Below, one piece after another: positions 1 through 64,000 of a DNA stretch of 64,000 nucleotides (its first letter is position 1; every line of letters starts with the position of its first letter). The DNA is taken from contig BQMF02000373.1 of NCBI GenBank assembly GCA_027922465.2, positions 124,001 through 188,000 on the forward strand, in the 5' to 3' direction. The notes beneath the pieces were generated by a model. That model was not told the DNA's origin, searched no databases, and was given only the letters and a program-made list of their open reading frames with translations. The stretch is from Turritopsis dohrnii (Eukaryota > Cnidaria > Hydrozoa > Anthoathecata > Oceaniidae). Both the position numbers and the translations under genes were made by a program.

Positions 1-200
1 TTGTTCATCATTATCATCCAACTTTTCGTGTTGCTGTTACACGGTGATATACAATTATTAGCTGAATTTGCAAAAATTTGAAATTTTGCCAACCATGCGT
101 TTTATTTTCGTAGATGTTTTAGCTCCAAATCTTTCATTCAATAAATTTTATTCAATGCACTGGTTTTTGGCGGATCTTTCCTTAGAAAGACTTTAGAAGA
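1..200. repeat. Partial copy of the 2-3.8 kb inverted-repeat family
   Basis: The first 60 bases match the segment near 2160-2230 and, inverted, 3300-3360. The following stretch near 90-160 matches 3535-3600, sharing the 'accaaccatgc' and 'gttttagctc' blocks. It is a broken copy of the composite repeat described at 2083-3795, cut by the window edge. No gene was recognised here. Confidence 0.6.
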
Positions 201-2080
201 CATGTAATTGGATTTTTGTGTATGCAAGAAAGCCACATTACAAGTTGTTGTTCTTTGTTGTCGTGATAAACTGGCATTGTTTGTAGGAGGTCTGTGCCCA
301 AGCTTTCAACTGTGTAGTGAACTTGCTACCAAAGACATTTTAAGTGTTGGTCTTACTACATACCGTCATAAAAAGATTCTTGTCACGAAAATATGCATTC
401 CCTCTTACCAAGTTCACCACCTATAACTGAATAAAATGTTTTATGAAACAGAGCAATAGAGAGCAATTACAACACGTGAAGAAATGGACCGTGAAGAATC
501 ATAATGGCCTATCTGTTCCAATACTCATTAAGAAGTGTCCTCCCCCACTGTGATTGAAAAAACTTATTTATTTGTTTTAATTTATGATAGTTAACTTTAA
601 GTTAACATTTTCATTTCTCAACTCATTTTTTTTTACTTTTTTTTAGGTTGTAAGCAAGTAAAGCTAGAAAGTCCAACTGGTAACTGAAATTTGAAGTTGA
701 AATAAAATCGATTAAAATATTAAAGTTGTTTTCTTGCCCATATGATTTTTGTTAATGTATAACGTATAACCATATGGTTTCTATGCTGCCGGAAAAATCT
801 TTCGGCTAATAAGGAGAAGGATTTAATTGTCTTGGAAACGCAATTCTTTTCTTGAAAACCCATTCTTTTTTTGCAGACGTTTAATGATCGTTCATTCTTA
901 GCTTCTAGGTTTTTATATGAAGTTGTCCTTGACTTTTGATTAAGGCGACTTCCTTTTAATGAATCTAACGGAAAACAACGTGCATGTAATACATCATGGT
1001 CGATTTGTTATTCGACTTTTAAGAATTTGCGGTTTTAATCTCAATGGAATAAATAGATCGGCTATTGATGTCAAATGAAAATAATGAAAGATTAGGTTTC
1101 TCCGGTTATCATTCATTCGACATTTTACCTGTTCAATACTGCTGATGTAATCCTAGTGAGATATGGTATCATCACGGGCAATTTCAATTTAAACGTTTCC
1201 ATTGTGAAAATACTACGGGGGTCCTTTTCGTCACAGTGGCTTTAAAATGCAAATCCATTCGCCTTACAAAGGGAGCATCCCTTTGTAAGGCGAATGGATT
1301 TGCATTTTCGATTCGCATGTGTCCACCAACCATTATGGGCTTCCCAGATACTTATGTGATACGGTGATACTAATGATTTAAGAAATCCAGGTTTCTCTCT
1401 CTGCGAGCTATATTCTTGTGATTTTTTTAAGTTGCTATTCCTTATAGCCTATGGGCCTCTTGTTGAGTTTAGTTCCCCCTTTAAATATCATTTTGAACGC
1501 AGGGGAATCCCTTTAAATTTACCATGTAATTCACTTACAAAAGATATTATATTTACATGGAAAATCACCTTATGTTCACCATTTGTGAATTCATTTTCAT
1601 AATGTTTTTGTCGGACAATAATAGATCAGGAGGAATATGACGATCCATTTTCGCTTGAAGTCATAAAAACATGTTAGGGTTAGGGTTACTCTCCGCGAAG
1701 ACAAACAAGTTTGTCCGTCACATTTTCCGACTGATCGGATGGATGTACCGAATCGTCTACATTCTAACAAGCACCTTTTCAATAGCCCTCCATCGTTGTG
1801 TATACGCATGCAAAACCCCACTCCCAATCTTGCTGGAACCAAAAAAACACTTCCTTTCTGATTATTCTGTGAACCTTCAGCAAGTTCGCAGCTACCGTAA
1901 TGAACCGAATGAAGAACCGATTTATCTTACAAATTCCCGATTGCTTGTTGATTCTTTATGTGAAGTAATGTTATTTCCAACCTCATCCATCGTGTCAAAT
2001 ATTGGAAGAAGAGCTCAATGTATTGACATTAAGAATAAGTTTCAGCATTTTATCTCACAAAGCACCCTCCATCGTAGAGA
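200..2080. other. Non-coding stretch, no recognised gene
   Basis: Short open frames exist at 208-426 (+), 1597-1842 (-) and 1671-2084 (+), but none shows a family motif or convincing splice sites. A pyrimidine tract ending in AG near 645, followed by a run containing AATAAA near 700, could be the 3' terminal exon of a gene lying left of the window, but this is weak. The hairpin at 1244-1308 is listed separately. Confidence 0.4.
1244..1308. repeat. Perfect 31-bp hairpin with 3-nt loop
   Basis: Bases 1244-1274 are the exact reverse complement of 1278-1308, with loop GCA. The outer end of each arm carries the octamer ATGCAAAT, a classic POU-factor site, in opposite orientations. A perfect stem with a tiny loop suggests a recent inverted duplication or a small-RNA-like hairpin. 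The loop is very short for a normal miRNA precursor. Confidence 0.85.
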
Positions 2081-2082
2081 CT

Positions 2083-3795
2083 AACTTGATTGCCCCCGCA
2101 GCGAGTGTAAGCGAGCGAGGAGGCATAGTAGTTTCACGAGACAGGCGAAAGTCAGTTTTCGATTTTGTTCATCATCTTCATCATCTTCCAATTTTTCGTG
2201 TTACTGTTACGCACTGGTATATTTCCCGTTTTAAAGCATGGTACTGTAAGTGGGAGACAGAATGTTTTTTCGTATCTTTCTCCTAATTAAATTATTATAC
2301 TAGCATGTAGCTTTAGCTAAAAATGCCCCCGCGTTCAAGCTTTCCAATTTGTACAGCCAGCTATACATTAAAAAAGAAAACTTTTCGCCCAAACTTTTTA
2401 TAATTTAAGGATCTATGATTGATTTAGGGCCTGATGAGAGGCATACACTAAATATATCGACAAACCCAGTCTTTTATGTATGGCAAGATATACAATATTT
2501 CAAATATAAATCGAGATCAGTGTCTGTATGCAGTAAAGAAAGCGCATGCCGAAATCACATATTTTTAAGTGAAAATATTTAAGTTTCACAATACAACGAA
2601 TTTAATGAGTAGTGTAATCTTGTGGCATAGTGTAGCGGTGGCTACACTAACTTGGAATATGCAAACCAAAATAGATCTACTTTCACAGCTGAAAATCTGC
2701 ATAAAACTTTTTTGCTACTTTTTGCTATCACTTAGGCATTAGTCACACTCATGCTGATATACTTTTTATAAAGTGTAAATAAGGCTTAACAAGTAATATC
2801 AGAAAGTATTGCTACAAACAGAGGAAATGTGTGAACTGCAACCATGGATACGTATTTTATAATCAAAGTAAGATTAAGATTTGTTAAAGAAATTCTGTGA
2901 AAACCAAAACAGAAAAAACAAACTTTTTCGAAAAAAATTTAAAGCGAAAAATCCACTAGAAATCATTTCAAGCGTTTCAAGCTTTGATTCAAAATAAAAA
3001 CTAGTCAAGATTTAGAGCTGAAACATATATATATATATATATACAAAAATAAAATACATGGTTGGTACAATTTCAGATTTCAAGCTGTGCTTCAAAATCC
3101 TTGTCGTTCCCTTTACTAAAACAACACAAAAGTAATATGAAAAATGTCTAACCAATTTAAGTATACTACCTTCCTAGTATATAGTACATAGTATGATATA
3201 ATAATAAATTAGAAAAAGATACCAAAAAAACATTCTTTCTCCCACCTACAATATACCATGCTTTGAAACGGAAAAAAAGCAAAGTCAGCCAATAATTGTA
3301 TACCACCGTGTAACAGCAACACGAAAAGTTGGAAGATGATGATGAACAAAATCGAAAACTGTCTTTCGCCTATCTCGTGAAACTACTATGCCTCCTCGCT
3401 CGCTTACGCCCGCTGCGGGGGCAATTATACTGTGTTATTCAGAAAGTTCGTTTGTTAAAAATTTTTCATATTACTTTTGTGTTGTTTTCGTGAAGGGAAC
3501 GACTAGGATTTTGAAGCACAGCTTGAAATCTGAAATTTTACCAACCATGCATTTTATTTTTGTATTATATATGTTTTAGCTCTAAATCTTTCAATTCACT
3601 GAAACGTTTTGGCTATTTTTTGCTTTGAATCAAAGTTTCAAACGCAAATTTCTAATGGATTTTAAGTAACAAAGTTTTGCGCAGATTTTCCGCTGTTTAA
3701 GTTTAGATCTATTTGGTTTGCATATTCCAAGTTGGTTTTAAAATACCGCCACCACTACACTATGCCACATGGTTTCACTACTCATTAAAACTATT
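2083..3795. mobile_element. Composite, interleaved inverted-repeat element
   Basis: Two inverted pairs overlap instead of nesting. Segment A (about 2083-2300) is inverted at about 3220-3430. Segment B (about 2600-3130) is inverted at about 3480-3795, sharing a 'tttaatgagtagtg' end and a 'gtggcatagtgtag' block. The order is A, B, A', B'. A degenerate copy of the A end also lies near 5028-5290. It looks like a foldback or MITE family with secondary rearrangement. The small open frames inside carry no recognisable domain. Confidence 0.65.
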
Positions 3796-3799
3796 AATA

Positions 3800-5540
3800 G
3801 TATTGTAAATCTTGTCCAACCATGGTTCTGCTTATTCTGTCATGGGGCATTCATGATAGTGTGAACTACTTGCTAGTTAATAAAGTATTTAAAGTATATC
3901 CCGTACCACAAGGAAACACTATTCCGTATACACATCTGAACATGCAACAGATCATTCATGATATCTGTGTCATAATTCTTACGGGAAGGAGGCTTTAGGT
4001 CTCGTCTAACCAGATGCAGTTTAATAAAAGATTTTGACCTGTCTGTTGAAATATATTTCAAGACAACAATTCGTGGACATCATGTTTACACGAAAGTAAT
4101 CGGACATGATCAACCAAAAGAAGCATTAGGACATGTACCAGTCAGTAACTGAGTTAACTGAAGCAAACTTTTAGGCTTAGAACAAACAATCGTAAAGCAA
4201 TAGCGCACTTCATACCATAGCAACAGTTGCCAACGAAACTATTTTATGCGACTTTGTTGACAACGAATTAATGATTGATTAAAAATATCACATGACAAAT
4301 TGCTTGCTAAGTAATTAAATGAAAATATTAAATAATAAGGTTTTCATTAACGAGCAATTAACTTGGGATCATTAGGTCTAGCCTAGTGGGAAAAATATAG
4401 TTGTGATTTTTTAACCAATGTCCCGACTGAGAGGTATGTGAAAAGACATAGCGAAAGCTTTTGGAAAAGTTGTATGAAAAAATATTAGCAATAGAATTAG
4501 AAGAACGCACGAAAAAATTTACTAAAGGAAAAACCACTAAATTAAAACTTAATGTGAAATTCAAAATTATGTCTTCTGCTGAGATAACAAACAAAGAAAT
4601 CCAAAATTTTAAAGACATGAAATTCAACTTTGTAGGTGTTATAGCGATAGATCAAAGATGTTCCTTGGATTAACCCAATAGCACCAGAATCATGAAGCAC
4701 AAGAAACTAAGAAGACATGATGTTGTTTGATTCGCACTCCTTTATTTGTGTGGAAGTATTTCGTAGAGATGAAAGATGAAAAAGAAATACACAGGTTTTC
4801 GATAACCTGCCCAAAACCGATTAAAAATACATTGTCAATAACAACGAGTTAAAAATCGAAAAACTAATTTTTATCCCTGATAAGTGTACACATGATCATG
4901 TGGTAGAAAATAATGACCCCTTAGAATATTTTCATTTGGCAACAGATGATGAAAACGAAACTGACAGAAATACTTTAATGACAAACGTTAATGACAAATT
5001 AATTTAACTTTATGAAATATATCTTTATTGCCGCCGCAACGAGCGCAAGAGGAAAAAAAAACAACAAAAAAAAACGATATACGATAAGGTATTGTTCACA
5101 AATAACGTCAACCATTTTTTCAAGATCACAGTCAGTGTAAACAATTTTCATAAGAGAAACTTTTACTTAATAAGAAAATTCGAGGTTTTGAAAATTGTGA
5201 AGGTTGACGTCAACAGTCCCTAACGAAAGTCAGTCAAATTTTCTTCCTAGTCCACTTTTTGTGTTGTTGTTTCACAGTAGTATTTAATTGCTTTGTTTTG
5301 TTTTGCTTTTTTTTCATTGGTCAGTGTAAGTGTAGGTCGTATTTGTTATTGTGTTATACCATATCATTTTCGAAGTTAATGAAATTGTCTAGAAATGTTT
5401 CTTATACGTTTTTGTAGAACTTCAGTGAAGGGAACGATATTAGACAGGACACGTGGCCTAATGTGTATTTTCTCAATGGAATCTTGTAGAGGAGACCTCA
5501 GATTACCAAAATCTGCCAGGTGAAATTTTTGGAATTACCT
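3800..5540. other. Repeat-derived or intergenic stretch, no gene seen
   Basis: Short frames at 3873-4061 (-), 4358-4627 (-) and 4461-4673 (+) are lysine- or asparagine-rich with no domain signal. About 5028-5290 contains a decayed relative of segment A of the upstream inverted repeat. Nothing else is supported. Confidence 0.4.
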
Positions 5541-5544
5541 GTAT

Positions 5545-5572
5545 GGCACGTGATTGATGACGTCATAATTCA
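5545..5572 (+). promoter_or_regulatory. E-box plus CRE-like pair upstream of a short ORF
   Basis: CACGTG near 5548 is followed within about 15 bases by the palindrome TGACGTCA. These are the consensus sites for bHLH and CREB/ATF-type factors. They lie about 60-80 bases before the ORF at 5632. Occupancy is unknown, and TGACGTCA also occurs in repeats of this window (near 31850 and 43270), so it may be repeat-derived. Confidence 0.4.
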
Positions 5573-5631
5573 CGCTCTTTACGACTTTATTTTGTCTTTT
5601 TTATACGTGATTTGGGTGTTTGCCATTAACG

Positions 5632-5895
5632 ATGTCGGTAGATTTAAGTAACCGCGATCTTTACACACATTTTAAACGGTCAAGAAACAACTTGATATGT
5701 TGGTATAACACTTTAACATTATTCAATTGTGTTGAGAGAGAATTTATAACTAATACCATAGACCTATACCACAGAAAAGATTTGAACTCAATCCGGTTTG
5801 AATTTCCAGTATGTTCGTGGTGTCATGTAAACAGAAACACCACCGTCGGTAGCGGTGGATGCTTTAGTTTGACTTCAGTCGTCTCTCAAATATAA
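5632..5895 (+). CDS. Hypothetical small ORF, unrecognised
   Basis: An ATG at 5632 opens an 87-codon frame beginning MSVDLSNRDLYTHFKRSRNN. Its first 55 residues look like an amphipathic helical module with the pattern CWYNTLTLFNCVEREFI. The tail CSWCHVNRNTT is less ordered. The frame-to-length ratio is unremarkable, but composition is more protein-like than in neighbouring frames. It could be a fragment of a longer gene or of a mobile-element accessory ORF. It faintly resembles the N-terminal helical part of ZCCHC-type or Smaug PHAT-type proteins, which I would not rely on. An E-box/CRE pair lies just upstream. Confidence 0.3.
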   Translation: MSVDLSNRDLYTHFKRSRNNLICWYNTLTLFNCVEREFITNTIDLYHRKDLNSIRFEFPVCSWCHVNRNTTVGSGGCFSLTSVVSQI

Positions 5896-6291
5896 ACATG
5901 CGTTTTACAAGTATGCGTTTTGATTAAAAAGAAAACTTAAAAAACCGAAGTCACTTTTGGATGTTGACAAAAAATATCAGGGATATGTATCCCTGAAAAT
6001 ATTAAAGTTTCGAATGGCATCATTACTTTTGCCACAGAAATCAACTTGTCAATCAACTAATCATACCAATTTAAATCTTGTTTCCAGTGCCCTTCCATTT
6101 ATAGGAAACGCCTGGATTGTTATCAAGTGATGCTTTGTATTTTTTAGACACTGGAAATGAAGTTGTCTCGCTTCATGCTTCATGTCATTTACTTTGTTTG
6201 TATTTGATAAATGGTTGAAAATGATTGGCTAAGATATAAGCTGTCACCCCTAAAAGTCACATGAAAAAGTAGATTCTTGTTTCGATACTTT

Positions 6292-6470
6292 CTTTGTAGT
6301 ATTGCTACTGGAAGAGCAAGCGGTTGTTTGGCTTATTATTGAAAGTTTATTGAAGTATTATTCTTGAGGACACTTTTTTCAACTTTTTGTCACCTTTGTC
6401 TTTGTAGTATTGCTACTGGAAGAGCAAGCAGTTGTTTGGCTTATTATTGAAAGTTTATTGAAGTTTTATT
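6292..6470 (+). repeat. Tandem duplication in the 5' flank/UTR of the Death-helicase gene
   Basis: A segment starting 'tagtattgctactggaag' at about 6297 recurs at about 6407 with few changes across about 70 bases (period about 110). A third relative lies at about 51597 in front of a second copy of the first coding exon. Conservation of this non-coding block beside the start codon suggests promoter or 5' UTR sequence. Confidence 0.6.
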
Positions 6471-6505
6471 CTCGAGAACCGTTTTGTCGACAGAACGGTC
6501 GATTT

Positions 6506-6533
6506 ATGATGGAGGAGGAGGGGATGATGGACA
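6506..6533 (+). CDS. Exon 1 of the Death-helicase gene (start codon)
   Basis: The first of two adjacent ATGs at 6506 opens MMEEEGMMD and ends after one base of the next codon at a strong GTAAGT donor (phase 1). That phase fits the acceptor at 14079. The choice is supported by the copy at 51680-51713, which keeps the start, acidic/Met-rich peptide, phase and donor, with shared upstream sequence. The intron to exon 2 would be 7.5 kb and contains several transposons. The frame open past the donor to 6658 is taken to be read-through. Confidence 0.5.
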
Positions 6534-9500
6534 GTAAGTTCTGTTTGATCTCATTTCTGTACCTCTGTGTTCTAAAAAGGATGAAAAACCACTCTCTCTC
6601 CGCGCCACGCCCTATAGAGTTCATCATTCAATATCACGTTTGCTGCTGGGTCATTTGAATCTCCTTTGCTCATGGAGATGTTTTCTTAGAAATCCCCAAG
6701 ATAACAATAATATCTCAAATCTTTTTGGCTCTGTAGTACTGCGTCCACCTTAGCTTATTTGACCAAAACCGATACTTCATCTCCCTTGTGAGTTGTTATT
6801 AGGCCAACCTTCATTTAAAATCTGATTGACAGGCATATTTTCAAGCACTCTACTAAATCTGAAAATGATTCTCAGAAGGAGTTCTGCAGAATAACAGCAA
6901 AGTAATTTACCGCAGAACTTCCGGTGACCTCTCCCCATCGAAACCAGAAACCAGACTCTACCCCAGACTCCTGCAAACTATTTTTAAACTCAATCTTCCC
7001 TACTAACAACGATTATAGCTAAAAGTACTTGCAAATATGCCTGGACTGTGCGTAACTGTGAGATGAATGCAACTGAATGTATGCTATCAGTTGATAAAGT
7101 AGAAACAAAGAAGAACATGGGTCGAACAGATAAATCTAACCTGATAGAAGATGGAAGTCAGCAGTGGTTGAAAAGTTCTTCTTCTTCATATCGAAACTAC
7201 TTTTACTTTTAGGCAACAACTGCTGAGATTTGTATTGACATGTATATCACAAAACTCACTTGAGCAATTATATGTAAATTCTCACTAAGGCCATCTCATG
7301 CTTAAGCTAGAAAAAACTGATGTAGATCGAACAAACTTATGAAGTGGTTTTAAGGGCAGTATACATGGTACAGTGTATAGTCTACGACTTGTAGTACTAA
7401 CTTTCTGTTTAAAATTTGTTAAGTGTTCTGCTTTTTTATACACGATAAATAAGTAAAAAATCGATGCGGAAGGAAATGTTGAAGTATTACCTTGGAATGC
7501 AATCAAACTATTTTAGAAAAGGAGAAGAAAAAAATTGTATAAGAGCATATTATACACTAATGTTCTTGTAAGTTTTTCCCTAGAAAATTCAATCACCCTC
7601 CACAAAACAAAATTTTCTCTTATGTTCCAGTCATCATCAACAAAATCGATGATCAAGACATTATAGTAGGCTTCATCCTTGTTTATCTTTGTTTCTGCTA
7701 AAATCTGGTCAGGTATCCCACAACACTTAATAATCACATTCTGACTACTTTTTGGAAGCTTAAGTAGTATTCGTAGTTCCAGATGTTATTTTAATTCCAA
7801 ATGACATCATCATTTGATGCAAGCATTTATGCATTGGATTTTAACTCTTGTTTCATATGATTACCAATCAATACATACAAAGGAACAAAATTAACAGTTT
7901 AACTAGGATAACACGCAAACCATCTTTGTGTAAAGAGGCTTTCTCATGAGCAGAAAATATTTTAAGGGCTTATTTTCATTTTCTGAAATGACTTGATTTT
8001 GATTTGACTGTTGTTTTTGTAACGACTTTTTAGTTTTCCTACCAAAAAGGAACACAACCCCAAACAGTAAGCACCATCTGTACTTCGAAATAACACAACT
8101 GAAAATAAGCATTCATTAATTTCAGCTAAAATGACTGTCCATTGGCTACACTTGACCTAGACTCAGGGAGATGGTCCTTATTTCAAACAGTTTGGGTATG
8201 ACCCAGATATTTGCTTTAATGCTGTTAACGACAAAATCATGGTTCTCATTGATGAATAGTCGGGCATGTCAAACATCAAGTCAAAGCTTAAATGACTTTA
8301 CCATTATTGTTGATTTTATTAACTTCATCAATTCTTGAGTTTACTTAGTTTTCCTTCTTGATTCCTACCGATCCTGATGAATTTGAAGAAAGGTTATTGG
8401 CTCTTTTTGTGATTCTTATCCTACAAGCCCTAACAGTATTCCTATTAAAGTTGTTCCTATATTCAAACACAAGGGATTTCACCTTGAAGTTTAAACTACA
8501 GGTCAATCTCATTACTCTCAAACATTGGAAACATTCGCAAGAAAGTGATGCGTTGATGTCTCACTAGTTTCTGAATTGCAAAATATTCCAGGCATTTTGG
8601 TTTTCACAAGACCCACACAACTGTTAACACATAAATTAACGTTTTTGAACGCATTTAGGAAAACCTTGGGATAAAGAGACCTTAGATACAGTTGACCATG
8701 AAATTCTTTTGGCTTTGTCACTATGGAGTCCGTGTTGTTGAAAATAACTGGCTCAAATCCTACCATTCTCAGTTTGTCTTTGTCTCGAATTCCTAATCCA
8801 AACTCCAGGCTGTTAAACATGAAGTCCCTCATGGCCCAGTTTTGGGACCTCTGGTGTTCTTGCTATATAGCATGCTGCCATTAAAGCGTCTGAAACTTAC
8901 CACTTTGCAGATGACACACATCTGCACTATTTTTCCAAATATGTTTGGTTCTGATGTCGTAAAATCAATGCTCATCTCAGAGTTCTTATAGCTGAGTTAA
9001 TGCCAACAAAATGTCTCCAAATGTTGGTAATATATATTTTAACGTGACCATAAATCTTGACATAATCTGTTTGGCAAAATTCTAACTCCAAGCAAAGGTG
9101 TGAAATATCTTATTAATTTTGATATACACCGTAACTGGAAAGTACCTACCGCAACAGTTACTAAACTTTGTAGGGCCAATGGTGCTTTTCAAGCTTTGTT
9201 CTTACTATAATTATTGGTCCATTATCAACACCACTAACTTCGGTCTTAATGCCTTATTGCCAACCATCCGTTGCAAATCCCATTTCTCCTTTTTATCATG
9301 TTCTTTTTTCACATGGCAAAACTCTGTGATTTTATGTAAAAACATCATGATATAAACCTCTCACTTACATTGTATAATTTAATTGTGCTCAAATCATACA
9401 TTCCATTTGTATTCAAATCGTATGGGCAAAGTTTGGGCACAAGAGAAATAATAAGAAAGAAGTTCTCTATCCAGGACCTCATTTACAATTATTAACGCGT

Positions 9501-12500
9501 AATTTAAAGTCCGAAATTTGTTAATTTTTTTCAGTCCAATTTTCTACGCGTGCCGCCCAAAATAATTATTTTTTGCCACGCGTTAAATTAGAACCACTAC
9601 GGTACCTTATAACACGAACTTAACAGGTGGACTATTTAACGCGGTCACGAATTAACGCGGATGGACGAAGAGACTTCTAAAAGTGTGCATTAATTAACAT
9701 GGTTCAGGAACTGTAATTTTTAAATGGTATATAATTAACGTGGATTGTAATTTTTGTAGTTTTGACTCAGGATTAGTTGATTTATATGATTTGGAAGGTG
9801 TATTTTCGAATACCGAATGTTTTCAGAGTTACCAAAGTCGTATAGTCTGTTCACCACATTAATGGCCAAATCGTTAGTTTCAGTCTGATAAGCTTTCTCA
9901 TTAGCACATAAATTAAAAAATATAAAACATAACAAATGCGACCATAGTACAGTGTGTATCAAAATGTCTTATCCACCATATTTCAAGGCGTATATCTCAT
10001 TACATGTCTGATAAAATATTGGGAATTTTATATCACAAGAAAGAGCTTTTCATGCTCTATCCATTGATATAAAATGTTTGTCAAAATATTTGTTCTTCGA
10101 AAAGATATTGAAGAAAAACTCAACGATTTGGTTCATTAAATTCTTAAAAGTCAATTAACTCATTTTACAATGAAGGTCATTTGTAAACACAATAAAATAA
10201 ATTAAAAATAATCACACAGTAAAAATGTTTTATTTAACATTTTTAAGATTAGTTGTTTAGGGAAATTAATACGCAAAACTATACTTAAAATTTTCTAAAA
10301 GTTTCATCAGCACAACAGAAGAAAATCGCACCATTAAAAAGTCATTAGCATGTCAGTTAATTGACTTTTAAGAATTTAATGAGCCAAATCGTTGAGTTTT
10401 TCTTCAATATCTTTTCGAAGAACAAATATTTTAGCAAACATTTTATATTGATGGATAGAACATGAAAAGTTCTTTCTTGTGATATAAAATTCACAATATT
10501 TTATCAGACATGTAATGAGATATACGCCTTGAAAGTTGGTGGATAAGACATTTTGATACACACTGTATGTTTTAAAACGGGGGCTCATAAATTTGATGCA
10601 TTTATTATAGTCTATTCACTCATACAGTGTGTATCAAAATGTGTTATCCACCAACTTTCAAGGCGTATATCTCATTACATGTCTGATAAAATATTGTGAA
10701 TTTTTTATCAGAAGAAAGAGCATTTCATGCTCTATCCATTGATATAAGATGTTTGCCAAAATATTTGTTCTTCGAAAAAATATTGAAGAAAAACTCAACG
10801 ATTTGGCTCATTAAATTCTTAAAAGTCAATTAACTGACATGCTAATGACTTTTTAATTGTAGTTTTGTAGTTTTGTTTTCCTTTGTTTCCCTTGTTTCTC
10901 CAAATGCCCAACAAAAAATTGCTGTTTTACACCAGAGAATGCATTTTACTTTATTTTAAAATATCTCTTGAGACACTTTACGTAATTTAATTACCATAAG
11001 TGATTCAATCAAAAGCATGTTTTGATGTTTAAAAAATTGACAGAACCCCAGCTTTATAATTGCAAAAATATACAGTGTGTTTCGTAATGTTGGAAATGGA
11101 AATTTTAAATTTGTTTTTTAAATGAATATACCGAATTTCAAAATTATTTTTACATCAATGGAAAGCCATTTTCAAGCTCTTTCGGTTAGTATATTTTTGT
11201 GAAAAATGAAAAAGTGGTTTTTGAAAAAATAAGGAAAATGTCTTGGAATAATGTAATTAAATTTTTAATGGTCGATTAACATGTAGTTTAATTACGTCGT
11301 GCTTATTGTTTCAAAGCGCTAAATCCATACAAAGTTTTATTAATTTTATCTTTGCGCTGAGACCCCCAAATTGATATTTAAAAACATAAAAGTTAAACGT
11401 ATTTCGTGAACACACAGCTTAAATTTGTTTATTGTTTTCCAAATTGCTGTCATTGTTTCAAAAAATCTTTTCTTTTCACTCACATCTTAATCAACCATTA
11501 AAAATTAATTACATTTTTCCAAGACATTTTCATTATTTTTTCAAAAACCACTTTTTCATTTTTCACAAAAATATACTAGTCGAAAGAGCTTGAAAATTGC
11601 TTTCCATTGATGTAAAAATTATTTTCAAATTTGGTATATTCATTTAAAAAAGCAGCATTAAAATTTCCATTTCTAACATTACGAAACACACTGTTCACTG
11701 GCGTTGGCTCACTGCCAAATACGAGAATAGTCTTAGTACCCGGTCTGTCGCTGACAACCATCTACGACTATGCTCGTAGTTGCGTTCTGTTGCAAATCTG
11801 TCAACTACGAGTACGTATACTCGTAGTAGTAGAGGGACAATTTTAAGTAAGCTTGTATTTGATTGGGTTATTTAGTGAGAGGAAATGTTTTTGATTCTGT
11901 TCTGTAAAATATCAAGCATACTTCGAGTGTGGCGCAGCGAAAAGAAATTCCTCGCACAGTGGCAAGCTAAGAGTATAATTGTGGTATTTTTTATTTTATT
12001 TTTGAATCTTCCTCAGATAACTGTACTTGTCACAAAAATTACATAAAGGGTGAAATACACGATCATTTTAAAATGATAAATGACAAATGATAATTTTTTT
12101 AATCCTTTAAAAAATGATTAGAACATCTGTTTACACGATCATTTATGATTACAACATTTTTCTAAAAGTTCTATGGTAAAAGAGTAATTTTCAGTCATGA
12201 ACTCCGGTGGCAGCAAACGTAGTTGTTGCTGTTATGTCCAAATGACGAAAGAGGAAAAATGAAAGGCAGAAACGAAGATTTGGGTGAAACCTTGGCTTCA
12301 AAAACGAACTTCTTAGGAATTTATAACACGCTTGTGAGGAATTTCAAGCAAGAGATCATTATGAATATTCAGAGTTGTTAAGAATTTCGCCGGAAAATTT
12401 TGAAGGAATATGAAGTTTAATGAGTCCTTCTATCGAGAAACATTCCACAGTAATGCGCGATACTCTTTCCTCTTTGGTCCTTACGTTTGTAATTTGTGGA

Positions 12501-13170
12501 CGAAACATTCCACAAAAACTCCTGTTCCTGCCACAAATTAATAAATTGGACAGTTGATGCTAAGTTAACCAGCGACATGTTTATTTTATATGCAGACTCT
12601 ATCACTTTGTTTTTCTCCTTCATAATCTGCAAAAAAACTCATCGCGTGACTATACTAAAGTGAGTAAAACAATAGAACTGACGTAATTCAATAGAGAAAT
12701 TCCATCATTTTTTAAATGAAAACTCAAACATGTTTGAGTTATCATTTTTAAATGACAGTTGAAAATGACGGGTACTATTCGTCATTTTTTGAGCGTTTAC
12801 ACGATCAGTTTTCAATGATCATTTAAAAAATGTCATTTTAAAATGATCGTGTATTTTAGCCTTAATACTTTTATATATAAACAAGAGCCAGATGGCGCAA
12901 AACGGTAGCAGCAAGTTTACTTTTCACGCAAATGCTTTCGAAATTTTACTTTAAGTACTAAAAACTTCTTTACTGGATGTTTTCTAAGATATCTCACTGG
13001 TGGAAAACAGGCATTAACGATAAATTCGATGAAAATGATGAAAATGTTTAAATGTTCGATATGAAAAAGCTTCCAAATTACGAAGGCTGCGTTTCTTCAT
13101 TAGAATTTACATTGCGTTTTTGATAGAGTCCCGCAGACTCTAAATCGCAGACTAATTGCCATTTCGGCCG

Positions 13171-13210
<40 letters not shown>

Positions 13211-16200
13211 CCACGGGTGTTTTAATACGGTATTCGCTTTCGCTGCTACCGTAAATAGGTTATTACAAATTATTAGCTTTGCAGTATTTTAATGACCCAC
13301 AAAAAGCCATGGCAGTGAACGTGTTAAATGTAAATACACAACTGTTCTATGGTATTTTAGGCATCTACCATTTGACAAACAAATTTGCGGAAGTCCTAGT
13401 TTTCGGATAAGTTTTTACCTTTTATGTATCTGTCAGTTGGTACAAATTTAGCAACATTAACATGATTAGATTACTTCATAGGGAGAAAGTCCCCGGGAAA
13501 AAGACTGACTTGATTCTCGAAAGTTTATCCCACGGAAAATGGTCTAGGAAGCCGATTCGCGAAAGCTAAATTGGAAAAAAAAAACAGAAACCCACGATCA
13601 CAGGTTTTTTTTTTGACAGTACAGTCTAAATCAATAAATCTCTGTCTTATTTGTCAAAATTTCAAAAAGAAATTTAGAGAAAAAAATTGCACAAAAACCG
13701 AAAATAGTGAAGTTAATCCAACACGAAAGATCATTTTACCCGAAATAGATTTAGTCATTCATTACCGAAAGTAAATCCCTACAATTTCGTGGTTTTTTTC
13801 CTCGCGAAACTTTCTCCCAGCGAAACTTTCTCCCCGTAAAGTATGTAAACCATTGCTTGTTGAGTCTTTGTTTGAAGTTTTTTTCGATAAATATCATGGT
13901 ATTTCTTCATCAGAATGCTGGTATTATCAAGGTATATCATGTTTTTTTCTGCAATGAAATGAGAGCCATGGACTATTATCCATACTAACTGAATATTAAG
14001 ATGTTCTAAACACTTGATATATAGTTGATAAAAGATTGCCCAACTGCAATAGTTTAACGAATGTGAATTTTGTTTTAGACATTCGGATGCTAGCTTATCA
14101 TGCAGAGTTGGAATATTCTAGTGAATCTGCTGAAGGAAAACATCTCTATCAGAAGTTATTGCAGTATGATGAAGAAATGGTGAAAAGAAAATTTGCAACT
14201 TGTACTTGGTCTGATAGACCTTTCCTTGACTGTGTGATGCACATGCTAACTAATATGTCAGAAATGGAAAAAACAGATTTTATTGCTGTAATTCAGTCTA
14301 ATTGTTCCATTGAGCCTGAAAAATTGCAGTTTTATTCTTATACGGAAGGTTTGTTTATTTCACTTAAAAGATCATGTAACGTGAAGACATTGTAGAAAAG
14401 TCCCTCTGTAATAATTTTTGCTATTTACCTGTCATTTTGTCTGTCTTGGAAAGATGTGGATTAAGTCGAAAAAACGAAAGATTGACGATGTTCAACTGAA
14501 TGAATAAGAAGAAGAAAATGACTTTTTTGTTTGTTTGTTACATTTATTTAAATTCAATTACAGATAAAGTTGACTCTGATTTCGATATACACTCTGAATA
14601 AATCATTTTGTAACTTCTTCAGCTGTTATCAAAAATATGATTTTCGTTTATGCTATCTTTTAGCTTTGGTCGACAAAACGCGTTTTGTTGACTTTGTTTT
14701 TCTAGCTAAGATGCAAAAAACCTTTTCGAAGTCACTAAAAACGTTTTACTGTTAACAAGATTTTGTTGACTTTGAACAAGTCTCACTTCCAAGGACTCTA
14801 CTGTACAGATATACAGTTATTATACTTTATTTTTTAAATTATAATAAAGTTCTTTACAAAACCAATGAAAGTGTGCCTAAAATATGTAAGCAACACCCAT
14901 AGTGGGAAACGAAAAATTATTTTTTCTGAGAGTGACTTAAAAAGATACTCCTATAAATAACATGCTCAACTTGATTATTCAATTGACAAGATAACTTAGA
15001 TATATAAGGCCATTATTCACCAAATGTTCTGTTGCTAGGAGGAACGACCACCGTAGGTAAGGTAATTTTGAAATTTCTTTTGTTGTACGAATTCATATTG
15101 AAGAATATGAAAATGTAAATGTTACCAGTGGGACTCGTTTTCATGTTATTCAATGAAAATAAAAAAGCATCTTAGTTTCCAACTCCTTTTTTTAAGTTTT
15201 TATGGGAAAAAAATTAAGAGTTTTAAATTCAGACAAGTGGCAATTGGTTTAATGAGTGTGCAGACAAACACTCGCCATTTCGTGTTCGGGCTTGTGCGAG
15301 TGTGATTGCGCACCTTTGCTGGCCAGGCCTGTATGTGAAAAGTATAAGCACTTAGAATTCTAAGTTATGATCGGTTAAGTTTTCTTTGTTATCGTCCGTT
15401 TTTTTCAACGTAACGATCTTGTGATTGTCCGACTTAAAAACTTAATTTTAATCGCTGTCATGTTAACCGTTGATCAAACTGAAAGTATGGCATATATGCA
15501 CACACTGAAGAAAAGATAGAAATCAACAGTTTTAAAACTTCATTTGCTTATATCAAAGAAATTACAGAAAGACTGATTATAAAGTAAGTATGGAGCAATC
15601 TTATTAGAGTTAATTCATTTTTTATATTGTTAGGTGAAGGGAAAGAAGAACGTCTTTGTGATGCAGACGACCGTAATCTAATCTTTAAAATAATTTATGA
15701 AGAGGCTGCTGAGGAATGGAGATTGATTGGTCATTTCTTATTAGATTTTAATGTCATTCAAACCATCATCGCAGATTTTCCTGATAGCGTAAAAGAAAGA
15801 CTACAAACCATATTAGAAAAGTGGCACCAATCTGCAGCTCCGGAGAGAAAAACATGGTTGCATTTGAAATCAGTTCTGATTTTCTTGAAGAAAGAAAATT
15901 TAGTATCACTAGTTGAAAATTACCCGTTTCCAGCATTGCATCGAAATTGGCTGCGAGGTATGTTTTATGAAATCTATCAGGAAAATAAAAACATTACAGT
16001 TATTTAGTTACAACTTCTTGAAGTGTTTTGGCTAGTAGATGTTGAAAACACCGATCTTATTAATTCTCCATTTAGATATAGATTTAGATTTAGGTGATCA
16101 AATGTTCGCCTACGTCATAGACAAACGTTTCTCTGACAATCTGTCAGAAGGAAAGAAGTTTTGCTACAGGCTTTTCCAGAATAACATGGATGTTGGACGA

Positions 16201-19200
16201 AAATTTCAATTTCTTTCACAATATGACAGACCTGTTTTGGATTGTGTCATGTACATGATGACAAATTTTTCCAAAAAGAAAGAGATGTATGACATTATAA
16301 TGGAGGATCTTTCAATAAACCCAAAAGATGTGCAACATCCTCCATTTGATAGAAAAGGTTTGTTTTAAAATTCTTATCTTTTTGAAATGCTTTGTTTATA
16401 TTTAATTGAATTTTCGTTTTCTGGTTTAATGTAATTTAGAAATTTAAATCGGTATTACGTTCACTTAATGCTTGTTAACCAGAGCGTAGCGCAATTCGAA
16501 GGGAATCTTATCTAATGTTAGGGTAAACTCTGCACAACCACAACAGTTTTGTATGTAGTATGTAGTTTTTAGTTTCTCATACTTTTGTTTGTGTGTGTTC
16601 TCTATAACAAGTCTGCGGGTGTGTTCATGACGATAATTGTGTTCAAATTAAAAGTAACAAGAGCCAGATGGCGCAAAACGGTAGCAGCAAGCAGCATACT
16701 TTCGAAAGCACGACCAAAAATTGCCATAAAAAAAATAGTTAGTGTAAAGAGGTCTTATCGAATGTAAATGGGGTCTTATTAAGAAACGCCACCAGCAAAT
16801 AATTTTCAAGACAAAGAAATGTACATACATGAGTCGAATTTTTCAAGAAAAAAATTATAAGAACTTATGTGTAAAAAAACGCGTCTGCTTCGAAAAAAAT
16901 TAGAAACAATAACAAAGATTCCATGGACTCAAGAAACCTTCCCCAAAACTGTGATCTTTGAAATATTTAATGCAAAATGACGGTTTAGATAGCTGACAAA
17001 CTTTAGATGTAATTAAAAAGTTCGTTAAGGTTGAACTACCGACGATAAAATCGTACCTTACATCCAAATGTTAAGCATTTTTAGTAAAAGTAACTACTTA
17101 CTACTTTTAACTTAAAGCCTTACTACCAAAATATCTCTTTCTTCATGTAAGCGATGAAATATTAGAAAAATTTATTTTAGAATGTTTGCTGGATATAACC
17201 TTCGAATATTTTTAGACTGCGTTCCTTTGTGAGATTTCATATGATTTTTTGAACGAAATCTGATCGACTGTTAAGCGTAGGCTAAAAACTGCCGTTTCGG
17301 CCGGAGGAGTAGGAGTAGTAGTAGTAGTAGGAGTCCAAGGGTGTTTTAATACGGTATTCGCTTACGCTGCTACCGTAATAATTATCAATAACCACTAAAT
17401 ATTCATATGTTACAAAGTAACTGTAATTTATATTCTATATGTAAAAATTGGTAGAAAAGGTGCCTTGTGAAAAACCTAGAGAAGAGAAAAATGGTGTTGA
17501 AAAATTAAATCACAGAACAGAAAGTGCATCATTGTTGTAAGCACTATAAACTCTCCCTAATTCCCTAAACCTTAACCTTAAGAAAACGAAACAATATGTG
17601 CAGGTACCGTAAAATTTGTTGGAATTAGAATTTTGAGGTTCTAACTGTATGGCTGAACTTTGAAAAAATATACCAAAACATGTACGGGATCGCTAAGCGA
17701 CAACCAACCGTTATTGAGGTATCATCGCTCAAACATTTTAGAGATGTATCTGTTCGTCACCCCTTTGTCAATGTTGTAGACCATAAAAAAGACAGTTATT
17801 TTCTTAGAGATTCTAGAGATATTTTCCAAATTCGCGGGAAGAAATTTTCGCGGAAAAAATTTTCGCGGAATTTAATTTCGCGATTTTTGCCCCTAACCCC
17901 GAAATTAAATTCCGCGAAACACGCCAAAATTGCTCAATCGCGAAATTAAATTCCGAGAAAATTCGGTTTTAGTTTTATATGTTAAATAATAAAAGAAAAA
18001 ACGATTCATAACGCAAAAAAGGAGGCATTTTTTCTGTTAAGTATTTGTTTGAAAATCGAAAACCGCGAACTTTAATTCCGCGATACATGTTAAAATTGGT
18101 CAATCGCGAAATTAAATTCCGCGAAAATCGGCCATTTTTACCATTTCAACCGCAAAATTAAATTCCGCGAATATTTCTTCCCGCGAAAATTTCTTCCCTT
18201 AAGGTAACTTCACATCTAATTGAAGAGGCATTGCAATGGTTCCCCTGGTTTAAAGATCCACTTAAACAGACGTCATCTAGATCAAAATTTTTTCAGGTTT
18301 GCAATCAACATTAAAGCGCAGAACAGAAAAGTCGTTTTACTTGGAAGATCTGAAACCCAACAAATATAACAAATACGCGCTGTGCATCCACTTTTTTGAA
18401 TCTCTAAAATAAATTATATCGATTGGAGATGCAATGGTTCCCCGTGCTTAAAAAATCTAACTTCAATACGGAAAAAAAAGTTCCTCACCTCAAACATCTT
18501 TAATTAAAAAATCCCAGCTTCTCTGAGTGTGAGTGTTGGTTACAGGTAAGCACAGACAAACGTAGATAAAAATATAGTTCATTGCAGTCGCTTTGGAACT
18601 GAACTGCTGAAGTGAAAGTTGAGCGCAATCTATGTGTAAAATATAGACCCATAAATAGGTAAACACATTTAGCAAAACCTTGATCTTTATAAATAGATGA
18701 ATAAATACATTGCGAAAGTGCTGAAGAATTACCTTGACACTCTTTGCTTGTAACATTTTGTTTACAGAGGTTTTTGGTTAATTGTTACATCCATCCAGTC
18801 TTATCTATCAGGCATTATTGAAGTCAAAGGATGTCCTAATTGCAGGTAGTATGCTCATGTAGCAAACTTTGCCAAAACATTTACTACAGTTAATCTGCAG
18901 CACTTTGAACACTGCTTCTTCTCTGACATTAAAATTGATAAACTTCCGAATCCATCCACTTGCTGAGAGTTGCTTCAAATCACCTGCCATCAATCTATAC
19001 CGATACGATGAGTTCTGTTCCTATAGCTGCTGTCTCTACTGCTTTCCCAGCATGTCGATGCCAGGATTTGAGATCAATTATTTGGATCAGGTCCAGCGAT
19101 TATTTGCTTATCCGGGTGTGTGGGAGGTGTTTGCAGGTCATCAGCAACCAGTAATGTCAGCCTTAATGAAGTTCCGAATCTTTAAAAAAATCCAATTAAC

Positions 19201-22200
19201 AATGCCTGTAAGGTTAGCTGAATAACCAACCAGTGAACCTATTTCATTCCTTTTGCCTCGCCCTTTTCAATTGCCTCCTTGCATGTTGTTAGCATCCCGT
19301 CATTTCTGGTTTGATTCAGGCCATGCAGATTTTACTTCACCATCTTTGTCAGATTATTAACAGGATCAGCAATCCCAAGTTTGTCAATTTTGATTGCTTT
19401 GGTCGCAGGTTTTGGTGGATTTTTTACCACCTTTGTCATTGATAGCTTGCCAGTCATATTGCCATATTGCCCTAGTGTGATGAATTTTCTTCTTGGATGG
19501 TCTGATTTCATTAGATATTATTGTCACTTTGCTCCTCATCATGGTTATGAGTTAATTAGAGAAAGATTATTTCTGACTTTGTATCACAATGCTTTAATTA
19601 TTGTCTTTTTGACTTCTTGATATGTGACTGCACGGATTCCCAGGCCTTCTGACGTTGTGGTGACTATGCTCAGTCTATACTTTGGGCTTTTGGCGTTCCT
19701 TTTGTCATTGATGAAACCGAAAGTGTGGATTGACAGTGGCATGGAATTTCAATTAGCTTGTTGGATTTCTGCGTACACAAGAAATATGTTGCAACTGGCT
19801 TCGGTTCTTTCTTTCTTACTATCCATACCTAGCGTTTTTATTAAATTTCATGAATGAGTTTTCTCAAACATATTTTTTCGATTTTTTCTTTTTCTTCTTT
19901 TCTATTTCCTACAAAAAATGCATCATACATCATCAAAAACGTAAAAAGATGTCTTAAAATTACCACATTCATCTCTGAGACTAGCACAATGTTCAATGGT
20001 GGTTTGACTTAATTCGTTCTAGGAATGTTGTATCCATACCTCAGTTGGCTTTGTAAAGATTTGTCACTTTAAGTTTCAAGCTTCAGCTTCTATGAAAAAG
20101 ACCATCTATAACACTGGTCATTACTTATCTCCACTTATCTCTATTCATGAGCTTATTCTCTCTAGCATTTTAGACAATCCAGATGTATTTGACAGGCATT
20201 CAATTACATTCAATTTTATCAGGCTTCCAAAGCAATTTGGCTTGATTTTTGAGACTATTATACATTACGCGGTATCAAACACATCTAAAGGGGATTTCCC
20301 GATCAATTTTTGCGGTCGTGCGACTGAGCGAACAGCTTTTTCATTTGCTCAGTAGTTGAAATGATTTGAACTACCAGGCAAATGAGATTGCGTCAGCCAA
20401 TCAACATCAGACCGCACATTCGTGCGACCACAGCGAATGAACTGGAAACCAACCTTAACGTGTACAACTTGTATGAGGCCCCAACATCAAACTATCTTGT
20501 TGAGTCATTTTTGTATATTTCATTTTCGCTTTAAGCCCTTTAAGTAGTAATTTTCTGCATTAGTCCAGTAGTACACAAGTCGTAGCTTAATTATCTGAGT
20601 TCATTTGAGCGATTCAACAATTAACCCATGTCAGATGTTGTTTCTCACCTGGCTGGATGTACCTCACATCTACATGTATTCATTTAACATTAGATGGTGT
20701 GGAATAATGCAATTATGTATCTTCCCTCCTGTGGGAATTTGGAAACACTTAATCACATTTGCTCCAGAAAATTAAGAAGATAGAAGATAGAGAAGAAGAT
20801 AGAGAACATGACGGATGACTGCATGAAAATATTTATAGAACATATTCGTTGGAAATTGATTTATCCTTCTCACAAGTCAGTGAGTGTTGAGAAAAAAAAG
20901 CAGTATACAAAAGAAACTCTAGACTCCTATGGGATATTAAAAGTAATTAAGTGATACTGGAAAGTTAGGAAAATTCTAATCATAAACGAGTTCAAAACAG
21001 AGTCCTTACACCTCCACCGGTTAAATGCAAAAATACATGCTGTTTACAGTTTCATAACTCTTATTTATTTTTAGGTGTAGACGATGATGAGCAGCTTCAT
21101 GATGCAAGTGAATTCAGGCAGATATTTGAAACCATTTGTGAAGATGCCTGTGAAGATTGGAGATATATATCCCATTTTCTTCTTCATTACCATGATATTC
21201 AAAGCATTTGTGTTGATAATCCAAATGATGTTAAACTAAGACTTTTAAAGATATTAGAAAGATGGTTTGAATCTACAGCTCATGAAAAGAGAAGTTGGTT
21301 GTATTTAAGATCAGTGTTGATTTATCTAAATAAACATGATTTGGTGGCGAAAATTGAAAAAGAAAAATGGGGTCAAAGTGAAAAAGGTATGATTTCTTCA
21401 GTGCTGATGTTTTGGAAATACGAAACGGCTTGAATGGTAGGTATCTCTTTGACATATCCATGCCAATGCATAGGTCTAAATTTCTATGTACGTGAATAAT
21501 TGCGTCTGTCAGTCCTTGATGTCAAATCACATCAAAATTCATCAATTGCTGCATGGTTGTCAACACAAATTAATCAACATTATTACTTATTACTTAATCA
21601 ACTATTACTTACTGAATACATTATGCAATTAGAAAAACAATGAAAAACATCGAAACGAAGCGAAACTTGATAACTAAGCATGAATTCGGCATTTAAACAG
21701 AAATTCGGGAAAGGTATATTAAAAACGCACATGAACATATGTTCAATACAATTCATTTCACTCATGACTTATTTCCTGTATCACAATCATTCAGATCAAT
21801 AGCAGGTGGTGCCTTTTTATCTCCTTCAGTTTTTAGATAAACATTTGAAATCTGTCACGTGCATCATTCAGCAAGAAATTGTCACAGTCTTTTTGTAAAA
21901 CCATATACGACAAAAAAAGTGAAAGTGTACATTCTTGAGATTTTGAAAATAATTTCCATCTGCAAAATTAAATCAGTTTAAAGTCCTCCCAATAAAGCAT
22001 TTGATGAATATTTTAAAGAATCAACATAATGCCCGATTTCCACTTAACAAATTTTAGCGGAAAAACTTCGAGCGGAACATACTTCGCGCGGAATTCTTTC
22101 TTAGAAAAATTAAAATGGTTTTCCACTTCATGAAAAAGCGCGAAATTATTATTAAAAACATAAACAAATATGGCTGCAATAAATCGAAAGCTGATATTGT

Positions 22201-25200
22201 TGCTGTTGCATTTTATCATTTAAAAAGCCTACCATCACGATGTAGTTTTGATGATATATCCTTCCATGCCACTTTCTTTTTGTGAGAGTCTGCATAGCAA
22301 CTGGCTCCAATCTGCCATAAACAAGGATATGCATAAACTTCCATGATTAAGGACTCCAGTAAATTTGCCTCGCTTTCCTTATTATTTCCTTTAATTATTT
22401 GTTTAATAAGCAGATTTTCTGATTCATTTGTACGGTCCGATTCTTCGTAGGTAAGTGCACCCCCAGGCAAATCCACCGCTTCCATGTTTTTAAAATTTTT
22501 CCTGACGAGGAAAAATACGTTGAGTAAGCAATTTCGTCCAAGTTTGATTGGCTAATAAAATTTATTCCGCACGAAGTTTTTTCGTTCGCTCAAGAAAGTC
22601 AAAATGATTTTGACTTTCAAGTGCGAACGAAAAAACTTCGAGCGGAAAGTGATCAACCAATCAGAATCAGCGGAATAATTCCGCTCGAAGTTTTTCCGCT
22701 AAAATTTGTTAAGTGGAAATCGGTTTGTTCTTGTTAGTTGCATTAAAAAATGTAAATGCAAAACAATGATGAATGAATGTAGCCGTTACTGCACTGTTTT
22801 TTTTGTTTTTTTAGATTTTAATGAAAACTTATTCAGCATGTTCAGGTGAAACCTTTATTCTTATGTAAATTTCATTATCAACCTGTAACGCATTTGACAA
22901 TATTCTATTTGAAATTATAGGAATAATGTTAGTTTCATGGAGAACGAAAGAAAGAATCGATACAGTGCGACAGTGTCTGCTATTGTTTCACAAAAATGGT
23001 CAATTATTCATTCATGTATAGAATGTCTCAAGGAAAAGAAAATGTTCATCAATAAAAAAAAAGTTTTAGAAGTGATCATGAAAGAAGTTAGTGATCATGT
23101 AGATTGGTATCAACAGCATGCCATTGCTGTTAATGTGTTGGAAAAAATCAAGGATTACAATGAAGTTGGATACCACAGCAAAGAACAATTGAAGTTGATA
23201 TTAACCGCTATCGCTAACACCTTCCATTTTTGTATCAAAATCCTTACGAAAGAAGAGATGACTAATTTGTTTCGTCTTGAAGATGAAAATCATATTATAT
23301 ATCCAAGCCGTGTCCAAATATCAAGAGGTGTCATTGAAATGTGTTTGATGGAAGAGGGCCATATGCAACCATTGCAAAATGTAAAAGGTAAGGCTTAATT
23401 AATTTTTATTTTCCTCAGTATCTTAGTTTAATATCCTATGTCCTATCCTTCTTTGACAAAGAATAACTGAGTCATGCTGACTAGGCAGTTATAAATTAAT
23501 TAGGACTAGTGTATTCCAAAATCAGTATTCCCATGAAAACTTTCATTCATTATGGAAACGTTTTCTAGCAACATTGACTTGATGCCTTACCTCATACTCA
23601 TTATTTCCATTTGTTGGTATGATAATCAAAGTTGCATTGTCAATTCTAATGGGTTTTACTTTCACGATATTGTTGCTCAAATTCATTATTAAGAAGAGGA
23701 AATCACAAACAATCAACAATGATGGCCATCATGGAACCTCGACCATTACAATTGGGTTTTTCCACCCATACTAATGCTTAATGTTTAGTTTATGGTCAAG
23801 GCAGTTTTAAATCTCAAAATTTTATGCCACCAATAATAGAAGTCATAGTTTTTTGCAAAATGAGTAAAATGTGTCTTCTTGCGGAAAATCAGTATTATAT
23901 CTATTATGAATCTTGTATATACTTATTCCCACAAAAATGTCCAACTTTGGAAAGTTTTGGAGAGTTAGGAAATCCATATGTGCTGTGTTTTCTGTAATGG
24001 AGAACTGGTGAATATGAAGACTACTGATTCACTAGTTTAACAAGAACAACAACATTTTTCATTTTTCATTTCAGTGGTAGATTCGCAGGATGGCATTGTT
24101 CTGAACGATTCCATTATTGTATTCTCCTTGGAAAATGATTGTTGCATATTTGAAGTTCCCACAAAATTTGCTCAACATAGTGATTCAGTGGTTTTAGAAT
24201 CAATCACCAAAAACCATGATGGCAGCAATAACATAACAAGAGAAATAATTGACTTTGAGCAGACAGAGAGAGTAGAGACAGACAGATATAATGGTTATGA
24301 TTATATTCTTATGAAAGATTTAAACAAAACAAAACTTTATAGATGTGTTTTGGAATATCAAGATGAAAGTGGTATCATCTATAAACTATCTTCAAAAGAA
24401 GTTTCAACAAATGGTAAGTGAAAATTCCTATATAAAAGGAATTATAGGCCTGTTTCAATAAAGCCATTTCATAAAAGTATAAAGTTCTTGTGCAAGTTAC
24501 ATTTTTACATAAACTTTACTTCAAGTTTGCAAACTGTCTGTCTATGATAAAGTATTCTCAGAAAAATAATTTAGATTAAAAAAAACAACAAGTAATACAA
24601 AAGATAACCAAAATCAAAAAAATCAAAATAAGGGATAAAAGAAGGGAACCAAAGAAGTAAAACAACAAAAGACAGAGATTAAGCAGAAGATAAATTTTTC
24701 ATATAGAAACATAATTTATTCATGGATAATATTTTTTAACTTCAGTAGCTCGATGGCTTTTTCAAAAGTATCTGGAATACATAGCAAATTTTCTTCATAT
24801 TTGATTTATTTGCTTACAGATAAACCTGTCCACAGTCATAAATTATCCGGAGGTCACATCATTATTTCTCACAAAAGTGCTCAAGAAATGTCTGGCGTCC
24901 TTCCTTCACATAGTGAATCAATGGAATTCCAAAGCAATTTCCTTTGTAACCGTTCAACAGACTACACTGAGCACATGCTGTCATCTCAATGGATAGAACA
25001 GTGTGACAACTATTTTCAATGTAATTTCATTAAAAACAATAAAGACTATTTTGAGGAATGGACAATTTTTCCAAACATTTTCATGAATACTTCCCAAAAT
25101 GCAACAAAAGATGTGGCCGAACGCATGAGAGATGCATTATCAAAGTCAAATAATGCATCGAAAGATCCTGTTGGAGGTGTGATAATTATGGAGTATGACG

Positions 25201-28200
25201 GTCAGGAGCACAAAAACTTTATGTTGAAACGTCAAGTGAATGAAGGAGCTCTACAGTTCTCAAATCGCGTCATGGTTTTCCATCAAAAGATGGGTGTCAT
25301 TTTGAACATCAGAGTAGCTGAAGGTGAAAGTGTAAAGGACATTCCTAATGAATTTGCCAACTGCTCCAAAGATATAGAGGATCTTACAATCATTCTGGAT
25401 TTTCTGACAGTTCAAGGGAAAATAAAATCTTCGATAACTGTGACCACCTTTGTTGCTGCACCCAACATTCATTCCAACAAATTAAAAACTCGCATTTTTG
25501 AAAATAAACGATCAGTAATTTGTGATGGTTGTAAATCAAGTGTTATATCAAAGGATCAACTGAGTGACATGAAACAATGGCTTGAAACTGAACTTCCTAG
25601 AATAATAAAGAACAAACCACAAATGACTTGTTCACAGAAGGACTTTAAGCGTGTGATTGCACAAATAACCGGTTTCATTGCTAACACATCAATCCGAGTT
25701 GCTAAACATTCTGATAATATCCATGAGCAGCTCATATATCTACAAGCAAATGATGAACAAATTCAGGCGGTTGTTGATCCTCGGAAACATAAAGTCATCA
25801 AAGCAGCTTTTGGTTGTGGAAAGACTGTTGTTGGCACTTTGCAATCTGAATTCTTGGCCCGAATTGCGGAGGAACCCACAACAATATATTATATCAGCTT
25901 CGATCCATACAGTTTAATTGACTATTACATTGATGAACACCTGAAAAGTTTGAAACTGCAGAATGTTGAGAGTGGATTAGTCAAATTACAAATTACCAAT
26001 GTGTCTGTAGTTGCTGCTGAAATGAAAGAGATGAGCATTCCCGGTGTATCAGAAATATTAGGACACATTGAAGATCAACAAAAGAAAACTGGCAGAATAT
26101 CCCACATATGCATTGATGAACTTAACGCATCTGTAATGAGTGAATCGGAAGTTACAGTCATTAACAAAAAACTTTCTTTAATGAAAGATAACTTCATAAC
26201 ACTAATTTTTCAGCCTTTTCAGCAGGAACGATATGATGTTAGTGGAAAAAAGAAAACCAAAAAGAAAACTCTCGTTTCCAAAACACACGAGACTGAGCTT
26301 AAGATGTCTTGTTTGCAATTAAAAAAAAACATGCGAAATTCTGCGAAGATTTCCAAACTGTTGGAGGTAAATTGTAATTTCTGATAACGTAATTTTTTGC
26401 AAAATAAATCTTTTCGTCTCCGTAGTAACTGTATTTTCCGTATCCTTAAATGCTGTTTTTATTCAAAAATTTTTTTCCAATATATGATTTGTATCTGAAA
26501 GGTTGCAAAAGATGTTATCACTGGTGAAGAAACAGAATATTATCCTGCTGTCAATCTACCTGCAATAGATGAAAACATGTCTAGTCAGATGCAACCAACA
26601 AGTACAGAGCTCCAACCTAGGAATAGTCCTGATCAAGATGAAACACAAACATCAACTGAAAACATTTCACAAGGTATTTCAAAGTCATCTGAAAGTCTAC
26701 CTATCCCTTTGAAGAGTCAGGAACATGTTCTGAAGCAGATGAGTGTCTTTGATACTGAGCGTTCAAGCAAAGGTTTAGCAATAAAATTCTGTTTTGAAAA
26801 ATCAACAGAGGTAGGTCACTCACATCAAGGCAAAGTACCAGAATTAATGTATGTACCTTCTACTAAAGAAATTGGGAAGTATTTACCTCGTCACCGTCTT
26901 CGATCATTATCGAAAGAGCAGCGGAGAATTTTAAAGATGGCTCTTGCTTTCATAAGTATGGAAGCTGGTGATACAATTATCTGCCATGACGAAGAAGAAC
27001 TGCTTTTGATACAAAGTGCTTTAAAGATTGTTGGAAAAGATTTTATCACTTATGCACATTGTCTTGGCAACAAAAATAAAATTCCAAGTTTTCAAGAAAA
27101 AAGGGAGGTAGCAGAAGCCATTGAGGGAAAAAGCAAGATTGTACTTGCAGATAGCAATGGATGTCGTGGTTATCAAATTCGTAAAGTTGTCATTCCATTA
27201 TCAAGCACTGAGCAATTTCATCGTCACACTATACTAGAAAGTGCTGCTCGGGCAACATCTAACATCTTGTTTATAGTAATCGACTGTTCCAGTTTGTCTC
27301 ATCCATTTCGTCTGTCTCATAAAAGCAAGAAGTCCATGTTCAGAAAAGTCATTGAAAAATGGAATTCGTTAAAAATGATTAAACTCACTAAACCAGTAAT
27401 CGACAATTTACCAATAGCAGAATTTTATGATCGATTACCTGCTGTTGAAATGCTGACGCAGCTAACTGAACAAAAGTGAGCTTGATTTATTGATTTACCT
27501 TTCTACTTTTGAATTCTGGAGGTCTGGATACTATTCTTTGATAACTGTTGACATTATAATCCTTAACTTTTTTTATATTGGTGATTATACCTTAATTCAT
27601 TTTCTTGTTTCAGAATGCCATTCAAGAAGCCAACCTTCGATGGTATGTAAACCATTTGAATTTCTAAAAAGACAACACCAATAAGTACAAATCTTTAAAT
27701 TTCATTGACTTACTCATAAAAATTGATTTTTAAAAAAAATAAACGTGGCAGTTTTAAAGAGAGGATATTCAGGAAATAAAGTTTAGATATCTGTGAGATT
27801 CTGGCCTTTCTGAAATGCCATGTACTCACACGGGTGAAACATGATATGTAAACAAGTAGGGGTTATATAATGAGAGGCGAAACTCTGATAGTTTCAGGCT
27901 CGGAGGAATTCCGGATTCAAGAAGCAGCTTCAGTCTTCAGCAATTTCTGGTTCAAACTGAGAACAAAATTAATCTGAGTGCTAGAACAATATTGAAGAAT
28001 ATATCTCACTTTCCTTTAATGTTTATCATGTTAAAAGTGGTTCAGTTTACAGCTAAGGTTATGACTGAGATTTCTGGTTTTGGAGATTTATTTTAATTCG
28101 GTATGATTAGTTGTGGGTAATATCACTTGTGAATCTGATTTTGGATTTTTTAACCTACTTAGTATTTACAACCTTCTTTTGATGCATTTCATTGGTTCAA

Positions 28201-31200
28201 CAACCTTCTTTTGATGCATTTCATTGGTTCAACAATTTTGCGATTTGTGAATGCTTAAGAGCATTTTCGACACCTATGTTTGGTGAAAACATGCTTAAGC
28301 AAAAACGAAATTATACAGTCTTTAAGTAACAAGGCAACGTTTTTTAGCTTTTTCATTTGCCTACGCCATCATTCTCATTAACGAGCTCCCCCTCCCCCAT
28401 AATCAAACACTCTTTCCTCCCCCCCCTTTGACAATACTCAAGTTGAAATTTACATCCGTTTCTAATATGACCAAGTAAAGAAGAATTGACACTCCTAATG
28501 ACTCTCTTAGCTTGCGTGACGCGCTTCAGAATTCAGCTATGAATGATTTTTCCAAAAATTACTCAAACATGTTCTAATAAATCAATTGAAAGTATGATTT
28601 TTGTACGTTGCAATATTTCTCTTGTGCTGATTCTCTCCGCACTCCCTTTCATAAGCGTGGTCATTTTTAAGCTCGGCCTCAGTGTTCACAGGAAAAGTTT
28701 TCTATAACATGCTTGACATTTGCATTATAATACGATAAGTTTATAGGCTTATGCAATACTTGATCAGTTTTATTTGTATATGTTAAAGTCCAACATAAAA
28801 ACTTTGATCTACGTACTTCGTAGATCAGGCAACTTTTTACGGCAATGGTACGAAAATACCTTACGTATGTACGCCGTATGTATAGTGTTGTATGTTTATC
28901 GCGTGTTTCTCAAAGGTCGTGCTATACGAAAATTGGTTAGATAGCCGTTGGTTTTGTTTTTTTCTATCTTTCAATCAAACTTCAATTTTCATTTTTATCA
29001 AAGTTAGTTATGTTATGTTTTCATATGATTTGAGCCATGTATATTTCCGAGCTCTTATAAAACGTACTATCATTTTCAAAAATCTGCATTTTGATCATTC
29101 ACAATCTATGCACTCGTTTTTGTCATGTGATGTGAACCATGTATATTTCGAACAGTTTAACTAAGACATGTTACATTTTCGAATTTTCGTATTGTGGGAA
29201 AAGTGGGAAAAGAAAATTAGTTTTCTATTGTTTCTGTCGTGTTATTTGAACCATGTATATTTCGAACACTTTTACTCAGGCTTGTCACATTTTCGAATTT
29301 TCGTATTGTGTGAAAAGTTCTATTTCTAGTTCTATTTTTTCCCGCCAAGTATTCTTCGATTCCTTTATCTTCTTGACGTTTGAAGTGCGTGGAGCTCTGT
29401 GCTGTTGAATTTTTAAAAATCAGTAGAAGTATTTAATATCTATCAATCATGAGTATTTCTGCTGATCACGAAAGAAATTAACGTATTCTACAACGAGGTA
29501 AAAATATCATTTATGGATTGGATATAGATTTGAGAAAACACCAACGCTATAAAACACTAACGAGATTTACGATCATTTTGGTTATTCGTTTAATCTTGCC
29601 GACGATCAGGCAGATATTTTATAGAAACCTTGTAATATTGTATCTATATATTAATAGCCGATTCTCTGTCTGTTTGTTTGTTTGTTTGTTTGTTTGTCAA
29701 TATTTCTCTCTTCGGGGCAGCGAATTTCGCAGAGTAGATTTGCTTGTAGATTTGTAGATTTGGGAAAGAGTGTTTTGTTTTTTAATCTTTTTGACACAGG
29801 AATATGTTTCTATCAAGTATGATACATTTTTGGAAAAAAAAAAAAAAAATGGTAGGTGAGCTGCGAGAGAAATTATTTCTTATTTTTTACGCGACGTCAG
29901 TGTGAAGCCATTCCATTGAGACCCAAATAGAACGCGACGTTTAGGGAAAATTATCTCGGTAACCAATAGGGATAACTGACGTTTTTTGGGGTCCGCCATA
30001 CAGGCGATGGGGTGATGAAAAATTTGGGTCTAATTTTTTTTGGGGGACGGGTCTGTGACGTCATCAAAACTTTTGATCGACGATATCTCCGTAACGGTTG
30101 GTCGTAGCGAAACGATCCCATACATTTTTTTGATCAGTTTTTCGAGCTCTACAACATGGGCACACTTATGATTGCAAATTCCTTAATTTTATTTTCGTGA
30201 ACTCAACGCAGGCTGAACATGGGCGGCGAGCGACGCCACCTTGGCGGCTAGTCTATATATTAATAGCCGATTCTCTGTTTGTTTGTTTGTCACGCAAAAT
30301 GGTAGATTGAGTTGTGAGCGAGATTGTTTTTTTATTTGTGCGACGTCAGTGCAAAGAAAAATACATTGCAACCCCAATCGAACGTGACTTTTGGCTGGTG
30401 AACCAATAGGGATAACGTTTTTTTTGTTATAATTATTATCAATTTTATATTCCAAGGACTACAGTTTGAAAACAATACATAAACTAGATACAAAAAAACC
30501 AACTGATTAAACATTTTGGACAAGCAGCGGTGGCATAACATGGTAGCGTGTTCGGTTTGCCAGTGTTCTTTCATAACGCTTGCCTGACTGTCTGAGATGG
30601 GTGAACCTTTTTTTCGAGCAATAAAAATGTTTAAAAACCGAAGCTTTCCTTGCCCGACTCAGACGGGTGAAAAAAGTGTGTCATGAAACAATTTTTTTTT
30701 GCTTTTGTTTTAATAATATAATTTCTTTTAATTGTTATGTACTTCTGATCAAACATGTCTTTTATTCAATTCATTCATTTTTAGAACGTGCATTTTGTTC
30801 TCCTCCCGTGTGATCTTTTTAAGAGAAACCATTTCTCCCCCTACTTTTGATAGCACCCATGTTAAAGCGCGTAAAACAAAAGCTAAAGTTTTTTCTCTCT
30901 ACGTTTTGAGTGTATTGTTAAACTGATTAAATCGATTGATTTTAAAATGTAAATAAATAGCACATAATGAAATGCAGATTTTTTGGAACCATTGTCAAAT
31001 ACCAATTTGATTGGCTAAAAATCGTAAATAAAGATCACGTGAAGTTCACGTTCGGAATGCTGACACTTTAAATGTGACCGCGACAATGAACGGCTAAGTT
31101 AAGAACATGCAAAGAGTTGAAACACCAGGAGCGTATTTGTCTTCATGTGCAACCAAGCTTTATTAAGCAATAAAGCCAGCAGCAAAGGAAGTTAAAACAG

Positions 31201-32597
31201 TCCAGGAGCCGTTAGAATTGAACCTCAGTTCTTCCATTATATGTTCCTCGCTTATCGCTGGTTTTAAGTGCAATAATTTGGAGCAGGGATTTTTATTCGG
31301 GCTCCAAAATTACAAAAACTTGGAACACTGGTTGCTTGACTGGGAGAGTTAAGATGCAAAACTGACTGCACACCAGAGGTTGAGATTTCGAATCTGCCTC
31401 TGCCTGAACACAGGTTGTTTATAAGGAAATATGACGTCTATTGGGGTCTGCGGTGTGACACAGAGCAGGTGGACATGGGCGGCTAGTTTGTATCAGTTCT
31501 ACTTTTGGTGGCAATATTAATGTAGAATATTTTCGGATCAAAAATAGTTAGAAATTACAAAGATTCGTTTCGCTTTAAAATTTGTTTACCATTAGTTAGA
31601 GCTTGAAAAGCTGGTTAAAATGATATATAGAACCGTATGTCTGTTACGAACAGTTCAAGAGATACGCGTCATCGCGTTTTGCTATGACGTCTTAGGTGGT
31701 GTGTGGAATAGATGGAAATTATTAAGATTCATTTTGCTTGACAGTTTGTTTACCATCAGTTAGAGCTTGCAAAGCTGGTTAAAATGATATATAGAACCAT
31801 ATATCTGTGACGAACAGTTCAAGAGATACGCCTCATTGCTATTTGCTATGACGTCATAGGTGGTTCCACAACCACCCACTCCATTTGCGTCAGTTATTTT
31901 GATTAGTTTAGAAGATAATCCCACAAAATTAACATTGTCATTTCACAAAATTTCTGAAAATTCTTTATTATACTTTTTTTATTTAGTTTTACTTTCTTTT
32001 TATTTGTTGTAATTATTAATTATTAGTTGTTTAGAATTTCTTTCCATTTAAAATCTATTTTTATTTCGATTATTCTTCATTCATTTTATCATTTATTTTT
32101 CATTTATTTTAGATCTTCATGATCTCATCGAACGTGATGACCTGAAATCCATCGAAAACATCTTCACGGTCGATCCATCGATCGTGAAGATGAAGAGTGA
32201 TCGTTTTGCTGAATCCACGCTTTTAATGAGGGCTTCTGCTGAAAACAAACTCTCGATTGCTCGATTATTAATGCACAGAGGTGCGGAGATAGAAGCGACG
32301 AACAAATATGGATATACAGCACTCCATTATGCTGCACTTAGTAATTCTACCGATACACTCACCTTTTTAATAAACTCCGCACCTCATCTTATCAACAATC
32401 AAGATAACTCCAACAAAACACCACTTCACCTCGCATCACTGTTTGGTTATTTAAAAAGTGTTGAAACGCTCATCCGCCATGGAGCAGCTCGTCATATTAA
32501 AGATGATGAAGGACGAACTGCATACGATGTGGCGTGTGAGCGTGAAGGTGACGATGAAAAGAAGAAAAGAATAAGGGAGTTTCTTCTTCAACACTAA
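6506..32597 (+). CDS. Death-domain / Ig-like / SF1 helicase / ankyrin protein (12 coding exons)
   Basis: Proposed join: 6506-6533, 14079-14348, 15634-15957, 16076-16357, 21075-21386, 22815-22845, 22921-23387, 24075-24413, 24820-26366, 26502-27475, 27614-27642, 32113-32597. All junctions are GT/AG and in frame, giving 5088 nt and 1695 residues plus stop. Predicted order: module A (about 10-99), Death domain (100-207), A again (208-301), Death domain (302-405), helical region (406-571), Ig-like (572-684), SF1 helicase core (about 990-1455), ankyrin repeats (about 1535-1695). No signal peptide or membrane segment is seen, so it is probably intracellular. Death folds usually build signalling oligomers, and SF1 cores bind NTP and nucleic acid. 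An immune-sensor role is an inference. The core from 14079 to 27475 is firm; the first exon and the ankyrin link are less certain. An alternative end is the stop at 27477 or 27648. Confidence 0.6.
6540..8350. other. First intron: unrecognised sequence
   Basis: No exon-like segment with good splice sites was found. Short minus-strand frames at 7285-7506, 7513-7737 and 7903-8112 have no domain features. Confidence 0.4.
8350..9480 (+). pseudogene. Decayed non-LTR retrotransposon reverse transcriptase
   Basis: Across shifting frames there are remnants typical of LINE reverse transcriptases. A 'DTVDHEIL' block lies near 8688, a 'GPVLGPLVFLLY' block near 8836-8871, and a 'FADDTH' box (the RT YxDD/FADD motif) near 8900-8925. 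These are followed by the usual 'FDIHRNWKV' thumb-like segment near 9118 and 'CRANGAFQALF' near 9168. Several stops and frame shifts interrupt it, so it is dead. It lies in the sense orientation within the large first intron of the Death-helicase gene. Confidence 0.75.
9949..10567. mobile_element. Palindromic MITE, TACAGTGTG family
   Basis: The left arm starting TACAGTGTGTATCAAAATG at 9949 is matched in reverse complement by the right arm ending at 10567, with about 200 bp of high similarity per arm. No transposase is encoded: the minus ORF at 10376-10588 is just the arm sequence read backwards. It belongs to a non-autonomous DNA transposon family seen several times in this window. Confidence 0.8.
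10623..10852 (+). mobile_element. Solo arm of the same TACAGTGTG MITE
   Basis: A third copy of the arm, in the orientation of the left arm at 9949, begins at TACAGTGTG and runs to about 10852. It has no inverted partner. The local order is arm, inverted arm, arm. It is a half-element left by deletion or by a tandem insertion. Confidence 0.75.
11071..11695. mobile_element. Palindromic MITE, related TACAGTGTG family
   Basis: It starts TACAGTGTGTTTCGTAATG at 11071 and ends with the reverse complement at about 11695. It shares the terminal nonamer with the 9949 element but its interior is different. The layout is parallel: an ATCAATGGAAAG-like block and a GTCGATTAACATG-like block at comparable positions. 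No coding capacity. Confidence 0.75.
12047..12862. mobile_element. PIF/Harbinger-derived element with TAA target duplication
   Basis: The termini are AGGGTGAAATACACGATCAT (12047) and its near reverse complement ending at 12862. They are flanked by TAA on both sides (12044-12046 and 12863-12865), matching the 3-bp TWA target duplication of PIF/Harbinger transposons. Inside, about 12250-12420 on the + strand keeps remnants like WVKPWLQKRTSL and a 'LVRNFKQE' block. These resemble the start of Harbinger/HARBI1 nuclease proteins, with stops and frame shifts. It is therefore an internally deleted, non-autonomous derivative. Confidence 0.75.
12881..13256 (+). repeat. Interspersed repeat with (TAG)n core
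   Basis: It begins ACAAGAGCCAGATGGCGCAA and ends GCTGCTACCGTAA, with a (TAG)n microsatellite at about 13170-13210. A longer copy lies at 16657-17377 and a 3' end fragment at about 60247-60288. The ends carry inverted CGGTAGCAGC / GCTGCTACCG blocks. The start has some tRNA A-box flavour, so it may be a SINE or a short TIR element; I cannot decide. Confidence 0.65.
13260..14078. other. Intronic stretch, nothing recognised
   Basis: No exon or repeat of known type. The lysine/asparagine-rich frame at 13571-13774 has no domain signal. The 3' end of this stretch is the acceptor of exon 2 (TTTTAG at 14073-14078). Confidence 0.4.
14079..14348 (+). CDS. Exon 2: unknown helical module A, copy 1
   Basis: A 270-nt phase 1-1 exon encoding about 90 residues. 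It is clearly homologous to the exon at 16076-16357. Shared signature: EGK, then L.Q, then RKF, then DRPxLDCVMxMxTNxS (about residues 55-80 of the module). The predicted content is amphipathic helices without cysteine pairs or catalytic motifs. I do not recognise it as CARD, DED or Pyrin, although its size and its place before a Death domain suggest another small adaptor fold. It reads in frame from exon 1 and into exon 3. Confidence 0.7.
14349..15633. other. Intron 2, nothing recognised
   Basis: Between a GTTTGT donor at 14349 and a TATTGTTAG acceptor at 15633. The frame at 14570-14755 has no support. Confidence 0.5.
15634..15957 (+). CDS. Exon 3: Death-domain-like module, copy 1
   Basis: A 324-nt phase 1-1 exon of about 108 residues. 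It has the spacing of a Death domain: IFKIIYEEAAEEWRLIGHFL (helices 1-2, with the conserved Trp), then an 'IQTIIADFPDSVKERL' helix 3-4 region, then 'ILEKWHQ' with a second Trp, and 'WLHLKSVLIFLKKENLV' as helices 5-6. This follows the Death-domain consensus of W..L...L, I..I, ..ML..W and W..L..AL. Its homologue is 21075-21386. Death domains mediate homotypic assembly in apoptosis and NF-kB-type signalling. Confidence 0.75.
16076..16357 (+). CDS. Exon 4: unknown helical module A, copy 2
   Basis: A 282-nt phase 1-1 exon, about 94 residues, starting after TTTAG and ending before GTTTGT. It shares with exon 2 the EGK start, the RKF block and the DRPVLDCVMYMMTN block. The A-B-A-B order with the Death exons shows that a two-exon unit was duplicated together. 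Confidence 0.7.
16657..17377 (+). repeat. Second copy of the ACAAGAGCCAGATGG repeat
   Basis: Same ends as 12881-13256 but about twice the length, with the (TAG)n region interrupted at about 17305-17330. It lies in the 4.7 kb intron between exons 4 and 5. Confidence 0.65.
17830..18200. mobile_element. Palindromic MITE with repeated TTTCGCG motifs
   Basis: Both ends carry TTCGCGGGAAGAAATTTTCG-like sequence in opposite orientation. The interior has many inverted copies of 'aattaaattccgcgaa'. No coding capacity. Similar but weaker sequence occurs near 58520-58640 and 59150-59280. Confidence 0.65.
18210..21074. other. Intron 4 remainder: decayed sequence, no gene assigned
   Basis: Several open frames between 18808 and 20355 (both strands, up to 118 codons) have no motif I can name. 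They may be remnants of a mobile-element ORF. No exon with phase-1 splice sites was found here. The region ends in the acceptor of exon 5 at 21074. Confidence 0.35.
21075..21386 (+). CDS. Exon 5: Death-domain-like module, copy 2
   Basis: A 312-nt phase 1-1 exon, about 104 residues, homologous to exon 3. Features: 'FETICEDACEDWRYISHFL', then 'IQSICVDNPNDVKLRL', then 'ILERWFEST', then 'RSWLYLRSVLIYLNKHDLV'. Both Trp positions and the final helix are kept. It was chosen for its strong TATTTTTAG acceptor and its match to copy 1. Confidence 0.75.
22029..22727. mobile_element. Palindromic element with MADF-like ORF (Harbinger-type derivative)
   Basis: The terminal inverted repeats begin CGATTTCCACTTAACAAATT and end in its reverse complement, with CTTCGAGCGGAA repeated inside. 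A minus-strand ORF (22216-22485) contains LIMEVYAYPCLW followed by 'KKKVAWKDISSKL', the pattern of a MADF / Myb-SANT-like DNA-binding domain. Such a domain is the accessory protein of PIF/Harbinger elements. No clean 3-bp target duplication is visible. It sits in the intron between exons 5 and 6. Confidence 0.6.
22815..22845 (+). CDS. Exon 6: 31-nt micro-exon
   Basis: Between a pyrimidine tract ending TTTTTTAG and a GTGAAA donor. It reads D-FNENLFSMF-R. It enters in phase 1 and leaves in phase 2. This exactly converts the phase-1 end of exon 5 to the frame required by exon 7, which otherwise cannot be joined. That frame fit is the main evidence. Confidence 0.6.
22921..23387 (+). CDS. Exon 7: helical region of unknown fold
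   Basis: A 467-nt exon, about 155 residues, from the acceptor AATTATAG to the donor GTAAGG (phase 2 in, phase 1 out). Content is mostly amphipathic helix, e.g. 'IIHSCIECLKEKKMFINKKK' and 'LKLILTAIANTFHFCIKI'. No motif was recognised. An internal ATG at 22937 could start a shorter protein if the upstream exons are skipped. Confidence 0.65.
23388..24074. other. Intron 7, nothing recognised
   Basis: AT-rich, between GTAAGG and TTCATTTCAG. No internal repeat or exon was seen. Confidence 0.5.
24075..24413 (+). CDS. Exon 8: Ig-like beta-sandwich candidate
   Basis: A 339-nt phase 1-1 exon, about 113 residues. It alternates short hydrophobic strands: 'DSIIVFSLENDCCIFEVP', then 'DSVVLESITKN', then a closing 'DYILMKDLNKTKLYRCVLEY'. 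The last segment has the [L/V]xYxCxV flavour of Ig F strands, and CCIF could be the B strand. Symmetric phase-1 borders are typical of Ig exons. Placed after Death domains, it recalls the Death-Ig layout of MALT1. The fold is my inference and needs a profile or structure check. Confidence 0.5.
24820..26366 (+). CDS. Exon 9: SF1 helicase motifs Q, I-IV with N-terminal NERD-like region
   Basis: A 1547-nt exon (residues about 685-1200), entered after TTGCTTACAG and left at GTAAAT in phase 0. Helicase signatures in order: Q-like 'NDEQIQAVV' (Gln about 998); Walker A AAFGCGKT (1013-1020, Lys 1019); Walker B ICIDEL (Asp 1117, Glu 1118); 'FQPFQQERYD' at the motif III place; 'LKKNMRNSAKISKLLE' as motif IV (Arg about 1190). 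This is the UvrD-like SF1A order. Residues about 720-980, with 'GVIIMEYDG' and a following 'FVAAPN' strand, resemble a NERD nuclease-like region that often precedes SF1 cores, but the usual E-x-K is not clear. Confidence 0.8.
26502..27475 (+). CDS. Exon 10: SF1 helicase C-terminal part, motifs V and VI
   Basis: It starts after CTGAAAG in phase 0. A Ser/Gln/Pro-rich linker (about 1226-1270) precedes the second RecA-like domain. 'IVLADSNGCRGYQIRKVVI' (about 1416) fits motif V, the RG.E/Q segment of UvrD_C-type domains. 'ESAARATSNILFIVI' (Arg about 1450) fits motif VI, the usual TRA. The exon may end at the GTGAGC donor at 27476; if unspliced, it stops at TGA 27477-27479. Confidence 0.75.
27614..27642 (+). 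CDS. Exon 11: 29-nt micro-exon
   Basis: After TTTCTTGTTTCAG it reads K-MPFKKPTFD and reaches GTATGT after one base of the next codon. Its phase 2 in / phase 1 out connects exon 10 to the phase-1 ankyrin exon at 32113. If the donor is not used, translation stops three codons later at TAA 27648-27650. Confidence 0.5.
27738..27743 (+). terminator. Possible alternative polyadenylation signal AATAAA
   Basis: AATAAA lies about 90 bases after the in-frame TAA at 27648-27650. It would give a short isoform without ankyrin repeats, ending in the last coding intron. Another AATAAA-like run is near 27776. Confidence 0.35.
27744..29000. other. Last coding intron, left part
   Basis: It holds an exact tandem duplication of about 33 bp at about 28168-28232 and a hairpin GATCTACG...CGTAGATC at about 28806-28826. 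No exon was recognised. Confidence 0.5.
29010..29320 (+). repeat. Tandem repeat, about three units of 104-116 bp
   Basis: The block 'ccatgtatatttc' recurs at about 29035, 29140 and 29257, each preceded by a GTGATTTGA-like segment. The last two copies are followed by 'attttcgaattttcgtattg'. It lies upstream of the Helitron-like pair in the same intron. Confidence 0.7.
29643..30251 (+). mobile_element. Helitron-like element 1 (TC...CTAG)
   Basis: It starts TCTATATATTAATAGCCGAT followed by (TTTG)n, and ends in a GC-rich hairpin region GCCACC..GGCGGC then CTAG. A TC start and a 3' hairpin plus CTRR end are Helitron/Helentron hallmarks. No Rep/helicase protein is encoded, so it is non-autonomous. 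It is directly followed by a second element with the same start. Confidence 0.65.
30252..31486 (+). mobile_element. Helitron-like element 2, head-to-tail with element 1
   Basis: It begins TCTATATATTAATAGCCGAT immediately after the CTAG of element 1 and ends GGACATGGGCGGCTAG at 31486. It shares the CGACGTCAGTG and 'ccaatagggataac' blocks with element 1. It contains a tRNA-like SINE head near 30526-30560 (GCGGTGGCATAAC, as at 43897). Non-autonomous. Confidence 0.65.
31549..31868 (+). repeat. Two-unit tandem repeat, about 165 bp
   Basis: The unit contains 'gtttaccattagttagagc', 'ggttaaaatgatatatagaa' and 'cagttcaagagatacgc', and ends near GCTATGACGTC. The second copy starts about 167 bases later with few changes. 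Confidence 0.75.
32113..32597 (+). CDS. Exon 12: ankyrin-repeat C-terminus with stop
   Basis: It begins after TTTATTTTAG in phase 1 with DLHDLIERDDLKSIENIF and ends at TAA. About four ankyrin repeats follow the TPLH-type consensus: 'STLLMRASAENKLSIARLLM', 'GYTALHYAALSNSTDTLTFL', 'KTPLHLASLFGYLKSVETLI' and 'GRTAYDVACE'. Ankyrin repeats bind other proteins. No upstream exon of a separate gene was found, and the phase fits exon 11, so I assign it to the Death-helicase gene. It could instead be the end of an unseen gene starting in 27.7-32.1 kb. Confidence 0.75.
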
Positions 32598-32883
32598 AAG
32601 TAAGTAAATATTTCATTTCAATGTTTTTATCAGAAAAAAGTTGGATGGAAAAGACTATTTTAATGAAAAGTTTCCTGCTACCATGACAATACGCTAATGA
32701 AGTTTAGTTTTTGTTGTAGGAACCATCCGTGATGTCGATTTTTAATTGTACATACTTGAATTTATTTATTTATACATATTTAACAACTTTCTTTTATTGA
32801 GACAATTCTAATTATCATGTTAACTAACCAACTTCGTGCCCAAACTCCCAATTATAGTTAATGCAATTATCCTATTAGAAGGA

Positions 32884-32904
32884 AGACCCCCCGCAGAGTC
32901 GCTA
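32884..32904 (+). promoter_or_regulatory. Conserved 21-nt site, copy 1
   Basis: An A followed by GACCCCCCGCAGAGTCGCTA, a GC-rich island in AT-rich sequence. Copies lie at 34198, 34358 and 34528 on the same strand. It is part of a longer duplicated block (32824-32904, matching 34142-34218). Confidence 0.7.
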
Positions 32905-33017
32905 ATGTAAAAAAAACTCTTTCGTTTCATGTTTGTTTAGTTTTCATGATCGAATTTATTTATTTATTGATGAACTTAATTCATTTTTAATTCTGCATAT
33001 ATGTTGATTTATATCAA

Positions 33018-34143
33018 GTTAGTTAGTTAGTTAGTTGTGCTTTATTTCACGTTGACTATATGCAGAATCTACATATACATATATAAAAAAAAGAACATAG
33101 CTTTACAATAGTTTAGCTAATTAAAGTCAACAATATAAATCTACAATTACACAAAGCACAAGAAATGAAAATTCACAACACAAAAAAATATTCCTCGATT
33201 TTCAGAGAATTTATGTCCTATGCATGCCCAACATTAACAAATCCTAAATCAGGAATCTAGGTTTTGCAAAGTCTACATGGGCAGTTCTCTGGAGCCCATT
33301 GCCTGATTTTGTTTTTGAAGGAAAACAGTGTTTTCAATCTCTTAATTTCCTCTGGTACAAGGGCCCAGATTTTTGGTCCAAGATAGCTTAGGGATTCTAA
33401 ACCATAATGTACTGTTCTAACATTTTGAATCGAAAAGTCGTTTCTTTTTCTCAAAGTCTTTTCATTTCCATTTATTTTAAAATTTTCACTCATCAAAACT
33501 GTAGATAATCCATTTTTTATTTTATCTAGCTCAATGGCCAAACTTTGTAAATTTTTTTTATGTATTGTGAATGAGTTTTCTTTTTTTAGAAGTTGAGCAA
33601 AAGACGACTTTCTGTCATTATAGATAGTTCTTAAACATCGCTCATGTAGCCGATTGATTCTATTGTTTAATTCCCTGCTATGGCACATCCATATTAATGG
33701 GCAGTAATTAAATTGAGAGTAGAAAAATGTATTCATAAGTAACTTTTTCTTTTCAAAATCCAGGTAAGGCGAAAGACGAACTATTGCGTTAAGCTTTCTT
33801 GAGGCATTTATACACAATCCAGTTACATGTTGTTTAAAAGATAGTTTATTATCAATTTCAATACCTAAAAGCTTTTGACATTTTGTGGAATTAATATTAC
33901 AATCTCCAATCTCCAATGGATTTTCTGATTTAATCAACAAGTGACATTTTTCTGCATTTGCTTTCATTGAGTTAATCTCGAACCATTTAAATATTTCATT
34001 AGTGGCGGATTCAAGCTTTCTCAGTGTGAAATCAAGATTTGCACCAGAAGTATATGGTGTATTATCATCCGCAAAATTAGCGATGTCAATATTATTTACA
34101 CATAAAAAAAGATCGCAAATAAATATATTGAAAAGCAGCGGAC
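33018..34143 (-). mobile_element. 5'-truncated non-LTR retrotransposon (RT C-terminal part)
   Basis: A minus-strand ORF of about 300 codons begins at 'GPLLFNIFICDL'. It includes the RT box 'IANFADDNTPY' (F-A-D-D), then the thumb-like 'LLGIEIDNKLSFKQHV' and 'SQFNYCPLIWMCHSR', ending in 'APENCPCRLCK'. This is the jockey/CR1-like LINE pattern. The 5' part including the first RT blocks is missing, as is usual for LINE insertions. The 3' end is a short (AACTA)n tail at about 33018-33038. It lies antisense within the presumed 3' UTR, between copies 1 and 2 of the 21-nt site. There are no internal stops, so it is relatively young. Confidence 0.85.
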
Positions 34144-34197
34144 CAACTTCGTGCCCAAACTCCAAATACAGTTGATGCAATTATCTTACAGAAGAAA

Positions 34198-34218
34198 AGA
34201 CCCCCCGCAGAGTCGCTA
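34198..34218 (+). promoter_or_regulatory. Conserved 21-nt site, copy 2
   Basis: Identical to copy 1 over all 21 bases. The 55 bases before it also match copy 1's flank ('ccaacttcgtgcccaaactc'), showing that this pair came from one duplication. Confidence 0.7.
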
Positions 34219-34357
34219 CTGTTAACAAATTGTTTCTTTTCGTGTGTTTGAATTTTGTTTCAAGTTAAAGTCAGAGAAAAGTTTTTATTTGTCAATACAT
34301 GAAGATTCTAGAATTTATTTGTTTACGAAATCAATGATTTTACAGTTCAGATATTGT

Positions 34358-34378
34358 AGACCCCCCGCAGAGTCGCTA
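34358..34378 (+). promoter_or_regulatory. Conserved 21-nt site, copy 3
   Basis: Identical over 21 bases to copies 1 and 2, 160 bases after copy 2, but with unrelated flanks. This points to selection on the motif itself. Confidence 0.7.
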
Positions 34379-34527
34379 CTTGATTCATTACGTTTTAACC
34401 ATACCTGATGTTGACTTTGAAATGTTTGACTATTCTATAAAAGTTTTAATAATAGTGTGATGGTTTTCTTCTTCAAAGAAACTTATTTCTAACACACACA
34501 GCCGACAACATTTGTGAAGAAGTGTGC

Positions 34528-34548
34528 AGACCCCCAGCAGAGTCGCTA
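34528..34548 (+). promoter_or_regulatory. Conserved 21-nt site, copy 4
   Basis: One mismatch (CCCCCA in place of CCCCCC), 170 bases after copy 3, flanks unrelated. Confidence 0.7.
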
Positions 34549-34619
34549 TTGAAGGTTACGAGTTTGTGTTTTGCAATCTGGTCATGTTTGGTTTATGGAA
34601 GGAATATTATTGAATGTGA

Positions 34620-35208
34620 AGTGTTGTTCATGTTTTGTTTTTGAAACTTCAAAGAAATTGTTTGAAATTAATCGTGTCGTTATGTTATGAGATAAACTGC
34701 TCCACCTTTGCCTCGTCTTCACGTAGAATCCGCATGATAAAATTACAAACCTAAGAATATTTTTTTATGGACGAATTTGATCCAGGAATGAAAATTAGGA
34801 AACATTTGATATCTGTTTAAGATTATGCCATTATTTGTTTATTGAAATTATCTGACCTCGCTTTGAAAGATATAGCTTGGCTAAACTGTAATGAAAGATA
34901 TTTAACAGTTAGAATATTGTGACATTGATCAATGTAACAAAAATACACCACGTGGAATTCTAAAAATAAGGTATTGCCAGAAATAAAGTTCCAAGTGAAT
35001 TGAAAAGAATAGTACAGTATTCTCTCTGATTCCAATTGAACGGAACGGAATTGACCTCAACTGCGGAGAATAAAAACATATTTCCATTAAAGAACATAAC
35101 ATCGCCTATTTCCTACTTGAGCGGAATGCACGTCATAAAAAATTGCTTCGAGAGTCAGCCGTGCATTTAAAAAGATTAATTGACAATTACTGTTAGTTTT
35201 TACCATGT
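34620..35208. other. Intergenic stretch, nothing recognised
   Basis: AT-rich, no domain-bearing ORF. It ends at the proposed left end of the N-RAG-like transposon. Confidence 0.4.
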
Positions 35209-35630
35209 CACGGTCGTTCAACGCTAGCCGAAACTCGGAAATTAATTATGCACATGCGCAGTTCAACACGTCTTGCATAATGCTCTTGGCGACATAATTT
35301 AGCGCTGGCCATATAGACCCCAGTGACTCAAAACACTTCTAAATCGAGATTACAGGTTTTATACCTAGTAACATTTAATTTTAGTAGTTGAAAGAATGAC
35401 CAAGGATAAACAAACTATAAGTTTTTTTAATGTTTTTGAATCAGGATCATCTCTAAACAAGCGAACATTGCTAAGGAGAAGATTCTGAAAAACTGGTTCA
35501 TTTCAGAACCGATACAATCGAATTTTCCCAGCAAAACCAAAACAAGCCCTTGGATCCTTATAGTCTTGCCTTCTAAAAACCTATATCATCTTTTCCAATC
35601 ATTTTTTTAACAAACAGTTTCAGACGCATT

Positions 35631-35632
<2 letters not shown>

Positions 35633-35662
<30 letters not shown>
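35633..35662 (+). repeat. Poly(G) run of about 30 bases
   Basis: An uninterrupted G tract just upstream of the transposon's first ORF. Such a run is rare in AT-rich DNA, could form G-quadruplex structure, and is a likely site of sequencing length error. Confidence 0.8.
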
Positions 35663-35663
<1 letters not shown>

Positions 35664-35691
35664 ACTCATCGCCTTCCTCTCAAGATCTATC

Positions 35692-38600
35692 ATGGCTGAA
35701 CAGCATTTAAAAAACTTACAAACATTATGTAGAATATGTGGAGAAAACCTTCATAAAGACTCTATACCCATTTCTTCACTTATTAATAACATTAAAGCTG
35801 TATTTTTCACCGATGTCAGTGCTGATAACTCAACCATCCAAACAAAGTCTGTCAAAAATGTTATCAGACTATCAGAAATGTGGAAATAAGATCTACCACA
35901 ACATCCTTAAAAATCAAACCATGGGAGGCTCATAGTGAAACATGCACAATTTGTAACAAGAAGGGAGGGAGAAAAAGAAAAAAGAAAAGCCCAGGAAGAC
36001 CTAAAATAAACAACAATAAAATATGGACAAGACAACACATAAAAACTTTAATAAACACTGTAGCAAAAGAAAAATCAATTGATGTAAATGACATAGAAAT
36101 TTGCGAAAATCTCAACAGCCACTTAGATCTTTGCAGATGCTGTTCATGTAAGAAATTTGTGGTTCAACCGGTGGTTCTTAGTTGTCGGCATTCGTACTGC
36201 TTGTATTGCATTGTTCCATCACTAGAGGGAAAATCGTTCGAAAACACAGTTTGTAAAATGTGTTCCAAAGCTATTTATCCAGGGGATGTTGAATACGCAC
36301 ACCATGTTGTCGAAATGATTGAATGCATTACAATACCATGTGAAAAAAATTGTGGAGAAACATTTAAAATTTCTGAAAAAGGAAAAAAGATCCATCATGA
36401 ACAGAATTGCAATGGTCCGCAACCAAAAGAAAACTCCACCGACATAATTAATCAAATTTTTTCGATTCAACCAACAGATTCATTGACCCGAAATATGGAA
36501 GATGCTGCACTCCATGTTTTAAAGCACAAACTGGCAAATGCAACATCAAACATCATTGAGTTTCCTTCTGGGGGACCAAGGGTAAATGTTACATATATGA
36601 TACAATCTTCTATCAGGAGAAATTTTCAATGAAGTGAATAATCAAATTAAATGAACTTTTCATGTTATTTCTTCGTGTTAGGAAATAAAAGCTTATAGTT
36701 TTCCATTGTTTAAGTAAATTTTGAAAATTTCTTCTTCAAAAAGGCAAATGATATATTTTTATATATATATTTGTATATATAATATCTATTTCCCTTTTCC
36801 TAGCCGCATTGCTTCACATCTATAAAAAAGCCTGTAAAAGATAGTGATAGTGTCTGTCAAAGAACACTAAAAACAAGGGCAAAAAATATGTTGGACACAC
36901 TTGCCTTAACGGCTGGAGCCTCAGGTTCTGCACAAACATTGCAAAGTGCTGAGTTAGTGAAACTATTTGACAAGGAAGAAAGAAGAGAAATAATCGCAAA
37001 ATCAAACATTGGATTCGTTGAAATAAGTGCTGAAGATATGGTTGCTCTCAAGGCTGATATGGGTGTTCCATGGGAAAAAATTAAAACAATGGCACGGTAA
37101 GAAACAAGACTCACAAGCATAATAATGGAAATAAAAACATTACGTAAAAATACTTTTCTTTTTCAGATGGTTGAAAACTTTCGATATTAAAGCAGCATCA
37201 AATGCTAAACAAAGACAAACTGCAAGTGCTTGGGCTGGTGATGACATTATAGTTGAGAACACGCCATTCACTTTTGAAGTAAAAAATCACAAACAAAATT
37301 ATGAAATTAAGCTAGCTCCCTGGGGATATGTAAAAAATCTACACGATAACATAATGAAAAGGCTTGACTGTTTGAGCAAGTAAGTTGAGAATATTCTATT
37401 TCATAAAAAATATATAATATGCATTCATATATAACTTGAACCAGGATTTTTCTCCTAGAAAGAATAAGCATCTCAAGTTTACAATTATTTTCAGGAATGA
37501 TTTACTCATTGAAGGAAAAACCTATGACAATGAAATTCATATAAAAATTGGGGGTGATCACGGTGGTGGTTCATTCAAGATGGCATATCAAATCGCTAAT
37601 GTGAATAAGCCTAACAGCAAAGCCAATACAACAGTTTTTAGTATGTTTGAAGCTAAGGATTATGTCACCAACCTGAAAGTTGGGTTGAATCCGTTTTCAG
37701 AACAGGTTGATCTACTACAAACTTTGCAATGGGAGTAAGTTATTCACACTTTCGTGTTATCTTGAATGAATTTCAAATTTGTAACAATAAAATCTTACCT
37801 ATCTAGAAACAGGAAGATACGTTTATTCTTGTATGGTGACTACGCATTTTTGTGTGCTATATATGGCATAAGTGGAGCAAGTGGTATGTAAACATGTAGG
37901 AATTCCTGAATCAATTATATAACAGGTTCATTATAGACATCTTCTTTTACAGGACGTCATCCTTGTTTATTCTGCCACATCACTAAGTCAGATATGCAGA
38001 TACCTCATGAAAAATCCACAGAACGTTCCCTAAAAAGTTTACAAGATAATTATTGCGCATTCATGGCTTTTGGTGGAGACATCAAAAATGCAAAGGAGTA
38101 CAATAATGTGATAGATGAACCCATATTCAATATACCACTTGACCAGGTTAATTAATTTTGATATTATCTATTAGAATTTAGGTAATGAATTTATGTGCCA
38201 CTATAATGAAAAGGGAAAAGTTTAAAAAACTGATTATCAGCAGGCCTGATTTTACATAGCTCAGATTGTGCTTATTTAAGTATTATAAAAATGTGAATTT
38301 TAGGTTGCATTACCAGTCTTACATATTTCACTGGGTGTTTACCTGAAAATTTTCAATCTACTTGAAAGTACTTGTTATTTACTTGACATGAAAATTGCTG
38401 GACAATTGGCAATAAACGAAAAAAAGATCAATCAGAAGCAATTTGATGAATTTATAGCTACACAGTCACTAATATTAAATCTACAAAATCAAGTAAGTGA
38501 CTTTGAGGAGACAATCAACTTGGTGCATGATGCAATTACTTTAAATATTTTAAAACAACCAGAACATACAAATGCTATCATGGACGTATACAAACCTCGA

Positions 38601-39523
38601 TTAAGATATTTGGAAAGCAAAAAGGAGGAGAAGGTATGAAATTTTCTGTAAACTTTTCATCTGAGTTCTTCCACAATATTTATTTTATGTTGTCATAATA
38701 GGAACATGAAATTAGAGTATTGATTGACACATGCGAACTAAAACGTACTGCTGGTCCTTGCGTACAAAAACTTGATGAAATTTTAAAATCATTAAATGTT
38801 GAAAGACAAGCTTATCATGGGAAGTCTTTCGTGGGAAATCATGTGCACAAAATGTTAAAGGTGAACTGACTTACACTTAACAAGGTCATTTTATAAGCTA
38901 TTTCAAGCTAACTTTGGAAACTTTTTTTTCAGGTTACCAACATTATCAAGTTGTGCAATGCAATTCCAATTTTGGTTGTTCAATTGGGTCTGCGAAACAC
39001 AAACTTACACCAGGAAGCCATAACAATATGCCAAGATTTTAAAAATCTTTTCAACAAATATGGTCTATGTCATGTGATGCTGAACACAACAGAGAACTTT
39101 GATGAGGAAAAAAATTGAAACTTTTCGTAAGTATATAATAGTAAAAAGCTCAAGTTATAGGTATACATTATGCATCATTATGATCAATTGTGTTAAATGT
39201 TTACTTTTTTAGGTCAACATATCGAAGAGTTTGTTTCATTTTATCGTGAGAAATGGCCAAATGAAACAATAACACCCAAAATGCATATGTTGGAAGACCA
39301 TGTCATTGATTTTCTAAGAAGATGGAAGTTAGGACTTGGTGTTTACAGTGAACAGGGTGGTGAAAGTATCCACTCCGAATGTAATAATTTAGGGAGGATG
39401 TACTGTCACATGCATGGGACATCAAGGTTGCAAAGCATGTTGAAAGAACACCATATACGTGTGAATCCTATTGCCAAGAAACGAAAACCAGAAATAAAAA
39501 GAAGGAAATTGGCGCCCTACTAG
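35692..39523 (+). pseudogene. N-RAG-like transposase gene (RING + transposase), frame-broken
   Basis: Segments: 35692-36581 (three frames), 36804-37096, 37167-37379, 37495-37734, 37807-37883, 37953-38146, 38304-38633, 38702-38860, 38933-39126 and 39213-39523, all with GT/AG borders. The N-terminal part follows RAG1: 'LCRICGENLHKD', a 'KCGNKIYHNI' block, 'HSETCTICN', then a C3HC4 RING 'CRCCSCKKFVVQPVVLSCRH' with a following C2H2-like segment. The C-terminal part has 'GGDHGGGSFKMAYQI', 'LYGDYAFLCAIYGISGASGR', 'HPCLFC' and 'YSEQGGESIHSECN'. The acidic residues there are candidate DDE catalytic positions. Three frame breaks lie in A-runs at 35854-35858, 35909-35913 and 39108-39114, so the copy is dead or the runs are misread. 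It matches what I recall of the N-RAG-TP transposons. Confidence 0.75.
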
Positions 39524-39586
39524 AAAATATGACTAGTTGTTTTAAGTTACCTTGTTTTTATTTATTGTTTTTATTGTTATTTATTG

Positions 39587-39914
39587 GCGCCGTAGTATAG
39601 TGGTTATCACTTTCATTCGGGAGATCGGGGTTCAATTCCCCTTGGCGGCGATTCACCATGCGCGAGTGAATGTACCATAGCGCCGGGTCGACCCATGCCA
39701 TGTGAGGGAAATTGGGTAGATGATACATCGGGTGTTGCAGGAGGTCATCCAGAAGAGCACAGCCCCTTGATTGGGTTTGTGTCACTCATCACAGTGTCAA
39801 ATACTTCGGAGCCTCCAACCTAAGCCGTGGCCCCTCCTGGAAAGCAGATGCAATAGCAACTGAGTGAGGCTAGCCACGTAAAACAATACCAAATAAATAA
39901 ATAAATAAATAAAT
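39587..39914 (+). mobile_element. tRNA-derived SINE with (AAAT)n tail
   Basis: The head GGCGCCGTAGTATAGTGGTT (A box) and GGGGTTCAATTCCCC (B box) are tRNA-like. The acceptor and anticodon stems do not fold properly and part of the anticodon arm is absent, so this is not a tRNA gene. The body runs to an (AAATA)n tail at about 39890-39914. Confidence 0.8.
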
Positions 39915-40416
39915 GACTTTACTGTGTTGAGAAAAGATAGTTAACTGAACTAAAAACGACTTATTCATAGCAAAGATTTCAAAACTTTCTGTAAAAAAAT
40001 GATTGGACATCCAGACCTCTTTGAAAACTTTGTTAGGGTCTTAAGCAACAAATAAAACCATATTTACCTTCTCAAAAAATTCATTAAAGTTCCCAATTCG
40101 AGGATATTGCATAAGCTGTAACGATATGTCGAAAATTTCGAAGGTAAAGTTACTAATGCTCATATGTGGCGACATGGACGCCATCATCCGCCAGTAACTG
40201 TTCAAGTTCATCTTCAACAATTATTCAACACGTGCATATCTTGCATGCAACCATATCTTCCATATAAGGCATAATTATTTTGATTTAAACAATGAGGTTT
40301 TCAAAAACAACTTCGTCGCTAGGCCTATGAACATAGCGCCATGTTTATAATTCATCATTGCAACGGCTATTTTACTGCGCATGCTCACAATTAAATATAC
40401 GCACTAAACGACCGTG

Positions 40417-42540
40417 ATATACGGACATATGTCCGTATATATGCTTTTACTTTTATTATCATCAAAAATACTGTTTAAAATGTTTTCTTCTCTGAAAAGA
40501 ATCCGCTGATTGGCATTATTTCTGAAAAGTTGATGAATTTTGCGAATCGAAATCATTGGTCACTTACAAGGTAAGTTTTAAAATCTCAACTTGAGGAATG
40601 TAGAAAAATTCTAAAAGTATGACGTAATTGGAATAAAGAGACAAAAGCCTGATGTAATCTGATTCCAATTGCCAGACGCCTCTAATTACCGGACAAATTT
40701 CATTACACCGGCGTGTTCTGGTGAAACTCTCTTGGAAAACATTCTAAATTGCGGACAGACAAATATATATGTTTTTGTGTTTTTTTATATTATTTGAAAT
40801 ATTTTTCAACAACTTTACAAAGTTCTCTCTCTCAGCTATCTCAACATATTGTTTATCAACCAGATGCTTTTTTAGGTCCCCTAAAATGATATTTCACGGG
40901 AATTTCTTGCCCATATCCTCCTCCATGCTTTACCCTTTTCGTAATAACTTCAACTTGAAGTATTAAGACAAACCTTAGAGATGTTTTAAGGATGTTCAAC
41001 AGTAGCATCCTTTTCCATAGAATTCACCCTTGTGATTCTGACGGCGTACTTTTTGTTTTGTTTTCAAAAATAATGTTACTCTTGACTTTACTTCAATTTA
41101 AAGAGGAGAAGGGGGTTGCGGAGAGCTCCCCAGAAATAAAAAGAGCACGAACTTCATTTAAAAAACGAAAATGGCCCCAAAATAACAAGGTTTCAAGGCA
41201 GCTAGTGGCTTCCCTCTAATTACGGACAAAAATTTTTGCACCAACAGTATCCGCTAATGAGGAAGCCTACTACTGTATTATAGATTTAGTTTGTTGTGTG
41301 ATGGATAGTCTCCGTAGTATAGTTGTTATGGTGATATACTTTCCATTCAGATGAATGATATACATCTTTTAAAATAAGAGTCAGACATTTTTTACAAACG
41401 CTATTATCAACAGATAGAATTTGTTTCAGCAACAAAAAAAGAACCAACATTTATCGACAATACATTTCCATCTATTTTTGATCAACAAAAAAATCTTTTA
41501 TGTTTCATGCTTTTAATCATTTCGTTTTGTTTGGTTTGAAAATATCAGAAAGATTTCTCTTAACCATTGATCGAGTTTTAACAAAAACAGGCTTTCTAGT
41601 AAGTACCAAAATCACAAAATGCATGAAAACGAGGTTGTATGGACTGACCAGGTGCTTTAACGTCATGTAATGTTCACTTGAGAAGTTTGTAGCAATAAAT
41701 TCTGGAAGATATAAAATATCTAAAACTCCATCAACCGGAAAAACCTTACTAAAATAAAAAATGGCTACTTGAATCAGAATTATTTTCATTTGGGAATGTT
41801 TATATAGTAATGGTATAGTTGGTATAGTAATTACATATTGCATATTTTAGATGATCCCTCCATCGTTGTGTTATTTTGACCGATAATCCCTCCATCGTTT
41901 CTTCTGTACAGAAGATGTTTGGTTGGTTACTATGGTTACTCTATAAACTCACTTCCAGAAGTTAAGGTGGTGGTCTTTGAACACAATCTAAAATCCCCAT
42001 TTTTCTAATGAATGTTAAGTCAATCTTTCATTAATGACGTCACTGCCTTTTTCAATACACCCATGACCTGGTTGCTAATTTATTACAAAGAGGAAGAAAA
42101 AATCTTTATGGTTCAAAATAACGAGACCTAATCACGAAGGAAGAAATATATTCTTTGGCAGCTGATACATAGAGCGAACTGTTAATGATAGGTGCCTTGA
42201 CTAATCATATTAACTAAGAAAAAGAGTATGTCTCGCTTATTTCTTCGATCTTACAGAACACGTCGGAATTCGTTCCATTCATGTGTTCTTGATTTCATCC
42301 TGTGTTCAACACAACATGGGAAAATAATTTTTCTCTGAGGCAATGTCACCTTCGCCAAATTAAGACACGTGTTCTTGTCATTTAATTTGAGAACGAGGCG
42401 AAATTAAGAGTGTTGTCATGGAGTCATCACATATACAAACATTCAGCATGTGAATTATATTTCTGAAACTGTAAACTCTGTCCGTCAGTCAGTGGAATTT
42501 TTGTATATTGTACTGAGCTTTTTCTTCACGTAAAAGAAAA
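40417..42540. other. Intergenic stretch; weak tRNA-like fragment
   Basis: TCCGTAGTATAGTTGTTATG near 41309 resembles the SINE head at 39587, without a B box. The palindrome ACGGACATATGTCCGTATAT lies at about 40421-40440. Short frames (40769-40966, 40992-41219, 41517-41843) show no domain. Confidence 0.4.
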
Positions 42541-42960
42541 TTAAGATGGTAGATGAGTTAATGGTGTGTCGCGCTACACCACACCCGATGACAAAGAAAT
42601 CTCCGGCGACACTTCTCTTCACCTGTAGATCATGCAAGACCAGACTTCCGACACCAACAAACAAGAAGATACTAATATACGATCAAAAGGAACGAAAAAA
42701 GGATAGCAAGAACAAACAAAGAACGAACGTCAATGCAGACAAAACGGTTATGTAAACCCAATAGATGTGCAAGTGGGTTTTTGCGCAAGCAGAAAAAACA
42801 ACGAAAACACGATATACACTGCACAAACGAAATCTTCACGGTGATCTAGAAGAAAGGCAGCTTGGTGACTGCGCACGCACCGTAAACAGAACCTTTACAA
42901 GATACGTGAACCTATTCAAGAGTAATATTGACGGGGAGTATGGACTAAAAGACAAATTCA
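42540..42960 (+). pseudogene. Ty3/Gypsy-type pol fragment (integrase C-terminal end)
   Basis: The frame at 42546 contains 'CRATPHPMTKKSPATLLF', a good match to the conserved YRATPHP..G.SPAELLF segment at the end of gypsy integrases. The following 'ASRKNNENTIYTAQ'-like reading in a shifted frame resembles the post-integrase tail. A purine-rich AGGGGAGAG near 43019 could be a polypurine tract. gag, protease, RT and RNase H are absent, and LTRs were not identified. Confidence 0.65.
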
Positions 42961-43127
42961 AAGGCAATGTTAACAGTTTATATCTTTATTTCTTAAGCTT
43001 TTTGTTCTCTTTATATTCAGGGGAGAGTTATAGTGTTTTGGTATGTCTAGGTTAGCGAGACATACCTCCATGTATGTAGTGTTCTGAAACTGACACACAT
43101 TCAGAGACTTAAAGTTTGTTTTTAAAG

Positions 43128-43795
43128 GGGAATTGAGGTCAAATTTTTGATATTGTTTTTTTTCGCCTAAAATATTGTGTGTGATGAGAGGATCACAAAA
43201 ATATATATTTTGTGAATAATTTTTGCTTAATTAGCGAAAAAGAGCATTTTAAAGATTTTACTGCTATGACGTCATAGGTGTTTACAGTTTAGTTAAAGCG
43301 ACGTGAAGCAAGAACATGTCGGAAAGCGTTTCATCACATTCTTCTGAACTTTCTAATATTTCTTCTGCTTCTGATGATTCTAACGGAAGTTATAGTGATG
43401 TTGGTGGATGCTATGAGTGTGAGCCAGAATATACAGAGGAAGAACTTAAGAAAATTTTCCATTCCCCATATTATGTAACCAACGAATACATTGTGATCTG
43501 CATTTCTTTGGATCAGGAAACCTGAAGTAACTCTTATTTTTGACTTTTCCACTGTTATTTGAACATCCAAAAGCAAGACACGTAGGCATGTTGCCAGCGA
43601 TGAGGATATATTATAGTAACTAACACGTGCGCTCGTATATTAATATGACACCAATGACGTCAGAAAACGGATTTTGAACTCAAAAATGAAAATTTTGTGA
43701 AATAATAAAGATTTTTTGAAAATTCTTTTTTCTTATGAATATAAACGCTATTCTTGAATGTTTAGTGAAATTTTCAAAAAACTTTTTTTTAACCT
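43128..43795 (+). mobile_element. Small element with P2X7-C-like ORF fragment
   Basis: The ORF at 43316-43525 (MSESVSSHSSELSNISSASD...) is Ser-rich, then 'YECEPEYTEEELKKIF'. The latter resembles the YxFEPEYTEEEL entry to P2RX7 C-terminal-like zinc modules that are amplified in cnidarian genomes. The frame stops before any cysteine cluster. Flanks TTTAAAGGGGAATTGAGGTC (43121) and AACCTCTTTAAATC (about 43789) are weakly inverted. A copied first exon carried by a mobile element is the likeliest reading. Confidence 0.4.
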
Positions 43796-43894
43796 CTTTA
43801 AATCAGCTTTCATATTTTGAATAATAACTTATATAAATCTGTTTCTTCTTATTTGAAGGTCACTGAAATTTGCAGACGTCAATGATGAAATTAT

Positions 43895-44085
43895 GCAGCG
43901 GTGGCATAACGGCAACGTGTTCAGCTGACTTAATTTCAACTTAATTTTACTCCACAAGTTCCTAGCTCCGGTCCCACTCTGACCAAACACAAATTCTACC
44001 AGCCACGTCCCTAGTGGTACTGCAACCAACCCGTCTCCCCATGAAGCCTTTGCATCAATAGGGTTGTGTGAGGGGAAACTGAGCA
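43895..44085 (+). mobile_element. tRNA-headed SINE
   Basis: GCAGCGGTGGCATAACGGCA (A-box-like) and GTTCCTAGCTCC (B-box-like) lie about 70 bases apart. The same head occurs at about 30526 inside Helitron-like element 2. The minus-strand ORF here is a shadow. Confidence 0.6.
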
Positions 44086-44141
44086 ATTAGCTTTAACGGA
44101 AATGATTGTCAGCTGGAGTAAGAAAGTAACCCCATCGCTGT

Positions 44142-44204
44142 TCTGGAAGTGCCCATCAGTTAGCGAAGTGCCCATCAGTTAGGGAAGTGCTCATCAGTTA
44201 GCGA
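44142..44204 (+). repeat. Three tandem copies of a 20-bp unit
   Basis: The unit GAAGTGCCCATCAGTTAGC is repeated three times with single changes. A two-copy 32-bp repeat (CCTAACTTTTTGCAGGTGAC...) follows at about 44358-44420. Confidence 0.85.
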
Positions 44205-44429
44205 TATTGACGGCTATGGAATGGGTTAGCTGGCATTAAAATAATCTACGATAAGAAAGCTTCTATTTCGTAAAACTGTATTTAATAATACTTCTTTGAA
44301 TAGAGACTAACATCTAATCATGAGTAACATAAGTAACATACTCTTTTGTCAGAAGTTCCTAACTTTTTGCAGGTGACGCGTGTGTCATTCCTAACTTTTT
44401 GCAGGTGACACGTGTGTCAATTGTGTGAG

Positions 44430-46080
44430 ATGATGAAGAAGAATAAATTGAAAACTAATCTTGTTTATTTATGCTTTTCTTCATATGGATTTTCTTTCAT
44501 ATGTAACAAAATACAACACGTTGGTTTCGGATATTTTTTCCCTTTTCTTTTTGATAACTATCCGAAAAAGAAAATGTATTACAAATGTATGTAAAATGTA
44601 ATTATGTGCATAAATTGTGGAATGTTTGAATAAATGAACTAAAAGCTCCCGTTTCCCATTTTCCGTTTCGGAATGAGTATGTACATGATTTAAACGTTAG
44701 CATTACAATTACTACGACTCTTATAAAAAAACTATAAAAAAACTCTTATAAAAGATTTTTATGAAAAACAGCAGGTGTCAGAAGAAAAGAAGTGAAGTAT
44801 GTTCGGGAATTTCACCAGTATGTATCTTCAGTAACACAACAACTGTTGTTTGTCATTGAGATAGCAAACAACATATTGGGATAAAGATGTAAAAGTATTT
44901 GGCTTAGTTTAGATTTAAGTAATGATGTTTTGAATAGGCAGTTGGAGCTATTTACAATTTAATCCTTTTTATTATGAAATCAGCAGGACACTTGTATCTA
45001 AGGGAAAACAGCGTTGATGTATGATTTGTATTTCCATACAAACAACTACCAATGGACGTGCACATAAGTAAAATAAAAAGTCGAAAGGCTGATGTGCAAT
45101 AAGATTCTGAGTTAAAAAAAAATCATTTACATTTTCGTAAGATTTCTTTGAAATAGGTGCCCTGCTGTAATCAGGCGGTACTACACCAGAATGTAAGCTT
45201 TTCATCATCCGACTCGAGGTCGATTAAATGGTCTTCCTATCACAAACGCTTTTCAGGGATCTTAAAATTTTAGGAAAAATTACCGAGGTCACGTGACATT
45301 CCTATCCTATCTTCATTTTGTTTGGTATCATAAAACTTACTTTGTAAGTCCCAAACGGAAAAAAGAACGAAATAATACAACTTCCCGAACTCAACTTTTC
45401 GTCTCCTTCTTGTTGACAGTTTTCCTGTTTAAGTTAGCGATATACCCTGTCCATATGTAAACGACAGTTTTAATTACTATAGGTCCCACCTTGTAAGTAG
45501 TTTTGGTTGAGAAAGTCTCAACCTATGATGCAAAAAAATTAAATGCAGCTTTTACAGAAAGTTTGGCGGCGCTGAAATTATTTCCGTCGAAAATGTGTTG
45601 CGTTGTGTCCGTTTTTTTCTCCTGCCTGTTGCTGTCCGTGTTAAAAAATCTTTAAAACGTAAAGTGCACGTATCGAGTATATTTCTCGGTAAAGTTGTTG
45701 GTCATTAAGATATCAGGGATTTCATAATAAAACATATGATGAAGTTATGAAGAACATCAAAAGTTCTGTTGATCCAATGAAAGGTCTAAGCACGAATACA
45801 CAAGTCCGAACATGAAAATAAATTTGATTTTTGTTTCATCACCCAGGAGGAGGGTTCAACCTATTTAAACTTTCGTGAACAATAATTTGTGGCATAGTAT
45901 CCGAAAAAAATCATCCCCAATTTTTCTGCAAAATTCCATGTCTTTCGCATCTGCGTGTCATTAGTAGTTATAAGGTAATAATAAACGTGGTGACGCATTT
46001 CTCACTCATAGCGACAACAGAGTGTTGTTGACTAGATTACTATCGTCTTAAATGTAACAAGAAGCCGCTTGGCTTGAAGA
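44430..46080. other. Intergenic stretch, nothing coding
   Basis: It contains a small perfect hairpin GGTTGAGA-AAG-TCTCAACC at 45505-45523. No recognisable gene. Confidence 0.45.
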
Positions 46081-46084
46081 CTTC

Positions 46085-47125
46085 AGGACAAAACACAACA
46101 ATACATTGGTTTCAAAAATACAAATTTGCCGAATTGCCAAATTACGGTCAAATGTAACAAAATGACTGGCAAATTCAAAATCAACATCTTCCATTTGTGC
46201 TTTGCACAAATTTTTATGAATATTAAAGAACTTTCGAAATTTGGTACAAATTTGGCCCAAATTGTCCATTTTTGGTCAAATGAGACAAAATGACTGCCAA
46301 ATTTGAAATCAGCAGCATTCAAATGTGACCCGTGCAAAATTTCATGAAAATTGAAGAACTTTCGAAATTTGGTCCAAATTTGGCCTAAATTGCCCCCAGC
46401 TTTAGTCAAACCTGGAAAAATCAAAGTCAAATTCGAAATCAGCACCTTTCAATTGTGATCTGTGCAAAATTTCGTGAAAATTGAAGAATTTTCGAAATCT
46501 GGTCCAAATTTGGCCTAAATTGCCCAATTTTAGTCAAACCCGCCAAAATCATTGTCAAATTCGAATTCAGCACCTTTCAATTGTGACCCGTGCAAAATTT
46601 TGTGAAAATTGAAGAATTTTCGAAATTTGGTCCAAATTTGGCCTAAATTGCCCAATTTTAATCAAACCTGGAAAAATCATTGTCAAATTCGAAATCAGCA
46701 CCTTTCATTTGTGATCCGTGCAAAATTTCATGAAAATTGAAGAATTTTCGAAATTTGGTCCAAATTTGGCCTAAATTGCCCAATTTTAGTCAAACCTGAC
46801 AAAATTATTGTCAAATTTGAAATCAGCACCTTTCAATTGTGATCTGTGCAAAATTTCATGAAAATTGAAGATTTTTCGAAATTTGGTCCAAATTTGGCCT
46901 AAATTGCCCAATTTTAGTCAAACCTGGCAAAATCATTGTCAAATTCGAAATCAGCACCTTTCAATTGTGATCTGTGCAAAATTTCATGAAAATTGAAGAT
47001 TTTTCGAAATTTGGTCCAAATTTGGCCTAAATTGCCCAATTTTAGTCAAACCTGGCAAAGTTATTGTCAAATTTGAAATCAGCACCTTTCAATTGTGATC
47101 TGTGCAAAATTTCATGAAAATTGGC
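46085..47125 (+). repeat. 128-bp satellite array, about 8 units
   Basis: The marker GGTCCAAATTTGGCC recurs at about 46371, 46501, 46629, 46758, 46886 and 47013, i.e. every 127-130 bases, with two more degenerate units to the left. The youngest, most similar units are on the right. Minus-strand ORFs here arise from the repeat. Confidence 0.9.
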
Positions 47126-47223
47126 CAGCTGGAAGTCCGAATTTGACCAAGTTTGCGAATTCGGCAACGATGTCATGTAAACGCTGCACGAAAACGTTCA
47201 TAACTTGGAGTAGTAGTAGTAGT

Positions 47224-47387
47224 CAGAGGCGTAGTTAGGGTCAGTCAAAAAAAGTGGAGGAGTTCAACATTATGATATTTCTTTTCAATCTTAAGTGGCG
47301 ATTAGGTTACTTGCACGCTTTCCTTTTCTACCCTAAATGACTGAACTCTCCTCCACAAATTTTGACTGACCTCTGGCTACGCCTCTG
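47224..47387. mobile_element. Short hAT-like MITE in a (TAG)n tract
   Basis: The ends CAGAGGCGTAG and CTACGCCTCTG continue inverted for about 45 bases. Flanks GTAGTAGT and GTAGTAGG are compatible with an 8-bp duplication, but the TAG repeat makes this ambiguous. Confidence 0.7.
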
Positions 47388-47394
47388 GTAGTAG

Positions 47395-48420
47395 GAGGAG
47401 GAGGAGAAACACGGGTATTTTAAATACTTTACTCCACCATGGGTGTCCTAAAGTCAATTACGACGTATTGTATAAGAATATAAGCCTCTTAATGAGGCTG
47501 TCAATCAGGACATTTATATTTAAGTTTGCTGTGTGAGAAATATTTGACCGCAAGCAGAGCAGGTAATAACAACAGAGTGTTGCCGACTAGATTACTATCG
47601 TCGTAAATGTAGTTACGACATACAGAAACATATTAAAAATAGAAATCTCTTACTAAGGTTGTCAATCAGAACATTCATAAGTAAGTTTGGTATGTGGGAG
47701 GAATTTGATCACAAGCAGATAATCTTCAAAAAAAAAACAATCCATTTACTATTTACATACCCTTAATAAAAGCAAGAGTATTTGCTAATTAGAAGTCGAT
47801 ATCATAAGGCGCCATAACTATCAATATTTTAAGTGTTGAAAATGTTAATTTTTTCCCTCGATTTAATAAAAGGTATAAAACTATACCTGTTATATTGTAT
47901 AAATAAAGGTTTTAAAGGTTATATGGTATATGGTTAAAGAACCTACAAAACAACTAAATATTCACATTTCTGTTGACATCAGCAAATTGTGAAATGTGAA
48001 GTATTTATTTTCACACCGACCACCTGAGTTCTTTGGTATGACAAGCAAAACTTATTCTTTTCAAAGCGAATTAATTAGACAAAAAACCCATTACGACATC
48101 TCAATAATTTTTGTGAAGGACTACTAGGATAGCACTCCACTATGACTGCATTCATGTCAGAGCAGAGAGTCTTCGACAACATAAACTGCCTTATCGGTAA
48201 AAAATCCGTCGGTATAAAAATTCTTCAGCAAAACGTTTCATCGGTAATAAATATTCGTCACAGCGACAAAAATTCGTCACTTTTTACCGACGAAACTTCA
48301 TACTATTTTTATTTCCTTTTTTCTCAACCGTGGATACACGTTTTTTTTATTAGCAACCAAGGTCAAACATTTTTCAGTAGTTTAATTTATTGCTAAGCAT
48401 CAATTGAATATATATCTAAT
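47395..48420. other. Intergenic stretch, nothing recognised
   Basis: Two loosely similar stretches near 47440-47540 and 47580-47720 share 'taatgaggctgtcaatcagg'-like text. The frame at 48142-48396 has no domain. Confidence 0.4.
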
Positions 48421-48426
48421 CTATAG

Positions 48427-49313
48427 CGTGGCTGATTTGGACAATTTACTTTTACTTTTTAATAAAAGACGCGGCCGCGTGTTTCAAATACGCGGCCGCG
48501 CTCTTTAATATGCGGCCGCGCCTTTAAACACGCGGCCGCGCCCTTTTTGCTAAACACGCGGCCGCGCATTTTGAAGCAAACACGCGGCCGCGCTCTTTAC
48601 AATATCTGGTCTGTAAAACAACCATTTTGGCAAGATACCCTGAACTAGTATCTTTTACTGGTCCTCACAATATTAGTTGAAAATATGCGCCTTTGGGATG
48701 TAAAGTACAGTCTACAGTCTACAGTCTACAGCAATATAAAGTCGTTAAATCAAATAAACGTGTTCAAGACGATTTAATATTATGATAAAAAGAAACTTCA
48801 TTAATATATATAGTATATTACAAACTATACAAACTGTTTACCTTGGTAAATTTACTCAAGTCAGGAAGCATCACGTTGTTGCCAGCCATGTTGTTTATTG
48901 CTCGTTTGTTTTGAATCTGTGCTAACATATCATGAAACTAACGTGAACTCAAAATGCGCGGCCGCAAAATTGAAACACGCGGCCGCGTCCTTCAAATATG
49001 CGGCCACATACTTTAATTGTGCGGCCGCGTACTTAACATTTCAAGGCACACAATTGCAGCTAATATTGTGAGGACCAGTAAAAGATACCAGTTCAGCGTA
49101 TCCTGCCAAAATGGTTGTTTTACAGACCAGATATTGTAAAGAGCGCGGCCGCGTGTTTGCTTCAAAATGCGCGGCCGCGTGTTTAGCAAAAAGAGCGCGG
49201 CCGCGTGTTTAAAGGCGCGGCCGCATATTAAAGAGCGCGGCCGCGTATTTGAAACACGCGGCCGCGTCTTTTATTAAAAAGTAAAAGTAAATTGTCCAAA
49301 TCAGCCACGGTAA
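48427..49313. mobile_element. Palindromic MITE packed with GCGGCCGC palindromes
   Basis: The terminal arms begin CGTGGCTGATTTGGACAATT and end in the reverse complement at 49313, with TA beside each end. The left arm carries six GCGGCCGC octamers (48471, 48492, 48512, 48532, 48558, 48584), the right arm six, and the middle three plus one decayed copy (GCGGCCAC). Spacing in the left arm is 20-26 bases. No ORF. Confidence 0.85.
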
Positions 49314-49314
49314 A

Positions 49315-51570
49315 TCTAAGTCCCGGAAAACCCTTGAGTATGTTTTAGTTGTTTGATTAAAGTTTCTAAATACAAGTGGCACTTGACAAAGATTTTGAAC
49401 AAATCGAAATATCGTGAAAATGCTGTGTGTTTTTTTCCGTATTTTATATATTACAACACATGCTTTACGTTTTAATAAATATAATATATATGATATAAAG
49501 AGCGAACAACCTACAGCCTAGTGCACTAAACTAGTGTTACAGTTTTAAGAGATGTGATGTAGCTATGCTAGTGCAGCATCATTTTAAAATATCATGTTGC
49601 AAATTTATCTAAGATTCTGGTAGTACTATTGCCTGACTGTTTGAGAACATTTGCTAGTGTTGCTTATATAAAAAACGCGCATACGTTTCAGTACTTCTTT
49701 GTTATTTTCATCGCTTTCATTCTGCTTGTTACTTTAGATATATATTTGATGAAAGAAGTAAGCCTGGATATTTGATACGGTTATGATGAAAGCGAGATTT
49801 ATTTATACTTTGACGAAATGAATAAATGAACACGTCTCCAATATTGCTTAATACGGCTCCCCATTGAAATCATGAGAATATTGAGGATTCATTAGTAAGT
49901 AATATTATGCATATTCCACGAATAAAATGCATCTCGTTATGATATTTGATCCGATTAAAATATTGCACATGATGATTACACCATGGGGAGAGCGTGTCCC
50001 GAATGTCAATAATCCAACTCGATTTTACCGAAATTAAAAGCGAATCAACGATTAAGGTATTCAGATTTCGCAAAAGGAAAAACAAAATAGGAAAAGAAAG
50101 GGAAAGATGGCAACACTATGGCGCTATTCTAGTTTATTTTAGCCTTTTCATTGATTATAATACTATCAGTCAGCAATATGTAATACTATGTTGATGATTA
50201 TAAAACTACAGAAAAAGAATAGTTGATGCGTTACGTGATTATAACAGTAAATTATATGTTAAATGTAAGACTTTGTTCATGATTATAATACTACCCATTG
50301 TTTCTATAAGTATGTTTATTTGTAAGACTTAGGTCTTACAAATAAACTTAGTCACGTGATAACCCAAACATGTACGTTACAGCTGTGGCTGTTAAATTTT
50401 GTGGTTTTCTTGCGCCTTTTTTAAAGCCACTTTCAGTTAATCTATTGTTTCTGCTACCTCCTCTTCACCACCACACTATTACCACTAGGATAAAGGCATA
50501 ATTGTTTTCTAGTATTATATATTTTCTAGTATTATATTTTGTTCCTTTCATTTTAATCGCTGCTTTTCATAATAAATCCATTTTAAAGTATTATAATTAG
50601 TCACCTGTAGTATTAAAATTGGTTTCATAGTATCATATTCGATACGTTGGAAATAAAGCTCCTTTTGGCGCGCCATAGAACACAGTTGCTCATGACGGCA
50701 GTGTGTAAAACCTGTAAAACAAAAGCTGTTATTTATCATTGTTATGTAGCTTAGAAACATATTGAAATAAACATGCATAGAGCCTAAGGTTAGATTTAAT
50801 TAATGATGTATTAACGATTTTTATCCTACTCGTATGGAAACAGAATTGACTTATGAGAAAATACAATCAACAACCAATGGATGTGCTTATGTTTTAAGAA
50901 TCTTTTGTTGTAGATAGGGAGTTGTCGAAACTGCTATAAGCTATATGTAAGCAGTTTCAGATATTTTAATCAGTCAAGATTGAAATCAAGTAGTTAATTG
51001 ACAGTTTTTCACTTGGAAGATTAATGAGAAATTTATACAAAAACAAAAACTGACGCTCTATTATAGAAAGGTTTGCCATTCATTTCACCTTTTATACTTG
51101 ACCAGGAGACACTTTCATGAGAGAACCGTTGATGTTTTTGGTACTGTTTGCAACAATGTACCTTATTATTCTTTGTTACAGTTTTGTTAAAGTCTATGGT
51201 GTTGATGTTTTTATAAAATTTTCTACACTGAAGTTGCATCAAAACATGAACTTTAAACCCCGGATTATTCTCAAATGATACTTATATTTTTCAGGCATTG
51301 GAAATGGAATTTTTTTGTTTCTTTTCATTTATTGTTTTCGTATTTGGTAATGGTAGACAAATATTGACTTAGACATTAAGATGAAAAATAGTGAAGTAGC
51401 TTGTGGCTAACGTCGACGGGGGCATTCAATACAAGCACAACAGTATGATGTTTCTTCTAACAAAACGTGGCTTTATCAAATCTATCCAAAAACGTGACTG
51501 GTCCGTCTGACTCGCTCTCGTTCACTCTCTCTCTCGTCTCCCTTATCCAAATTCTTTAAATACTTCAAGT
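49315..51570. other. Intergenic stretch; one perfect hairpin
   Basis: A 15-bp stem with a 4-nt loop lies at 50314-50347 (GTTTATTTGTAAGAC and its complement). No coding region was recognised. Confidence 0.45.
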
Positions 51571-51679
51571 AGATCCTTGTATCGATACTTTCTTTGCAGC
51601 TTTACTACTGGAAGAGCAAGCAGTTGTTTGGTTTATTCCTGAAAGTTCATTGAAACAATATTCTTGAAGACCATTTTGT

Positions 51680-51713
51680 ATGATGGATGAGGGGATGATG
51701 GACACTGAGCTCA
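51680..51713 (+). CDS. Second copy of the Death-helicase first exon (paralogue start)
   Basis: ATG at 51680 opens MMDEGMMDTEL and ends in phase 1 at a GTAAGT donor. It parallels exon 1 at 6506 in peptide, phase and donor. About 80 upstream bases match the 6292-6470 block ('ctactggaagagcaagcagt'). Later exons are not visible before the window ends; they may lie to the right or be lost. Eleven codons are too few to identify a product alone. Confidence 0.45.
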
Positions 51714-52004
51714 GTAAGTTATGTTGGATTTTAAAATCTTTAGCAATCCTTAGATACTGTTTGAATTTTATGTTTTATTGCATATAAATTGCGAGGTTGG
51801 ATGTACTAATTACATTTAAACATTGAGTTTAAACAAATATTGTTGTAGAGTCTATTTACCAATGTATAAAATAAATCTTCTAAATCAAAAGCTGTTTTCA
51901 TATCATCAAAGTAAAACTTTCCTTTTGATTAGACATTTAGTTTCTTCCTTTCGAACTTTACATGAAAATAATACTACTGTAGCGAGTTTTAGTTTAGCCA
52001 CTAA

Positions 52005-52629
52005 AGCTTAGTTCTCACTGAGTTCAAAACAACGATTAGCAACGATTTCGCAAAATAACGATTACAACAATTATCATGCTCTGCATGATTTTATGAAGTA
52101 CCGGTCAACGTTCACACTAGCAAATCGTTGCTGGCTGATAAAATGGATGAATACCGTCTTCGCTAAAATCGAGAGCAGAAGAAACTGATTCCCATGCGTT
52201 TTTGATGACATCGCGTTCCTTATATGAGGAATCCGCTTTATCATACAAACATTTGTACTTTTGAACTTCTTCTGCCAGTAGTTCTTCTTGTTTTATAAGA
52301 AAAGGTTGTTTTCGTGATTTCTTGATGTTTATTTTGTCTGCCATTTTTATTCAAGTTTGTCGTTTTTCTAGCTTTTTAATGGAATTTTCCTAGTTTCATC
52401 GAAAACGTGCTCAAAAAAACTCACAAAAGCATGAAACGTCACCAATCGTTCGCGTAATCGTAAATTAAAAATCAAAATTTTTTGATTTTAAAACAACGAT
52501 TACAATTACGATTACACAACGATTACAGCCATCAATTACGTTCACACTAACGATTGCTAACGATTACGCATCATGCACACCATGATAATCGTTGCTAATC
52601 GTTAATTTGAACTCAGTGAGAACTAAGCT
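52005..52629. mobile_element. PIF/Harbinger-derived MITE with MADF-like ORF, TAA duplication
   Basis: The ends AGCTTAGTTCTCACTGAGTT and its reverse complement are flanked by TAA on both sides (52002-52004, 52630-52632). A minus-strand ORF (52117-52344) contains 'EEVQKYKCLYDKADSSYKER' and 'KNAWESVSSAL', a good MADF / Myb-SANT-like match. It encodes the accessory DNA-binding half without the nuclease. Confidence 0.8.
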
Positions 52630-52978
52630 TAAGAGTATGTAACTCTGACAAATTGTTACTATTGCAATAATGCGGTGAAAACACCTATAAAAGTATTTGA
52701 ACCTATGAGGCAAAGTTCAAGCCTTACCCTTATTAACTCAGACACATTTGGCAGGGGTTACAACGTAAAAGCCTGATGGTAACCATTTTTCAGACAAACG
52801 TATTGCTAATTTATTCATGTTTAAGGAAGACTTTGTTCTTTTAACTTGCCTGCCTTACAAAGTAAATATAAAGAGATGGAAACCTTTTTACTACCAAATC
52901 CCAAAGTATTTGAAAATTTTTTAAGCAGGCAACTAATGGTTTCATCATTAACATTTATTGAAGGCAATATAAACAATA

Positions 52979-53829
52979 TACAGTGTGATTCAAAAATAAG
53001 GCTACCCAAAAAATTATTCGCTGTGGCGTTTGACATAATTGTTGGATTAAGAAAAGTTTTATACCAACAGAAGGAGAAAGAAAAGGGCTATCCAATGACA
53101 GTAAAATTGCATTGAAATGTTAAATATTTCAAAAGTTATAAGGGATTTTATCCGAAATTTTATTAGTCTGATTTTTATGATCAATTGACACTTCGATATA
53201 ATAGCAGTTACATTTACTGTTGTGATTACAATGCAAATAAATTTACAACTTTCTTTGTAATTTAGTGCAAAGTAATTAACAAACTCCCGTATGAGAAAAT
53301 TATTTCTGCACTTAAGGCGTGTGCAGTAGCTAAAGCTGAGGAGAAGAGCTGTGTTGTGTACAGCACGTGCAGGGAAACAAAAAATATATTTGTGTTTTTA
53401 ATAGTGTTTTTAGATTTTTTACGACTTAATTGCTATTATATCGAAGTGTTAATTGATCATAAAAAGTCAGACTAATAAAATGTCGGATAAAATCCCTTAT
53501 AACTTTTGGAATATTTAACATTTCAATGTGATTTTAATGTCAGCAGATAGCCCTTTTCTTTCTCTTTCTTTTGGTATAAAACGTTTCTTAATCCAACAAT
53601 TATGTCAAACGCTACAGCAGTGGCGGATCTAGAGGTATGTCGAAATTTGTGTAGGAGAGTATTAACATAATTTGTGAATTCAATTTATATTATCAATGGG
53701 ATTATTTGAACGCTTTCTTTTATGATTAGATTGCTAACACTCTCCTACACGAATTTCGACATACCTCTAGATCCGCCACTGCTACAGTGAATAATTCTTT
53801 GGGTAGCCTTATTTTTGAATCACACTGTA
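52979..53829. mobile_element. Palindromic MITE interrupted by a nested element
   Basis: The ends TACAGTGTGATTCAAAAATA and its reverse complement define the element. The ORF at 52846-53115 runs across the left end and is not a gene. The right arm is split by the element at 53618-53781. Confidence 0.8.
53618..53781. mobile_element. Nested hAT-like MITE with 6-bp CTACAG duplication
   Basis: The ends CAGTGGCGGATCTAGAGGTA and its reverse complement are each flanked directly by CTACAG. Comparison with the other arm of the host element shows a single CCACAG-like site there, so CTACAG is a true duplication. Confidence 0.8.
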
Positions 53830-54240
53830 CAGTGTGTCTCTGAGAAATTTAGCCCGAAGGTTTAACATCTAATAACTTTTCATACAGTGATTTGTTTTTA
53901 GCGGTTTTTATACCATTAGAAAGAGCATTTTGTTGGCTTTCTGGAGATATAATAATTAGACATTGAAAATTTATATTTTCCAAGTTATAACAGTTTTTTG
54001 GCATCTAACGCATCACTACTTTCTTAATGATCGATTAACACCTTCTTTAATGACTCTATGTGTCTTTGAACATGAATCTATTCAAGTAATAATGAATCTT
54101 TCATTTTCAACTGGGAATAAAAATTATGTGTTAAATAAATATAAAATTTCTTTGTTAAAATGACTTTTAGTTTTATTGTTTATATTTGTAACATTTTGTA
54201 GTTTTTATTATAAGAATGTGTTAATCGATCATTATAGTTT
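53828..54240 (+). mobile_element. TACAGTGTG family arm, third subtype
   Basis: It starts TACAGTGTGTCTCTGAGAAA directly at the end of the previous element. An inverted match (TTTCTCAGAGACACACGGTA) lies far away at 60023-60045. The interior again has 'ttagaaagagcattttg' and 'gatcgattaacacc', as in the 9.9-11.7 kb elements. Confidence 0.55.
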
Positions 54241-56418
54241 AAATGATCCGTTACCTCTAGCAAATCCCTTTTAACTTCTTAACCATCCATAAATACAAAG
54301 TTTTTTTTGAATTATCAGATAGTTTACAGAATTATCTTTCTGATGGTGTTTGAATTGCTAACAAGAGCCTCATGGCACAAACACGATTGTAAATCTTAAT
54401 TCAATGTATGCGTAATTTATATTATAGCCATCAGTCAGGGAATTCGTAATCTTCCTTTTTGTACGAAACTATTGTTAATCAATCGAATATCCTTTTAATG
54501 CACATGATATTGGTAAAAAACAAGAAGGCACTATCAGGAATGAAGGCCTGAAGGTCAAAATGGAAAAATGTTTGACTGTGAAGCAAAATCGAAAAAAACT
54601 TTTTTCTGCAGAAAGGTCAAATTAGCAATTTCTGAGTGATAACTAAAATGAGTGTGATTAAAGGGATTCTTGCGTCCAAACTTTTGTGATGGTAGAACAA
54701 AGTTGCTTATGAAGTCCTTTTGCAGTTTTTGGAAATTCTGTTTCCTTAGGGAGATATTTATATTTAAAAATCATCAACATGCAATGCATAATTATGATGT
54801 AATAAGATAGTATTTTGTTGATGCTTGTTACTTCTGAATTAGTATTATTAATACTACATTTCATTCTTCTGCAGGGCTCCCACTCATAAGGAACAAATTT
54901 TTTTATGATTTTATGCCAAAAAACGCAATATTTTATGCTTTTTTTTATGCTGAAGGATAAGATTTTATGCCCTTTTCATGACAATTTTGGAGGCCAGAGA
55001 AGGCAAGACCGCAAAAAGTTACGTTTTCTTTACTGAGGCATATTAGTCTCTATAGCAAATACAGAGATATTATGAAAGGCAGCTTTTGTTCACTGTCAAA
55101 ACAATGAAAACATGTAGTGCAAGACACTGAATTGGAGTGTGATATAGTGTAACTTTTGTCCACTATTCAAGCAATGCAAGTATAGAGTACTTAGCTGATA
55201 AAATGATAGGCCGCTCTAAGTGATTGCCCAATCAATAATAAAGACAGTGGAATATAGTAATACATTGGTAGTAATAAGGTCTATATGGTCACAACCCTGT
55301 CAAAAATGTACGAAGTGCTGTACAGGAACTAACAGGGAACAATATATTTGAAAAGAACGTCTTCAATAAAATGGTCATAATAAAAAGACTAATCAATAAC
55401 AATGTAACAAGAAAATCAGCCTTTAAAACTGCTAAACTGTTTAAAACAAGATTTTAAAATTGCAGCCATTTTTATTAAAAAAGACATGCAGTTCCAGGCT
55501 TAATATAAGAATGAATATAAAAAAAAGAGCAGGTTTTTCAGAAGAAACTCCTTCATTTAAAATAACCAACAAAATTAAAAAAAGACAATTTGTGAAAAAT
55601 AGCTTTGCTTTCTCCAGTAAAAATAACTGGTTATCAACTTTAAGTAAAGCTAACACTGTATGTTTAAACATCGCAAACTTTGTGTGGCTCCCTTGTTAAT
55701 TATGGTGAATTCTGAAGGACCAGAAACCTTTTGAAAAGTTTTTCAAGCTTTGCCAGAAAAAAATAGCACAAATAATGAAGCAATCACTCGACATCTATGG
55801 GGCAGCTATTTATGTCAATGTGTTGATTGAGGTAATGCGTCCTCTTTTCACAGTTAAATAGAAACAACAAATTGGATAAAGACACAAATTGTAGCAAGCA
55901 CAAATTGTGTTCAGATATCAATAGAATTAAAACTCAAAATAAATACCAAAAAGATTAAAAACAGAGGACGCAGAATACAAGATATAAATAATCAATCTGG
56001 CATACAAGTCTACAATTCACTCTTTTGCTTACTCAACATAGCATACTGTACTAAATACTGTATTAAACTGTATTATACTGTACTAAATTTAAAGTAAAAC
56101 ATAATTTCATAAGGCATCTCCTTTTCATGGACATAAGTTACAGCAGTGAACAATTACTGGGAGATGTCACATGGCTTTTTTATGATTTTTTATGCTTTTA
56201 GGCCAATTTTATGCTTTTTTTATGACAACAGGGAATTTCTTCCATTTTTTATGAAATTTTATGATTTTATGCCGAGTGTCAATCAACAGTTATAAAGATG
56301 CAATAAAAGACAGATTAACAGACAAAATTCATAGGAACAAAACTTAATTGAAGTACAAAACTTTTATATGCTCAAACACTTATCATAACCTCATAATACC
56401 TGTCTACATATAAATTCA
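54241..56418. other. Repeat-derived sequence with TTTTATG-rich blocks
   Basis: CAGGGCTCCCACTCATAAGG near 54874 looks like a hAT terminus and begins a run of 'ttttatgattttatgcc' text, repeated at about 56170-56280. Its partner terminus was not found. No gene. Confidence 0.4.
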
Positions 56419-58117
56419 TTATATATATATATAAGGAGCATTTTTATCTGGTTTGTTATCTAGATTTTTTACTAGGAAAAAATAGAATGCTAATGTTTCC
56501 TAAACATTGATTAGAATTTTTTTCTATTTTCCATTTTCACTGATGCAAAATGGGTAAAATTTCTTCATAAAGGCTATAAAAATTGGGCACAACACACACA
56601 CATCACACTGCTTTTACAATTATTATTTATATCACACAAAAATGACTTCATTTCATTCAGTAAGAACATCGAGTTCAGATACAGAGTACAACATGAGTTA
56701 TGTAATCAACATTTATTAAATAATCAGAACAAGTCAGTTATATACACATTTTTAAATAGTTAAGATCAACATTTATAACTTCTGGATGTGTACTTTCAAA
56801 AGTACAGTTCTATAAAAGATAAAAGTTTCCTTAATTTCACATTATAACTTACGTACAACTATTCTATTATATTCTAGACTATTCTACTGTACAAATCAAA
56901 TATATACTATTTTATAGAATTTTGTTTGGGAAACATAGGAACATAAACACTTTTGATGTAAAAGAATATGTTACCGTGTTTATAGCTAGCATTAACTTAT
57001 GAAAACATCAGCAAAGGCAGAGGTACTAACTTATCTAGGAAGCTATAATCATTTTCAAGATAAATCAATTTTATTTTAATCTAGCATGGAAACATTATCT
57101 GGCAAATCTGGGACTATAAAATATGTGCCCTTGTTCAAAAGGTGGTCATCTTTCATTCACAAAAAAAACAAATAAAAAACAATGACCTACTGATAAGCTA
57201 GCATAACTGATTACAAGTACATATCGGTTACCAGTTTTTGGAGGTATATTTATATAGTATATACTTATAAACGGATGAAAAGAAGAAAACTATTTTTCGT
57301 TAGAACTTTAAGTTTGTTCCTTCACGGATTCAACAAAGCTGTTCAATGCTATATGGTGCAGCACACTGTAAGTTAATTTGGTGCAAAGTTGTACAAGTTA
57401 TTAAGGTGCATAAAACACAGGTATTATTTAGGGTTCGTAGCGCACTTTTCCCAAAATATTTTCCCTGACCTTTCCTGACTTTAAGGAGTAAAAAAGGTAT
57501 CATTTTCCCTGACTTTTCTTTAAAAACACCCTGTTTTCCCTGACTTTATTGTCTACTAAAACTGCCACAGAGTCAAGATTACACATTCAGAAGTAATCAA
57601 TTTACAGGCTAGAAAAGGGATAAAACATTTCATAAAACATGTTAGTTAACTCTGAAACGAAGAAAAAAAAATATTGAAAGCTGATTGGGTAAGCAAAATT
57701 ATCATTGAACAAAGTCAGTACTCTTTGGTGCCTAATAGACGTCCCGCCCCGCTAATTAATTTTTCGATTTTTTTCCACCCAGGACATTCTTATTCCGACC
57801 CCCTCGGCTATTAATTTTTCGAAAAAAATCCAACCAAGACAAAAGTTTATTGCGTTTCTAGATTGTTTTATAGTAACTATGATTTTTGGTTCTTTCATAC
57901 AAAAGTTGTGTACTTTATCCCATTCATTTTCTTTTTTTTTAAAATTCGTGCTTTTTTTTTCCTCGTATATCGTGACGTATATCGCATATTTTATGAAGCG
58001 CGGAGAAGCATTAAGAAACGCATACAAGATAATAACACTTCAAACGATGCCAAAACATTAATAGACACTGTTATAAACAGTCTTATGAAATTGTTCCCTG
58101 ACTTTCCCTGACAACAA

Positions 58118-58508
58118 GCTATTGTTGTGCGGTCAAAGCTGCACGTGTTTCTTTTCTTCTATGTTTTATTTCTTCGAGAAAGGAAGAACTGAAAAATATA
58201 CATAAAACAGCAACAGCTAGAAAGGGATCACTGCTCTAAGTTGAACAGAAAGAGAAATCAACTACTATTCAGCACACAATATAGTAATCACTCAGACCAA
58301 AAGTATACAACGTGATACAAAACAAAGTGATCCGGTGAATGAAAGTAATGCACAAACAATATTTCTCCTTGTGATAAGAAATATTAAGTATATCAATAAC
58401 TTTTGTCATTAAAAAGACATATCTAACAGAAAATAACATGGGAAAATTTAAGGAACAGTTAATACAAATTTTAATCTGTAGGATTGGCACTTAAGGTCTG
58501 GAAAATAA
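58118..58508 (+). repeat. Direct repeat, first copy (second at 59417-59865)
   Basis: Shared text includes 'gtgcggtc.aagctgcac', 'aggaagaactg', and 'aattttaatctgtaggatt' followed by 'ctggaaaataaat'. The copies are about 1.3 kb apart and about 85% alike by eye. The minus- and plus-strand ORFs within them are not conserved between copies. Confidence 0.65.
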
Positions 58509-60246
58509 ATTCTAAAGGAAGAAAGTTTTGCAGTTCTTGCGGTTTTTGCGGTTTTGGTTCGAATCGCAAAAGTTTATTCCCACAAAATATTGTAATATTG
58601 GTAAACCGCAAAAGTTTTTTTCCGCAAAATTTTCAAAATAATCCCAATTTTCGTTAATTATTACAAGACAAATTCCTCTTACCTAAAGCCTGTTTGTAGA
58701 AGCTCATTGACTCCAATTTCAATAAGTGATTTGATCTACTTTATTTCATGAAAACTTTGAGGGCTTTTTTTGGCAAAATTGAATTTCGTGGCATTTTAAT
58801 TTTGCTGTTCGAGCTAAAAGTTGTGAAATATTTTCTCAGACGAAAAATTAAACTATGTTTGCCTAGTGAAGTTTTTCTGTCTGAAATTCTCCAACGTATA
58901 AATTTTTCTTTGTCTAGTATAAATGACACTGACAAAAATGAATAGTAATGGAATAGAGCGAATCTGAGAGATATAAAAATTACAATAGAACCCAAAATCA
59001 AATGTCAGTGAGTTTGTTTACTAACTGTAGTAACTATCAAAAGAACAACTAGAAAATGGCGTTAATCTACTCTTTTAATGCAATCATTGCCTCTCGATGC
59101 TTTCATATCTGTAAAGAAACAACTTCCCTGACGAAATTTTCCCCTCTAAGGTACTCTCCTTTAACAAGCGCAAAATTTTTTTCTCACAAAAAAAATGTAA
59201 ACTGAGGAACTGCAAAAGTTCATTCTCGCAAAAAGGATTCATTTCCACGAACCGAAAAAGATTTTTCCCGCAAAATCCAAAAAACACCTTCTTCCTTTAA
59301 AGTAAATATATATGTATCTTTATTCAATGACTTGTGTGTAAAGGAGGTCACCTTCATTTACAATTAAACCTATGTCAAATGAATTCCAATAACCAAGTCT
59401 CGCAACAGCTATTTGTGGTGCGGTCGAAGCTGCACACTTATGTTTCTTTTCTTCTTCTATATTTTTTTGTTCTTGGAGGAAGGAAGAACTGTAAAATATG
59501 GATGAAAACAACAGCAACGAAAAATCTGTCAAAGACCAATGTTTTAAATTACATAAAAATAAGAAAAATAACGTACTATCCAGCACACAATTACAGTACT
59601 CACTCAGGACCAACGGACTGCAAGGTGATGTACATAATGATAGCACCCACGCACGCATGTGGCGAAGGAAGTTCTGCATCAACAATATTTCGAAGACGAT
59701 AGTTACTTTGCTATTTTCTCTTTACCATAAGAAACATTGAGTATATCAATAACTTTTGTCATTAAAAAGACATATTTAACGTAAAATAACATAGGAAAAT
59801 TTAAGAAACAGTTATACAAATTTTAATCTGTAGGATTAACAATAAGTCTGGAAAATAAATGACATTCTACCTTAGACTGTGACGACAATTCATATGAGCG
59901 TCGGCCTAAAACATCAAAACTCCGCGGCACCACGACGATTTTAAACACGATCTCCACTTACGTTACAATCGTGAATAACTGACAAGTGTATAAAAAGTTA
60001 TTACTTGTTGACGTTTCGGGCTAAATTTCTCAGAGACACACGGTACTTCTAAATCATTTGTCAGTAACTTGAGAGAGAATTGACATCATGAATTTTTCTT
60101 ATACAAGAAAAATCAGGCTCAGGCTGTACTTATTTTTTAAACTAATGATTTCAGTCTCAGGTTGTCTTTATTTCATCATAATTCACGATTGTAACGTTAT
60201 TCACGTTATTGCGTCGGAAAAAAATCCTAATTAAAAGGGTTGTCAA

Positions 60247-60288
60247 AGGGTGTTTTAATACGGTATTCGCTTACGCTGCTACCGTAAG
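60247..60288 (+). repeat. 3' fragment of the ACAAGAGCCAGATGG repeat
   Basis: GGGTGTTTTAATACGGTATT through GCTGCTACCGTAA, identical or nearly so to the ends at 13256 and 17377. It shows that the family's right end is a fixed boundary. Confidence 0.65.
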
Positions 60289-60859
60289 AAAACATTTATG
60301 AAGTGAATTTTTTTTACACCAAAAGAATACGATCGCATGCGCAAAACTGGAAATCAACATTGCATCGCACACGCAAATTGAACAGCACGTGCGAATTACA
60401 ACACGCGTGTTATATACTCAGGGCAAAGACTGTTTTATAGAACTATGTACTTTTGAAAGTACACATCCAGAAGTTATAAATGTTGTTCATCTTAACTATT
60501 TGAAAACGTATAACTGGCTTGTTCTGATTATTTGATAAATGCTGATTACATAACTCATGATGTACTCTGTATCTGAACTCGATGCTCTCACTGAATGAAA
60601 TGAAGTCATTTTTGTGTTATATAAAAGTAGTTTCATGCGACAATTTGAGTTCATCAAATTTTTTGCAGGAAAGTCTTAAAATGTTTGAAAGAACGAGGCA
60701 TGACGTAATTGGAACTTCATTTTTATCTGCGCTTGAGCTCTTCGTTTTGAAACCTCTTATCTTCCACAGTCCCAGGGTTTTACTTTAATTTATTAGTTTT
60801 TATATTTGTAGGTCCACATCAGTGTTTATTTCACTGCCATTTTCTGTATGACCTGCCTT

Positions 60860-60922
60860 ACTAAATAAATAAATAAATAAATAAATAAATCAATAATAAT
60901 AATAATAATAATAATAATAATT
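60860..60922 (+). repeat. (AAAT)n and (AAT)n microsatellites
   Basis: Adjacent AAATA and AATAATAAT runs follow text that may be a retroelement tail. Simple repeats only. Confidence 0.9.
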
Positions 60923-61211
60923 TTATGCTCACTGACCCAAGCAAATTTAACAAGGTTTTCACCATGAAGTTTTAATGAACTCAATTTGTCACATGAACTG
61001 TATGAGAAATAATAATTGTAAAAGTAGTGATGATGTGTGTATTATGCCAAATTTTTACAGCCCCTATGAAGAAATTTTATGCATTGCATCAGTGAAAATG
61101 GAAAATAGGAAAAATTTCTAATCAATTTTTTATGAAAAATTAGCATTCTATTTTTTTCCTAGTAAAAATGTAGATATCAAACCTGATAAAACTGCTCCTT
61201 ATATATATATA

Positions 61212-62649
61212 TGTGACGATTCAAAGGAAAATCACTACAAGCGATAATAGTGCTCGCATCGAGAAGTAGCGCTAAATTTATTGCTAACATTGATGAACTT
61301 AGCGATAAATATAAGCAGCACAAAAAGCGCTATCTTGTTTAATTATTCAAGAATAATTAATTTGTTGCTAATATATTCATCATAAATAGTATTCATCTTT
61401 CCGTGTTTTTTATACGTTTTTCAATTATGGTTTTGAAGTTTACTTGTGTGTGTAAACACAACTTTCAGACAATCTTTCACATAAACTTCACGGAAAGCTG
61501 AAGGAAACAGGTGTTATTTTATTTAAACGAAGGTGAGTATTTCAAAAGAGAACTTTCGCAACTCGTCAAGCCGACGTTAAAATGTTTTCATTTATCCCTT
61601 CCTACATTCATACTTCATCCCAATGTTGAACCTAAAGACATTATCGACGCAGTGACAGAAGTCAATAATGATCACTAAAAACGCTGTGATCAATTTAATT
61701 AAGGGTACATCTCCACCTAGTGCAAGTGAAATGTCTTTCGAAAGAATAATAATAAAGGTTTTGCTATCGAAAAAATTTTTAATGTAATGTGTCTTTAATA
61801 TTGTAAAAGTTTTCTCCCAAGAGCTTATAGAATGGCAATCGAACAATTTAGAAAAAAGAATTATCGCAGATGGTTTCTACTTGTGGTTGCTTTGGAACTA
61901 ACTTCTGTATCTTTAATCTCCAATCGAATATAAGAACCAGTCAATTAAGTTCAATTTAATACACAAACAGGTGCTACCTGTAAATGTACGTTTCAAAATA
62001 ATACATTACCAAATCGCATAACACAGCATTTAAAATTGAATTTCAGATTTGTGCTGAAGGTGCCGGAATAACAAATAAAGGCTTTTCGGAAACTTTTTAT
62101 TTCTAGAAAAATATGTCCGCTTGTCTGTTCAGTCATAACTGAATGAATCAGAGTTTATCATGTCAAAACAAGCGAGTTTGTTTTGTATTTATTGCTATTT
62201 GGCGAAACAATAATTAAATCACTGTTATTTGAGAACTTCATAAAACAACACATGCATATGTGAAATGTATAAACAAACGACTTGCACAAAACTTTTTAAC
62301 AATAATAACGGTAATCTGTGCACTTAGGATATTAACGATATTAACGAATTCACTTTTGTCTCATTCGATATTCTGTTTCACATAATTAATTGAAACAACA
62401 TTATTATACGAAGAATTTAGTGATAAATCAAATACTTATCGCTAAAATTTAGCGCTTTTTCGTAAAGAGCGATATTTAAAAGCGATAATAGTGATAATGA
62501 TAAAACTAAAAGCGCTAAATTTATCACTAATATTGTTTCTACATTTGTAAATAAGAACAAATTAGCGCTAAAACCCATTGTTCTTTTAGCGCTAGTAGCA
62601 CTTGGTATAAAGCGCTATTATCGCTTGTAGTGATTTTCCTTTGAATCGT

Positions 62650-62653
<4 letters not shown>
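61212..62653. mobile_element. 1.44-kb palindromic element inside (TA)n, with AGCGCTA motifs
   Basis: The ends TGTGACGATTCAAAGGAAAA and its reverse complement are flanked by (TA)n on both sides. Subterminal regions hold many AGCGATAA / AGCGCTAAATTTA motifs on both strands, which may be transposase-binding sites. No ORF of note. Confidence 0.8.
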
Positions 62654-62683
<30 letters not shown>

Positions 62684-63150
62684 CCTATTTCTACCTAAAG
62701 GTGACTGTAACTAAAAAAGTATCTTAACGCGAGAATCCCTTAAATTAAATCCCAAACAGTTTTTTCTTCAAATTTAGTTCACTTTCATCAAAATACGTCC
62801 AACATTGCAGATAAGAATATCGTATAGCCTACCATGTGATTTTTACAGCGATATATAAATTTTGATGTCGCCTTAGCGTTTTTTAGTCAGCGGCTTTACC
62901 GCGCTGAGTATTAAAATTGTCGCTGTCGTTGTTTTTTTTTTTTTGCGGACAGTTTGAACCATCTCCATAATATAACTCCCCCCCCCACCGAATAATCGGA
63001 AAAGGTGTTTATAATACAAAGCACTTATAAACACTGATCACCTCTACAAAAAGTTAACGTTGCAGCGTGCTCCATGCAACAGCGCTGTCCTATGGAAGGA
63101 AGAAACTCTGTAGTAAGTTTAGTATTGAACTTGTATTGAACTTATATTTT
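62654..63150. other. Intergenic stretch, nothing recognised
   Basis: Starts in (TA)n. Contains poly(T) near 62930 and poly(C) near 62980. No ORF with a domain. Confidence 0.4.
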
Positions 63151-63159
63151 GTCTGTAGC

Positions 63160-63600
63160 TTTTAGCGTGTTTTACTCAATTACATACATATAAACGTGTA
63201 GCTTCCAGTGTGTTTTACTTGATACAGAAGACGTCTTAAAACTTGTTATGCAGCACACAGCTTCCAGTGTGTTTGACTTGATTATATACATATAGACGTG
63301 CAGCTTCCAGTACGTCTTAAAACTTATTCTAAGCACACAGCTTCCAGTGTGTTTGACTTGATTATATACATACAGACGTGCAGCTTCCAGTACGTCTAAA
63401 ACTTATTACGAGCAGCACACAGCTTCCAGTGTGTTTCACTTGATACAGGCATACAGCTTCCAGTACGTCTTAAAACTTATTACGAGCAACACACAGCTTC
63501 CAGTGTGCTTTACTTGATACAGACGTGCAGCTTCCAATACGTCTTAAAACTTGTCGTAGCAGCACACAACTTCCAGTGTGTTACACTTGATACAGGCGTG
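63160..63600 (+). repeat. Array of about 10 short hairpins with constant loop
   Basis: The core AGCTTCCAGT recurs at about 63202, 63251, 63302, 63343, 63382, 63421, 63466, 63497, 63530 and 63567. The flanks alternate. One type is CACAC..GTGTG; the other is GACGT..ACGTC. Both pair around the same loop. Units are followed alternately by TTGACTTGAT-like and TTAAAACTT-like text. The array ends about 80 bases before the next ORF. Confidence 0.85.
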
Positions 63601-63678
63601 CCATTCTAAGTGTCTAACTTTAGGCAGCAAATAGTTCAGGGTTATTATTTATAACTTATTCAGTTTTAACAATTTGGA

Positions 63679-64000
63679 ATGCCTGCTTATAATTTAATCA
63701 GATCAGTGCTTGGCAGTTTTAATCAAAGCAGTGCACGTTTTGGTGATACTGCAGGTAGGCAGTGTGCTTGTAATGCTTTATTTTCAGTATTTTGGTCAAA
63801 AATCAGATCCATATCCTATTGGACTATACATGACCTGGATGAAATTTTGATAAAAGGTGATAAAATGTACAAATCTCTCAACACTGATGATTATCTTTCT
63901 GTAGATGATCTTCCAGCAAATGTTGATACAGCTGGATATAGTTCTCCAGTAAACCTCTTAGAGCTTTATACAGGTGAAGCTACTTTGAATCAAGAAGATC
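63679..64000 (+). CDS. Cysteine-protease-like ORF, 5' part (runs off the window)
   Basis: ATG at 63679 opens a frame with no stop to the window end (107 codons). It begins MPAYNLIRSVLGSFNQSS, then 'GDTAGRQCACNALFSVFWS', then 'WTIHDLDEILIKGDKMYK'. The G.QC..NAL block, with Gln two residues before a Cys-x-x-Asn, is like the active-site start of OTU / peptidase C76-like cysteine proteases. These occur as accessory modules in invertebrate mobile elements. The His part would be beyond the window. It follows the hairpin array, so it is probably the first ORF of a transposon. The family assignment rests on this block only. Confidence 0.55.
   Translation, partial: MPAYNLIRSVLGSFNQSSARFGDTAGRQCACNALFSVFWSKIRSISYWTIHDLDEILIKGDKMYKSLNTDDYLSVDDLPANVDTAGYSSPVNLLELYTGEATLNQED

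Follow-up and report, generated by a model that had tools for sequence, protein, structure and literature searches.

A predicted Turritopsis dohrnii gene that may join a duplicated Death-domain unit to a UvrD-like P-loop NTPase and ankyrin repeats

The window analysed here, a stretch of 64,000 nt from Turritopsis dohrnii, contains introns as well as retroelements and has a GC content of 33.5% (31-35% per 4-kb step). On its plus strand, 12 GT/AG-bounded segments between positions 6506 and 32597 join into one frame of 5088 nt. This model, put forward in an earlier note on the same DNA, was reproduced to the base and yields 1695 amino acids with a single, terminal stop and none within the 1695 codons. 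The proposed first exon E1 (6506-6533, 28 nt, phase 0 to 1, MMEEEGMMD) is followed by four phase 1-1 exons, namely the open-frame A1 (14079-14348) and A2 (16076-16357), encoding two copies of a domain here termed A, and, after each of them, an exon for a Death-like domain, D1 (15634-15957) and D2 (21075-21386). Further downstream lie the micro-exon E6 (22815-22845, 31 nt, phase 1 to 2), the exon E7 (22921-23387, 467 nt open, 155 amino acids), a proposed Ig-like exon (24075-24413, phase 1-1, open frame), the exons H1 (24820-26366, 1547 nt open) and H2 (26502-27475, 974 nt open) for the N-terminal part and the proposed second lobe of a P-loop NTPase, a second micro-exon S11 (27614-27642, 29 nt, phase 2 to 1) and the ANK exon (32113-32597), which carries ankyrin repeats and the stop codon.

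Judged by base composition, each of the nine long exons has a probability between 1e-3 and 6e-18 of being open by chance (about 7e-6 for E7, 6e-18 for H1 and 1.5e-11 for H2), values that apply per exon and are uncorrected for the many possible places in the window. When codon scores were trained on the remaining exons in each case, the assumed frame came out ahead of the five others in all nine long exons, with a score of 9.1 for the proposed Ig-like exon and slight margins for D1 (0.9) and ANK (2.2). For the three tiny exons (28, 31 and 29 nt) the chance of openness is about one half, so that it provides no evidence for E1, E6 or S11; the codon scores of E6 (-1.9) and S11 (0.4) are equalled or exceeded in another frame and do not single out the assumed one. 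Splice sites were scored with generic matrices drawn from general knowledge rather than trained on the source genome, and scores are weak for A1 (0.7/0.7), A2 (0.9/0.7), the E7 acceptor (0.2) and the H2 acceptor (-0.4). The speculative E1, defined by an ATG and a GT donor scoring 2.4, is separated from A1, which lies downstream, by 7.5 kb containing palindromic repeats; it is a guess, and translation might equally start at a methionine in A1.

The exon preceding each Death-like exon turned out to be a member of a second duplicated pair, the A domain, which is absent from the earlier note. A1 and A2 are 37% identical (tblastn E 1.8e-13) and D1 and D2 46%, and since the four phase 1-1 exons run in the order A-D-A-D, the duplicated unit is probably A plus Death. 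Within the window, no more copies of A or D were found with E below 0.3. For D1/D2, 69% of the synonymous but 34% of the nonsynonymous sites differ in the coding frame (dS 1.93, dN 0.46), whereas the two wrong frames show about equal difference rates for synonymous and nonsynonymous sites (0.43/0.39 and 0.40/0.41). Synonymous sites of A1/A2 are saturated at a dN of 0.61, the wrong-frame control being confined to the D pair. These values speak for long-standing purifying selection on the predicted duplicated N-terminus.

The A domain gave no convincing profile match, including none to DED, CARD or Death. An AlphaFold2 (AF2) model of A2, aligned with A1, is helical with low confidence (pLDDT 48.6), and a fold search with this low-confidence model returned no match. 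Homology of A to the Death domain appears unlikely, and was rejected, at an A-to-D hhalign probability of 0.8%. We regard the duplicated A as a candidate for a new family of Death-linked domains.

A likely identity of the D domains emerges from the pair. D1 alone reaches 15.4 bits (E 0.021) against Pfam Death (PF00531), below the cut-off of 22.6, and D2 alone has no Pfam match. A joint profile made from the two-sequence D1/D2 alignment and searched against the PDB matches the Death domains of FADD with E 0.0015-0.0039; among the eleven PDB sequences that score below E 0.01, ten come from FADD constructs, which represent one protein type and hence are not independent matches. The best 60 of 114 PDB sequences with E up to 10 comprise 10 FADD, 1 ankyrin-3 and 49 G-alpha constructs. 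The top row is a tandem miniGq, which sums two stretches with E 0.68 each, and the remaining G-alpha rows have E 0.065 or worse over residues 36-92; the G-alpha rows were regarded as chance, partial matches. With D1 alone and E up to 1, no FADD was found in the PDB and miniGq was the best match (0.63), while D2 alone also retrieved miniGq first (0.017), followed by FADD (E 0.18) and ankyrin-3 (E 0.2), indicating that single copies are weak queries. The two Death-like domains proposed earlier hold as a duplicated pair whose joint profile finds FADD, while the single copies stay below cut-offs; D1 and D2 are likely Death domains, as judged from their sequences.

For the NTPase, the evidence concentrates in the C-terminal part of H1, where a Q-motif-like NDEQIQAV (25749-25772) is followed after 10 amino acids by the Walker A motif AAFGCGKT (25803-25826) and, further on, by the candidate Walker B ICIDEL (26106-26123), all on the plus strand. 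The bare Walker A pattern means little by itself, as it occurs in 503 of 20,000 H1 shuffles and a second copy is present at residue 1404, in H2. Against a profile of 15 UvrD/Rep/HelD-type reference sequences of SF1A, this part of H1 scored 41.5 over Q/Walker A in hhalign, the best of 60 shuffles reaching 21.5; moreover, an HMM of the Q/Walker A segment, built from 7 of the 15 references, had H1's score matched by 1 of 2000 shuffles. The PADLOC profile GajB (GajB/UvrD) matches a fragment of H1 with E 0.0019 and gives no match with the whole exon, and no match to the SF1 profiles of Pfam was obtained. At sequence level, H1 contains a Walker A motif with SF1-like surroundings, and the predicted NTPase, with its SF1/UvrD-like N-terminus, is probably a divergent SF1-like P-loop protein.

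Helicase motifs Q and I-VI had been described in order. By eye, ICIDEL, FQPFQQ, LKKNMRNSAKI (close to where H1 meets H2), GCRGYQ and SAARATSN follow the SF1 motif order and resemble degenerate SF1 motifs; the motif III position, also by eye, lacks the usual GD. A pattern similar to ICIDEL occurs in 490 of 20,000 shuffles of the H1 tail, and the motif II profile, although aligning at ICIDEL, is equalled by 547 of 2000 shuffles. The motif IV profile aligns away from the proposed site (201 of 2000 shuffles as high) and the V-VI profile outside it (7 of 200 shuffles as high with HMMER, 5 of 100 with hhalign); H2 from residue 91 on, compared with the whole SF1 profile, is matched by 28 of 60 shuffles. 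Hence Q and Walker A are retained from the proposed series, while II, IV and V-VI gained no profile support, and we infer that a helicase fold may extend beyond the Q/Walker A part. An AF2 model of H1 alone reached a pLDDT of 33.3 and was set aside; the N-terminus of H1 may have a NERD-nuclease-like look.

Ankyrin repeats in the last exon, as claimed previously, are borne out by an Ank_2 match of 114.6 bits (E 3.1e-33, cut-off 27.3) on the ORF enclosing ANK. The claimed Ig-like module gained no support, its exon having no match in Pfam or PDB; what it shows is a 1-1 phase and a Y-x-C pattern seen by eye. E7 likewise has no match in either collection. Schlafens are characterised by an AlbA-like core, and no such core appeared among the Pfam matches of the nine long exons, which also include no TRADD-N, although a divergent copy of the latter could escape. 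Pfam gave no NACHT/NB-ARC match. NCBIfam matches and the Pfam matches DUF3576 (best E 0.0008), DUF1647, DUF7758, EFR3_ARM and DUF1803 were set aside, all being below cut-offs.

Two predicted micro-exon bridges would hold the model together, E6 joining the Death half to the NTPase half and S11 leading on to the ankyrin exon. Direct splicing from D2 (phase 1) to E7 (phase 2) or from H2 (phase 2) to ANK (phase 1) is forbidden by phase, as would also be expected of two or three adjacent genes, i.e., an [A-Death]x2 adaptor, an NTPase translated from an ATG in E7 (22937) and an ankyrin protein whose translation would start at an ATG in S11 (27615). Such a division, which we consider rather unlikely, would agree with the stops met just past D2 (21431-21433) and H2 (TGA at 27477-27479) if these are read unspliced, and with AATAAA sequences at 21991, 22178, 22554 and 27738, the last lying 259 nt after the H2 stop. 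It is opposed by the fit of E6 to both phase and splice signals and by the rarity of such candidates: with a threshold of 8.4, chosen after the 8.5 of S11 had been seen, E6 (9.3) is the only open, phase-compatible candidate in the D2-E7 interval scoring at least 8.4 (the next reaching 6.5), and 36.7 kb of control sequence contained none on either strand. Much of the D2-E7 distance is moreover accounted for by a 691-nt element with inverted ends. In the H2-ANK interval, two candidates score at least 8.4, namely S11 (8.5) and the lysine-rich 29800-29855 (10.9); S11 is one of two candidates scoring at least 6 in 4.6 kb, and the control count for S11-like candidates is 2 in 36.7 kb on two strands, one being 29800-29855 itself. 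The H2-S11 intron would measure 138 nt, close to the 135 nt of the H1-H2 intron, and the 135 nt from the H2 stop to the S11 ATG would be a short boundary between genes at a locus where introns reach kilobases. The rarity of E6 and the short H2-S11 intron favour one gene, with the predicted Death-NTPase join firmer than the ankyrin join, and we infer that a single transcript could run over all segments.

Alternatively, one locus could give rise to several products, i.e., the full-length receptor, a short [A-Death]x2 form in which the intron following D2 stays unspliced, and an NTPase protein terminated by the TGA behind H2, of which the two shorter ones could serve as regulators. The short in-frame extensions to the stops at 21433 and 27479 and the AATAAA at 27738 would suit this improbable option, yet any intron should contain such stops and the proposal derives purely from sequence. 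Least credible, with a very low probability, is a decaying or transposon-mediated chimera that is no working gene. The repeat-rich introns with palindromic repeats at 9948-10860 and 11072-11694 and the element at 22033-22723, the reverse transcriptase at 33257-34180 just downstream and the lack of relatives in the sequence searches described below would be compatible with such an origin; conversely, 1695 codons without an internal stop, the constraint on the D pair, an A pair with saturated synonymous sites and the confinement of the mobile elements to introns or to positions outside the gene argue against it.

With moderate confidence, we prefer one animal gene for a putative intracellular signalling protein composed of [A-Death]x2, a linker (E7 and the possible Ig-like exon), a P-loop NTPase that is SF1/UvrD-like at its N-terminus, and ankyrin repeats. 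A protein that carries Death-type domains, a P-loop NTPase and ankyrin repeats would have a reasonable sensor/adaptor anatomy, by analogy with the related systems described below most likely arranged as a sensor (ankyrin, NTPase), a switch (NTP state) and an oligomerising Death array. The ankyrin and NTPase part could bind a ligand, either nucleic acid or a protein derived from an invader or from damage, whereupon ATP binding or turnover would alter its shape and free or cluster the N-terminal Death array. The array could then nucleate an assembly with other Death-fold adaptors and thereby trigger a defence or cell-death response, and with two Death domains in each chain a small number of molecules could suffice to seed this assembly. 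It is doubtful, but conceivable, that the protein represents a new class of animal intracellular receptors. In these, an SF1-type P-loop NTPase would take the place of a NACHT or DExD/H-box core and gate the tandem array, made up of Death domains paired with a new helical domain, while ankyrin repeats would act as sensor. If there is one transcript, the switches believed to govern Death-domain assemblies would gain an SF1-like NTPase, and the gene may offer a genomic example of new sensors built through the joining of phase-1 exons in animals without adaptive immunity.

Several known systems share parts of this anatomy. In FADD, a DED precedes the Death domain, and here, too, the likely Death domain (profile E 0.0015-0.0039) is preceded by a second domain; this A domain, however, has no DED match, and the two-domain unit occurs twice and is joined to a predicted NTPase. 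The Q motif and Walker A are shared with SF1A helicases such as UvrD, Rep, HelD and GajB; in the comparison with the 15 reference sequences, motifs II, IV and V-VI gained no support, and the motif III position, by eye, lacks GD. STAND/NACHT NLRs follow a comparable working plan of signalling domain, P-loop switch and repeat sensor, whereas the NTPase here is SF1-like at its N-terminus and has no NACHT/NB-ARC match in Pfam. RIG-I-like receptors similarly combine signalling Death-fold domains, in their case CARDs, with a nucleic-acid NTPase, which is a DExD/H-box helicase with no ankyrin repeats named in that source, as opposed to an SF1-like NTPase with ankyrin repeats (PMC8260672).

A close published parallel to the Death-helicase combination is provided by lineage-specific animal proteins in which Death-superfamily domains and TRADD-N are fused to Mov10, DDX60, RLRs, ankyrins and others, the helicase fusions (Mov10, DDX60, RLR) occurring in cnidarians and brachiopods; retrotransposition was proposed as a source of these fusions, and an oyster set carries Ig repeats (PMC8195603). 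According to that work, the N-terminal unit holds 1-3 Death-superfamily domains and the variable part can be ankyrin repeats, so that the present protein resembles them in its probable N-terminal Death-superfamily unit, the ankyrin part and a putative nucleic-acid enzyme as partner. It departs from them in having no TRADD-N match, a duplicated A-Death unit and an NTPase with a UvrD-like N-terminus in place of Mov10, DDX60 or RLR. Further studies describe related combinations, including HEPN joined to Death, ankyrin or NACHT domains (PMC3710099), Death and other domains combined with NACHT in cnidarians (PMC8260672) and NACHT combined with ankyrin in Acropora (PMC7642931). The earlier idea of a sensor in which a helicase gates Death signalling has a reasonable anatomy and published Death-like/helicase fusions in its favour, while only Q/Walker A is statistically SF1-like and no Schlafen match was found in the nine long exons.

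In open-access text, no title or abstract start among the matches listed names Death together with a UvrD-like NTPase and ankyrin, in agreement with the earlier remark that no named family has this domain order. The exact order was not found described there, and comparable proteins in which Death-like units are fused to nucleic-acid helicases have already been published (PMC8195603). Searches of a protein collection of uncertain animal coverage gave no relatives: of 6159 candidates obtained with residues 400-1534 of the full protein (E up to 0.001), 6825 with the ORF of H1 (E limit 1) and 21 with the alignment of D1 and D2 (E limit 1), none fell within the limit. Scanning viral contigs with the C-terminal 269 amino acids of H1 gave 218 stretches and no relatives.

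The window is also rich in mobile elements. The two palindromic, MITE-like repeats (9948-10860 and 11072-11694) are both located in intron 1, which is long, and the second repeat carries ACAGTGTGT ends. Perfectly inverted ends of 45 nt bound the 691-nt element in the D2-E6 intron (22033-22723); on its minus strand it carries an ORF with a MADF match (23.8 bits, cut-off 22), and it may be of the PIF/Harbinger type. The reverse transcriptase ORF (33257-34180, minus strand; RVT_1 31.4 bits, cut-off 29.6) lies on the opposite strand, 660 nt past the stop of the ankyrin exon. Beyond it, a separate plus-strand exon set at 35611-39523 gave 54.9 bits for DUF1280 (cut-off 25), 20.6 for a RAG1 importin-binding-like region (cut-off 23.3) and 17.6 for a RING-like one (cut-off 21); the DUF1280 match would fit an N-RAG-TP-like reading of this set. 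The set is flanked by an inverted repeat of 36 nt with 72% complementarity (arms 35242-35277 and 40359-40394), the longest of 55 pairs found there and possibly due to chance. It is perhaps an N-RAG-TP-like transposon (PMC8355894) or a domesticated form. Finally, the stretches 12890-13250 and 16665-17375 look alike by eye, both showing GTA runs and, close to one end, GGTAGCAGCAA; they are perhaps copies of one mobile element.
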